A stretch of 64,000 nt of DNA, taken from NCBI RefSeq assembly GCF_963675165.1, contig NC_087381.1, positions 5,829,378-5,893,377 on the forward strand, read 5' to 3'. The DNA comes from Halichondria panicea. Lineage: Eukaryota > Porifera > Demospongiae > Suberitida > Halichondriidae. Of the stretch, positions 1 to 64,000 are shown piece after piece. The position numbers were made by a program, and so were the translations under genes. The notes below the pieces were generated by a model. It saw only the letters and a list, made by a program, of their open reading frames with translations, was not told the origin of the DNA and made no database searches. The first letter of the stretch is position 1. Every line of letters starts with the position of its first letter.

Positions 1-3000
1 ACCAGCAGATCCCACTCTTCCACACAGAGCAGCACTTTTGAAGGGCAGGGTTTTTTGTGGTGATCTTTTCGAAAGGAGCAAGACAAAAAGTGAACACTAA
101 CCTCAGAATGATAATCTGAAAACTCTGTAGATCAAAAAATTGGACGTCTTTAGCACATTCAATTATCCAGCCAAAGTGGTAGCTCATGGAAGAGTCTTCC
201 TCCCACACACGCTCGGGAGTTTCTATCCTAATGAGCCCGGGAAAGAAGACGTAGCGAGTGTTGTCTAGGTCTAGCTCCATCTTCTGAATATACTCTAGAA
301 CTTGCTTGTCCTTGATCTCAAAGCACAGCTCTAAAAGTGTCATGAAAACAATCAGCATTTCAATGTCGTAGCTCTTAAACGCTTTGGCAAACTTGGAAAA
401 AGGCACTACTCCAGTGCTTGAGGCGAGATTGCAGTGCTGACGGAACTTTTTAGGAGCAAACACTGTCCCAGTGACAACAGACAGCAATTTTTTGGAATCA
501 CAAATCAGAAAGGACTTTTCAGGAGAGGATTCATTGTGAAGAAACAACAGCAGACCCGTTTTGCTTAGCTGGTCACAGATATCAACTAGACGGTTGAGGG
601 TGGTCGGAATGAAGGAAAGAATGTCTGCCATTTTTTCTGACTTGTGTGTTTGCTCTAGATCGCTGTGTATTCGTTTTTGAACAACCTTCAGTGAAACTGC
701 AAGGTCATTTTTGAAGCTTTCAGCAAGGTAGATGTAAAATGTGTGAGCATTTAGGCTGATGGGTTCTGGAGAGTGGAGAATAGCAGAGCTTTTCTGGATA
801 TGTTTTCTAACTGTATTCATGCCTCCCGAATCAGCAAAGCGACAATCCATTGGAATAAACCCTGTGAACTCAAACTTCGAAAATTGCTTGATAATGGGAG
901 CAAAGATGTTCTCTTTGGCTCGTGGATCTTTTCCCATTTCCTTCACCTGGTCGGCATGGCTACCAACTACTATCACGTGTGCTTTGCTTTTCAGATTAAT
1001 GCACTGGTTTTGGACGAGGGTCAACCAACGATTCATGGAATCAATAATCGCCTGCTCACTTTCTACAAGCTTAGCACAGAGGATAATAATGGGTGGTGAG
1101 GTTTGAACAGCATTCTCTAGAATGGCACAGTGGCTCGTGTAAAACTCTTTCTGGCCAGCAAGATCAAAGTAAATGATTCTCCCAAATTCTTTGGTGTATA
1201 TTTCGTACGGTATGATCCCCACTGTGTTCGTATGGACACAATTTACGGGTTTTGTCTTCTGGAATTTGGACCAAATCCTTTTGAGCTCCAAATGGACTTC
1301 AACAGAGTGCTCTTCCCCACGCCACCGTCGCCAATGATGAGCACAGACAGAGGAAGGTGTGGAGGTCGCTCGGAGGAGAGCTTTCCGATGAGCTTGCTGT
1401 GTTTCTTGTAGACATTGGCAGTTTTGGCTCCGTGTTTCAACAGGAGCTTTATAATCTCAGGGTTGTTGGCTAAATCGAGAGGTGTCTTGCCTTCTTTGTC
1501 AGTCAAATTTGGATTGCTGTGGCATTCTGCCAGTAGACGTTTCACTGTCAAATCTTGCTCATGCTTTACTGCTAGCAAGAGGACACCTGAATACATGCAG
1601 ATGTGAATTAAGGTAATAAATACAAGTCAGTGTACCCCATAGGACACTAGTATAATTATAATACAGCCTAAATGAATGTTTCAAATTGTATAATAATGGC
1701 ACTCAATCATGAGTAATAGTTATAACATGGGCACGAGGGATTGTATTGCACTGAAGCACAAGAGCGCCAGCCCCGAGGGCTGAGTGCAATAATTATACAC
1801 CATGCATCCCGAGTGCACGTGTCATAACTAGTTTATATCCTTAGCAACACAAAAGACACCGCAGCTTCTACTGAAAGAGCTGAAAGAGACTACAGTCACA
1901 GCTGCTTGCATCTCTGTTCAAAGACACCAGTATCTGACCATTCAAGATTGCCGTCATTGGCACAACGAATGGCTTTACTCACAAAACGTTGGGCTCCTCG
2001 CTAGCGCTAGACAAGAGTAAAGCAGCCCCACCCCGTCAAACACTGCAAAACCATCAACGCTGCAAAACAGCCCCACCCCAAAGCTGCAATGCAACTCAAG
2101 CAGCCCCACCCCAAACTCTGCTGCAAACAGTTCCTCCTCAACTAATGGCCAACTCTGAGTATAGTACGAGTGACTGTGTCCTAGATTGAAACGGACAGTA
2201 AAGAACTGGAGAAAACTAGATATACTTTTACTGGAAGCCTTTGCTATACGCCATTTTTTGTAAAAATACCATGTATATCATTAAATCCCTCAAGGCTTTG
2301 TGGTCAGTGTAGAATATGAGATTCAGTGCATTATGGTGCATATTGAACATAGCAACAGCGTAGCAATGGGATATACTCTATATATCTGAGGATCTAAGGT
2401 ATTAATTGGCTGTAACTCAACGTGACGTCGATTCATACATGCAAATAATTATGATACTTCTTATATCAATTAAAATTGTGACAGAGTATAATTATGGAAA
2501 CAAGATATATGGATTGGACTGCATGGTGGTGGATGGTGAAAGCAGGCTGAGTTGGCAGATGAGCTCCAAAGCAATTCAGTCTCCATAAAGACCAAATTTA
2601 GTATTGCAATAAAATCAACAGGTCATTCACAACTGAAATAAAGATGGGAATTACTTGTTGTATCACAGTGATGTGTGATGGCGAGATACTTGACCACTTC
2701 CCAGTGTCCACCTTTGTAGGCCAGAGAGAGTGGGGTGTCACCAGCCTTGTTGACTGTACCTGTACATGCACACATGCATTGGTTCATATATGCAGTATAG
2801 TTTAAATCTATAATAATATAGTGCGTTTGTATTCCGGCAATAATTATAATTATTATGCCACAACATTCAAGATTGTATACATGCATGTACAACAATTATT
2901 ATGCCATGTAGTGGGTGTATTGTTGGCAGGGGATCTAATACATCGATTAGCTTAGCTAGGTCAGACGGACAGAGGTTCAGGTAACAACAATCGGAAAATC

Positions 3001-6000
3001 AGTAAACACACAGAGACACACATGCTATATTTACGAACCAGATAAACAGAAGAACCACTATAGAACTAACAAGAATAGTGACGGTTCCACTATTTACGAC
3101 AAATCACTAAAACCACAGTACAATTAAGTGTTAATGTCCTTTCCACATGTATAATATTAACTTACTTCTAGGATCACAATGATGCTCGTTCACAAGGTAC
3201 TTGACTGTGTCCAAGTGGCCATTAGCACAGGCCAGAGAGAGTGGGGTGTTACCAGCCTTGTTGACTGGCTCTGCATGTACATATATACTGAAGTGATGCA
3301 GCAATTGATGTGCCATACAATGCTTATACTTTTAGGATCACAATGATGCTTGTTTACAAGGTACTTGACTGTGTCCAAGTGGCCATTGGCACAGGCCAGA
3401 GAGAGTAGGGTGTCACCAGCCTTGTTGACTGGCTCTGTATAATTATACTGAAGTGATGCAGCAATTGATGTGCCATACAATGCTTACTTCTAGGATCACA
3501 ATGACGCTCGTTCACAAGGTACTTGATAATGTCCAAGTGGCCATTAGCACAAGCCAGAGAGAGTAGGGTGTCACCAGCCTTGTTGACTGTATCTATATAA
3601 TATTATATATACTGAAGTGATGCAGCAAGAATCAATGCTTATACTTCTAGGATCACAATGACGCTCGTTCACAAGGTACTTGATTGTGTCCAAGTGGCCA
3701 TTAGCACAGGCCAAAGAGAGTGGGGTGTTACCAGCCTTGTTTACTGGCTCTGCACATAATACATTGTAAACGTACAAAAAGAGTATAAGTTTATAGACGA
3801 AATCCTACTCCTTAAGTGCTACCACGGAGGCAGGGCTTGAGGTGAGTCACATGACACTTGAAATTCAATAGTACAGGAGGCAAGGGCCTCCTCTGCCTCA
3901 TTGCTAGTTACACCACTGTTGGAATTTGTATACATGTGCATCACTATACATATCCTCTCGGAGGCAGTTCAGTCATATCAATACCCAAATCTTGCACTTA
4001 AATCGCGGTCGCGTCACGAGTTTCCAAATTCGGATTTTCAGATAAACTCCAATCAGAACGTGCATAGTGGAGAAAATACAGAAGCATTGAATCGCCTGAA
4101 TGACGTCATCGAGATCCTGATCCAATATTTCTATAGTGAATGACTATACTAAAATATCTGATCAAGATCTCAATGGCAGCGACTACGATTTATATAAGTG
4201 CAAAGTTGGATAATGATAATTATGGCTGAACTGCCTCCAAGAGGACCATGCACATGCAATTTTCAAGGCATTCATTTTTTTTTTGTACAGTAGCTCATAA
4301 TGACATTACATCAATCATTGCGTTTATAAGCGAGGTGCCATATAATTATGCACAATATTTGCGAAATAAAATTAATGTGACCCTCCCCCTGCAAAATAAC
4401 ATACGTATACTATAGAGTATACTTCTAAAGGTACACTGTGCTATAATTATTGTTCAAGTAAAACCGGTTTTGATAATAGCTATAATTATCTTTAACAAGA
4501 AATGGAAATCCAACAAATTAGTGGGTGTAATACACATGTACGTACATACAATGACAATTTACCTCTAGGATCACAATGATGCTCGTTCACAAGGTACTTA
4601 ACTGTATCCAAGTGGCCATTGGCACAGGCCAGAGAGAGTGGGGTGTCACCAGGCTTGTTGACTGTACCTGCAAACACCAATTGTTTTTAAGTGAGCCTCG
4701 ATCATGAATATAATTATTGCGGGGTCAGGCTAAGAAATAAATAGAGCTTGTCTATAATAATTATAAGAGTGAAAAATTAACTTTTTTTGAGTCACTTTTT
4801 GGATTGAGGCCGACAATTTCCACAAGATGCTTGACACAGTCCAGCCGGCCATAGAATGCACTCACTGACAGAGCACTCTCACCTTCCCCTGCAGTTGGTA
4901 TTGTTAGCAAAACTAATTAATACAGCATAGTTACTTGCATCGCACAGTATACAGATGTGAATACAAATGGATAGCAAAAAGAAAACGAGTCTATTGTACA
5001 CAAGCTTGTAGACAAGTGTTAAAACGCTAGTAATTGGTAGTTAACAGGAGCTGACCTTGCTGAGTGCACACACTCTCTGCCAACTTGTACTCTCCAAACT
5101 TGTACTCTCCAATGCTCACTAGAGCTTCCACAATATCCTTCCAATGCATGTCAAGACTATTGACTTTGGCTGCCTGGAGAGTTGTTGCTGTGGGATGTTG
5201 GCTCTTCTTTATGGTTTCCAGTTGGCGGTAATTGCCCAATCCCAACCGAGCACCAAGTTGAAGCCATTGGTCACATTCCAGCTGACTCAGCTGTTCCAGT
5301 GTTGGGTATGAGGACAGAGGATCTACATATATTTAGAAAAGGAAAAGTGCATTAGCAGCAATATTAAATTAAGATATTTTGACTCATGTTCAAACTGTCT
5401 ATCAAACTGTTATCCCTACAGGTAAAGGTCACATCAAGAAACTGGCTGGACATACTCTGTGCAGTCATAGATAGAGCAAAGAGGGATTGGCAACAAAATC
5501 GACCTCGAATAACCATCCGTGTTGCCCCGGCATTGCCCCGGCGTTACTCGAGGCTGTCTACTTCAATGTAGGAAGACAGCCTCAAGTATATAAAGCACAG
5601 GCTGGGAATGGTTGAGGAGACAACTGATTGTCTTACTGTCAGTATAACAATCCTGCTGCTGATTTTAGACTTCATTTCCATGCTTGAGGCTATATGTGAT
5701 CCAGGACACTACTTAGTTAGACAATCTTAGCTATATTATAGGTGCTATTGGTACATAGCCATAAAAAAACGGTGAAAAGAGGTGAAAAAAGCGCTATGTA
5801 CCTGTAGCTCTTTCTCAACAATCTAGAAACAATTTTGGGAATTTCCACATAATACACATCATCAAGAAGCATGGAAATGAAGTTTTGGGGGGTCTTAGAA
5901 AGCTCTGTGTAAGGCTTCAAACATAAAAAAAGTGTTTCGCGGCGTTACGGTGGGGGACAACACGCATCGTTTCAGGATTAAGCCACACCCCCTGCACAAA

Positions 6001-7479
6001 AGTCTACGTTTTAACTTCCGTTGCCAATCCCTCTCTTCTTTATCTATGTCAAGCGCTGAAATATAATTATGTGGTGGTATTCATTGGCCAAGGCTGCCGG
6101 GTGCATGCATGTGTTGCCATGTATGTTGTTGTCTGCATGGTTGGTGCTGATGACATTCACTGAATTCCAATGCTCTATTTGTTGACATGATTACACTTTC
6201 ACTGGATTTTATTGGGTTTTTAACTCACAGATCTATACCATATTTAGCATAAACGCTCCTAACACCTTCAGACAAATTAATCACTAATTAACTGCATGAG
6301 ATTTAACATTTATGGTAAATAAATGTGTATATAAACGACATCACACGGAAACCACTGATCTAGCTGTACTGACTATTATATGCAACCTACTACTGTGTAC
6401 AACAGCTGATGGCTAACTCACCTATAGGTCCAGGCTGGAATCCCTCCAAATAGTTAGCCAAGGCAAGGTACATACACTGTCTGGCCATATCAGCAGCAGT
6501 GCGTCCACTACTGTTCTTAATGTCTGCATGGTTGGTTGAACAGCTGAGCATAAACTGACAGTACATGTGGTTTAGTGTGTGCTAGCACTCACCCAGACAT
6601 TGACACAACATACAAACAAATCGTCAAACCAATGAAAAAATGTTTTGGATGCTTTGGAAATCTCATAATAAATTCGCAACAATTAATTTTTTATGGCTTG
6701 CAATAATAGATATACGTACACGTCATCAACAGTATAAGATTGTATTTGCAATTATTCTTTATTTGTTGTAAATTTTTCCGCTAAACTTGTATTTCCACAA
6801 TAGGATAACCCTGTATCTACCAGACCATGAAGCATGCTGAAGTGTTTATAAGTACGTTACATAGTGGCCACCATTAATTAGCAATGACTTCTCAAATGTA
6901 CCTACTGCATGTAGCTTTGCTAGCTACAATGGCGACTACAGCCATACACCTGGACAAGATGACAGACACCTACTGACACAGCTGGACTAACACTCAGGCT
7001 CACCTGTGGGACAGTGGTGCTCCAGTAACAGCTTAGCAGTGTCCTTACTGTTGTTAAGACATGCCCAGTGTAAGGAGGTCCAGTCATCGTTAGCTGTAGC
7101 AGCTACAATGGCTCCAAACTTTATGAGTAGTTTTGCACTGTGGGGATGGTTACGAGCACATGCATTGTGTAGTGGAGTGTGTCCATTCTGCTCTCTAGTG
7201 TAGTAGTCACTGTTGGGTGGAGCTCCTCTCTGTAGCAGCTCAAGCACTTCTTGGTCACGTCCACCAACACTAGCCCTGGGCCAGTAGAGTTGTCTAGCAA
7301 GGTTGTCACTATGGGGAGATAAGATGAGTGCATAGTTATAGTGTTTGGGTGTGCAGGGATAATGTTGTGGTAAAATATACGATACAGTATAGCTGTGAAG
7401 TGTCTATAATCATGCCAACTGATAATTTAATAGCTGACATAAACAGTGAAACAACAGTGGTGTTATGCACTAACCTCAT
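1..7479 (-). CDS. ANK-death-ANK-Roc-COR protein, copy 1 (3' partial, frameshift in Roc)
   Basis: Minus-strand spliced gene. Exons I can place: 7475-7479 (ATGAG), 7004-7308 (ankyrin), 6422-6523 (ankyrin end), 5056-5322 (death domain), 4796-4888, 4563-4667, 3645-3749, 3488-3592, 3330-3434, 3166-3270, 2655-2759 (one ankyrin repeat each), then 1586 down past base 1 (last ankyrin, Roc, COR start). All junctions are GT-AG and phases agree. The P-loop GDGGVGKST is intact. About 24 codons later, near 1271-1280, one base is missing relative to copies 2 and 3 (six bases where they have seven in an A/C run), so the frame hits a stop; beyond it the frame is open again with Roc motifs FDLAGQ and GSHAD. 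It is either a recently inactivated gene or an assembly error. The death-domain exon is 18 nt longer than in the paralogs. Introns over 300 bp: 6524-7003, 5323-6421 (foldback element), 3750-4562, 2760-3165, 1587-2654 (hairpin element). The role is inferred to be GTPase/death-fold signalling. Confidence 0.8.
1718..1829. mobile_element. short hairpin element in copy 1 intron
   Basis: Left arm AGTTATAACATGGGCACGAG is inverted at the right end (CTCGGGATGC.. to ..GTCATAACT), with a short central loop holding GCGCCAGCCCCGAGGGCTGAG-like sequence. There is no coding capacity. The loop core resembles that of the hairpin at 37423-37533, which suggests one family. Confidence 0.5.
3166..3749 (-). repeat. 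four near-identical ankyrin exon + short intron units in copy 1
   Basis: Exons 3645-3749, 3488-3592, 3330-3434 and 3166-3270 are each exactly 105 nt, begin and end in phase 1, and encode near-identical 35-residue ankyrin repeats (VNKAG..PLSLACANGHLD core). The introns between them are only 52, 53 and 59 nt and are themselves similar (each carries TTGCTGCATCACTTCAGTAT or a close form). The repeating unit is therefore exon plus intron, about 157-164 bp, which points to recent unequal crossing-over. Because the units are phase-symmetric, any number can be gained or lost without breaking the frame. Confidence 0.88.
5464..6050. mobile_element. foldback (MITE-like) element in copy 1 intron
   Basis: About 31-bp terminal inverted repeats sharing CATAGATA and GAGGGATTGGCAAC: left arm near 5464-5494, right arm near 6020-6050. 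A second small inverted repeat (GAGGCTGTCT..AGACAGCCTC) lies at about 5551-5584. The interior ORFs are short and show no domain. It sits inside the 1.1-kb intron between the death-domain exon and the upstream ankyrin exon and is absent from the paralogous introns. Confidence 0.55.
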
Positions 7480-7690
7480 TTCAGGCAGTGACCTGCTTCC
7501 AATGTCTCTGTAAACCTCACTAGCTTACTCAAGGCTTGCTTACGATCAATATCATCAGTAGCAGCCGAAGCTTTAGTGATAGTATTAACAATAGATTCAC
7601 AAAGTGTGTGTTGGACTCAAGGGGGAGGATTGGTGAACAAATTCATACCAAGTGCCAATGATAATCACCTCATAATGGTGACGGCTCAGC
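7480..7690 (-). promoter_or_regulatory. conserved 5' flank / 5' UTR of copy 1
   Basis: The ~200 bp just upstream of the ATG align by eye with the same region of copies 2 and 3. Shared blocks include GGAAGCAGGTCACTGCCTGA next to the start, a TTAGTGATAGTA-like block, ACAAAGTGTGTGTT, CTCAAGGG and GGATTGGTG (plus-strand reading). It is therefore part of the duplicated unit and probably contains 5' UTR and core promoter. No clear TATA box is placed. Confidence 0.5.
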
Positions 7691-7940
7691 CTCAAAAGGT
7701 ATGGATCAGACTTGCAGCAAATACATTCATAATCATGTTGATATTCTGATGCAGTGGCACAAACCGATGCAGCAGGTGTGCAATATTAAAGTATCAATAC
7801 TCTAAGGATAGCTGTGCATGCACTCAACCTCTGACCTCTGCATGGCTAAGGGTTAGCTAACCCTAACCCAGACCCTAGATCCTGTCATTGAAGGTTGTCT
7901 CTCTCTGCTAATATTATTGAAAACAAGCAGAATGTTGAAT

Positions 7941-8090
7941 GTTTAGGGTAAAGATCCTTAACGCAACAAAAGTTAAACAGATTAGATTCTCGTTGAAAAA
8001 ATAATTTCATAAAAGCACACACACAATAATTATAACGAACAACAATGTCTATTGTGTTCAATTCAGTACAAGAGTCCTACACATAGCAAA
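7941..8090. other. duplicated 3'-flank-like segment (intergenic)
   Basis: Plus-strand landmarks TTTAGGGTAAAGATC, a run resembling GCAACAAAAGTTAAACAGAT, then CAGTACAAGAGTCCTAC match the 3' flank of copy 3 (27478-27560), and a second version lies at 8940-9065. It holds no coding sequence. It looks like a leftover 3' end of a duplicated gene unit upstream of copy 1. Confidence 0.45.
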
Positions 8091-8507
8091 TGTGTGAGAC
8101 AGAAATAATTATTGCAAGAGGAATTAAAAGCTTCTCAAGAAACTTACTTACTTACCGGCTTACTTGTTCACTTACTTAGGCCACTGTTAGTTGCATACTT
8201 GTTTCAGATGAGAATACTAGCTCAATCCCGATGAGGGAGGGAGGTCTTCATTACTCATTATCCCATTATTTGATGACGTCATATCCTGTTTTTTTAACTG
8301 ACGAAAATTCACAAAAGGACGGATTCTGAACATAAAAAGTAATTTAATTTTTTTACACAATGGCTTTTTGGTGCACAATATATGCAACTTGCACATGAAT
8401 ATAATTATTGCGGGCTACATGTATGTATTATACAGATTTGACTGCATTAATGTGTTAATGTACTTTATAGTGAAGTAAGACGTTTCCTTTAATAGGTACA
8501 TCTTTAC

Positions 8508-8613
8508 CCACCCCACCTCCCCCCTCACACCACACACACACCCACACAAACCTCTCCCTTACACCACACACACACATACACACACCCCACCTCCCCCTCA
8601 CACCATACACACA
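8508..8613. repeat. C/A-rich low-complexity tandem repeat
   Basis: About three imperfect units of CCCACCTCCCCCTCACACCA followed by CACACA tracts. Intergenic. Otherwise nothing gene-like is seen from 7690 to 9640 apart from the 3'-flank-like segments and the element at 9466-9543. Confidence 0.7.
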
Positions 8614-8939
8614 CAGGCTCTGTTCCCACTTATAATGTGGTGGTGGAATAAACGAAAGATGGTTAAAGAGAAACCAGAAGTGATACCTAGAAGAGACGAT
8701 TCAGTTCAAGTTAACTGACACACACTTATACACTAACTACACTAGCTCTACTTCATGACCTGTTTGCAAATAATTTTTAGTGCTAATTTGTGTGTCTTGT
8801 ATTAATTGTTCGTTACGAATATTGGTACAGACTTTGTGATCTAGTGCGCATGATTATTTGATCGAGGGGAGAACCGGTATAATTATTTGCGCAAGAAAAA
8901 ATAAACCATAATTTATTTCGCAAACTACTTTCCCCAAAT

Positions 8940-9065
8940 TAATTTGTTTAGGTGAAGATCATTAATGCAACAAGACATAAAGAGACTATATTCCATGGAT
9001 TCTTAAGTATACACACGCAGTAATTAACAAACTGAAATGCTCACATCAGAACAAGAGTCCTAGTG
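8940..9065. other. second 3'-flank-like segment (intergenic)
   Basis: Contains GTTTAGGTGAAGATC, AATGCAACAAGA and ACAAGAGTCCTA in the same order as 7941-8090 and as the 3' flank of copy 3 (27478-27560). Copy 2 ends only at 9641, so this is either its own distal 3' flank or a duplicate. Confidence 0.45.
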
Positions 9066-9465
9066 TAACCGAACGATCCAAATTAACTAGTACTGGTAGA
9101 AAAATTAAAGCCTACTTTAAAATCAGCTCAAAATTATACTAACAGAACAGTCACAACACCATTAGAACACGAAAACTAATCCTCACAAGAAGAACTAACA
9201 CTCAGTCTCTTACACTCCACGAGGTCAATCTTGTGACCTCTCTAGTTACTAACCACAAAAATGACAAAAACACACATTACATAACTTAACACAATAACAG
9301 TTCAGTTCCAGCATTTCACACCTAGTACATAGCACTCATAGATCACTGGGACTGCATGTAAAGAAAGTATACGTAGTAAAACTCATACATAAATTCCGAT
9401 TATACCGATATTACGCCCACGTCCGAAATTACGCCCACCCCTACTTTTGAGTGAAAGGTATACAC

Positions 9466-9543
9466 TAGCCTCGGTCCCAGGCCGATTTTTTTTTGAAACA
9501 GTTGGCAGCCTAGCTAGAAACAATGAGGCTGGGAACGAGGCTA
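9466..9543. mobile_element. short foldback relic with TAGCCTCG ends
   Basis: Begins TAGCCTCGGTCCCAGGCCG and ends in the inverse (GAGGCTGGGAACGAGGCTA), with a ~40-bp interior. It belongs to the TAGCCTCG family seen at 16751, 20228, 34231 and 54031. No flanking duplication could be matched here. Confidence 0.55.
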
Positions 9544-9640
9544 ACTGCACACAAAACATATAATTATACATAATTATACAGTCAAGCTCACATGTCAAAT
9601 AATATGTTTGAAGGAATGCATGTCACTGTACGTGCAGTAG

Positions 9641-12600
9641 TTACACCTTTTCTTTCAAGTATTGACAGATCTTGGTAGCAATCTCCTCTTTTCTCAAATC
9701 CAATAAGATCTTAATCAGTGCTCTGAATGTTGCTTCGCTGGGTTCGTGACCTCTCCAGATTGACAAACTGTTGATCACTGCCACTTGATTGCTTCTACTT
9801 AAATAAGTCTCTCGCCTCACGTCAGCTTGTTCACTGGCAGTCAACTTCAGTGGGTTGAGGTAGAGCTCCACATCATCAAAGTGCATAGCTACTGGAGCAA
9901 GGTCGTCTTGTTCAATCTCTCGATCCAACTGCTCGTCAGTGACTCCATACTTGACCATCAACTCATGGAGGCTGGTAGTCCCTGGATCCTATACACATAA
10001 CATGTTTAGGAAAATAATTATTACTTATAGCTAAACAACCAACAAAGAAAGGTCTGGGGTAAAACTCAACTTTTGTACGTTAAATAAAGAAGTAAATTGG
10101 AAGCACTCATTAATGGATCCAAAAGGGCCGGAGATTTGTTAAGATTTTGTACACAGCTATGGACAACGCACCTTTTGCTCATCACCACTGATACTAAACA
10201 CAGAGGGATCAATATCATCATGAGCCACACCAGCTAGGTCCTGTATCATGTGTATGAAGAATAGACTAGTTTAAATGAAAATTTAATGAGAAAAATAGTA
10301 TTCATGCATGCATAAGCTATTATCATTCTCATAGTTATATTCCACTCACCAGAGGGTTTCTCCCAGTGAAGACGCTGTACTTGTTGAGAGTCTCCTTCAG
10401 GCAGCTGTACGTTCCCTTAGTCTCACTCCTCCACGTCTCAAGGGCCTGGATCACCTCCCGTCTGGGACTGACCAACTGAATGGTGACAATGGAAGGGCTC
10501 AGTATTCTTCTGTACATACGACTGTTTCGAACTACTTCATTATGATCTTCATTGTCTGTGTCGGCAATCTGGCTAGCAAAATGGTAAATGAAAGCTTTGG
10601 AGATTATTTCGTCTCTCTTGGCATTCTTTTCACTGTGGATACACTGTATGGTGGTTCGATCCAGGCCAGCGTACGGCTCAAACTGTAAGAGACGCTTGAA
10701 GGCAAAGGCAACTTGTTGTGTTGATTTCATCATTCTTCTGTTCGAGGAGACAGCTGCTGCAATATCTTTGATGTTAACCAATGGGAGGTCAGAGGGATTT
10801 TTCAGAGGATGCTTGACAACTTCATCTGGATCAATCACCGATTCAATCACATTCACATTGCGGCCATAATGTTCAACAGTCTCACGGATTTTGCTCACAA
10901 TTTTGAAGCGATGAATCAGACCTTCCGGTCGAACTGTGTCACTGCGCATTTTGAGAACAAGAGATTTGCCATTTTCAGCAAGCTCGAGGTGTGCGGTAAT
11001 CCCATCATCGTTGCACCAGTAGATCCCACTTTTCCACACAGAGCAGAATCTCTGCAGGGAAGGTACATTGTGCAATACTTTGCTGGCAGGGGCAAGACCG
11101 AAGGTGAACACTATCCTCAGAATGAGGACCTGAAGGCAGCGAGGATCGAAAAACTCAATATCTTGAGATGTTTCCAATATCCAACCAAAGTGGTACTTTA
11201 TGTTTTGAGCGTCTTTCCAAACTAGATCTGGTGTTTCGATTCGAATGAGCCCTGGAAAGAAGAGGTATCGAGTGTCAGGCTCAGGAACAGAAGCATCTCT
11301 GTCAGTGGAAGAAGCAATCTCTTTCGAAAGGAAATCCAAGACTTGCATGTCCATAATTTCGAAGCACAGCTCTAAATGAGACATGTAGGCTATCAGCATC
11401 TCTATGTTGAAGCCACTGAATGCTTTTTGGAATTTCGACAATGGTACCACTCCAGTGCTTGAAGCTAGCTTGCAGTGTTGGCGGAAACTTTCAGGAGCAA
11501 ACACGGTCCCAGTGACTCTGGACAGAAGCGTTGGTTGGTCAATCACTAAGAAAGACTTCTCTGGAGAGCTGTCATTGCGAAGAAACAAGAGGAGACCTCT
11601 TTTATGCAGCTGGTCACAGATCTCTACAAGGTGAGGGACGGTGCTGGGTATGAAAGAAAGAATATCTTTAGTGCGTTGTGACAGATCCTCGTTAAGATCG
11701 CTCTTAATTCTTTCATAGACATTTCCCAATGATAAAGCAAGGTCGTCTTTGAAGCTTTCGGCAAGGTAGATGTAAAAGGTGTGAGCATTCAGGCTGATGG
11801 TTTCTGGAGAGCGGAGAATAGCGGAGCTCTTCTGAATCTGATTTCTTGCTTTTGTCAAATCATTCGAATCAGCAAAGCGACAATCCATTGGAATAAACTC
11901 TTTGAACTCAAACTTCGGGAATTGCTTGATAATGGGGGCAAAGATGTCCTCTTTGGCTCGTGGATCTTCTCCCTTTTCCTTTACCTGATCGGCATGGCTA
12001 CCAACTACTATCACATGTGCTTTGCCTTTCAGATTGGTGCACTGGTTTTGAACGAGATTCAACCAACGATACATGGAATCAATAATCGCCTGCTCACTTT
12101 CTACAAGCTTAGCACAGAGGATAATGATGGGTGGTGAGATTTGAACAGCATTTTCCAAAATGGCACAGTGGCTCGTGTAAAACTCATTCTGACCAGCAAA
12201 ATCAAAGTAGATGATTCTCCCAAACTCTTTGGTGTATACTTCGTACGGTATGATCCCCACTGTCTTTGCATCGACGCCGTCTACGGGTCTTGCCTTCTGT
12301 AGTTTAGACCAAAACCCTTTTGGGCTCAGAATAGACTTCAACAGGGTGCTCTTCCCCACGCCACCATCGCCAATGATGAGCACAGACAGAGGAAGGTGCG
12401 GGCGTCGCTTGGAGGAGAGCTTTCCAATGAGCTTGCTGTGTTCCTTGTAGACATTGGCAGCCTTGGCTCCATGTTTTAAGAGGAGCTTTATGATCTTAGG
12501 GTCATTGGCCAAATCGAGAGGTGTCTTGCCTTTTTCGTCGGTCACATTCGGATCACAGTAACATTCTACCAAAAGATATTCAACAGCTCTTTGATTTCGA

Positions 12601-15600
12601 TTCCCTTTGACAGAGGCTAGCAGGTAATCTGGAAAACATAAATTTTACATTCATTCCCTGATTGATGACAAATAGCCAGTTGCTACAATAATAGGAGACC
12701 ATGCACGCATAAGATCGTGACATTCAGTATAATTATATATACACAGAAACAAAATTGTTCCAACTATAATTATATAGTTGTACTATATGGTTGCACCAAA
12801 GATCAAAGGCTTCAGTTGTAGTTTATACTATACTTGTACAACCTGTCTGACCACAAGCCACGGTATATGGCAGTTATACCCTAGTGTATAACTGCCATAT
12901 ACCATGGCTTGAGGTCGAACTACATGTACAGCTAGAACTGAATACAGTATCCCACCTTTGCAACAAATTTGACACACTGTTCCAATTCCAGTGACGTCAA
13001 ACAGTAGTTACTAAACATAGTACATATAGTACAAGCCAGTTAAACTACACCGCCTCGTGGTTTATCAGATCACTCTCACGTGTAAATAAAAAATATACAA
13101 TTCGAGGCCATTGTTTAACTATAACTTACCATTTGTAGCACAGCCATGTGTGATGACGAGATACTTAATTATTTCCAAGTGTCCATTAGCACAGGCCAGA
13201 GAGAGTGGGGTGTCTCCAGCCTTGTTGACTGTACCTGCACACACCAAGAGTGTACTGAGTGATGCAACTTGGAGATGGACTGATATTACTCAATATCAAA
13301 ATAAGGTACACAGAGCTTTCAAATAAAACGTCTGGTTTAATTTGCGGTGCCTGATAGAGTAAAGCACATCAAAGAACATACCGTAAACCCTCGCGAAAAT
13401 ACGCCCACCCTTTTCTGCAAGAAGTCTAGCCTTATTAGGGGACTGGGCGTTTAATCGCGAACGGCGAGTTTTCATTCGAATATTGAGTGAAAATACCCTT
13501 GTGCAAGAACTTCGAGCAAAAGGGGGGATGGGCGTTTATTCAAGATGGGCTTATTTTAGCGAGGCTATACTCAGGAGCATTAAGGACTGTCCAAATTAAA
13601 ATGACAAGGAATTTTATTATAATGAGATTCATACACATGGCGTCATTGCATTGGGATTTTTATCACATGCGTGGGTGGAAAACGTCTGCAATTACTAGTG
13701 GGGGTGGAGCTTCGGTCACATGGACACTGTACTTAACTTACTGAAGTTGACCGTAGCTATAGTTGATCGAGTAAAACCCTGAAAACGGATTTGTTGTAGG
13801 CTACCTAGTAGTATTAAAGGCCTTAGCTAGATAGTAGACAACTTGTTTCCTGCTGCGCAAGACAGAGTGCAGCCAAACAAGAAAGTTATGAGCAGGGACA
13901 ATTCAGGTAAATCTTAGCATGTTGTTTGTGTAGACCATGATTATCTATATGAATTTGCTCTTGCGCAGCAGGATTTCATCAGTATAATTATGATATGTAC
14001 ATCAGGATTCCAGGATCTAACTTAGCTGGAACAAAATACTTTTTGTTTTACAAGGAAATTTCATGTTAATTGGTCACATGATCTTTATTTTCATTTAAAA
14101 TTACTCTGCGCACTTAATGCCCGGGTCAAAGTCTGAATACCAAAATTTAACACAATGTTCATACTGCTGTATTGTTTGCAACATACTATTTATGCTACAT
14201 CAAGATGATCCAAAATGAAGCTCAATGTTTTCTTTTTCCAAAAAACTAATTAGCTTAATTCAATTATGCTAATTAGCCCCATAAATAGTGATGACATCAT
14301 GCCACTTTTAGTAAGAAAACTGCAAAAAGCGGCCATGAAGATGCTAAGATCAAGCTTCAAAAACAAGGCTAGATGAACAACTCATTGCTAGGTACTAGTA
14401 TCATAAATGGGAAGAGTAACAGTTACTGTATTCTTGAGATACACAACATAGCCTACCTCTAGGGTGGCTGCCAGAGCTAAAGAAGCCAGTATAGCTAAGG
14501 CAATTTTGCACATATTGACTTCCCACTTAAGAAACATAATCATGACAACATACTCTATCTTTTGAGGGCCTAAACAGCTACTCTTACCTTGCTTAAGCCA
14601 GCTGCTTTTGTTGCTAAAGATATTACTTCTAGCAGCTAGCTATAGGCAAACACATTGACTCATGACGTCACATGCACTGATAAAAATTATGAATCTCATT
14701 AATACTACATAATATACACAATCTTGGGTAATGAATAAAATTAATGCCAACATGTGCAATTACCGTATATCTTCTAATTTATCGGACACTTCTAATTACC
14801 CGGACACTCTTTTGGGAAATTTTCGTTGTTCTAATACAACGGACACTCCAGTACTTTAATATTACATTTGTTCTAAATATCCGGACAATACCTTGAAAAG
14901 TTGAGCTACCATTCATAGACGGCAAGTAAGACTTAGAGTGCTGCAGTTAGATAGCCTTTGAGTAGCTAGTTTTAGATAGCTAGTGCAACTATTCAGTCGT
15001 ACCCTGTTCTATTAAACTTAGCTAGCTCGCATGCAGCTGCTTGCTTGTTCTAATTATTCCGGACACTTCGCATGCTCTATAAAAGTCTGTTCCAATTATA
15101 CCCGGACAATTTCCAAAATAATTATTTTTTGCTGTCCGATAAATTAGAAGATATACGGTACTATGTTTAATATTGAATACTTTTTGATGTATGTGACGTT
15201 GGCTAATTTTGATTATGGACGTGCCTTAATACCTCTGAGTACAATAAAAAAACACTGAGTGGCATACTGAGCATATATACGGTTCCTTTTTCACATTCTG
15301 AGTGGCTAGTGAAACAGAGTGCAATAAAATTACATATACAGTATGCATGATGATCAAGAGATAAGAGACTACGACATGTACCCCTACCCCCTACTGATAC
15401 ACAAAAATGATGAACGTACTTCTAGGATCACAATGATGCTCGTTCACAAGGTACTTGACTGTATCCAAGTGGCCATTAGCACAGGCCAGAGAGAGTGGGG
15501 TGAAAGCAGCCATGTTGACTATACCTGCAAGCGCAATTGTTGTTTGATTAACATCAATCAAAATTAATAATTTTTATGAATCACTGACTATCATAATAAT

Positions 15601-18600
15601 AGAACTTAGAGGCACCTTTTGGATTGAGGCCCACTGTTTCCACAAGATACTTAACCCAGTCCAGCCAGCCATATAATACACCCACTGACAGAGCACTCTC
15701 ACCTTCCCCTGCAGTTTATGGCATAAGTACCATTCAGTATAGTACAGTACACATAATGTGTATAGCAAAAAAAGGACTTTCCATCTAGTGTACCACATTG
15801 TTTCTACAGCGATTTTATACTAACAAGAAAATGATCGCACTAGTAAATTTAACAGAAGCAGTCATTTGCTGACCTTGCTGAGTGCACACACTCTCTGCCA
15901 ACTTGTACTCTCCAATCCTCACTAGAGATTCCACAATATCCTTCCACTGCATTTCAATACTCTTGATTTTGGCTGCCTGAAGAGTTGTTGCTGTGGGATG
16001 TTGGCTCTTCTTTATGGTTTGAAGTTGGTCATTGCCCAATCCCAAGCAAGCACCAAGTTGAAGCCATTGATCACATTCCAGCTGACTCAGCTGTTCCAGT
16101 GTTGGGTAAGAGGACAGAGGATCTACATAATAATATTATAATGTTGAGGAGTCATATCTGTGAGATTTAGAAGCCAATGACACTCCATGCATGTACTGTA
16201 GTATCCAGTGCACTGAGCAGTCTCTGAGGCATGTACTTGTAGGTGAGACTTAGAAGCCAAAGAGACTCCTGTAATAATTATCGAGGGGGCCCTGCATACA
16301 AATAGTCCCTAAGGCATGTCATTGCACGTCTAGCACACATCTGTGGAATTGCACTGTACATAGGTTATAGGACTACGTACACTTGCATGTATTGATTCTG
16401 TTATATATGGACTATGCACGATATCACACGGAAACCACCGATGCTGTACTGACCATGCAACTCACTATAGATACTTATACTGACTACTTTGTACAACAGC
16501 TGATGGCCAACTCACCTCTAGGTCCAGGCTGGAACCCCTCTACATAGTCAGCCAAGGCACGGTGCCCAGTATTTCTAGCCACATCAGTAGCAATCCGTCC
16601 ATTAAGGTCCTTGATATCTGCATGGTTGGGTTGAACAGGAGCTGATCATGAACTGGCCGTATAGTGCATGTGTGCTAGCAAATGAGGCGATAATTATCAT
16701 AAAACATACCAGGATTACAAGAAGTGGAGTAAGCAACTACTATATATATATAGCCTCGAGCCGAGTTTTCGCTTTTATAACGGTTAGGCAAACAACTATA
16801 TAGGCCTGGTACTAGTTGTCTGCGCATGCGTCAGTCGTTTGTCAGATTCTCGTTCACTTTCGTGACATTTATATTCGTGTACTATCGTGTACTAGAAGTC
16901 AGTTCCCGTTTATCATTATTGGAATCGATTGGAATGGCTGTTAGCTGAAGCTTCTATCTTCTCTGAAGCTTAGACTGAGCAACAATTAAGGGAAGAGGTA
17001 TAAAGCTCAGATATTTTTGCGTGGGCCCTATGCTATCAAGTCTTGTTGGCAAGATCTAGGTAGACTATAGTTTTACCATTGATCTACTTTTAATATGGTG
17101 TGTGAGCTATAGAGAACTTGGTGCTGCCATCATCAGCTTGTCGACAATGACACTATAACCTGTTTAATACGAGAAATTTAATATGTAGATCTACACGTGC
17201 TTATAATGTCTACTTCTCTGCACAGCGGGAGCAATGGCTAATATCCAGCTATCCCGACAGTGCTCCTCTTGGCTATACTATAACGGACGAGACTGGACAG
17301 TTAGAGGTAACGGTTTAACCGTCTTTTGTTTCTTTTTAATCTTATCCTATACTCACTGGACTGGAGTATATATATGATCTGCTTGTTCGAGCATTGCTGG
17401 GTAGCTCAGAGGTATCAAGAGAATGTACGTTTTCTCAAACTGAGTTTATACGAGTATAGGGGCCTAGAATGAGAGAGGTCCAGCAGCCTTCTTGAAACGT
17501 AATTTGAACGCATTCAATCATCCTGAAGTTACCTTGGGTCACTATAATCGTGCTGCAGCACAACTGGAAACTCCCCAGGCCCTTGTGAAGCAGCTCCCTA
17601 TGTGCATTTTTTGTGTATACTCACTCTGCATGTGCATTTTCTATGTCAATAATTATTATAAATATTTTTGCCGATCACAAATACAATGAAAATTTGACGC
17701 ATACGCAGACAACTAGTACCAGGCCTAGTTGTTTGCCTATAACCGTTACAAAAGCGAAAACTTGGCCTGGGATCGAGGCTACTATATATATACAGCCAGG
17801 AGTGTCTGAAGAGGAGTATTCAACTGTAGCAGTTGTAGTGTAAACCATGTTACGGTACAAGTATGTCATACCACGTCACTATCAGACCTCATCTTAAGTG
17901 GTGCGTAGGTGTAGTGGTTAATTAGTTAAAAATGATATCAGCATACACGCATGTGGTTTGCAGGGTTCTAGCTAGCAGAAAAATAAAGGGGGGGGGATAC
18001 GCTGACAAAGCACAATGATAAAAATGATGAGCAGACTGAGAGAAATACCTAGTCAGTCCTCAACACAGTAACTTTAGTAGCAGCTCTACTGGACTCATAT
18101 TGATTACATGAACTAGAAAGCTAGCTATACTAGAAGTCTGTTAGCAAAAAAAAAAAAAAAAAAAAATTATAGCTACCATGTGGTCATTATAAGGGTGTGT
18201 GTGCACACGAGATCAACTTTCATGAGATCAACTCCCACGAGATCAATTCTTACCAGAGCAACTTTGCATGAGGTCAATTGTTAGTAGGTCAACTCTCATA
18301 GAATCAACTTTTCATAGGATCAACTTCATGTGATCAACTCAGTTTTACAAAAAACCGCTACACTTCCAAATTTTACAATTAAGATGCTTGATGCTGGTAA
18401 ATAATGATTTTTGTGAAACTATAAATGCCATGAGAGAAGTTTAAAGCACATACATGATAAATATATTGGTGTATCAATCTGTATGACAAGCATCAATCTT
18501 CAAAATATCTTTCAGTGGAAGCTCTGAGCGATCATCAAGTTACTAGAAACAACACAAACTAGTAGTCATTTTATGCTTCCAAAAATACTTCTAGCTCCGT

Positions 18601-19640
18601 GTTCTTGCTCTTATAGGATACTTCTTACCATTCTGGAGGGCTACACGAAGCCAGAAAACTCTCACAAACAAAAACATGTACTTAAAATGGCTGACAGAGC
18701 CAAGGAAAACAGCCTCTTGTGAGCTTTCAGTAAAAATATCTCTTCGTGTGGCCCTGCATATACTTCAGCTACAGTAGACTGCACCTAAGCTGTCTATTAA
18801 AAATGTCTAAAAATGACTATTGCGTTTTAGCTGGACTTCCAGCTTATTCTAGCTGGAAAAGATTACTAGATCTAGCTCATGAATAATTAATAAGCAAACG
18901 GTTTACCGTAACCTTAAGAGGGCGTCCAATAATTGAAGCAGGGCACCATGCCCCCTTAATGCCCTTTTAACGAGAACCCTGGTTTGTACCTATACCTCCA
19001 GCCCACATTTAATTTTATTCATGGCTAACAGTTTACACAACTACAAGTGTTAGTGACGGATTCAGTCCGAGATATAGAATGGAATGTGCGAGGGAGTCGC
19101 ATACTCCTCTTCATACACTCAAATGTGTTGTTGTCTTACTCTGTCACACTATGTCATATACAGAATACATACAGACACGCTGCACTCAGGCTCACCTGTG
19201 GGATAGTAGTTCTCCAGTAACAGTTTAGCAGTGGCTTTACTGTTGCGAGAACATGCCCAGTGTAAGGGGGTCCAACCATTGTTATCCGTAGCAGCTACAA
19301 TGGCTCCAAACTTGATAAGTAATTCTGTACAGTGGGGATGGTTAGAAGCACATGCCTTGTGTAGTGGAGTGCGTCCATCCCGTTCTCTAGTGTAGTAGTC
19401 ACTGTTGGGTGGAGCTCCTTTTTGTAGCAGCTCAAGCACTTCTTGGTTATGGCCATTATAACAAGCCCACCATAATTGTTCAAGAAGGTTGTCACTATGG
19501 GGAGATAAGACGAGTGCAACCATCATTGATTAGAATGTGCGTGTGTGCGATACAATTTTGTGGTAATATTTACAATAATTATAGTGATAATAATAAATAG
19601 CTGACATAAACAGTGAAACAACAGTATGTACTAACCTCAT
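9641..19640 (-). CDS. ANK-death-ANK-Roc-COR-death protein, copy 2 (1217 aa)
   Basis: Ten exons on the minus strand: 19636-19640 (ATGAG), 19196-19494, 16516-16617, 15874-16122, 15616-15708, 15420-15524, 13130-13234, 10350-12628, 10172-10240, 9641-9988; the sum is 3654 nt with all GT-AG phases consistent. Residues 1-135 are ankyrin repeats; 136-218 a death domain (DPLSSYPTLEQLSQLECDQW start); 219-375 four ankyrin repeats. Roc follows, with P-loop GDGGVGKST (~406-414), DFAGQ (~462-466) and GSHAD in the NKxD position (~529-533), then a COR-like region to ~1079. Residues 1080-1102 are a linker and 1103-1217 a second death-fold domain, stop after QYLKEKV. Related families are DAPK-type Roco GTPases. 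It has only two single-exon ankyrin cassettes, against six in copies 1 and 3. The 2.6-kb intron 16618-19195 holds two foldback elements, and the 2.2-kb intron 13235-15419 holds two MITEs. Signalling through the death folds is inferred. Confidence 0.87.
12849..12916. repeat. near-perfect palindrome in copy 2 intron
   Basis: Arms of 31 bp (GACCACAAGCCACGGTATAT.. and its inverse with two mismatches) around a 6-bp loop. It would form a very stable hairpin in the pre-mRNA between the last ankyrin cassette and the Roc exon. It may be a tiny foldback element. Confidence 0.65.
13379..13570. mobile_element. MITE-like element with CCTCGCGAAAATACGCCCA ends
   Basis: The left end (CCGTAAACCCTCGCGAAAAT) is inverted at the right end as GGGCTTATTTTAGCGAGGCTA, with imperfect matching. 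The ~190-bp interior is non-coding and carries GGGCGTTTA motifs. A relic of related sequence lies at about 9390-9440 (ATTACGCCCAC repeated). Confidence 0.5.
14761..15160. mobile_element. 400-bp MITE with 28-bp perfect terminal repeats
   Basis: Starts TACCGTATATCTTCTAATTT and ends with its exact inverse (..GATATACGGTA), with TA at both ends as expected for a mariner/pogo-type target site. The interior repeats a degenerate TTCTAATTA.CCGGACAC motif six to seven times in the same orientation. It lies in the copy 2 intron 13235-15419. Confidence 0.75.
16751..17781. mobile_element. foldback transposon, TAGCCTCG family, with 11-bp target duplication
   Basis: About 90-bp terminal inverted repeats: left from 16751 (TAGCCTCGAGCCGAGTTTTC), right ending 17781 (..GGGATCGAGGCTA). 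Inside the termini both arms carry CAACTAGTACCAGGCC-type sequence. The flanks 16740-16750 and 17782-17792 are the same 11 bp (CTATATATATA). Long TIRs and a 9-11 bp duplication fit Mutator-like elements. The ~1.0-kb interior has no recognisable transposase, so it is non-autonomous. It lies in intron 16618-19195 of copy 2. Confidence 0.75.
17801..19119. mobile_element. DNA element with AGTGT.TGAAGAGGAGTA ends
   Basis: The left end AGTGTCTGAAGAGGAGTATT is inverted at the right end (ATACTCCTCTTCATACACT). Both subterminal regions match, in inverted orientation, the element at 53759-54651, including the block around TTACGGTACAAGTATGTCAT and the block around GGACTGAATCCGTCACTAAC. The interior has an A-run (18149-18168) and an ATCAACT repeat tract (about 18204-18345). 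No transposase was seen. It lies 19 bp from the foldback element on its left. Confidence 0.65.
18204..18345. repeat. degenerate GAGATCAACT tandem tract
   Basis: Roughly eight to ten imperfect units of 13-19 bp of the type ATGAGATCAACTTTC, inside the element at 17801-19119. No coding potential. Confidence 0.6.
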
Positions 19641-19850
19641 TTCAGGAAGTGACTTGCTCTCTGTAACCTCACTTCCGGTTGCTTACTCAAGGCTTGCATA
19701 TGATCAGTAGTAGCCACAGCTTTAGTGATAGTAACAACAATACTCTCAACTTCTGCAACAAAGTTGTGTTGAAAGACTCAAGGGGAAGGATTGGTGGGCA
19801 AGTTCATAATTATGACAATGCCAACGATAATAATCTCCTATAATGCTAGG
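19641..19850 (-). promoter_or_regulatory. conserved 5' flank / 5' UTR of copy 2
   Basis: Aligns with 7480-7690 and 36415-36600, with the same ordered blocks (CTTACTCAAGGCTTGC, TTTAGTGATAGTA, CTCAAGGGGAAGGATTGGTG, GCCAACGATAAT). Probably 5' UTR and promoter of copy 2. Exact transcription start not determinable. Confidence 0.5.
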
Positions 19851-20129
19851 TATACAGTATCATATAAGCAGCAGGTATACATATACTGAATGTACATGCA
19901 CCAGTGCAGTAGACTATATAGCTGATTTTCCCACTTGTCAACCAACTCATTGACAACCCCCATGATAGATTATGTTAACAATAATTTTATAGTAACTGAA
20001 AAATTCTCTTATGTACCTGTTCTTGAATAGAGTATACACTGATGTAGCTTATCACCAACTCTACTAGATAGAACTATACTCAACACTCACGCTGACAGTT
20101 CTGAATAGGCCCTGGCAAATTATGCCGGT

Positions 20130-20215
20130 GTCATAAAATTTTAGGCCCCCCATGAGATTGGCCCCCCCGGGGCTAGAATTTTAACATTTTAGGCCCCCCA
20201 TTAACAGCGCAACAG
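20130..20215. repeat. G/C-run arm (left) of a large inverted repeat
   Basis: Contains TTTTAGGCCCCCCATGAGAT, GGCCCCCCCGGGGCTAGAAT and a further AGGCCCCCC. The inverse, with the same CTAGAAT..TTAACA spacing blocks, lies at about 24225-24385. Between the arms sit a foldback element (20228-21562) and a LINE (21733-23615). Confidence 0.5.
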
Positions 20216-20227
20216 CGGTAACATTAT

Positions 20228-21562
20228 TAGCCTCGATCCCAGGCCGATCCGTCTCTAATTGAACGCTAGGTCGCCTCCTCGGCCTGGTATTGATTGTATC
20301 TGGGCGTGACCGGAAACTGGTAAGTATCAGCTATGACTGTAAAATCTTCAGTTTATCACAGTTGGCTAAAAATACAGCGATATAATGATATAATGACACT
20401 AGAAATTAATACTGTGCACAGCAGTACTGCGTCCATAATAAAATGCAGATGTTTAGAAGCGAAGATCTCAAACAAGAGCTTCCAGAAAGACTTAATAAAT
20501 ACTGCGTTGGATATGCCTGCTAAGCCTTCAGGTGGCATAACAAAGATTGTGTGTTCACAGTGCATCAAGAGACAGTAGAATCCTGACGTCACTGGTCAGG
20601 ATAGCAACCACAAGTGTTGAAAGAGCCATTCCACGTCCGTAGTTTTAGTGCAGGTAGTTCTATAAGATCGGACCCTTGGGAAGGACACGAGTGGCACTGG
20701 GGCATCCTCTTTCAATTAGTTCACACCCATCAGCTAGGAGGAGTACGACGGGGGTTGGAGGGGAAGGTTCCATTTTGCTCCTGTATACAAATTAGTATGA
20801 ACTTAAATTCACCATTCCACTATACATTTTGTAACTCACAGTGATGGTCCACACAAACTAGCCACGATCCCAGGCCGCACTTCCTTGAAGGCCGGTGAAG
20901 GAGGCTAACACAACACCAGTGTCAGTGCCGTAATGTCATATCTTGATCCAGATACCAAGGATTGGGCTATAGGCTATAGTGTACAATTTCCAATGATGAA
21001 AGGGGATTATTGATTTATATCGCTCACCTTGACAATACATCCCAGGCCCAGCCACTTGTGGACACCCCTGAGCATAGTATACAAGAGATCGATGGCCAGA
21101 GTCTGAGGATAGACTCTACCAAGTGTATCTGGCAATCAATGGTCTAATCAAGCGCTTGTATTAAATTGTGTAGTCAATCAAAGGTAGCCACTGATAGCAG
21201 AAACTTGAGAACCTAGGTCTGTTCTTTCACAAGAGTGATGCTCCTTCTTCCTTCGCACAAGACAGCTCCTCACACTCTAGCTAGCTAAGCCTATATCTAT
21301 GACAAACTAAAAGAATAGACCTATGACACAGAGTTCTTTGTGATTTAACGGTGATTTTACGGAGTAAGTATGCTTACATACACGTACTATTAGTGTTCTA
21401 TTCGCTCCACCTTGCTCAGGTATTCGCTCTTTTTTAGCGAATACCTGAGCAACCACAGCAACCACAGCACATGCCCAGATACACGCCCAGATACAATCAA
21501 TACCAGGCCGAGGAGGCGACCTAGCGTTCAATTAGAGACAGATCGGCCTGGGATCGAGGCTA
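20228..21562. mobile_element. foldback transposon, TAGCCTCG family, with exact 9-bp target duplication
   Basis: About 80-bp terminal inverted repeats (left TAGCCTCGATCCCAGGCCG.. continuing through ATTGAACGCTAGGTCGCCTC; right is its inverse ending CGAGGCTA). The flanks 20219-20227 and 21563-21571 are both TAACATTAT. The ~1.2-kb interior has no transposase. Small ORFs at 20333-20592 on both strands overlap each other and show no domain. The long TIRs and 9-bp duplication are Mutator-like. Confidence 0.8.
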
Positions 21563-21732
21563 TAACATTATGTGACAGTGCATTCTCAAAATACACCAAT
21601 ACAGTCTTCTATGGTCTTCACAGTCTATGCAGTGCCAGTTACTGAATGCAGCTCTCCTTATACACACACATTTCATTCATATACAGTAGTATACCACTGG
21701 TCTCACAGCCATCACACTGCACCATGTCATTC

Positions 21733-21765
<33 letters not shown>

Positions 21766-23615
21766 GACTTTACAGCCTGTAACGTGAATGATATAAAAAC
21801 AAGTAATTGTTGTAGCAAAGACTATAGCTGACAGACTGTGCCGCATTGAGCGACACAGCTGGATAATTTAATGATTACATGTGAAGCTAGCTATAATTAC
21901 GTGTGTAGCATCTGTTGCATGGGCACATTAAGTGGTAGGTACATGGGATGTCAGAGACAAAGTTTTGTTTGAAGTGCTCCCAGAAGTAATGGTGGAGTGT
22001 ATTCTTTGTTGAAGTTAGTGGTGCGCTGATATCCATCAGCATAGTGGGCATCAAGTTCCATAACCTTGTGATACGATTGAGGTAGAAGTGTCTGCTTGCG
22101 CTGTAGTGATTGGCTTGTACAGTGAGTTTGTTGTTGCAACTGAAGCGGGTGCGACCAGTAACGAATTTGATGTGATCTCTTATGTTGAAGTTGTCCGAGG
22201 GTTCCTTTAGTGACTTTACTAGAAACATTATGTCCTGTATTTCAAACCAGTACATTAGAGGTAGTAGCTTCAAATCGGACAGCCTTGATCTGTATGAGCT
22301 TGAGTAATCATTGAGTATGAATTTGGTGGCTCTCCTCTGGATTCTTTCTAGTTTTTGAATGTCCTTGATCAAATTTGGTCTCCAGACTTGGGAGCAGTAG
22401 GTGACCTGGGATCTAACTAGGGTTATATATAACGATTTTTTTGTGCTGGTTTCTGATTTCATTGAAATCGTCCGTCGGATGAGGTTAAGAGCTCGGTAGG
22501 CCTTAGACGATATGAGGTTATAATGCAGTGACCAGGAGAGGTTGTTGGCTATGCACAAGCCTAGGTCTTTTTCTTTTGTAGCAAAGTTAAGGTGAGAATT
22601 GTGGATTGAGTAGAGTGTATTAGGGTTGTCTTCGTGCCAGCTAGGATGAGTTATGCGCAGCACATTACATTTTCCTTCATTGAGTTGCATGTTCCAAGTA
22701 GTGCACCAGGATGACAACTGGTTGATGTCTGTTTGTAATTCCAATTGGTCTTCCGTAGAAGTGATGCACTTTACTAGCTTTGTGTCGTCCGCAAATAGAA
22801 ATGGATTGGCAGATGAGATGCACTCTGGTAGGTCATTGATAAAAATAATAAATAACAGTGGGCCTAGGATGCTTCCTTGCGGAACTCCTGACATAACTGG
22901 TAAGTAGTTGGATGGAGTATTAATAACACTTGTGAAGTGTATCCTGTCATGTAGGTACGATTTAAACCACAGCCAAAGAGGGCCTGTGATGCCTGTCTTC
23001 CAAAGCTTTAGCAACAGCTCATTGTGTGGGACCGTGTCGAAAGCTTTCTTAAAATCTAGGTAGATGACATCTGTAGGTTTTCGGTTTTCTATGTTGTCAA
23101 AAACTTGGGAAAAGAATAGGATTAATTGAGAAAGACATGATCGGTTTCTTAGGAACCCGAATTGTTGGCATGTTATCTTTGGTCTCACGAATGTAATAAT
23201 TTTCTTGTAGATGATAGATTCAAAGACTTTGGATATAATTGGGAGAAGAGAGATGGGCCAAAAGTTTTCTACAAGATGGGGGTCGCCCTTCTTTGGGATT
23301 GGGCAGATTTTGTGGACCTTCCAGTGGGGTGGGAAAGTATGTGAAGATAGGCTAGAATTGAAAATGTGTGTGACTGATCTTGTGAGAGCGGTAGCACAGC
23401 ATTTGAGGGTTGACGCATTTATATTATCGTGGCCTGGTGACTTTGTTGTGTCTAGTGAGGTGAGGGTTTCGTACACCTCAGACTCTTCTATAGAGATAGA
23501 GCTCAGTTGATAAGTGGGGGAGGGCATTTTGTCCCATGGAGGAAGTGTATAGTCACTTCTTGTGAATGTCGAGTTAAAGTATTTGTTGAAAATTTCAGCA
23601 TATATAAATCAGGCC
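21733..23615 (-). mobile_element. 5'-truncated non-LTR retrotransposon (LINE)
   Basis: A minus-strand element. The coding frame opens just after an in-frame stop at about 23613 and ends at 21887, followed by a ~120-bp 3' tail and an (AAT)n microsatellite at 21733-21764 that acts as the 3' terminus. The endonuclease and the start of the second ORF are missing, the usual 5' truncation. A simple-repeat tail rather than poly(A) is known from I/CR1/L2-like clades; the clade itself is not resolved. Confidence 0.8.
21887..23527 (-). CDS. reverse transcriptase of LINE (546 codons, uninterrupted)
   Basis: Residues 156-164 YLDFKKAFD (motif A, first catalytic Asp), 213-219 SGVPQGS (motif B) and 245-248 FADD (motif C, catalytic Asp pair) are all intact. 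A C-terminal thumb/linker region follows, with LVRSQVTYCSQVW and YWFEIQDIMFLVK. The stop follows ..RCYTRNYS. The frame continues upstream of the chosen ATG to about 23610 (..EIFNKYFNSTFTRSDY..), so the true protein began further 5' and the listed start is not native. The open frame over ~1.7 kb suggests a recent insertion. The copy cannot retrotranspose alone because the endonuclease is absent. Confidence 0.88.
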   Translation of the reverse strand: MPSPTYQLSSISIEESEVYETLTSLDTTKSPGHDNINASTLKCCATALTRSVTHIFNSSLSSHTFPPHWKVHKICPIPKKGDPHLVENFWPISLLPIISKVFESIIYKKIITFVRPKITCQQFGFLRNRSCLSQLILFFSQVFDNIENRKPTDVIYLDFKKAFDTVPHNELLLKLWKTGITGPLWLWFKSYLHDRIHFTSVINTPSNYLPVMSGVPQGSILGPLLFIIFINDLPECISSANPFLFADDTKLVKCITSTEDQLELQTDINQLSSWCTTWNMQLNEGKCNVLRITHPSWHEDNPNTLYSIHNSHLNFATKEKDLGLCIANNLSWSLHYNLISSKAYRALNLIRRTISMKSETSTKKSLYITLVRSQVTYCSQVWRPNLIKDIQKLERIQRRATKFILNDYSSSYRSRLSDLKLLPLMYWFEIQDIMFLVKSLKEPSDNFNIRDHIKFVTGRTRFSCNNKLTVQANHYSASRHFYLNRITRLWNLMPTMLMDISAPLTSTKNTLHHYFWEHFKQNFVSDIPCTYHLMCPCNRCYTRNYS

Positions 23616-24224
23616 TCGTGCAGCACGAAGCACATAGGTGCCAACTGTCCCGAATTGGTCAGGACTGTCCAAGATTACCCTTGTCCCGAAAGAAAACTGC
23701 TATTGTGATTCCACCATGATACAACAGTTTCTCTCTTGACTTCTATCTGTGATTCCACATTACTTGAGAGCTGAGCCAGTGATGCTATTGGAGCATCCCC
23801 ACAACAATTTACATCTTCTATGTATAGGAAAACATGGAGGAAGATATGAATTGTTGTCTTTGCACTGAAATTGTGTGTTTTATTATAGATCTATGGCTTT
23901 ATACTTTTTTGTCCTGAAATTTGGCTGAGAAAGTAAGCACGAAGTTGCAAATATGGCGATATAGCTATGCAACAACATCAATTGTCTTACAGGCAGATCC
24001 AATATTGCAGAGCTGCATCAAAGCATTTAACTCTTATAGGTAAAGCATGAAAGGTAAATCTTCCTTCACTTTGAATTCCATGATAGAATAATAATGCAAA
24101 CATTTTTGCTACTTTGATACTGCATGCATGCAGTCTCTTTGATGCTTTGTCAACTAATAGAGCTAACCTTACCATATTATTATATCTCTTTGACTTCGTT
24201 CTATTGTGCAGAAAAGGATAGCAG

Positions 24225-24385
24225 AAGAGGGGGGCCTAATCTCACAGTGGGGGCCTAGAATGTTAACAGAGTTTGGACCCCCTGGGGGGCCTAAACTGTT
24301 AACATTCTAGGCCCGGGGGCCCAAAATTTTTAAATTCTAGGCCCGGGGGGGCCTAAACATGGGGGGGCCCAAAATTGTCGGTGTA
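24225..24385. repeat. G/C-run arm (right) of a large inverted repeat
   Basis: Contains GGGGGCCTAGAATGTTAACA, GGACCCCCTGGGGGGCCTAA and further GGCCCGGGGG runs. It is the imperfect inverse of 20130-20215, with extra internal copies. Similar G-runs recur at 24955-25045 and 25990-26055. Confidence 0.5.
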
Positions 24386-25485
24386 GAAGCAATATCCCTT
24401 TCCCGGTCAGCCGCACACAATCTGGAACCTGGAACAGTTCATCACTTTAGTTTGCATCTGAGCCCAACCCACCAAAATTAATTAGCTTGATGTTATCGCC
24501 GCCCCCAATGAAGTAGCTATGGCTTGTAGAGATGGGCGTGGGTCAATGGTTGTGCACAAACTAACCATCGATTTTATGCCTTGCTGCTGCCTCGATGGAA
24601 GTATTTGTGGCCTTTAAAAGCTGCACTCTGGTCAACTAAGCTGCTTAGCAAGCATGTAGACTATTGTAGAGCTTGTGTCCACTTGTGAAGTGCCTGTGTA
24701 CACAAATGGCTTGCTGCTTCCTCTTTGAAAATATTCTATGGCTACCAAGATAGTCCAGAGGGTCTACCAATGGATACTACTCAGTCCTACATGCTGTATA
24801 GCTTGTTGTGTCCTAATTGAACAGCTCAGCAGAACTTCAAAGGATAATGGGTTCATGACACTATCCAATCTGCCACAGAATCCAATATCATGCAACATTC
24901 ACAAGTTGATAACACGCTCCCTCCCAGATTGTTGTTGTCAACAGTAAAGGGATATGGCCCCCCCTTATTTTGGGGTGTAAGGGGGGGGGCCCCATTGCAC
25001 TAGCGGTTACGCCCCCCTTAGTGATTATAGGGCCCCCTCTAGAGAAGTCTATTCTGAGCAGTGGAGTCAAGCCAGCACAACAGTAATAGGAGGTTGAGTT
25101 GAGAATCAATGGCTATAATGTTTATGTAGATCTAAACTCCAATACAGAATATATTACTAGCCTATAATCTGTGCTGCTTGGTCACTGACGATAACAGTAT
25201 AAGGCAGCCATAATTATGTGTAAACTAAGGCCTGCGTTACAGTGTGGCAGCACATAGCCATTGTATACACAGCACATGCATGCATGCATTCATATAGGCT
25301 GAGCATATACTACTGAGAATACAAGCAGCAGCCGCAGCCCATGCACTTTGTTATCAAGAACTTTTCCTGGTGAAGTTGAGAATAAACTGCAAATCAAAGA
25401 GCAAGAAATTGTGGAGGATGCATGGTAGTCAGCCATGCACCTGTGGACACACTTGTTCTTTTTTCCATGTGTGTTTTATTACCTC

Positions 25486-25685
25486 NNNNNNNNNNNNNNN
25501 NNNNNNNNNNNNNNNNNNNNNNNNNNNNNNNNNNNNNNNNNNNNNNNNNNNNNNNNNNNNNNNNNNNNNNNNNNNNNNNNNNNNNNNNNNNNNNNNNNNN
25601 NNNNNNNNNNNNNNNNNNNNNNNNNNNNNNNNNNNNNNNNNNNNNNNNNNNNNNNNNNNNNNNNNNNNNNNNNNNNNNNNNNNNN
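25486..25685. other. assembly gap (200 N)
   Basis: Exactly 200 Ns. Any open reading frame drawn across it is artificial. The flanking sequence 24400-25485 and 25686-26050 shows only G-rich runs and no gene. Confidence 0.99.
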
Positions 25686-26054
25686 GGAACAGTAATTTAT
25701 TCCGTAACTGATAACAGGGGCATAAAATAACAACTTTCTCGAGTTCAGTTAAAGTATTGAGGATAGATCTACATCTTCCTGCTCCTGCTCTGCTATAGTT
25801 AGCCTAACAATAGCACCTGCAAGTCATGGTGTTATCAAACTCTGCACTTAATAGTCAGCAAGAGAGCTTGGACATAATTATGAGTAAGTACTGTGCAAGA
25901 TCTAGTCAGCAAGGGACATCTAGATTTACTTAGAGCATGAGGCTGAGGCTACAAGCATATAGATACCATCTACACTGCAAGTTATAAGTGCATGGGGGCC
26001 CCATATCGCTGGAGGGGCCTCAAAGCGCTAGTGAAATAGGGCCGTGGGGGGCCA

Positions 26055-26293
26055 TCATAGTCCAATTTCCACTGGACTTGTGCTTGTAGTGACTCCAGCA
26101 ATTCTTGTAATGACTCGTAAGGGCTGTTCCACCTTCCCCTCCAACTGCTGTATCCTCGTGTTGTTTCCACCGCTAACCAGAGGACTGTAAATGATGACTG
26201 CTACAAAACACAAAATTAGAGCAATGGCCAGAAATACAGCAATCAGTGCAATCATAACACATTTCCCCCTCTTGTTGGTTTTAGTGGAATTGA
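26055..26293 (-). CDS. possible exon of a small membrane protein
   Basis: Minus strand: a good acceptor (ACATCTATAG) at 26294 opens a frame with a basic stretch (TNKRGKC), then a strongly hydrophobic helix of ~23 residues (IALIAVFLAIALILCFVAVI), then NNTRIQQLEGKVE with coiled-coil character, and a stop at 26055. The basic-then-hydrophobic order suggests a type II membrane protein with a short cytoplasmic head. No partner exon was found. The nearby type II ORF at 63.1-63.4 kb has a similar layout but no clear homology. The function is unrecognised and it may be a relic. Confidence 0.35.
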
Positions 26294-26299
26294 CTATAG

Positions 26300-27470
26300 A
26301 TGTAATTTGTCCTCAATGCGATTAGGACGAATGGTTGTCATGCATGTATTAAGAGGGTTCTTCCTGCATTTCAAGTTGTTTGTACAGCTCTTCTTGGCTG
26401 TATTTTAACAGGGCAACTTGTTTTTGAAGCAGGTTGACAACTCATCTTCTCAACTATAATTGGCCGTGAGTCACACCACATATTTATAAAGCCCTTTTCA
26501 TTGCAATTGTTATTGTACATGATGACATAAAAAGAATAGTTACAGTAGGTAAACAGATACTGTAACAGTACTGACTTGTTATTTTACTATAGATCAAAAG
26601 TTGTGGTTGTGAGAAACCGTTTAAAGCTTGCATTTTCAATGTTAAGTTTTATAATAGAACTTTAACAATAATTATTAAGCAAACATAGCTAAGTGTATTA
26701 TAATTATAGAGAGTGAAATAATACACACCATGAGATGAGGGGCATTATTGGTAGCAGCTATACTAGTTGTAATTATGACCTCATGTGATGTCATGCTGCA
26801 TATTTTCCTACCAGTTTCGTTAATCACACACACATGCGCACAAGCAAGCGAGAAACCATGGTAACAAATAATTGTACTATTACGTAGTGTTGCTCAAACT
26901 ACTATCACTTTAATTATAACACTCTGAAGAATGTATATGTATCAAGTCCCTAGTTGATTATCTACATAACAATTATATAAAGGTGATAAAATCCTTATCT
27001 GTATGAACTCAGGCACATCCCCAGCACATGACATTGGAGGGATCGGCTATTTTGACACTAGAGTAAAGGGGCTATCGTTGAAATGGGTACATGTGCTTGC
27101 ATGATCCACAAATACTTCGCAGGTGCGTTTAGAACACAATCTGCTTGGTGCTTTCCGTCCCGATATCTGTCATTCAACGTTTAGATCAGTTGTTGGTCAT
27201 GCATGTGCAGTTATTTAGTGTGTTGTCTTTAAATGCGTTCTACGATACAGATGAATACCATCTCGGTATAGCGTTGAGAATTTGCTTAGGTCAACACCAA
27301 TCAATTTAAAGGGAGAGCCAGAAACATTCTCTCTGCCCACTTCCAGACTCACCAAATGGACGCTAAACACATTCTGTGCACTGGTGTCCTAGGATACCAC
27401 CAACTTTTTGTATGTGGCTATAGTCTCGACGTCTGACCATGCAAACGGATTATAATGGATAACAAGCTAG
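26300..27470. other. intergenic DNA, no gene seen
   Basis: AT-rich sequence with several ATAATTAT palindromes. No ORF of note, no clear repeat boundary and no RNA gene recognised. The conserved 3' flank of copy 3 starts at about 27478. Confidence 0.6.
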
Positions 27471-27681
27471 AATTGTTTAGGTAAAGATCAAAATGCAGCA
27501 ACAAGAGTATAAACAGATTTATAACACAATAACGTCAAGTTCAAATCAGTACAAGAGTCCTACAACAGTTTAACAGTTCCCAGCACTCATAGATCACTGG
27601 GTCTGCATGTAAAGAAAGTATACTAGTGTCTCAAGCAGTACAGGAATTCCGGGTATTTATATGGAGCTGGAAATTAACGAG

Positions 27682-30600
27682 CTAGCAACAATTAAGCTTG
27701 CATTTTGGAAGGAATACAGTCACTGCATGTGCAGTATAGATACTAATTACCTTATCTTTCAAGTACTGACAGATCTTGATAGCAATTTCTTCCTTCTTCA
27801 GATCCAATAAGATACTAATCAGTACTCTGAAGGTTGCTTCGCTGGGTTTGTGACCCCTCCAGATTGACAAACAGTTTATCACTGCCACTGGATTGCTTCT
27901 ACTTAAATAATTCTCTCGCCTCACGTCACCTTGTTCACTGTCAGTCAACTTCAGTGGGTTGAGGTAGAGCTCCACATCATCAAAGTGCATAGCTACTGGA
28001 GCAAGGTCGTCTTGTTCAATCTCTCGATCCAACTGCTCATCAGTGACTCCACGCTTGACCATCAACTCATGGAAGCTGGTAGTTCCTTGATCCTATACAC
28101 ATGAATGTAAATAACATGTTCATACTAGCTGAACAACCAATGGACAGGTATGAGGTAAACTGTACAACTGTACTTATTATTATAATACATTAAGCTATAG
28201 TCTGAAGCACTCATTAAGGTACGTGGGGCCAAAGGGGACAACACACCATTCGCTCATCACCACTGATACTAAACACAGAGGGATCAATATCATCATGAGC
28301 CACACCAGCTAGGTCCTGTGCATGAGGGGAAGAGGGACTATAGTAAAGTAAACACATTATTATAGTTATACTAATATAATTTATTTAGATAAAATGCACT
28401 CACCAGAGGGTTTCTCCCAGTGAAGACGCTGTACTTGTTGAGAGTCTCCCTCAGACAGCTGTAAGTTCCCTCAGTCTCACTCCTCCATGCCTCAAGGGCC
28501 TGGACCACCTCCTGTCTGGGACTGACCGACTGAATGTTGACATTAGAAACTCGATATTGGCTCAGGATTTGTCTATACTTGAGAATGATGTTTGGATCAG
28601 AAATTTGACTAGCAAAATTTGAAACAAAGGCATTTGAAATTTGTGCATCTTTCTCGATATTTTTGTCACTGTGAATACACTGTAGAGTGTTAAGGTCCAA
28701 ACCAGCATACGGCTCAAACTGGAGAAGGCGTTTCAGTGAAAGAGCACGATAAACGGATTTCACAGCTTCTTTTTGAGAGATGACAGCAGCAGCAAGATCT
28801 CTAACTCTAAACAGAGTGAGCTCTGAGGAAGGTTTTAGAGGATGACTGACAACTTCCTGTGGATCGATCAGTGATTCCACTACTACAATATTCGGACAAA
28901 CATCTTTCACCGTTTCGAGGATGTTATTGACTATCTTGGAGCGATGGGCAAGGCCCTCGGGTTTAAGAACTTCAGATCGCATTTTGAGGATGAAAGATTT
29001 TTCGCTACGAAGCTCGAGGTATGCAGTGATCCCATTATCGTTGCACCAGCAGATCCCACTCTTCCATATGGAGCAGAATTTTTGAAGGGCAGGGTTTTTT
29101 GTGTTGGAAGGAGCAAGGCAAAAAGTGAACACTAGCCTCAGAATGAGAATCTGAAAACTCCGTACATCAAAGAATTGGATGTCTTGTACACATTCAATTA
29201 TCCAACCAAAGTGGTAGCTCATGGAAGAGTCTTCCTCCCATACACACTCGGGACTTTCTATCCTGATGAGCCCCGGAAAGAAGAGGTAGCGAGTGTCGTC
29301 TAGGTCTGGCTCCATCTTCTGAATGTACTCTAGAACTTGCTTATCCTTGATCTCTAAGCACAACTCTAAATGTGTCATGAAAGCAATCAACATTTCAATG
29401 TCGTAGCTCTTGAATGCATCAGCAAACTTGGACAAAGGCACCACTCCAGTACTGTAGGCGAGATTGCAGTGCTGGCGGAAGGGCTCAGGAGCAAATACAG
29501 TCCCAATGATATCAGAAAACAATTTTTTGGAATCACACATCAGAAAGGACTTTTCAGGTGATGATTCATTGTAAAGAAACAGCAGAAGCCCCACTTTGCT
29601 TAGCTGGTCACATATATCAATGAGATGAGGGAGGGTGGTCGGAATGAAGGAAAGAATGTCCATCATTTTCTTTGACTCGTGTGTTTGTTCTAGGTCACTG
29701 TGTATATGTCGTTGAACAATTTTCAATGAAACTGCAAGGTTGTCCTTGAAGCTTTTGGCAAGGTAGATGTAAAAGGTGTGAGCATTCAGGCTGATAGCTT
29801 CTGGAGAGCGGAGAATAGCAGAGCTTTTCTGGATCTGTCTTTTCACTATATTCATGTCACCCGATTCAGCAAAGCGGCAATCCATTGGAATGAACCCTGT
29901 GAACGCAAACTTCGGGAATTGCTTGATAACGAAGGCAAAGATACTCTCTTTGGCTCGTGGATCTTCTCCCATTTCCTTCACCTGATCGGCATGGCTACCA
30001 ACTACTATCACGTGTGCTTTGCCTTTCAGATTGGTACACTGGTTTTGGACGAGGGTCAACCAACGATACATGGAATTAATAATCGCCTGCTCACTTTCTA
30101 CCAGCTTAGCACAGAGGATAATGATGGGTGGTGAGGTTTGAATAACATTCTCCAGAATGGCACAGTGGCTCGTGTAAAATTCTTTCTGGCCAGCAAAATC
30201 AAAGTAGATGATTCTCCCAAACTCTTTGGTGTATACTTCGTACGGTATGATCCCCACTGTCCTTGCATCGACACCATCTACGGGTCTTGCCTTCTGGAAT
30301 ATAGACCAAAACTCTTTTGGGCTCAGAATGGACTTCAACAGAGTGCTCTTTCCCACACCATCATCGCCAATGATGAGCACAAACAGAGGAAGGTGTGGGG
30401 GTCGCTCGGAGGAGAGCTTTCCGATGAGCTTGCTGTGTTTCTTGTAGACGTTGGCAGCCTTGGCTCCGTGTTTCAAGAGGAGCTTTATGATCTTAGGGTC
30501 GTTGGACAAATCGAGAGGTGTCTTGCCTTCTTTGTCGGTCACATTTGGATCACTGTGGCATTCTGCCAGTAGGAACTCCACTTTATACTTTTGCTTTACC

Positions 30601-33600
30601 GCTAGTAAGAGGAAACCTATAATACAGAAGTTTAATTACGGTAAATACATTGTGCTAGTTATTAGGTAAATAAAAAGTTACTAGGTAAATACATTGTGCT
30701 AGTTATCCCAAATTGGTAAATTTTACTTTCATATACCAACAGTATAGCGCTGTAACGAGCTACGCTGAACTAGGACTTAGCCTGTATTTATGAGCTAACT
30801 CAACATGACCTCCATTCATAAATGCAAAATTCGATCCAACGAAACTCATTTTTTTAGTGCAAGAAGCTTTTTGTGTTAATATTACTGTATAACATGAAAG
30901 TGTACGCAGATAATTAGGATGGTTAATTTGATTGTGAAAGCAGGCTTGATGGCAGTACCGGGTAATTGCAGAGAATATTTCTTCCAGATGCCCTGCTTAC
31001 ATACAGTAAACTGTGCCTATAAGCAAGTGTCAATTCGATGCAGTAGAACCTCGCTAATCCGGACCCTTTTAATCCGAAACCTCGCAAATCCAAACAAATA
31101 ATTATATAGCAAACTGAAAAAGAAGAGGGCTGCCAGTAGAATAGACTACTGAGCATGCACAATCTAAATTACTTTGCTGAATCAGCAATAATTTAAACTG
31201 CTCAAGACAATGGCCACCGCAAAGAAAACGAAGAGAGAGCTATAACAAACTCATTGTATTGGAGAGAAAGTTGAGATAAAAGACTATTCTAGCTAGCAGC
31301 TTCCTTTCTGACCACAGTAATAATATGATAATATACATGTACAAAAGTGTCTTCGTTAATGATATTCATAATCAATTAATGACATCCGTTAATTCGGAAA
31401 TTTCATGCATTCAGATGGGGTGTCCCGCTCTATTTGGATTAGCAAGGTTCTACTGTACTGCGTTTGAGCTGAACTTCTAGCTGCTCACGATCATAGCTTT
31501 GAATAAGCAAACGATGGGCTTGTTTTCGAAAAAAAACTGCAGAGAACTACATCATATAAACGATTAGAAACAACAGTGTGGTTAATCGTGCAATAATTAA
31601 GGGATTAATAGCACTCATAAAAACAAAGTATATACATAGCAATCGGCTTTGCCTCGTGCAATTAGAAGCCTTGTTGCCATGCATTGCTTGTTCTCGTGCT
31701 ATAAATCCCGTACTGTATTTCTATCCCATAATAATTAATTGCAATCAATTTTATCACAGAATGCAATTAACAAAATTCAGCGCTAAAAGTTTCTTTTTTG
31801 CCAAATAATGGCAACAGATAATTGTACATTCACTCAAAAATTATTATTATAGTGTCTTTGGTCGAGATCCAGGAAGAGGGGCCTCTTAATCTAGCCCAGC
31901 CCTTTTACTGTATTACTACGTATTGTTTTACGATTGAAAACCTTTGGGAATGAGCTGAATCAGAAAAAAATTTGACACACTGCTATCAAAATTTTGCAAT
32001 CTGGCAAAAATCGTCATGTCATACAATTAAGCGACTTGTGTAGATTTTATTTTTGCAAACTATTACGCATGTTTGATGCTCTCAAAACATTGTAGTATTA
32101 CCATGCTCCTAATATCTTACCGTACGTGGCATACAATTGTACAGAACCAAATTTGAAATGAAATAGGATTTACTTTTTGTATCACAGTGATGAGTGATGG
32201 CGAGATACTTGACCACTTTCAAGTATCCACCTTTGTAGGCCAGAGAAAGTGGGGTGTCACCAGCCTTGTTGACTGGCTCTGTGAAAGACCACCATCAACA
32301 ACGTAAAACAGCATTGATAAACACTTACTATTTGGATCAACATGCTTGTTGATGAGAGCCTTGACCATTTCCAGGTTACCACGGGAACACTCAAGGGAGA
32401 GAGGAGTGTCTCCAGCCTCATTCACTGCAACTGTGGATACAAATTATGGACACTAGAAAGAAAGTTAACAGTTTGCAGTACACGCACATTTCGGGTCACA
32501 CTGATGTTCTTGAGCAAGATATTTGATAATCTCCAAATGTCGTTTCTTGTAGGCCAGAGAGAGTGGAGTGTCACCAGCCTTGTTGACTGTACCTGTACAT
32601 ATTTTGTTACACTGATTATTACTCTTGTTACATGAGTAGTAAAAAGGAAACCTTCATTCAAACAAGAATGCTGTATCTTGGTAGAAGAAATAATTATACT
32701 TCCAAAACAGAAAATGTATATGCATTCATCAAGTCATTGGCATGGCACCAGCACATACAATGATGAATGTACACATTATTCATTAATAATACTATCTATA
32801 AGTATAATTATATAGTCTTCAGCTAGTAGCTAAAATTATCAGCAATTGTAGCCTTACTTTTAGGATCACAATGATGCTCGTTCACAAGGTACTTGACTGT
32901 GTCCAAGTGGCCATTAGCACAGGCCAGAGAGAGTGGAGTGTCACCAGCCTTGTTGACTGTATCTGTGGAAGACCATCATCGAACGTTACAACGTAACAGC
33001 ACTGATAAACACTTACTGTTTGGATCAACATGCTTGTTGATGAGAGCCTTAACCATCTCCAGGTCACCATGGGAACACTCAAGGGCGAGGGGAGTGTCTT
33101 CAGTCTCATTCACTGCAACTGTAGATACAAGCAAAATGTAGGCACTATAAAGTTAAAAGCTTGAAGTACACACACATTTTGAGTAACACTGATGTTCTTG
33201 AGCAAGATATTTGATAGTTTCCAAGTGTCTGTTTTTGTAAGCCAGAGAGAGTGGGGTGTTACCAGCTGTACCTGCAAACATGCACCAATAAACAGTATGA
33301 ACCGCAATCATCGAGCGAAATTGATATTAATGAATCACTGGCTGACGCTCAATAACATAATTATAGGCTGAAAGCAGTAGAGCTGATCTAGGAGTGAAAG
33401 GAAAGATTTTTCGTTATTTCACCATTTGGATTGAGGCCCACTGTTTCCACAAGACGCTTGACACAGTCAAGCCAGCCATAGAATGAACTCACTGACAGAG
33501 CACTCTCACCTTCTCCTGCAGTTGGTAATAATTATAGCACATAAAACAGCATGGAGTACTTACATTATACATATATACAGACGTGAATACAAACGGATAG

Positions 33601-34343
33601 CGTTTTCTAATACAAGTTTATTATGGTATTACTAGTAGCTACAAGCAGTAACAAATGTTCACTAATAAGAATGTCAAAACACATGTAGTTATTTGCTGAC
33701 TTTGCTGAATGCACACACTCTCTGCCAACTTGTACTCACCAATGCTCACTAGAGCTTCCACAATATCCTTCCCCTGCATGTCAGTATTCTTGATTTTGGC
33801 TGCCTGGAGAGTAGCTGCTGTGGGATGTTGGCTCTTCTTTATGGTTTCCAGTTGGTCATTGCTCAATCCCAAACAAACACCAAGTTGAAGCCATTGGTCA
33901 AATTCCATCTGACTCAGCTGTTCCAGTGTTGGGTACGAGGATAGATGATCTACATAATAGTTAGACAATATTTAGGAGGTATCGATGAGCCTGATTTATA
34001 GAAGCCAAAAAGACTCGATCCTGCATAGTATGCCGATAGTATACCATGGGGCATTGTCATTGTCCAGTCACAGTTGAGTAGGAACAGTTAAAATGTTGGG
34101 GGGGCGATTTGTATAGGTGGTGCAAAGCACCACCCAAATGGGACTGCCCCCGATGCAGAGGGCCGGAAAGTTTGAGACAGGAAGCCACACCTCCTCATTA
34201 TGACATCATAATTATATGCGGCCTAGCTACCAGGCCGAGTTATAAAAGCGAAAACTCGGCCTGGGATCGAGGCTACCTAGCTACATGCATGCTTATTAGC
34301 TCTGAATAAGAACTAAAGTCCATATATAATAACTCTCAAAATC

Positions 34344-34404
<61 letters not shown>

Positions 34405-36414
34405 AAGTTTGTATTAATAATCATACATTCAAGTTGTATAATAATGCCGTAGCTATACAGCAGAATTGCGTTCAATGTTACAAGAGTATTATCATTCAAA
34501 AAAGCAATCCTTCTTTCATTCTGCTTACAAATTAATGCTTTCTCCAAGTTGTCAATTGGTTAATTAGAACACCTATCCAACTCAGGCATTCAATGTTGGG
34601 GGTGCCAGGCCCCCTTGCTCTGAAGTTGGAGGGGCCACTGGCCCCCTCGCCCCCCTATTCCTACTCCACTGAGTCATACAGTATAAACTCTATCTCTAAA
34701 ACCCTACACAGTAAAAACACAGTAACATAAAACATGAAATGCATCTTTTGAAATTTCATGTAGAAATGACATAAATTTCGGTCATTTTAATACGATGATG
34801 CATCCCATATAACATATGTGTTTTTGCTGTGTAACCCTTGTCTATTAGTCGTACAGTATACATGTAACATAGGATTTCAGGTTGGTTGGCAGAAGTTAAA
34901 AGTTGAAGTGCAGTCAACCATAATTATAACCATTAGGGTGAAGCAAATATATACAAGTCTTATTTTGTAATGAGATGGTCATGGATGGCAACTTTTAACT
35001 TCTGCTAACCAACCTGAAATCCTCTGTAGACAATGACACTGCCTCATTATTCCATCTGTGGTATTGCACTTTACACAAGGCTGTATATATGTGTTGATAG
35101 CCTACAAGTAAACTGCTGCATGGAAGGCAATTATGAACAAGTTTTCTATGGATGTATCACAACATTTTGACGGATCAAGGTAACATTGTGACCAATTATA
35201 TTGCATTATTTGCAAATATGTATAATTATGTTCTAAACACCTTCAGAAAAATGATCGCTAATGATATTCAACAAAAGTGTCACTTATATGACTATAATTA
35301 TGCATGAACGGCATCACAAAAAGCCACTGATCTAGCTGTACTGACCATACAACTCATTACATATACCCACTGACTACTGTGTACAACAGCTGATGACCAA
35401 CTCACTTCTAGGTCCAGGCTGGAACCCCTCCATATAGTCAGCCAAGGCATGGGACCCATTTCCTCTGGCAACATCATTAGCAGTATGTTCCCACTTGTCT
35501 TTGATATCTGCATGGTTGGTTGAACAGGAGCTGAGCATGAACTGACAGTATGTATGTGATTTAGTGTGTGCTAGCACTCACCCAGACAACATTGACCCAA
35601 CATGCAAACGATAATTCTAACATGCACCTATACCGACACAGCTAGACTAATACCCAGGCTCACCTGTGGGACAGTGGTGCTCCAGTAACAGCTTAGCAGT
35701 GGCCTCACTGTTGTTGTAACATGCCCAGTGTAAGGGGGTCCAACCATCATTATCTGTAGCAGCTACAATAGCTCCAAACTTGATGAGTACTTCTGTGCTT
35801 CGGATATTGTTGTTAGTACATGCCCAGTGTAGTGGAGTCTCTCCATACTGCTCTCTAGTGTAGTAGTCACTGTTGTTGGGTGGAGCTCCTCTTTGTAGCA
35901 GCTCAAGCACTTCTTGGTCATGGCCACTCTGACTAGCCCAGTAGAGTTGTTCAGCAAGGTTGTCACTATGGGGATATAAGATGAGTGCAGCATCATTGAT
36001 TAATTAGTGTTTGGATGTGCATGCATGTGTGGCAAAATATACTCTCCATTTTACATGACAAAAAAATTGTTCAAGGATCATCATCACCTAATGTACTGAT
36101 CAAATTACAGGATTCTACCCTACTGCATCGTGGATTCGCCATGTATCAATGCACTCCAGTTTCTTATAAAAGCTAATATAGGGTGGTGGGTAGTGGTGCA
36201 TGGTGCTTGAATAGGTCTGCATCCTGCATGGGTAATATCAATATCATCCAGGTATTGACCACATCCTGCGTGATATTGATATCAGCAGGCAAGCAAGCAC
36301 TGTATTTACAACTCTGACCACAATGAGCAATGTCCATAATTATTAATTAAAACCATGCCAAGTTACCAACTGATATATTTAATAGCTGGTGAAACACTCA
36401 TGAACTTACCTCAT
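27682..36414 (-). CDS. ANK-death-ANK-Roc-COR-death protein, copy 3 (1352 aa)
   Basis: Fourteen exons on the minus strand: 36410-36414 (ATGAG), 35664-35965, 35406-35507, 33701-33949 (death domain), 33423-33515, 33176-33271, 33017-33118, 32858-32962, 32488-32592, 32329-32430, 32174-32278 (six ankyrin cassettes), 28404-30616 (ankyrin, Roc, COR), 28247-28315, 27682-28092; the sum is 4059 nt, all phases consistent. The P-loop reads GDDGVGKST (~539-547), with FDFAGQ and GSHAD intact. The cassettes are of several types: two begin FAVNE and are 102 nt; one (33176-33271) has a 9-nt in-frame deletion. The last exon runs 21 codons past the point where copy 2 stops; a possible donor (AAG/GTAATT) sits there, so the C-terminus is uncertain. 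Intron 33950-35405 holds elements at 34231 and 34871 and a CA microsatellite; intron 30617-32173 holds a pogo-like MITE. The C-terminal death fold is at ~1217-1325. Confidence 0.87.
31041..31455. mobile_element. pogo/Tigger-like MITE in copy 3 intron
   Basis: Terminal inverted repeats CAGTAGAACCTCGCTAATCC (left) and its inverse with one mismatch (right), ~415 bp apart. CAGTA.AACCTC termini with CTAATCCGGA subterminal motifs are typical of pogo/Tigger-like elements. TA follows on the right, but the left flank is TG, probably mutated. No transposase ORF. Confidence 0.65.
34231..34275. mobile_element. 45-bp TAGCCTCG-family remnant with exact 9-bp duplication
   Basis: CAGGCCGAGTTATAAAAGCG followed by AAAACTCGGCCTGGGATCGA and GGCTA, flanked on both sides by CCTAGCTAC (34222-34230, 34276-34284). 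The sequence equals the fused arms of a foldback element such as 16751-17781 with the centre deleted and the left terminus lost. Confidence 0.7.
34346..34402. repeat. (CA)n microsatellite
   Basis: Uninterrupted AC dinucleotide run of about 28 units in the copy 3 intron 33950-35405. Confidence 0.95.
34871..35023. mobile_element. 153-bp hairpin element
   Basis: 35-bp arms, AGGATTTCAGGTTGGTTGGC.. and its inverse ending ..CAACCTGAAATCCT with one or two mismatches, around an ~83-bp loop. In the copy 3 intron. Confidence 0.65.
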
Positions 36415-36600
36415 TTCAGGCAGTGACTTGCTTCCAATGTCTCCGTAATCTCAAGGCTAACCACAGATTTAGTGATGGTAACGACACTCTCAATTAACTT
36501 CTTCTATAGATTCACAAAGTGTGTGTTAACTCAAGGGAAGGATTGGTGAGCTAACTCATATGATAATGCCAACGATAATCATCTCATAAATGCTATAACT
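36415..36600 (-). promoter_or_regulatory. conserved 5' flank / 5' UTR of copy 3
   Basis: Matches the flanks of copies 1 and 2 in order (TTCAGGCAGTGACTTGCTTC, TTAGTGATGGTAAC, ATTCACAAAGTGTGTGTT, GGATTGGTGAG, GCCAACGATAATCAT). Probably promoter and 5' UTR. Confidence 0.5.
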
Positions 36601-36915
36601 ATATAGACTTGCAGTAAATACACTACATTCTTGATAATAATTATGTAGCTAAGTATATCATAAGCGACAGGTGCATATAAGCAGTGCAATAATTAAGAAA
36701 CTGATACATGCAGTAGTCTGATTAACCAGACCCATGCACTTAGATAACTTAAAACTAGACATAATTATTGACAAATAATTGATAATAGTATAAGCAAATT
36801 TTCTTCCACCTGATTCTTGTATAGAGTAGCTTCTCACCAACTAGAACTACACAACACTCAGACTGACAGCTCTAAAACTCATCCAGACAGATAGATCTAG
36901 CAACAATAATATTGG

Positions 36916-37148
36916 TAAGTCAAATCATGCCACCTATAAACATGGTCACGTCAGTACACACCACACAGGAAAGGATGATGCCATATATTTACAATGGGGA
37001 ACCACTGAAACCAACCACCCACATCTAATTAAGAATGACAACGACAATGCATGCACTTGCACCCAATATACTAGCCTCGATGGCATCATCCTTTCCTGTG
37101 TGGTGTGTACTGACGTTTTTTTTTATATAGGTGGCGTGATTTGACTTA
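36916..37148. mobile_element. 233-bp foldback element
   Basis: Arms of ~67 bp: TAAGTCAAATCATGCCACCT.. to ..AAAGGATGATGCCA on the left, and the inverse on the right with a T-run insertion. The loop is ~97 bp. Located upstream of copy 3. No coding sequence. Confidence 0.65.
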
Positions 37149-37422
37149 AACCAATTGTAGAATCGAGGCAAACCCAATACCAGCTCACATTATGATGAGC
37201 TAGGGATGTATCAAGTATATATGCAGCGCCATGCACAAACGGCGCCCCATAACTATAATGACATATAGCCCACATAATGGTTAGCTCTGACTCTGCTTCA
37301 AAGAGACATACAAATTAATAAGTGTATAAAAGTAGCAAAGACGTTAGCAGTTATTCGAATTCAAAAGTGAAGGAATTAAGATTTATCTTCCAAGTTACTC
37401 GTGCTTATATATACACGTTATA

Positions 37423-37533
37423 GTTATTGACTGGTTGACTAGTAATTATGGCTTATAAACAACCAATGCCGAGGGCGCAGCCCGAGGCTGAGGTTGTTTA
37501 TAAACCATAATTACTAGGCAACCAGTCAACAAC
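37423..37533. mobile_element. 111-bp hairpin element
   Basis: 42-bp arms (GTTATTGACTGGTTGACTAG.. and its inverse, three mismatches) around a loop with GAGGGCGCAGCCCGAGGCTG. The loop core resembles that of the hairpin at 1718-1829. Confidence 0.6.
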
Positions 37534-38040
37534 TGATTTATTTACTGCAAAAACAGCAAAACAGTCATTTGAACATCAGTGGAGACAGTTAAACTTGCTC
37601 TCACAGCCTCAGAATTATGCAGTTAGAACAGTTACAGGCATAGAACTAGCAGTACTACTGTGGGGTTTCCTCTCAAGAGACAACCCTGTTCCATAGACAG
37701 TTCTGACCAGACCTTGTGATAGGGCTTTGCAATCTCTTCTCTTGGGCGTTCACCAGACACAATAGAATTCCGAATTTTGGCTAAGGTGGGGAACTATTTC
37801 TGAGGGTTGAGGTTGCAAATGGGTGGACATGATGGTACAAATGTCACTTCAGCTGGTGTACGCGGGGAGAGAACACCCTTATAATGGGTCGGTAAGTTAT
37901 TTCACCACAGGAGCTAAGTAGGATGGCCCTCATCTTGCCATTGTCATTCATATCGTTCGCTGTGAAATACAGCTTGGCCCGTTTGACGTAAGATTTTCAG
38001 TCTCCCAACGCTCGAGATAATTATTACCTATAATTATTAT

Positions 38041-38700
38041 ACATAGAATCAATAATCGCCTGCTCACTTTCTACAAGGTTAGCACGGAGGATAATGATGG
38101 GTGGTGAGGTTTGAACAGCATTCTCCAGAATGGCACAGTGGCTCGTGTAAAACTCTTTCTGGCCAGAAAAATCAAATTAAGTAGATGATTCTCCCAAACT
38201 CTTTGGTGTATACTTCATACGGTATGATCCCTATGCACTGCATGATGTCCTTGCATCGACATCACCTCAGTACTGGTCTTGCTTTCTTTAGTTTAACCAA
38301 AACCCTTTTGGGCTCAGAACGGGCTTCAACAAAGTGCTCTTCCCCACGCCACCATCGCCAATGATGAGCACAGACATGCAGAGGAAGGTTTGGGGGCGCT
38401 CGGAGGTGAGCTTTCCGATGAGCTTGCTGTGTTCCTTGTATATAGACATTGGCAGCCTTGGCTCCGTGTTTCAAGAGGAGCTTTATGATCTTATAGTTTT
38501 CGCCAAATCGAGAGGTGTCATGCCTTCTATGTTGGTCACATTCAGATTGCTGTGGCATATTGCCAGAAAACTCAACTGATGAATCTTGCTCATGCTTTAC
38601 TACTAGCAAGAAATCACCTGCAAATGTGAATTATGCATGGTAATTAAAATATCATGTCAGTGCACCCCATAGGACACTAGTACAATTATAAATGTAGCAA
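38041..38700 (-). pseudogene. copy 4: decayed Roc/ankyrin fragment of the ANK-Roc family
   Basis: Matches the start of the large Roc exon of copies 1-3 (ankyrin IIKLLLKHGAKAANVY, a frame-shifted P-loop region, and an IIILRANLVESEQAII-like strand). It carries several indels, including duplicated bases at the switch region near 38170, inserted sequence near 38230-38270, and frameshifts either side of the P-loop. The upstream intron (38640-38700) matches the copy 1 intron (1610-1668), including CCCCATAGGACACTAGTA. It lacks everything downstream of the Roc middle and everything 5', so it is not functional. Confidence 0.8.
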
Positions 38701-38789
38701 CTTGGTAAATGATTTTTTTGTAATGCATATGCCACCTATCATGCATGTTTCAGCATATACTCTGTATCTGTACGACCAGGCACCTATAT

Positions 38790-40168
38790 ATCTCCAAGAC
38801 AGTGGGGCTTCATGTCATCACGCTCATCTGTTTCAGCCCTATTACAGGTGATAGAAGACTGGAGTAGAGCCCTAGATCAAGTTCAAGAAGTATGTGTAGT
38901 TTTTTTTATGTAAAAAAAGCATTTGATTCTGTCCCCTATGTTACTCTTCTAAAACTTCTTCAGTCACTTAATTTTAACGAATATTTACTAAACTGGGTGC
39001 ATAGTTACTGGAGAGGAAACAGTTTGTGCATGCATGATGGGAATTGATGGCAGTAACTCAGGCAGCTTACATGTTCTTTCAGGTGTGCCCCAAGGTTCGG
39101 TTTTGGGTCCACTATTGTTCATTACGTACATAAACCAAGTCACAGATGTTGTCTCTCAAGCCAGTAAGCTTAATAATTATGTTTGCTGATGACATGGCCT
39201 TGTACATCAGAGTTATCACATCTTCCAATGACTACGTTGATCTCCAAAATGACATTACAGAAGTCTCAATTTTTTGAACACCAAACTATTAGAATTCAAT
39301 CTTGGCAAGTAGAAGTTTATGTCTGTTTCTAAGAAAACATCATGCTCATTGAAGGCTCCAACTCTACTTTTAAATGGTTATATACTGCAGCAGGTTTTTG
39401 ACTACAAGTATACCTAGGAATTATACCATATCGGCTGACTTGAGCTGGCACACTCACATCAATATACCATCTGCAATAAAACAAGGAAGTTAATAGGACT
39501 ACTACCTCGCCGGTTCTCAGGCAATTCTTCTCCAACAACACTATTAAATTTGTATACATCCTTTGTGAGACCACATCCGGAATACGCTTCCTCTGTGTGG
39601 AACCCATTTCAGAAGTCTGAAATCAACAATCTAGAAAAACTCCAGAGATTCGCTATGAGAGTCTGTTTGAAGAAATGGAATTTGAGAAGTGAAGAATTGC
39701 TCACCTTGACCAGGCTTCCTTCTCTGCAGCTGAGGCGCCTTGCTGCTGTGCTCTGCCACCTGTTCACAATCTTACTGACTTCCCAAACAATCCAACAACT
39801 AAACGAAATAAATTATGATGTACAGCAGCAGAACAGTTAACTGCATGTTTCTCTCTGGTCCCCTACAAATGTAGAACATCGTTGTACAAATTCTCTTTTT
39901 TTCCTCATGCAATCGCAGTATGGAATAATTAAGCTGGTTAGCCACAAGGAATTTGCTCTAGTAGACTGTGCTAGTATAATAATAATGTTCATTTAAGTCA
40001 TAATTATTTGTATTCTCACTTAGTTGACATGTTGTAGCTATTAAAATGTATGGGTTTTAATGTTTTAATTTTTATATTATAGGACACACTTCACCCTAGC
40101 TAGCTTTATATAGCTATTTGTTGTATCCTTGCATTAATTGCTAAACCTTTAATAAAATAAAAAAAAAT
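38790..40168 (+). pseudogene. dead LINE reverse transcriptase inserted in copy 4
   Basis: Plus-strand remnants in order: QWGF..SRSSVSALLQVIEDW (~38802), KKAFDSVP (motif A, frame broken in a T-run), SGVPQGSVLGPLLF (motif B, ~39080), MFADDMALY (motif C, ~39178), and a C-terminal ORF 39550-39840 (LYTSFVRPHPEYASSVWNP type). At least three frame breaks. The 3' end has ATAAAATAAAAAAAAA at ~40150-40167. It is a different lineage from the LINE at 21.7-23.6 kb (poly(A) rather than (AAT)n tail). Sequence resuming at 40169 matches the copy 1 and copy 3 introns, so the insertion hit the copy 4 intron. Confidence 0.8.
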
Positions 40169-40390
40169 CTGTAAGGTATATTGGGCAACTCAACATGACC
40201 TTCATTTTATATACGTACATGCAAGCATGCATCCAACGAAATGATGTTTATCATAAAATAGTAGAAGAAACACACAAATAAGATATTGGTTGGTGGTGGA
40301 CAGAGAAAGCAGGTTGAGTTTTGGCATGAGCTCCAGCAGTATATACTTCTCCAATGAGTCACTTCTTGTGAATATGAAGGAGTCAATTGT
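40169..40390 (-). pseudogene. rest of copy 4 intron beyond the LINE
   Basis: CAACTCAACATGACCTTCAT, a GGTGGTGGA..GAAAGCAGG..TGAGTT block and GGCATGAGCTCCA correspond in order to 2405-2570 in copy 1 and, in part, 30780-30955 in copy 3. It shows that the copy 4 duplication once extended further 5'. Nothing else is seen from 40391 to 40908. Confidence 0.55.
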
Positions 40391-40908
40391 ACACAAGCTA
40401 CAATGAATGAACCTCTCCCCAGAGGACAACCTCTAAAAACAAGACAAAAGATCTGCTTCCAAACTGTCCTTTATGAAAGTTCCATCACTGTATGTACACA
40501 CTGGAACTAAATAATTAATAGACACTGTCAGATGTCATTTGCCTCCGTACCTGCATGGCCTATATAGCTTATGTCATGTGGATTGCTGCTCCGATGGCGA
40601 AAAATAATTATGGGGGTTACCCAAGGTTTGAGTTGCATGGGGGAAGGGTCAAAATCTAAATAGCACACCAGGGAGAGACCATTCTGACTGAACGGCTAGT
40701 ACACATGCAATTCGTGCACATATATACCATGCATGCATACACTCGTTTATAACTATGTTATATATACACATGAATACAAAACGTAGTGAGGAGGAACATT
40801 GAAACTAAATCAGTTCAGTAAATAAAATTAATACTAGCACTATATCAGTTTATACTATTTTCATGCAGCTTCACATGTATATACTATTGCAATATTTAGC
40901 TTTAACTT

Positions 40909-43900
40909 TCATTGTACTGCTACAGGCCCATAAGCATCACAGGGTGTTAGTTCAAACGGCACCTCTGAAGCACCGTCCTTTGCTGTGGAGGGTTGAGGGG
41001 TACTCTTCAAGTTTGCCTCTTGAAATACACTGATGTACTCATAGTCATGGTGGGGAAGCTCATCCAGAACAATTTCAGGCCTCCTGCATAGGTGGATGTA
41101 TATAGTATTCATTATAATTATTGGAATTGAGAACTCACATATCTAGATTTGGTGGGTTACTTTCATTGCAATTGGTTTTTGATTTATATCTCCGATATCT
41201 CGGAGTAACCAGTAAAATTACGGCCACCAGTAGAGCAACTATAAGAGCCAATGATCCAATCACAATGCCAATCACAGCACCTACACTCAAAAGTGGAGTA
41301 TTATCTGTGTTTATTGTTATTATCAACGTGCGATTAGTGAGATCCTCAGGGCATTCGGGACTATCAGGATTGGCAATAATCACCGGACAAGTGCTGTTGA
41401 TGCGAAGTCCTGCACGCTGCACAATGATGCTGGGAGTCTCTTTGCTCCATCGATCAATAAAAGAGCCAATTATGAGAGCCGAGATTGCTTCACTACTGCT
41501 CAGAACTGCTCTGTATGTCACATGATTTAGAGAGTTCTCAAAGCAGCGGATAAATGGTCTTGAGATAAGAGAGGTGTTGAAACCACATTGACAAAGCTGA
41601 TCGACACCGTGGGAAACTTCATTAGTTATGTCATCGCTTGTTTTGACAGCTGTTTCTGACTGAGTATATGCTCCACAATTAGAACTGATAATGAGTCGCA
41701 GCTGGATGTGAAGAGCTGCAATAAGTATAGAGGAGTCATAATTGCTTGTCAACTCACCAATATCTAGTTATCCGGTTCACTATTCACACTGATTTTGCAT
41801 GGATTGAAGGGAACTAGCTATATACTGTACTCTTAAAAATTGCTTACTCATGAAATTTATGTCATAGCTTGAGTTAACAGTAATTTGGTGCTCTTCAGAG
41901 CTCACAGTGACCTCACATCTGTACAGTCCAGCGTCTGACAGGAACAATGTGTCAAAGGTGAGAAGACCAGAATTAGTAGTAAGTGGCAGTTGTCCTCCGA
42001 ACCAGTAGTAGGAAATGGTGAGCTGAAGTGAGTCAGTCTCAGTCACAGTGCATAATAAGGAGAAGCTTTGTCCAATCATTGGAGTACCACTTGGAGTTAT
42101 AGCTGCAAAAAACCAAACACAGCATGGAGAGATTGTAAAATAATACGTACTCATAAGGCACGCTATAGTTATAGTGTCTATAATTATAGCCACCCTCTTT
42201 AATACAGCCAGGTTATAATAGGCCCCAAAGTCTCCATATAGCATGTGTTTGTACCTGTGTTAGCAGGCCACATTTACACTGTTGAAATAATTATGCCTAT
42301 AAGGGCTACATATTACTACGACAGCCACAATAATAATCGATCACTTACTTTCACTTTCACAAATTCGATTTCGGATGTCCCAAGCAACGCTAATTAGTAC
42401 ACCAAATTCTAACTTTTTTTGGCAAAGATCAAATGACTGTCCAGATAATCTCCAAATTGGAGGACAGGTATAAACAGCCTAACTAAACCTGACTAACCTG
42501 ACTGGTGGCTACGGCCCTGCTGAACACGAGCTGATGATATAATTATTACACACATTCTGACTGTACTTTGGTGAGAATAGAATGGAACAACAAGCAGCTA
42601 TAGCACATCACAAACAGTTGATTACACACAACCTGCGTGTGCATGTTCACACTCACAGACACATAAAAATGCAAAGCATGCACATGCAGACATAATTATT
42701 ATAACATCTCATATACATGTTAGTATACCGATAGCGTATGATAATAAAATAATTATATTTCTCATAGCCTATAACGATAAATCTTACCTATACGTCCGCA
42801 CACAGGAGTGAAGCCAGACCATCTTCTCGACACTAAACACACTCTAGCTGGAGATCCGACACTCAGAATGAAACCTTCATTACATGTATGAGTAGCCACG
42901 GTTCCCACATCATAATCAGCTATCATATCAGGACCATATGTAATAACTCCGTTTGGAATAGGTGCCAGTGCTGAGCATTCCTCCGCTGTACAGGTATATG
43001 GAATAACTGTACACAAAAGACTGTGCAGCACGAGCTGACAACATATACACACATTGTGAAAATAGAGAATGAACATTATGATCTGCTGGTACATCACATA
43101 AATTAGAAGACAATTATATCTCAAACGAAACCCCTTTTTTCACAAAAATATCCAGTCCTCTATAATAATAATAATTATTATAGCTCATGGCGATAATTAT
43201 AACAACTCACTGTGCATGCATGGCTCCAGTTAATAGCTTGCATGAACTATAATGTACTGTACATGCACTTCATTGCTTACGTTCACAAGTTGGTTCCTGT
43301 CCATTGAATCTAGCGCTACCATCACCAGCATCTACACAAGTCCTCCTCTCTCTATCTCCCCTGAGCACATAACCGAAGTTGCAGCTGTAGGTGGACACAG
43401 TATTGAGGCTATAATCAGGAGTGACATCAGGAGAGTAGGAGATCACTCCATTGGCTATCTCTGGCAGTGCAGGACACTCAATTGCTGCAAAGACAAACAT
43501 AGAAAGTAGAGATAAATACATGTATGTAACTTAAAATTTAATGTTTCTGACTATAATAATAGTGAGTTGTTCGTACTTTATATAATTATAGTGCTTTATG
43601 AGTTCCCCTGCCGATAGGACGGTTATAGTATACAGTGGGATGACAAGGTGCTTCTTCAGTATAATGAACAAAACCATAATTTTTATAGGTAATTGACAAC
43701 TTACGAATGCAACTAGTAGCCGGTGGAGTAAAAGTGTAAAAAACCACAAATTCCCCACCTCCTAACTCGACTACCCTGGTCAAACATATGCCGCTAGTAT
43801 TCACTCCCATGTATGTGAAGCCCTCGTTGCATGTGTAGGTGGCAACAGTCCCTATAAATCTGTACTCCTCGTCGGGATCATATGTGATAACTCCATTTTC

Positions 43901-45048
43901 CAGAGGAGGGTGATCCTGACAAATTGCTGCAAATGATTATTGAAAAGGTATAAGTAGCAGGAACTGACTGATATAAATTATAGGTATACAAATTTGTACT
44001 ATTATAGTGCAAATTTGACACTGAGAAGAAATCACGATGTTATATACCTAATTATATACACTTACGTATGCAATTTGGTTCTGGTTCGGTCCAAAATGAA
44101 GTATCGGAAATCGAAAGATCTACAATGCATTCCCTTTGCAAAGAACCATTTGGAACGAAAGCTACATTATTGAGGCACTGATATGTTGCAATGGTGCCCG
44201 GAACTCTCGACACAGGATCATATGAAATACCATCTGACAAGCCTCTGAAGTTTAAATACGCACCATCGTTGAGTAGAGGACATTGTCCTGAATATAGAAA
44301 GAGAATTTATTATGCATAATAACTTGTATATGTAAGTTATAGTATACTGTGGTTCTAGGGAATTATGGCAGTAAGCAAGGGCCTAGCAACTGCATGAAAA
44401 TAGTATTAATACTGTTGTAGCATAGATTTAGCCATAATTATTATCAGTATGACAGTCACAATAAATATTAATTAATTTTGATCACTTACTTTCACAAGTT
44501 CGATCCCGGATGTCCCAATTAACGCTAGTTAATACGCCAAATTCTAAATTTTGTTGGCAAAGATCAAATGACTGACTAGATATGCCAAACATTGGAAGAC
44601 TACAGGTATACTCAGCACGGGTACTACCACGATATCCACCGGCAGGGGGGTCTTCGTTTGTCAGTACAATTTCAGTACTGTAAGTTATGTTAAAGATGTG
44701 CGGCGGGAATAGTCCTTCCAAAACGCCGGCCTCACACACCAGAACTGCATAATTGAAAATAATTGATTCATGCATATAATTATAATAGCTATAATTATAA
44801 TGGGTAAAGCATCGTACCTCTACACGTTGGCTCCTCTCCTGACCAAAGTAGTAGTCGAGTGGCTGGGTCGAAATTACATACTCTTGTACGACTTCCTGAG
44901 TTTCCAAAATTTACAAAGCCGCTTTCGCCATCGCAGTCAGAATACGTGGCTGTAGTAAATTGTCTCAGCACACCATCAGCAGAATCGTACGAAACACTTA
45001 AACCGAAGTCTGGATTAGATGGCGTTAACCTGGGGCATTGCGATTGAG
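40909..45048 (-). CDS. CCP(x6)-Ig-transmembrane receptor with tyrosine-bearing tail (5' partial)
   Basis: Nine exons on the minus strand: CCP 44818-45048, 44490-44744, 44066-44287, 43705-43926, 43281-43484, 42788-42985; Ig-like 41848-42102; juxtamembrane plus helix 41139-41715; tail 40909-41083. Every CCP and Ig exon is phase 1-1, GT-AG, and 779 codons are in frame to the stop. CCP exons show the expected spaced cysteines (e.g. ECPALPEI..YSC..RTC..EPTC). The Ig exon has SLLCTV..YYWFGG..DAGLYRCEV. The transmembrane helix is GIVIGSLALIVALLVAVILL, followed by basic RYRRYKSK. The ~100-residue segment before it has four cysteines and N-glycosylation sequons. The tail has YEYISV and YGPV, possible SH2-type sites. 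A cell-surface recognition or adhesion receptor is likely. The signal-peptide exon was not found within a few kb upstream; the domain assignments are by eye. Confidence 0.78.
42349..42480 (-). pseudogene. truncated duplicate of a CCP exon
   Basis: Closely matches the 3' half of the CCP exon at 44490-44744 (QSFDLCQ..LEFGVL.SV.WDIR.R.CE) and its donor, but its 5' half is absent. The only nearby acceptor would enter in the wrong phase for this gene. It sits between the Ig exon and the sixth CCP exon. Probably a pseudo-exon from a partial duplication. Confidence 0.6.
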
Positions 45049-45147
45049 CTGTGTCGGAAAAAACAAAAATCTATTAGCTCGAGTGCAGTAGACCGCCATA
45101 ATTTATATTTCAGAGGAGGTAGGACAGCATGTTGTTCCACTAAAACG

Positions 45148-45815
45148 AAAGTTGTTGTGTCTTGTGTCTGAATTATGGAGCTAATTCTGTCATAATTATC
45201 CTAAGTACAGTATCTATTATTATAACATGAAATCAAGATTGGCTTTCTACAATAAGAAAGATCTGTCAGGCTCTGGGAAAACCAGACTATTGGAGCAGGC
45301 TAACATTTTGGTGATTAATGTACCAAATAATAGAGCAAAGCATCGCCTACACAATGATATGCTTAGTGTTCACATGCATACCTATAGTTTCATACCCAAG
45401 TTATGCGTGTTAGAAACTCGAAGCCGTAAAATGTAGTATCGAGAAAAACGCCTCTCAAAGATTGCTCAATTATTATAGGAAAAATAAGGTAATAGCGAAA
45501 CTTTGGACGAAGCGTTTCGATGGAAAGATTGGATTTAGAGCATCAGATTTTACAGAGAGGTAGTAGAAGGACTGCAGTACCTATACACCAATAACATTTT
45601 TTATACTGTAGGCATAAATTTAACTGTAGCTCAATACTAAATTCTGCTCCAATAGTCTGGTTTTCCCAGAGCCTGTCACAAGAATTATAGAGATAATTAT
45701 AGCATAATTATACGGTCAGTAAACAAAAACGTTTTTTTACTGCTATATATTACAGATCTTACTTAAGATATGACGAATTAGCTCCATAATTTAGACACAA
45801 GACACAACAAAAGTT
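45148..45815. mobile_element. foldback element upstream of the CCP receptor exons
   Basis: ~45-bp terminal inverted repeats (GTTGTTGTGTCTTGTGTCTG.. and its inverse) plus a second, inner inverted pair of ~32 bp (CAGGCTCTGGGAAAACCAGA..). 668 bp long, no coding domain. It may have separated the CCP exons from their 5' exon. Confidence 0.65.
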
Positions 45816-46374
45816 AGAGAAGAACGATTACTTCTCGGCTCTTCCTATGATGCCAGCAAAAACTTAGCCAAGGGGTATGCAGAGCTTGACCATTTAAGTT
45901 AAATAACGCTTGCTGCTATTGCTCCGATTCTAAAGGAGTGGCCAGCATAGTGAAGAGGATTCAGGCCAATTGTGGATAATTATTATACCTGACGCACTGC
46001 GTCGACAAAGCGAGATTTTGTGACCAGTCTACCATTGTTGAACTGAAATGCCATGTAAGCTAATATAACATATAGCATGCAGAAGTGCGTCGGCTAATTA
46101 GTTATGTATTCCTCTAATATGTGATGCCGACATCGTAAAGTTAAATTTTGCTGTAACAGACACCAGACATCTCCTCAGGTCTGCTGGAACCTGAGTTCAG
46201 TAAGGCTACCACCGCTGAGTTACCTGATTGAAAACAAACCGATTGTCTAACACAGCGTTCTGGCAAGGATCGTATGGTAATAATTTAGGTTTTGCAGTTG
46301 TCAAATTGATCAACCCTCGCAAAGTTCGCAGATGTTTGATGCTCGTGGGGCATTCTAGTAATGCGGTATATGGC

Positions 46375-46640
46375 AAGTGTGGCAAACTCAACAAAATATA
46401 ATAATGGAAAACTCAACAAAATGGCAAGGTATATGGCAAACTCAACAAAATTTACGCAGCAAGCTCAACAAATGGCACCAACAATTAACAGGAGGGGCAT
46501 GACAAACTCAATTTAATGGAAAATGGCAGGATATGGCAAACCCATAAAATGGCACCGGAAAATCCAACAAAAAGCGATAACTCAATTTAATGGCAGCAAA
46601 CTCAACAAAATAATGGCAGGGTATGGCAAAAGGCAGGGTA
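46375..46640. repeat. degenerate GGCAAACTCAACAAAAT tandem tract
   Basis: About ten imperfect units of 15-30 bp around AACTCAACAAAATGGCA. The inverse motif (TTGTTGAGTTTGCCATA) recurs at 51690-52110. Sequence from 45816 to 46370 shows nothing recognisable. Confidence 0.6.
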
Positions 46641-47180
46641 TTGGCCAACCTGCATGATAGTAATGGCCTTAAACGATGGTCGCCACCCATCACAGCCATG
46701 CATGGTAGATAGGTGCACCTCCCTATACAGCAAGCAAGCAAAGAGCACTTTTAAAATTATACATGGCTCACCGTAGGTATACCGGGACCAATGCCCCCCC
46801 CCCCCTTATAGCCTGCTCAACTCCCGGACAATCAGGAGTAATTCTTAACTGTGGATACTCAGCTTCACACCCAGCAGAGGAGAAATTAGTCTCGACCACC
46901 AACACCATCATCATAATGCAAATAATTATTTTTCTAGTCGTCTATAATTATATAGATCATCATCTAGCTATTACTGTGTGGGGAAATCAACAAAACGCTC
47001 CATGGTGGAATCGATTGCTCAAGAGGGAGGCTAAGGGCTGAGCAAGCCACTATATTAGTACAACCAGTAGGTTGTACATAGGATTGACAGTGCAGTAGTG
47101 TGTGTTTTCAATTATTGCACAAATTTTGACTCGTGTTTAGACTATAGTCAATGAATATTCTCATGTATTACTATTGATAT

Positions 47181-47741
47181 CCGACTAGAAAAACATTTGC
47201 AATGTGAAAAATTGCTAGGATTGACCAGGGGAACCACAAAAAAGCGTGGGAACAAGAAATCAGACGAGAGCATAACTCCAATCCGTTACAACGTCAATCA
47301 CATGTACTGGTAGTTTTCCCATGTTTTCCATGTTCCAATAATTATATCACGTACTGGTGGGGTGATGACCAATCCCTATACATGTATATTTATTATACAT
47401 CCATTTTGGAATGTGCGGGCACATAATCATGATGATTTGTGATGAATTGATGTTCCTAATACATGCAGTGTTGATCATGAGCACAGGTACACACAGTCCA
47501 TCCATGCGTAGTAACATGCACGGACCGTACTGGTGACCTGCATGGAATGATGTGGTGGATGGAAGCTGATAGATGGATCTGGAACACAGTCTATTATTTA
47601 ATATACTATGTATTGTACATGTTTATGACGTTGTAACGGATTGGAGTTATGCTCTTGTCTGATTTCTTGTTCCCACGCTTTTTTGTGGTTCCCCTGGTCA
47701 ATCCTAGCAATTTTTCACATTGCAAATGTTTTTCTAGTCGG
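47181..47741. mobile_element. foldback element with ~125-bp terminal repeats
   Basis: The left arm begins CCGACTAGAAAAACATTTGC and runs to about 47309 (TCACATGTAC); the right arm is its inverse (47616-47741). Both arms contain ACTCCAATCCGTTACAACGT. The ~300-bp centre is non-coding. Related to 49873-50427. Confidence 0.75.
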
Positions 47742-48098
47742 ATTCCCTTTCTTTTTCAGTACAATTTACGTATCATGACATGCATAAGTGGAACGTCAAG
47801 AGGCAGTACAGAAGTTCAAGAAGAGAAGACAAGACTAATCAGATATCTTCTCGAATATCTTTGGACTTAATATTGCTTGATATGTTGAATTTGCGAATCA
47901 GTATTAAATGACAGCCATTTTAACAGCATGATATCTAGCCAGTGCATATAGCATGCCTGTCAGAGAAAGGGAGCTAGAGCTGAACAGTGTGAAGAAAAGC
48001 AACATGCACCTCAGGCTGGAAATGCACTGCTGCACTGTTTTAGGCGCACGGTTTATTAGCCACGCCTATCTATTATTAATTGGCAATAATATTGCTGA

Positions 48099-48798
48099 GT
48101 CATTAAAGATGGCGGAATTGTCTAGGTATAAGAGAAATAGAGACTGAGAGGTCATCTGCCTCGTGGAAGCAATCGCAAATCTGAAGAAGCGCTTTGTAAT
48201 CCAGGTTGTAGTCGTTTGGAAACCCTGTGCAGAATGTCCTGGAGATGGCTGTACTTGGAGCAAATGCTGAGCAAGAAACTTACTTACTAGACAAAGAGCG
48301 GTGAAAGGTCGAAATAGTGCAATTTTTAAAATGACAATATAACGTATTCATTCATTAAAATGTTCATGGATTATGAAATGAGAGATACAAAGAGAGAAAA
48401 GGCTAAATAGACTATCTGTCTAGCCAGTTCCTTGATGTGGCCTTTCCCTGCAGAGATAGAACAGTTTGAACATGAGTCAAAATAATTGAAATCTTGCTAA
48501 ATACGGGCAAACCCACTGTCAATCCTATGTAAAACCTACTGGTTTTACTAATTTGAAAAATTGCACTATTTTCATATTTCACCGCGTTTCGTCTGACTGA
48601 CTATAAGTTAGTAAGTAACTTTCTTGGAAAGCATTTCCTCCTTGTACAGACACGTTCAGAAGATTCTAGATACAGCCTCTAGTCGACTAGAACCCGGACC
48701 ATGGGCGTTTTTCTCAGAATTGCGTTCGCTTCCAAGAGGCAGATGACCTCTCAGGCTCCACTTTTTTTACTTATGCAATTCCGCCATCTTTAAATGAC
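48099..48798. mobile_element. foldback element with AAAGATGGCGGAATTG arms
   Basis: Outer inverted repeats ~75 bp (GTCATTAAAGATGGCGGAAT.. through GAGGTCATCTGCCTC) and an inner pair (GCAAGAAACTTACTTACT.. and AATAGTGCAATTTTT with inverses at 48540-48635). 700 bp long, no transposase. Confidence 0.65.
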
Positions 48799-49309
48799 TG
48801 CCACAGCAACGCACATGGCAACTTATGAGGTGGGCGTGGCTGTGACATCGATAAACACAAGACCTCCTTTCTTCAGCTCAGCTCTCCATTCTCTCACTTC
48901 AGGTATGCTATGCTAGACGTATGCACTGACTGGATCTACCATAGGCCTCCATTCGTTTGCACTTGGAAGTACATCTACAGTATAAACGTGGCTGCCATTA
49001 TTTTTATCTTAGATAAATGTCTGAATAAAATACTGAATAATGTTTATTCCAGTCCTGTCTTCTCTTCTTGAACTTCTCTTGCTTCTTGATGTTCCTCATA
49101 GGTATTTCACTTTCATTATTGAGAAAAGAAGGCCGGTGAAGGAGGCTAACTCCTCAATTCCCTGAGTGAAGTGCGGCCTGGGATCGAGACTATTGAGGAG
49201 TATAATTCTGTCCAACGACCACTTATATATTATCTTCAACAAGATTACAGGACGATGACAAATTAATCAACGTCACATTAATTTTATCTTATCATTAATG
49301 TACTACTGT

Positions 49310-49870
49310 ATGAAATGAAAGCACCGCAGGTGCTGATGCCTCGGTGGAGATGCCAAAGCTACATAATACTAATAGCTTATATATAATAATGTTATTGATG
49401 AACATTTTTGCTTTTGCAAACTCAAAGCGTGGATAATGATCGACCATGATTGTTGTTAAAAACGATCGATGCCAAAAGTTCAAGTCTAAAATTAATGGCT
49501 GCCATCACAGAGCCTTGCAGCTCTCTTCCTCACTCTTGCAGCTACCAATAGCTAGCGTTCTAGTGCATAGCTAACTACTAAGTAGAGTAGTAACACTCGG
49601 TAAACAAGTTTGGCTACATGCTCTTCTGAAAAGGCTGCAATGGCATTCCAAGTAAGCAAAACTAGGCATAACTAGAGAACGAAGCATTATTTTGCAAATC
49701 CACGAATTAAAATCCAAGTAAACATGACTAGAAGCCTATAGAAACTCTTACTTGCACTTGATTCATCCTTGAGCAGCTGTAGCAGTCTACACAGACACAC
49801 ACACACAGACACACAAACACACTACCGTATACCTCGCTTGCGCATGCGCACCGAGGCATAAAAAGAAAGG
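49310..49870. repeat. segmental repeat, copy A
   Basis: Shares long ordered blocks with 52535-53640: GAAAGCACC..GGTGCTGATG, GCCAAAAGTTCAAGTCTAAA, GCAGCTACCAATAGCTAGC, AAAACTAGGCATAACT, a CA tract, then CTTGCGCATGCGCACCGAGG. No coding sequence. Confidence 0.6.
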
Positions 49871-49872
49871 GA

Positions 49873-50427
49873 ATCAAAACTAAAAAACATTTGCAATGTG
49901 AACGTTCTAGGATTGCCAGGAAAAGAAAAGCGCAAAAAAGTGAAGAAACAAGAAATTCGGCGAGTGCATAACTCCAATCCGTTACAACGTCATGAACATG
50001 TACAGTCAAGTGGCCTACTGTTGATAAGGAATTTTAAAATCGAAATACAGGTTGGGTAAATACACAGTCATTGGTCTTTATCTGCTGGTCATGAATAACT
50101 TGGAATACTTCCACCCACACATCCAACACTTGCGTGTTGCTCAACATGTACTGTAAGGGAGTCATAAACACATAACTATAGCCTGCAAAAAATGCACATA
50201 ATTAACATCACTATAATTATTACATGCAATGTGAAACGATTGGCCAGGAAAAGTACCAAAACAAAAAATTAATAATAATTATAACTTATTGAAACAGTAC
50301 ATGTGAATGACGTTGTAACGGATTGGAGTTATGCACTCGCCGAATTTCTTGTTTCTTTACTTTTTTGCGCTTTTCTTTTCCTGGCAATCCTAGAACGTTC
50401 ACATTGCAAATGTTTTTTAGTTTTGAT
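49873..50427. mobile_element. foldback element, relative of 47181-47741
   Basis: ~130-bp terminal inverted repeats starting ATCAAAACTAAAAAACATTT and containing ACTCCAATCCGTTACAACGT as in the 47-kb element. The centre is different. An isolated end of the same family (ACTAAAAAAACATTTGCAAT) lies at 63577-63602. Confidence 0.75.
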
Positions 50428-50582
50428 ATATATATATATACATTGCCAACAGTGCTAGTGTATATAAACGCATTAGAACTAGGCATATACATGCAGGTAT
50501 CACATTTACTCTGCAATAATATTATGCAGCGGTTATCCTCAGCCAAGCCGTGCCCCATAATTATGCTTGCTAATGTACATGC

Positions 50583-51032
50583 ATGGCTACAATCGCCAAG
50601 CTCAGCAAAATGCCATCATGGACCACGTATGACCACAACTTTCAGGAGGACACAGCAGCAATAGGACAGCTTGATTGGTCAAAAATCAAGGCTGGAATAT
50701 ATGTGACATGCAAGCCGTATTCTAGGCGGCGGGCTGGTGTCACATTTGCAACACCATGGACCCATTCCCAGCCGCTCCAAAATATCCCACAAAGAAAGTG
50801 CGACGGCACTAGAGTCGCTCGGTGTTGTCGACTACACCCCAAAGCGGCTATGGCTGGCGGGACTTTGAAACCTGTAGCTACGGCCGATTTCTGCATGTAT
50901 ATGTGCAAACCAAACCATGCTGCCCACAAGTGCATGTATAACTCCAAAGAGAGCTACTCTCTTGGCAATGTTTTGCGTGTTCAGTATACTTATACTCAGT
51001 CCACCTCCCAGGTATTCGTTTACATTTTCTAG
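50583..51032 (+). CDS. possible gag-like ORF fragment of a retroelement
   Basis: A 149-codon ORF with WTTYDHNFQEDTAA..LDWSKIKAGIY near the start and DFCMYMCKPNHAAHKC towards the end, a Cys/His cluster reminiscent of a zinc-binding knuckle. The spacing W.TYD.F...AA...DWS recalls gag-like ORFs of animal tyrosine-recombinase retroelements, but this is recollection of a pattern, not a match I can verify. No recombinase or reverse transcriptase follows. An ORF on the opposite strand overlaps it. Probably a relic. Confidence 0.3.
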   Translation: MATIAKLSKMPSWTTYDHNFQEDTAAIGQLDWSKIKAGIYVTCKPYSRRRAGVTFATPWTHSQPLQNIPQRKCDGTRVARCCRLHPKAAMAGGTLKPVATADFCMYMCKPNHAAHKCMYNSKESYSLGNVLRVQYTYTQSTSQVFVYIF

Positions 51033-51689
51033 TTTCATCCCCATGTTATCACTATCAATCAAAATGTTCACCACAATCATTTTTAATACCCGTATTTCCT
51101 AATAATGGCTATCTGCAACATGCAAATCAGCCCTGGCAGCAAGGGGCCAAACCTTAGCCTATAATTATGTCTAAAGACATGCTGCTTGGCCATGTGTACC
51201 ATGCACGATACTTTTACACTCAGCAGCTGAAAGCACAGTAATGCATGCACATTACGACACCATTAAAAGCCGAAGCCTGGGAGGCAGAACCCAGCCACCA
51301 TCCAGATAATACCTAATGTAGTTCGTATGTCGTAAACGGATAGGGGATAGACAATCTACATGTCACTTATTGAAACATCTGCCCAACGACTACCTGCAGC
51401 AGGAACTCCGCATGCATGGTGATAAAACCTCAGGGACAGGTCACCTCACTAGCTTTTAATAGCTCTGGCTATAGCCAACTTCTGGGATAACTACTGAGTA
51501 TATAGAATGAGCAGAAATGAGCTCTTTCACTCTTTTGTTGGAGAAGAAGAGCAGGTAAATAACAGTTTACTACTATTTGAATGCACTTCTACGCGATAAT
51601 TAGTGGGTGTGGTTTCCGGTCAAAAATTTTGCGGGGGAATTGCCTCCTTCCCGTAAAATTTCTAGTTACGCCCCGGCCTGCATATACCC

Positions 51690-52110
51690 TGCCATTTGTT
51701 GGGTTTACTGTGCCATACGCTATACCCATTTGTGCCATACTCAGCTGCTATTTGTTGAGCTTTCCCTCTTCGTTCCCATGCAGCGACACAATATGATTGT
51801 ATATACTGAGGTACGTAAAGCATTCCTATGCCTTGATCTTTGCATGTGGCAGTAAAATAATTGTGCGATTAACAGTTTTGGCTAAAGGGCGGGTGTACCT
51901 GCAAACGCTGGGATGACACTGGTAGCAGCTACTGCTAAAGGAGGTCTCTACAGTGATATATTAGGTGGGGAAAGTTCGAACCATCTGCATGTGTTGAGTT
52001 TGCCACATACTCATGATATCGAATCATCTGTGTTCATACATTCATACACCGCCATTTTGTAGTTGAGTTTGCAATACCCGCCCATTATTTTGTTGAGTTT
52101 GCCATACTCT
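51690..52110. repeat. TTGTTGAGTTTGCCATA degenerate repeats
   Basis: Several dispersed units of the inverse of the 46375-46640 tract. The two tracts may be arms of one large mobile unit or independent copies. From 51033 to 51690 nothing else is recognised. Confidence 0.45.
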
Positions 52111-52534
52111 GTTGCTAATTGTTTTACTTGTGTACACGCTCGACTCCTCATTATAATTATCGTTATAAAAAAGTCTAATTAAGGGGGCGTGGTCTTCAAA
52201 ATTTCCTTCAGAAACCCCTTTTGAATGTCTAGCTACGCCCCTGATAAGAAGCTTTTCTTGGAAAATCCACAAATCAAAATCCAATAGCATAAGTGAACAT
52301 AGCTAGAAGCCTATAATTATAATTATAAAAGTTGTTAATTTCCGTCGCATTGCAACCGTTGAGCAGTTACAGCTGGAATACACACACACACACACACACA
52401 CACACAAAGTCAGTTTTACCATATCCTTTGTGTAGCTATGCCTCGGAGCATAATAACCATGCTTATAATAATTATACCACTCTATATACATGTTGTTAAA
52501 GCAACTACAATAGTTGAAACAACTGTGTTAATAT

Positions 52535-53640
52535 TACAATGAAAGCACCTTTGGTGCTGATGGTAGAGGTGCCAAAGCTACATAGGATACAAGTGTGTCA
52601 TGATGAACATTAATTTTTTGCATTACTTAATTTTGCCTTATGCAGGCACAATCCAGAATCACAGAGGAAACTCAAAGAGTTTGATGTTGTTAAAATAAAG
52701 GATGCCAAAAGTTCAAGTCTAAAATTAATGGCTGCATATCAGCAAAGCCTTGCGCAGCAGCTCTCTTCATGCACTCTTGCAGCTACCAATAGCTAGCATT
52801 CTAGTGCAGAGCTAACTACTAAGGCCACACCAAATTGATCTTATGTTTCACGGACTTTTAATCTCTATGGAATAAGCATAGAGGATGTTCTTGGTTTCAA
52901 AATGTAGCCCATTTATCTGTAAACTTACTACAGAAATTTGAAAGCTAAGTTATTAATTTTTCAGAAGTTATTACTCTAACCAAAAGTATACCTGAAAACC
53001 AGTAAATCATGAATTATAGGCACTGTGAACATATATAAGACTCATGAAGGATAGCCAGGATACCTAAACCATTGAACAATTATCTTATGAAGCCTGAGAG
53101 CTTAGCTGTTTAAGGTTAGTGCTTTATCACTCTAACCGATTACCCACTATAATAATTTGCTGTTGTTCTATTAATCCCCCAAATCCACCACCTCATGTTT
53201 TCATGGAAATATTTTGGGATATGTTGTAGCTTATTCATTCACCTACACAATGGTGTCAGCACCATTTCTTAGAAAGGTTCCAATCAAAAGATATCAACAT
53301 TTAAGTACAACCACTCACACATTTGTGGTAATCTACTCTCTAAGCTGGATGCACTGTATAGCAACACTCAGTGAACAAGTTTTGCTACGCATGCACTCTT
53401 TTGAAAAGGCTGCAGTGGCATTCCGTAAGCAAAACTAGGCATAACTCAAGAACGAAGCATTATTTTGCAAATCCACAAATTATAATCAAAGAAAACATGA
53501 CTAGAAGCCTAATAGAAACTCTTACTTACACTTCAGTGATCCTTGAGCAGCTGTAGCATGCAGTCTACACACGCACACACACACACACACAAACACAATA
53601 TACCGTATACTTCACTTGCGCATGCGCACCGAGGCATAAC
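52535..53640. repeat. segmental repeat, copy B (with ~530-bp extra block)
   Basis: Same ordered blocks as 49310-49870, but interrupted between AGCTAACTACTAAG (~52822) and AGCAACACTCAGTGAACAAG (~53360) by about 530 bp absent from copy A. Ends with a CA tract and CTTGCGCATGCGCACCGAGG. A third, partial copy lies at about 52250-52460. Confidence 0.6.
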
Positions 53641-53758
53641 AATCACAAACAGTTGAAACAACAGCTGTTTGCATGCATAGACCTTGCAAAATACTATATA
53701 TATGCACCATGCATACAATGTTCCTATGCTAACCCATTACTGAATCAAAGGTAACAAA

Positions 53759-54651
53759 AGTGTATGAAGAGGAGTACGACTCCCACGCACATTCCACTCT
53801 ACATCTCGGACTGAATCCGTCACTAACACTAGCTTTTAGCATGAATAATTAAATGTGGGCTGGAGGTACAAACCACAGCAGACCATGTGCGTGTATGCTA
53901 ATATAATTTTAAGTAATTAACCACTACACCTACGCACCACTTAAGATGCGGTCTGATAGTGACGTGGTATGACATACTTGTACCGTAACGTGGTTTACAC
54001 TACTTGCAACTGCTACAGTTGGATACTCCTTAGCCTCGATTCAAGGCCGATTAAAATACGGCCTGGTACCTATTGCAGGGGTGATAGTGCGCATGCGCTT
54101 CAAATTACCCAGAATATGGGTAATCGTACCACGAACGTAAAACCTTAGTAAATTATCCGGAAATTAGTCCGTTTACTAAGAATATGTTCCGTAATACTTT
54201 ATCTCAAAGACTGAGTTCTGTGAAGCTGTGGCTTATGCCGTCTATTGCGTTGGTCTAGAAGGCTTGAACACTAGTTTTAAGACAGAAGAGGCTCTCATCT
54301 ATGTCTAGGATGGTCCTATAGCCGGGTTGTCTTTGCGAGTGGCAGTTTGAGGCACCACACACTTCCCATAGCCTGTACAGATCCAAGGTAAGACATCCTG
54401 ACCATACAACCGTCATAGAGGTAGATGAGAACCTCTTCTGGCTTCAGACTAGTGTGAAAGCCTTCTGGAACAATGCAATAGAGAGCTAAGCTGATGTTAC
54501 AAAGATAGAAAATAGATTAAGGAAGAAAAAGGGGATTCCCCAGATTCTGGTGAATAAACTAACGCATGTGCACTATCACCCCTGCAATAGGTACCAGGCC
54601 GTATTTTAATCGGCCTGGAATCGAGGCTAGATACTCCTCTACACATACACT
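53759..54651. mobile_element. DNA element with AGTGTATGAAGAGGAGTA ends, carrying a nested element
   Basis: The left end AGTGTATGAAGAGGAGTA is inverted at the right end (TACTCCTCTACACATACACT). Subterminal blocks match the element at 17801-19119 in inverted orientation. Close to its right end it was hit by the element at 54031-54629. Without that insert it is only ~285 bp: a short internally deleted version of the longer copy. Confidence 0.65.
54031..54629. mobile_element. foldback transposon, TAGCCTCG family, nested, exact 9-bp duplication
   Basis: TAGCCTCGATTCAAGGCCG left and its inverse ending CGAGGCTA right, with ~70-bp arms through GCAGGGGTGATAGTGC. The flanks 54022-54030 and 54630-54638 are both GATACTCCT. 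Inserted inside the element 53759-54651, so it is the younger of the two. Confidence 0.8.
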
Positions 54652-56018
54652 CGTGTAGGTATATATCATTTTGAAAAGCAGAAAATATATTTCAATTGTC
54701 GTGAAGTAGCTAAGAGTATACAGAGCACCGGCACCTTTCATGCTTGTGTTCCTATAATAATAGTACAGTACACAGATTAACATTCACATAATTTCCACAC
54801 AATGGTATATAGAAGGAATTTAATTAGCAGTCTAGGGGACGAAAGTGCTGCTACCACGCCCATTTACAATCAAGACTGCATGCATAATTGAAATTTTAGC
54901 TATTGATTAATGTAAGAGGGATTGTTAGCAAGTGATTGAGTGTTTGCTAAAAGGATAAATTAAGCTCTCACTATATAGACTGCATGTGGTGCAACAGCTA
55001 GATACAGGTAGGGACACCATTAATTTTTTGCAGATCAATAATATATTAAACATCTGCGCTATAAATGCATGTATATCTTTCGTGCAAGGTAACTTGTCCT
55101 TTGTCCAGAATTTAGAGGTGTCATGTAGCTATTCGGGGTTGCAAGTACACTAGTTAAATAGTATAGACTGGTCAAACTCCATCACAGCAACTTGATTGCC
55201 AGTTTCCAGCTTGTTAATCCCCTTGTTTACTAGCATTAACAAGGGCTTGCCAAGCTTGCCAAGCAGGCATATTCACACAGAATACTACTTGTTTGTGAAC
55301 TATAGTTACCAGGGAATAGCCAAGTCAACACTCACAAACTTGGTAATGCCTTGTAAACTACTACATTCACAAACTTGGTAATGCCTTGTTAATTAACTAT
55401 ACCTCTTATAATTAGAAACAATACTTTGAATTGATAATTAGCAAGCATGACGTACATCGCACAAAAGATCAATGGGAGAATAAATAAGTGAAATGTTACA
55501 TGGATTGATAAGAGGTCTAAAGTTCGAATGTTTCTTCAGAATCAGATTGACCTAAAGAAAAGAAAAGCATAATCATAGTAATGCAATGGGTATACATGCA
55601 TGCTTACATACACAGTCATGCTTACATAATTATGAGAGCACCGGGGGGGGGGGAGGTGAAGTTTCCAGCAGGATTATTAAGTTACATGCAGGGAATGGTG
55701 AAGAGACCAACCCATGTAAGTTGAGATTGAGTTACCCATTGTGTATTAACTGTGTCCCTATAGATACAAGTCACGTCATCAAGCTGAAGTCTTTGGTAGA
55801 GGCAATCTGGCAGGCATCGATATACATCTCACCTCTATCGACCATGATTGTTGCTAAATTGGATTAATGGCGGCAAGCTAACGAAACGTTACAGTGTGCA
55901 ATTTACTGCGTATGCGCAACCGACCGAGGCGTGATTCTCGTTACAGCGTAACAGGTGTTCTAGCTAACTACTCATGAACAGATTGCCTGCCATAAACAAT
56001 TTCTTTGCATGTACTTAC
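54652..56018. other. no clear gene
   Basis: AT-rich sequence. Direct repeats of CACAAACTTGGTAATGCCTT at ~55334 and ~55370, a G-run at 55645-55656, and CCGACCGAGGCGTGA-like end of a repeat near 55920. A terminal exon of the gene at 56.0-56.6 kb could lie near 55790-55843 but is not supported well. Confidence 0.4.
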
Positions 56019-56596
56019 TCATGATAGCCCATTTGGGTGGAACATGACTTGTGGAAGGTTCGCCAAGCTTTCTTGACTTTTTAGCCATTACTGCACCATC
56101 ATCTTTTTTAATCTTTGTCTCATAACGGCTGTCCAATTCCATCATATACTCATTGAGCTCTATATAGAAAGGTGAAAGTACGGTTATTATTATTGCATGG
56201 GCATACTTTGTGATCGCCACTGAAGTTTATGCTCCACTATTACAGATTTGTCTTCCCCATCGTCAGACTCCTCAGTTATGTACAGCATATTCAATTGGCT
56301 CCAATATTTACTCTCTGTTGGTTTCACACACATTCCACGATTCTGAAATTTCTAAAAAAGAAAGGCACAAAGGTAATGATAGTCCTCTCACTACATCCAC
56401 ACATCCATCACAGTGGATCTTCAGTGAAACTATTAATTTTATGCACTCACCATGAGGCGTCTTGCCCTGTACCGGCTATTTCTGCTTTTGTTTTCAATAA
56501 GCTCCTCACTGTTTTCCTTCTGGTCAACTGCCCACTGCCTTCTAATCTGTTCGTACTTTTTTTTGATCGGTATCTTTTCCTTTACATACAGATATG
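56019..56596 (-). CDS. three phase-consistent exons of an unrecognised protein
   Basis: Minus strand: 56451-56596 (KKKYEQIRRQW..., ends NSRYRARRLM), 56207-56351 (KFQNRGMCV..EESDDGEDK..LQWRS) and 56019-56159 (LNEYMMELDSRYETKIKK..SRKLGEPS..PPKWAIM). All have GT-AG junctions, and phases 1, 0, 1 join without stops. The first part is basic and helical. The later block W-R-S, LN..LD.RYE, G.PS..PPKWA looks like a conserved block of unnamed metazoan proteins as I recall it, which I cannot check. The first acceptor is weak, and the 5' and 3' ends are not defined. A nuclear or transposon-derived protein is possible. Confidence 0.42.
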
Positions 56597-56712
56597 CTCA
56601 ATTGATTTCTTAGACGATATTTCCTGAATAAATAAAGAGACAGTTATATACTTATAAATATTAGGCATATACACACATGAATACACATGACGTGATAATA
56701 GTACATACATAC

Positions 56713-57522
56713 AACTCTGCCTACAGAGACAGCACCAGTCAGAGTACACACACACACACATACACAACTCTGCCTACAAGACCCAGTGACAGGTCGCCGG
56801 TCAGAGTACACACACACACACATACACAACTCTGCCTACAAGACCCAGTGACAGGTCGCCGGTCAGAGTACACACACACACACACAACTCTGCCTACAAG
56901 ACCCAGTGACAGGTCGCCGGTCAGAGTACACACACACACACACACAATTCTGCCTACAAGACCCAGTGACAGGTCGCCGGTCAGAGTACACACACACACA
57001 CACAACTCTGCCTACAAGACCCAGTGACAGGTCGCCGGTCAGAGCACACACACACACACACAACTCTGCCTACAAGACCCAGTGACAGGTCGCCGGTCAG
57101 AGCACACACACACACACACAACTCTGCCTACAAGACCCAGTGACAGGTCGCCGGTCAGAGCACACACACACACACACAACTCTGCCTACAAGACCCAGTG
57201 ACAGGTCGCCGGTCAGAGCACACACACACACACACAACTCTGCCTACAAGACCCAGTGACAGGTCGCCGGTCAGAGCACACACACACACACACAACTCTG
57301 CCTACAAGACCCAGTGACAGGTCGCCGGTCAGAGCACACACACACACACACAACTCTGCCTACAAGACCCAGTGACAGGTCGCCGGTCAGAGCACACACA
57401 CACACACACAACTCTGCCTACAAGACCCAGTGACAGGTCGCCGGTCAGAGCACACACACACACACACACAACTCTGCCTACAAGACCCAGTGACAGGTCG
57501 CCGGTCAGAGCACACACACACA
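56713..57522. repeat. composite minisatellite, ~58-bp unit x13 with embedded (CA)n
   Basis: Thirteen near-identical units of CTCTGCCTACAAGACCCAGT then GACAGGTCGCCGGTCAGAG, each followed by a CA tract of variable length, plus a diverged first unit at 56713. Units are virtually identical from ~57040 on; the first four have TACACA rather than CACACA. All ORFs in it are artefacts of repetition. Confidence 0.95.
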
Positions 57523-57720
57523 TTATAAGCAGAACTATTTACAGTCATCTATCTCCACTTACAGATGATGGAGTTGGGAAATTGAGCACTCGCCTTGCAG
57601 ACAATTGCTGAGGAGGAGTTGACTTCAACCATGTTTTAACCTGTTGGTTTTATAGTATAATTATGACCCGATTCAGACCGTATTTATTCAATATAAATAA
57701 TTATGTTGAGAGTAACAAAC

Positions 57721-58050
57721 CTTAGAAACATTATCGACATCCCCTCCACCTCCAGGGTTGATTCTTCTAAATGACGCCTAATATCACCCTCAGTCAACCC
57801 TAGTGAGTATCTTCCATTGATCGGCCTCCTCCAAGATATTGTAGTTTCTAGCAAGTGATGTTAGTAGATTTATTATAGTAGTTGACAGTATAGATTCTTC
57901 TGGGGCATAGAGAATCAGTTTTAGTCCACCGTTAATATTTAGCACACTGGGACTGAGCCACGTGCATTTGTGTAGTTGGGCGGAGACAACAGTGGTTAGG
58001 CTCCACCCAATCATTGACACTTGTAGTTGTGTGGGCGGGGCCTGCATTTG
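57721..58050 (-). CDS. unrecognised coding-like segment with a frame break
   Basis: Minus strand. After an acceptor-like AATGCAG at ~58045 the frame is open through NINGGLKLILYAPEES and NYNILEEADQWKILTR to a stop at 57790. With one base fewer in the GGG at ~57803 it would continue LTEGDIRRHLEEST..IMFLR to a donor (AAG/GTTTGT) at 57721. Either a frameshifted exon or two exons. No domain recognised. Confidence 0.3.
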
Positions 58051-58620
58051 CAAGCTTGGCAACCTTGGGCAACTAAGTAATCCTGTCCAACGTTTGGCAA
58101 CTGCACGTTTTCGTGTCGTACTCAAGAATGGACAACCCTACGTACAGATCACTTGAAAACTATTGGTATACTAACCATACTACAATATTGCAAACGTTTG
58201 AAAACTACTGTGAACAGTGCTGTGCATGTAAAGAAGACTCTCCTGTTGCACACTCAGTATATCAGTCTATAGTAAGTGCATCCCTGTGGGTTTCGTGACG
58301 TCAGTTTACTGCACGTGATACTTAGATTTAGCTAAGTGGTATGTCACTATCTTGTCGTAACCGCATGCGGTCTAGCCACTTGAGTTGTGACAAATATCGT
58401 GGGAAACGTTGCATGAGTCTCTTCACAGAGTTTGACCAGTCTACTGTTCACCGTGCACAGTGCACAGTTACATACAGCTTGCGAGTCTAATATATATACA
58501 TAAAACACTGGAAGCATAGCATGTCCTACCACAATTGTAAATACATTGCTGCATTTATATTATTGACACAACAGTCCTAATAACTAGATTATTAAAAAGG
58601 AAAAGCATGCAGTGTCTTAC

Positions 58621-58678
58621 CAGCAGTGGAATTGAGCAAGAGGATCAATGTCAGTAGAAGTTGACTTGAAACTCCCAT
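58621..58678 (-). CDS. signal-peptide-like first exon
   Basis: Minus strand: ATG at 58678, then MGVSSQLLLTLILLLNSTAG, a short classic secretory signal, ending at a GTAAGA donor after 58 nt in phase 1. This phase fits both secreted-protein exons in general and the CCP receptor (40.9-45.05 kb). The latter is 13.6 kb downstream with repeats in between, so a link is only a possibility. Confidence 0.45.
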
Positions 58679-58839
58679 CCTGTGTTCTTTTTGTTTCTTG
58701 CTCTAGCAGGAGCCTGTACATAAAGACACATAGATATATCATTGCCGTATCCATAATTTATATGGATGGTCTACGAAACGTGATTCCCGTGGTAAAATTA
58801 CCAAACAGGTGACATCAGGGGTAAGTAACCTATAAATCT

Positions 58840-59420
58840 ATATACCCCGGGGTAGCTCCTCGTATTTTTGCGCATGCTCAGTGTGCCATTAATTCACTAT
58901 TCTAGCTGCTGCCACCAGAACTCTTGTCCTTTCAACTTACAGCACCTTGTTTATCATCCAGCAACTGCTTTCCCACTCACCCACCGGTGACCTTCATCGA
59001 TCGTTCTGCTAGGCTAATTCTAGGTAGGACAAGTGCACGCCAGTGTGCCGAGGTGGTTAACCTATGCAATAAGGACTAGTCTTGGGGAAAAGCATAGATT
59101 TTTCAATAATATACGGGTATTATAATGCCTGAGACAATAATTGTAAGGATGTATGCTTAAGACAGCTATGGCGTAGATAGTAACTATATCTATGCGGGAA
59201 TGAAATGTCGAAGAATATTATTAGAGAATGTATATAGATGAGTGACCTATAGCTCAACGTTTCGGCTTGCATGTATACTTTCCACATTATAGTTATCAAT
59301 AGTGTGTAATGACTAGTTAACCATGGTATGGTATAGACTGACAGCTCTCACTCAGTAAATATGGAAAGAACCTCACACACTGAGCATGCGCAAAAACACC
59401 TCAAAGCTTACCCTGGGCCG
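58840..59420. mobile_element. foldback element with TTTTTGCGCATGCTCAGTGTG arms
   Basis: The left arm (58845-58885: CCCCGGGGTAGCTCCT.. then TTTTGCGCATGCTCAGTG) is inverted at 59373-59420. The match is imperfect outside the 22-bp core. No ORF of note inside. Confidence 0.5.
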
Positions 59421-59429
59421 GGATAGATT

Positions 59430-61880
59430 CATCGATCACCCCTAGGTATAATAGCTATACCCGTCACCCCTGCATGCATGGGTAAGCTAACTGATCGTCA
59501 CAATTCGGGGTAACGGTTTGATACACTTGGCTTGCCATAGCCCCGCTCCTTCTCATATTTATGGGCTCCCAGAGGAGGTTGCAGACATCACCTGCCAGTT
59601 CACCTTTCAATTACATTCCAGGCCAAATTGCTTTCATTTTTGCTGTATCACGGAAAAGCAGCCACTTCTACCTGACATTCTTCCCCTTTCTGAAGGTACA
59701 TGAGCCCCTTCCCCTTGCACGTCTAATTGTACGAAGGGATGCCTCAGGCACTCTTTCAACTACTATATAATTATATTCTTCAAGTACATGCAGAAAGTGA
59801 TGAAGTGCCACGTCTAAACACAGTGGAAAAAAATCAAGATTCTGGAAAGAGCAGGAAATGATCGGGAAACTCTGGAAGATTTTGATCTAGGTCCCAGGGA
59901 AATAAAGGGACGAAGGATAATTACCATTACTCCTCTACATTGCAGTCATGCATATTGAAACATTTTAATGTATAAGTACAGTTTCAGTCTTCTTTTTTCT
60001 TAGATACTACCTCAGCCTGGAATAACCAGCATTTCAATATGGATGGGACTTCGCTACAAACTTTAATTGTAATCTCTCTGACGTACTCTTTAACTATACT
60101 GTTCTCTGTCTGTATAATTATTATAGTATCAGGTCTCAGATTAGTATTAGCTTACATTTTATAGCTATTTTCTGTTGACCTCTGCACAAATTTGTTGATA
60201 AAAACCTGTAGAGTGGCCTCAATAAAAAGCTTGTAGCGACGCACTGTAATCTAGCTATGTGTCATAATTATTACACACAGTATCTTTCAAGCACTCATGA
60301 ATGCATAATTATAGTGAATAAACAGTATCAGTTTTGTGTAATAAAAGACCAATGCATGTACATTAATACATTGAAAAACTGTTTATAACGGTCACCATGT
60401 ATATAATATATGCACTGTTTCTTTATTTAATTCTTCGATATACCAAAGAAATCAAGTCACCGATCCTTCAGTAAATAGCAATGAAAGCAGACAACTCACC
60501 CGTTAAGGTATACATATAAATATAATGTCAGGGATGTGCCCACATGCATGCAATGGTCAGTGGTGGTGGTCAGTATGAACTATACCTCTAGACAAAATAA
60601 TAAAAGCATAACAGACAGATGCGTGGTATCAGTATGCATTATATAATACATGCATGCATGGGGGAGTGCATGTATTATGGAATTCCATAGCAGAGGCCAT
60701 GATGAAAGCATAACAGACAGATGCATGTATATATACGCATGGTGTATAGTGACCACCATAAAAAGGTGTGCTAATTTTCTTTGCTAGTACAATATTTACG
60801 AGCAAAGAGAGCTGTTTTGTAGAAGAGGGGCGTGCATGTGTGCGTCTCTGTTGTTACTGTTTGGGGCTGTAGCTGCCACTATAGCTTTTATGACTATGTG
60901 CGCTCTCGTGGAGCCACGGCAGTTGGGAGTACATTGAGCACAGTATAGAGCTGTTCTTAAAACTTGCACAGTATATTGTAGCTCCCTAGCTGTATATATT
61001 ATAATATATACAATGCATGCATGTATATAAATTAGGAGAGTGCACTAACTATATGAGTTAAAAAAATGCACACAGTGTGAAAATAAAGGCAATTAAGTGT
61101 TTGTTTGTGTTTGTGTTGGGTGGAGGGGGGGCAGTCAAGCTTGAGTGGTTGCTAGTTATTAATGCTTGTTACCCAGTGAGTAGGCAGATCAAAGCAATCC
61201 AGTGCTCAGTATGGCATGTTGCATCACTACCATGCATGGCAACCATATATATTGCACTGCATTATATGGCATAATGCACTGGGATTATATGCACTTGCAC
61301 TGTGTGTAAATGCAGTAGATTTCTGCAAGAGATCCTTTTGGGACTTATGCTATACTACTATTATACTTTTAAAACTAGTAGTGGGAAGAAAACCTAAAAA
61401 TTTACTATGGAATTCAGCGAATACACTAAATTCTTTCAAAAAACATGTTTTTTAATATGACCATGCAGTCAGACGAGTTTAACGTCATTGGGCAACAAGT
61501 TAGTTATTGCAGGCACCCTCGTGCATGCAACATGCCATATATTGCACTCTGCATGGCTGGGCAATAACTAATACATGGTGTGTTTTATTATGCCCTTAAT
61601 ATAATAATTATGCTTCCTCCTGTTGGTCTAACTTGTACATGCAGCCAGTGCTGTTGTGACATGCATGCATAGTATAACTTTATAATTATAGGCATTGTAT
61701 ATACACTTTTATTAAATTTTAATGTAACAGTTATAAACTTATATGTATATAGTGTGCATGCAGAAATAAAGCTAAAGCTAAAAGTTCTAACTTGTGACAA
61801 TGATACGATTCAGGGTGAAGACCACTAACCACTAATGATATTCAGAGATAAAACCATCACTGCATGTTATGAGGCAACTA
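59430..61880. other. no gene recognised
   Basis: Short unsupported ORFs only. Direct repeat AAAGCATAACAGACAGATGC at ~60604 and ~60703, GCATGCATGCATG runs, and a GTTAGTTATTGC..GCAATAACTAA hairpin at ~61500-61572. Very dense ATAATTAT palindromes. Confidence 0.5.
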
Positions 61881-61882
61881 TT

Positions 61883-63403
61883 TTAAAATATAACAACAAT
61901 TTTCCTTGAAATGGAATCATTTTCATTTTGGATATCGACATCAATGTCATCTCTTACTAATGCTGCTGCTCCAGGAACAACAAGAAAACATTCTGGGCCA
62001 GTATAGCAAGTGACATCATTTGAGTACCCATCAGTTCCAACAATGGACATCAATACAACAAGTGAAGTATTTGAATAACAGCTGAAAGATACAACCACAG
62101 TGTAGTCTTGCTTAGGAGCTGGATCACTAGGAGTGACGCTAAAGCGCATTATTTGTATTTGAGCTCGATCATTAACTATGTGAAATATATTAGATATTTG
62201 ATTGGCTCCAGGAGATATAGACAAAACTCTACTTTCACCTTGTACACGATTACCTTGGGGAAAAACAACAAACGGTTCGAAGAGAATATTCTTTGCATTA
62301 AAAAAATCTACACCATTGTCTACTAGAGGTAGACTATCACAAAGCTGTTCAACTGGAGAGGTTTCGATATTCTCATTGGCATCGTTGCAATACCATTTAA
62401 GTGGTTTAAAGATATTTTGACAAAATCGGGAAATTGGGAGTAGTCTAAGAGCAGGAAATGCAAGCCTTAACCCATTACCAAGCAGAAAGCAAAATACAGA
62501 ATCAAAATCTTTTCCTGACATAAATTTGGTCACATTATTTGCCTTCGAATAAATATCGCAAACTTCGGAGAGAAACATTTCAATTGCATTGCAAAACACT
62601 TCACTCTGCTTACGTATATCAAAATTCAAAGATGTTGGAATTTGAATCTCATATTCGCCATTTGTAGAAGTTTTTATTCCGTTATATTGTGCAGATTGCT
62701 TGTAAGACTTTCGCTGTTGGTCATAATCTAGAAGAACATCAGCAAAAATTGCAGCATTCGACTCTGTTTCATTGCACGTTTCAGTAGAAACGAATACACT
62801 TGCATATGTTTGCGTACTACTTTGGCGCTTTGTTTCAGACTTTGACTTTTTAGACTGTGTGTCTTGAGGCAGTTGTGAGGGTACACTTGTCCATATAAAC
62901 TTCGCTTGGCAAACATTTGGTCTGCCTCACTGTCTGTGATATTTATATTCTCGACTCCACTAGGCTCAGAAAAGTTAACATTAATAGTAAGCTGCTCAGA
63001 TCCATTATTGATGAAACATGTACTGTGGTTTGATTTGCATCCCAAACAAGATTAATCTGTGATGCATCACTGTCGTAAGCTGATCCTAGCGCCCCATCCT
63101 TGCATGTCACAGAGTCGAATCATCATTCTCCACACGGAATTCATTCACTGACATGGGTATGCCAGTATCCTTTGATTTATTGCCAAGCATGTAAATCACA
63201 TCCCCTTCAAGTGTTTCAGCACTCATGATGACTGGGTCAGCAGGGTTCACATGAAGCTTGAATGATACAGGCTGTTCCTGAGCAGTATTGTTGGAAAGAA
63301 TCGCACCCAATGTAATGGCTAAAATTGATACAGCAAGCACAAAGGTAATAGTAAGAACAATCACGAGAGAAACCTTCCTTTCCTGAGATCTAGACATTAT
63401 CAT
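61883..63403 (-). CDS. type II membrane protein, frame broken three times
   Basis: Minus strand. It starts at 63403 with a short basic head (SRSQERKVS) and a hydrophobic helix (LVIVLTITFVLAVSILAITL), then an extracellular-looking region. The frame shifts near 63118, 63020 and 62925, after which one frame stays open from ~62925 to the stop at 61883 (..TSVPSQLPQDTQSKKSK.. to ..ISRKIVVIF). The C-terminal part has about nine cysteines (CDIYSK, VFCFLLG, WYCND, VSFSCYSN, VTCYTGPECF). The pieces read as one protein of ~500 residues. Either a pseudogene or local base-calling errors; an intron of ~40 nt could explain one break. No family recognised. Confidence 0.5.
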
Positions 63404-63784
63404 TTGCCAGCATTCAATTTGTTGTAATCAATGCACTAAAGAATGATATGCAATTATAAGTTCCAGAATCTATCCGTATACTGCATGTGAACACATCATA
63501 GATTACGGCTGGTATAATTATGTCATGGTTTGTTGTGTTACTTTAGTCTCAGCTCCATTAAGTATATATACATCGAACTAAAAAAACATTTGCAATGTGA
63601 ACGTTATCATGCATAATTTAGTTAATTTTGTTTTGGAGGTTATGTTGTTCATGGGTAGACCTATTGTCAGATGAAAAATCAGCTTGTTTCGCACATCCGT
63701 TCTCATCTGGCAGCTGTCTGATAATTGATACTTTAGTCTAGTCTACCTCCTCCCAGGTTTTTTTACATATAGCATCCTTTAAAT

Positions 63785-64000
63785 GCAGTTAACAAAAGCC
63801 TTCAGCTGGTGCAATCTCAACTAGACAATTCCAACGAGCAGTTTGGAGGTCAATTGCAAACTCAATCGCTTCAAAGGCTATACAAGATCAGCTAAATACT
63901 ACCAGTTGGATTTTACAACAAAGCCTTTCTGAGCAAGAAAACAGACTAGAGAATTTAGAGTTTATTGTGAAAGAGCTTGAACAATTTCATTTGGGTATCC
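63785..64000 (+). CDS. coiled-coil fragment running off the window
   Basis: After an acceptor-like ATGCAG at 63788 a plus-strand frame reads NKSLQLVQSQLDNSNEQFGG, then a shift near 63855, then a frame open to the end with SIASKAIQDQLN..LSEQENRLENLEFIVKELE, rich in heptad-spaced L/I. Could be a gene lying mostly to the right, or a relic. The frame break resembles those in the neighbouring gene at 61.9-63.4 kb. Confidence 0.3.

Follow-up and report, generated by a model that had tools for sequence, protein, structure and literature searches.

A genome-wide family of ankyrin-death-ankyrin-Roc-COR-death genes with a hypervariable ankyrin ligand face in the sponge Halichondria panicea

Introduction

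What kind of protein is encoded by a cluster of sponge genes that joins ankyrin repeats, death domains and a Roco GTPase, and what might such a protein recognize? This question is raised by the window analyzed here, a 64,000-nucleotide stretch of the Halichondria panicea genome (NC_087381.1, positions 5,829,378 to 5,893,377). LRRK2, the Parkinson's protein, and DAPK1 are Roco proteins, and their ancestral role is debated. DAPK1-type Roco proteins have the order kinase-ANK-Roc-COR-death. In the open-licence titles, abstracts and passages searched, no description of proteins with the order ANK-death-ANK-Roc-COR-death was found. In a study of H. panicea, the genes that respond to LPS include GTPases and ankyrin-repeat proteins, with no tie to an ANK-Roco-death family in the passages available (PMC8242945).

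Results

Architecture of the reference gene

We used gene B as the reference copy. Its intact model (9641..19640, minus strand) consists of 10 exons, all with GT-AG splice sites and consistent phases, which form one continuous frame of 1,225 aa. The putative start exon E1 (ATGAG|gt, 19636..19640) is followed by E2 (19196..19494), encoding three N-terminal ankyrin repeats, matched by Pfam Ank, whose ligand face is hypervariable in the variability tests, and by E3 (16516..16641, phase 1-1), a fourth ankyrin repeat that is variable too. The internal death domain, DD1, occupies a single symmetric phase 1-1 exon, E4 (15874..16122). The second ankyrin block begins with E5 (15616..15708, phase 1-1, from the spliced model) and continues with two one-repeat cassettes, E6 (15420..15524) and E7 (13130..13234), both phase 1-1. 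E8 (10350..12628) encodes the last ankyrin repeat, the Roc GTPase, COR and, at its end, a candidate third death-like helical bundle. In the spliced model, the linker exon E9 (10172..10240) then leads to E10 (9641..9988), which encodes the C-terminal death domain, DD2, also detected by Pfam, and ends in the stop codon TAA. Of the 13 other copies for which E2 was modelled, eight have the start motif ATGAG|GT at 109-449 bp upstream of this exon; for the remaining five, the upstream DNA covered was limited to about 100 bp.

The Pfam scan of the spliced gene B protein returned Ank, Roc (above its cut-off) and a single Death match, which lies at the C-terminus. This C-terminal match lay just below the cut-off in the whole protein (E 3.4e-4, 21.1 bits against 22.6) and above it when the exon was scanned alone (22.9 bits; E 9.6e-5 for the DD2 exon). 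Roc was the sole nucleotide-binding family over its cut-off; for a NACHT or NB-ARC ATPase there were sub-threshold P-loop matches only (NB-ARC E 0.014). No LRR family was present in the gene B list, and the sensor repeats are ankyrins. With a limit of E 0.05, no kinase domain was matched in the 1,225-aa protein, upstream of whose putative start exon a further 5' exon is possible. On sequence grounds we rejected an assignment of the exons to separate transcripts: ten phase-consistent exons lie in one frame, and the exon order is conserved across copies. The order ANK-DD-ANK-Roc-COR-DD, which an earlier note on this DNA had proposed, is almost certainly real, on a single strand and in one spliced frame.

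The Roc-COR core and the death domains

All 12 members scanned matched Pfam Roc at E up to 0.5 (best 1.7e-9), and a profile match to LRRK2 Roc reached E 4.5e-11. The P-loop, DxAGQ and SHxD motifs were invariant in all 23 aligned copies. In a structural search, the best PDB matches of the Roc-COR fold were LRRK1, LRRK2 and the Chlorobium Roco protein (Foldseek E 4e-15 to 1e-12; VIA Z about 14-17, with ~390-470 residues aligned at rmsd 7-10 and 13-16% identity). COR itself is predicted by its fold to follow Roc directly, matching the CtRoco COR domain 3dpt (Foldseek E 3.5e-7, TM 0.42 on the target; VIA Z 12.5 over 283 residues of model 280-651, rmsd 8.4). By profile, COR-B was found in 1 of 12 members (E 0.0074) and COR-A was missing from the gene B Pfam list.

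DD2 is identified as a death domain by its profile: Pfam Death matched all 11 paralogs scanned at E up to 0.5 (best 2.6e-6). DD1 was detected in 12 of 15 paralogs at the same threshold (best 7.5e-5), with the gene B copy failing the cut-off (E 0.024). The AlphaFold model of DD1 has six helices (pLDDT 82), and death-domain entries made up 20 of its top 21 Foldseek rows, counting the UNC5b cytoplasmic domain. These scores are modest: the best row had E 0.28, probability 1.00 and TM 0.71, none reached E 0.001, and VIA gave Z 10.1 (rmsd 2.3, 81 residues), where the tool advises Z of about 13 for helical bundles. DD1 is therefore a predicted six-helix death fold on modest scores. Neither the DD1 nor the DD2 profile found a death domain among PDB sequences, and the profile-profile comparison between the two was weak (probability 5.8%). 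The Roco core and both death folds named in the earlier note are nevertheless upheld by these searches. E8 residues 657-748 form the candidate third death-like bundle; Pfam Death was not among the 11 families found there in 21 members, the profile-profile probability of the E8 end against DD2 was low (16.8%), and the whole-E8 fold search barely covered this segment.

Gene copies in and around the window

Gene C also has an intact model (27682..36414, minus strand, with E1 tentatively at about 36414-36410). It comprises E2 (35965-35664), E3 (35507-35406), E4/DD1 (33949-33701), E5 (33515-33423), six ankyrin cassettes (33271-32174), E8 (30616-28404), E9 (28315-28247) and E10/DD2 (28092-27682). 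Gene A (1..7479, minus strand, E1 tentatively at about 7479-7475) extends beyond the left edge of the window. Every exon type is present, with E2 at 7308-7004, E3 at 6523-6422, DD1 at 5322-5056, E5 at 4888-4796, six cassettes at 4667-2655 and then E8, and the gene is frameshifted; its E8 (Roc-COR) and its C-terminal death exon, which lies in the adjoining locus L001, are not in one open frame in this assembly. The fourth piece (38039..38569, minus strand) is a decayed fragment of one Roc exon, matching query residues 18-186 at 54% identity and containing four stops. No gene B exon match was listed from 38.6 to 40.39 kb. The earlier note had counted three full-length paralogs and one fragment. 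Genes B and C are intact and the fragment exists, but gene A is broken in the assembly and cut by the window edge and the fourth piece is short and decayed, so we count two intact genes and reject three. The cluster extends on both sides of the window: gene A has its left end in L001, and on the right the 3' end of L006, the neighbouring copy, is located about 1.9 kb past the window edge.

A genome-wide family with conserved exon order

The family is found genome-wide. We identified about 40 close Roc loci and, in a six-frame count that includes fragments, 132 Roc-related loci; Pfam Roc as a counter of Roco genes also picks up Ras-type GTPases. The exon order was conserved across the genome. 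In 27 of 31 cases DD1 lay on the same strand as E2 and no more than 5 kb downstream of it, and the reverse order was never observed. A Roc exon lay downstream of 23 of 38 DD1 loci within 10 kb and of 27 of 38 within 20 kb; because just 23 had Roc within 10 kb, some copies are long, partial or dead. These tests used 31 of 150 E2 rows, 41 of 150 DD2 rows, all 146 Roc rows and 38 of 47 DD1 rows, nine weak or second-piece DD1 rows having been dropped. Among the 15 copies modelled, seven were intact from E2 to E10, three were broken or split, and five were incompletely covered. Gene A, L009 and several further copies carried frameshifts or stops.

The second ankyrin block ranged from 0 to 18 repeat units across copies, mostly as exchangeable one-repeat exons. 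Cassettes were counted when they had AG and GT edges and phase 1-1, so that exons with other edges were missed. Some adjacent units in L012 and L029 abut with no intron, and in L032 two units are separated by 6 bases; all of these probably represent two-repeat exons. In the C7-group locus L014, no ankyrin cassette was found in about 5 kb upstream of E8, and in L088, inspected by eye, no ankyrin-like open frame of at least 70 aa was found upstream of the C1 COR match.

A diversified ligand face on a conserved switch

We compared selection among the exons across paralogs. Pooled pN/pS was 0.95 for E2 (27 genes) and 1.28 for E3 (27), against 0.54 for DD1 (30), 0.29 for Roc (15), 0.37 for COR (16) and 0.42 for DD2 (10). 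Roc, COR, DD1 and DD2 are thus under purifying selection (0.29-0.54).

For the E2 tests we used the 17 design positions of DARPins, which we take to be the ligand-contacting ones. A study of fungal ankyrin proteins independently names the inner helices and hairpin loops as the ankyrin binding surface in the passages available (PMC4986451). In 27 of the 30 E2 paralogs (L013 and L015 were dropped as divergent and L004 as a split exon), pN/pS was 1.67 at ligand positions (bootstrap 1.24-2.47) and 0.73 at other positions (0.62-0.87). In this C5 family the position set was fixed after the per-site table, and repeat position 11 was added after C5. The C7 and C1 groups are blind tests, unlike C5, because the positions were fixed before those sequences were read. 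For C7 the same positions gave 2.31 (1.59-4.44) against 0.80 (0.56-1.40) elsewhere; for C1 the corresponding values were 1.75 (1.30-2.56) and 0.66 (0.47-1.31). In both groups the interval at non-ligand positions includes 1. The C7 set consisted of 12 exons of C7, one of C8 and one of C12, of which 12 of 14 were used (L059 was absent from the output and L061 was too short); all 20 of the C1 set were used.

A tree-based count at FDR 5%, a kind of site test that paralog recombination and common ancestry can inflate, placed 17 E2 and 9 E3 codons in excess. The same count gave no excess codons in DD1 (28 sequences), none in DD2 (10) and one in Roc (14), where the absence of excess sites in Roc and DD2 carries less power since fewer sequences were tested than for E2. 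The residue combination at the 17 E2 sites was distinct in 26 of 27 paralogs. Ten of the 17 significant E2 codons fell within the 17 DARPin positions, or 13 of 17 when position 11 was included. At non-ligand positions of E3, pN/pS was near 1 (1.08), so relaxed constraint may account for part of the E3 signal. Together the four repeats of E2 and E3 make up the N-terminal ankyrin block, in which a hypervariable ligand face sits on a largely conserved framework, and the family very probably has a diversified binding function.

Discussion

We propose that this family encodes germline-diversified intracellular recognition receptors, a reading drawn from sequence to which we give a probability of about 0.7. 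The likeness to expanded innate-immune gene families drawn in the earlier note is strengthened by the diversified ligand face set against purifying selection elsewhere, together with the large, ordered family, and we infer that an immune or allorecognition role is likely. In such a receptor, a ligand bound by the ankyrin face would change the Roc-COR dimer or its nucleotide state. This change would expose or cluster the internal and C-terminal death domains, which could then recruit death-fold adaptors and so trigger inflammatory signalling or cell death. Microbial or non-self molecules would be the most likely diversified ligands, and germline diversity may come from the many paralogs, from gain and loss of cassette exons, and from point changes on the binding face. 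Somewhat better than even, in our judgment, is the broader view that these genes are a natural germline library of ankyrin paratopes, a counterpart of designed DARPins, built on Roco GTPases and not on NLR ATPases. In that case hypervariable ankyrin faces would be wired to death folds in several groups located on different chromosomes (C5, C7 and perhaps C1 and the giant C12 genes), and the ankyrin exons between DD1 and the GTPase would form an arm that is adjusted when phase 1-1 exons are exchanged unequally.

The proteins might instead be intracellular scaffolds or DAPK-like regulators of stress and death that expanded for non-immune reasons, each paralog having a different endogenous partner. 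Their domains overlap with the DAPK set (ANK, Roc, COR, DD) and ankyrins often bind endogenous partners, but a ligand-face pN/pS above 1 in three genome groups is unusual for fixed partners, and with distinct 17-site combinations in nearly every paralog (26 of 27) we regard this explanation as improbable. Still less can be said for a family made up mostly of decaying tandem duplicates, in which ankyrin variation would reflect relaxed constraint and not selection. The frameshifts and stops in gene A, L009 and several others fit such decay, as do the E3 non-ligand positions near 1. Relaxation predicts pN/pS of about 1 throughout, whereas within E2 the ligand positions exceed 1 and the other positions stand at 0.73, Roc remains at 0.29, and 7 of 15 modelled copies are intact from E2 to E10. 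The pN/pS contrasts and the intact copies lead us to reject simple decay of the whole family, and we disfavour its milder form as highly improbable.

The remaining alternative concerns the ligand. Control of allorecognition or self/non-self fusion, with conspecific ligands as in fungal incompatibility NLRs, could take the place of anti-microbial defence. A large paralog family, a diversified binding face and death folds all suit this possibility, and the fungal ANK-repeat precedent concerns nonself recognition genes (PMC4986451, in the passages available). Allorecognition requires allelic polymorphism, whereas the diversity described here is between paralogs of one genome, and we consider it rather unlikely.

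Among known systems, the sponge family shares with DAPK1-type proteins the ankyrins, Roc-COR and C-terminal death domain in the same order; it differs in that no kinase was detected in gene B, an extra death domain lies between two ankyrin blocks, the family is large and its ankyrin face is diversified. In the passages available, the brown-algal LRR-ROCO candidate immune receptors likewise form a multigene family with a Roc-COR switch, have phase-symmetric single-repeat exons that vary between genes, as here, and show positive selection on the concave ligand face, but their sensor is LRR and no death domains are reported; Ectocarpus has 35 such genes, against the 132 Roc-related loci of our six-frame count with fragments (PMC11378527). 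Fungal STAND NLRs with ANK show positive selection and length variation of the ankyrin repeats, as here, and their selected sites lie on the concave surface and hairpin loops with one exception, according to the passages available; they differ in having a NACHT or NB-ARC switch and fungal effectors, and in variation between repeats and alleles (PMC4986451).

Animal Roc-COR is joined to immune or death domains in sea-anemone NG1 (LRR, GTPase, COR, TIR) and NG3 (kinase, death, TIR with Roc/COR) and in Aplysia TIR proteins with ROCO, but neither an ankyrin-death-ankyrin order nor a diversified ankyrin family is described in the available passages (PMC5094078, PMC9334734). Sponge NLRs of Dysidea avara, described in the passages as NACHT and LRR proteins, some with DEATH, likewise represent an expansion of intracellular receptors that carry death folds in an early animal, but use a NACHT switch and an LRR sensor (PMC12909245); the main text of that paper contains neither "ankyrin" nor "roco", and COR is named in one figure legend. 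Prokaryotic AP-GTPase-COR conflict systems, whose LRRs evolve rapidly, similarly couple a Roco GTPase switch in an invader-sensing protein to a fast-evolving repeat sensor; they differ in being prokaryotic and LRR-based, with no ankyrin-death-ankyrin order in the passages available (PMC8195603).

If the receptor reading is correct, this family would offer a direct test of whether, alongside NLRs, Roco GTPases acted as switches for pathogens or non-self in the early evolution of animals. It would also be a natural experiment in the diversification of ankyrin binding sites that could inform designed ankyrin binders, and it would provide a specific family to seek in other early-branching animals.

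Gene models in the cluster

In the window (C5:5829378-5893377, from an assembly of 131 Mb), gene B (19640-9641, minus strand) could be modelled with 10 exons whose GT-AG sites and matching phases give a single spliced frame of 1,225 residues. In this model, exon E2 encodes three ankyrin repeats, E3 the fourth repeat, E4 an internal death domain (DD1), E5-E7 additional ankyrin exons, E8 (2.3 kb) the last ankyrin, Roc and COR, E9 a linker, and E10 the C-terminal death domain (DD2). The single frame bears out the order ANK-death-ANK-Roc-COR-death, which an earlier note had proposed for three full-length paralogs and one fragment. Only two of the three paralogs proved intact: gene B and gene C (36.4-27.7 kb), whose model has the same architecture. 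Gene A, at the left edge, has the same exon set. It extends beyond the window, and E8 and E10 lack an open reading frame in this assembly. The fragment (38569-38039) was indeed one, covering part of a Roc exon in decayed form. All results refer to one assembly and to genomic sequence. The order ANK-Roc-COR-death is common to DAPK1 and the gene B family.

Three other features were observed in the window. A reverse transcriptase open frame (21887-23608, minus strand; RVT_1, E 3.2e-29) lies between genes B and C. The cluster is adjoined by a receptor-like gene (41135-44910, minus strand) with an Ig-like match below the cut-off and two Sushi domains above it; the Sushi exons are followed by a hydrophobic stretch that appears transmembrane-like by eye. 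On the plus strand, an open frame of repeat units with TH runs and SDRSPVRVH (56665-57027) is probably a minisatellite.

Roc, COR and death domains

A Pfam search of the spliced gene B protein found ankyrins, Roc above the cut-off and the C-terminal Death domain slightly below it; DD1 was not among the listed domains, kinase was absent, and neither NACHT nor NB-ARC scored over the cut-off. Profile searches across the family agreed with the Roc and death-domain assignments made earlier. Roc was matched in 12 of 12 members (E <=0.5, best 1.7e-9), DD2 in 11 of 11 copies (best 2.6e-6) and DD1 in 12 of 15 (E <=0.5; best 7.5e-5; gene B 0.024). The Roc domain also matched that of LRRK2 (E 4.5e-11), and the GTP-binding motifs were unchanged in all 23 copies. 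For the AlphaFold model of E8 (mean pLDDT 75), the top solved structures over Roc and COR were LRRK1, LRRK2 and Chlorobium Roco, with long alignments and high rmsd (7-10). Structure prediction likewise favored a death fold for the internal domain: the DD1 model has six helices (pLDDT 82), and death domains came top in both Foldseek (best E 0.28) and VIA (best Z 10.1), at modest scores. The end of E8 (10350-10721, minus strand), between COR and DD2, is a candidate for a third death-like bundle: its final 100 residues appear to form helices of this kind, one tryptophan there is invariant, and Pfam gives no match.

Genome-wide distribution and exon order

A Roc query of 226 residues gave 146 rows (best 150 of 153 candidates scored), which formed 132 loci when rows <3 kb apart were merged: 39 on contig C12, 37 on C5, 28 on C7 and 28 on others. 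About 40 loci, some broken, were close to the C5 type (>=68% identity), and a DD1 query gave 47 rows, of which 38 were taken as loci; such counts for large families are lower bounds and include fragments. The death-domain complement of the genome is very large and spread over many contigs. First-look candidates numbered 655 for the DD2 exon query and 503 for Pfam Death, with the best 150 scored in each case.

The exon order is conserved across the family. DD1 lay <=5 kb downstream of E2 on the same strand in 27 of 31 cases, and DD2 <=5 kb downstream of C5-type Roc in 26 of 40, with no reverse order for either pair. Roc was found <=10 kb downstream of DD1 in 23 of 38 cases (8 in reverse) and <=20 kb downstream in 27 (11 in reverse); no such pair within 20 kb was on opposite strands. 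DD1 is present in two C10 copies (E8 identity 47%) and one C14 copy, so the architecture seems to predate the C5 expansion. Among 15 modelled copies, E2-E10 were intact in seven (B, C, L002, L003, L006, L010, L011). Breaks or splits affect A, L009 and L004, and the other five (L007, L012, L029, L031, L032) were covered in part. A stretch in the COR region of E8 sets L002 apart from L003, its near twin: it appears to go out of register and then back, reflecting either an assembly error or a degenerate copy.

At C12:1.03-2.08 Mb we observed 33 Roc rows of 27-33% identity, most in long open frames of <=4,555 codons. Some had ankyrin matches in a frame of equal length (for example, 3,536 aa at C12:1144024 and 1147627), raising the question of whether these are giant single-exon ankyrin-Roc genes.

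A hypervariable ankyrin face

The family combines a variable ankyrin face with a conserved GTPase and death-fold chassis. Between paralogs, pN/pS (bootstrap intervals in parentheses) was 0.95 (0.82-1.14) for E2 and 1.28 (1.02-1.67) for E3 (27 paralogs each), compared with 0.54 for DD1 (30 genes), 0.29 for Roc (15 genes), 0.37 for COR (16 genes) and 0.42 for DD2 (10 genes). Ankyrin variation fell mostly at repeat positions 3, 4, 6, 11, 14 and 15. At the DARPin design positions, which we take to be the ligand set of the E2 and E3 repeats, pN/pS in E2 was 1.67 (1.24-2.47) versus 0.73 (0.62-0.87) in the rest of the exon; the contrast was weaker in E3 (1.38 versus 1.08). Tree-based counts at an FDR of 5%, which like other paralog site tests can be affected by recombination, identified excess replacement at 17 codons in E2, 9 in E3, 1 in Roc and none in DD1 or DD2 (Roc and DD2 with fewer sequences). 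Four of the 17 E2 codons (5, 15, 70 and 85) lie outside the ligand set. The combination at the 17 sites was distinct in 26 of 27 paralogs, and paralog pairs differed at a median of 13.

The ligand positions were fixed before the sequences of two further ankyrin-exon groups were read. They gave 2.31 (1.59-4.44) versus 0.80 (0.56-1.40) at other positions in the C7 group (12 sequences), and 1.75 (1.30-2.56) versus 0.66 (0.47-1.31) in the C1 group (20 sequences). In repeat 3, which is almost without gaps, the values were 4.35 versus 0.36 and 3.68 versus 0.50, respectively. The C1 group (L068-L087) has hypervariable positions as in C5, often W, Y, R, E or S, and one COR match lies ~9 kb from one of its ankyrin exons.

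Ankyrin cassettes between DD1 and Roc

Exons E3, E4, E5, E6 and E7 of gene B are each of phase 1-1, and the frame would therefore be preserved if a death-domain exon were inserted among the ankyrin exons. Searching for splice-site edges and phase 1-1 in 20 copies, we found 0 to 18 ankyrin units per copy in the stretch from DD1 to Roc. Most units measure 102 or 105 bp, and there is chiefly one per exon. Genes A and C have six and gene B two. Among the other copies, L007, L011 and L013 have none, L002, L003, L006 and L030 one, L010 two, L004 three, L015 four, L008 and L012 six, L009 11, L029 13, L033 14, L031 15 and L032 18. In L012, L029 and L032, certain adjacent units are separated by little or no DNA; these are probably exons of two repeats. 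The units belong to a few sequence types whose orders recur, and the near-identical tandem blocks in L029, L032 and L033 are a mark of recent unequal exchange. Because units are conserved within the four types (pN/pS 0.28-0.56), the cassette block differs in how many units it has and how they are ordered rather than through point changes.

Known relatives and proposed working

Several related systems are described in the literature. Brown-algal LRR-ROCOs have single-repeat exons that are shuffled and concave sites under positive selection, with a switch of the same kind as in the C5 family (PMC11378527). Fungal NLR ankyrins change in repeat number, and their concave surface is under selection (PMC4986451). 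Prokaryotic AP-GTPase-COR systems whose LRRs evolve fast are described by Kaur and colleagues, who also report that TRADD-N proteins carrying Death-like domains have expanded greatly in Amphimedon (PMC8195603). In sea anemones and Aplysia, Roc-COR is fused in other ways, to TIR, kinase or death domains (PMC5094078, PMC9334734). In the passages of the literature consulted we found neither a description of the ANK-death-ANK-Roc-COR-death order nor one of animal Roco proteins forming a family whose ankyrin face has diversified. As far as the literature searched goes, the C5 family therefore brings a new architecture and a new lineage to a logic already known.

We propose that the ankyrin face would bind a ligand and that the signal would be relayed through the cassette arm to Roc-COR. 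The dimer or nucleotide state of Roc-COR may control both death domains, which could then nucleate a death-fold assembly. The ligands are most likely non-self molecules, recognized in defence or allorecognition.
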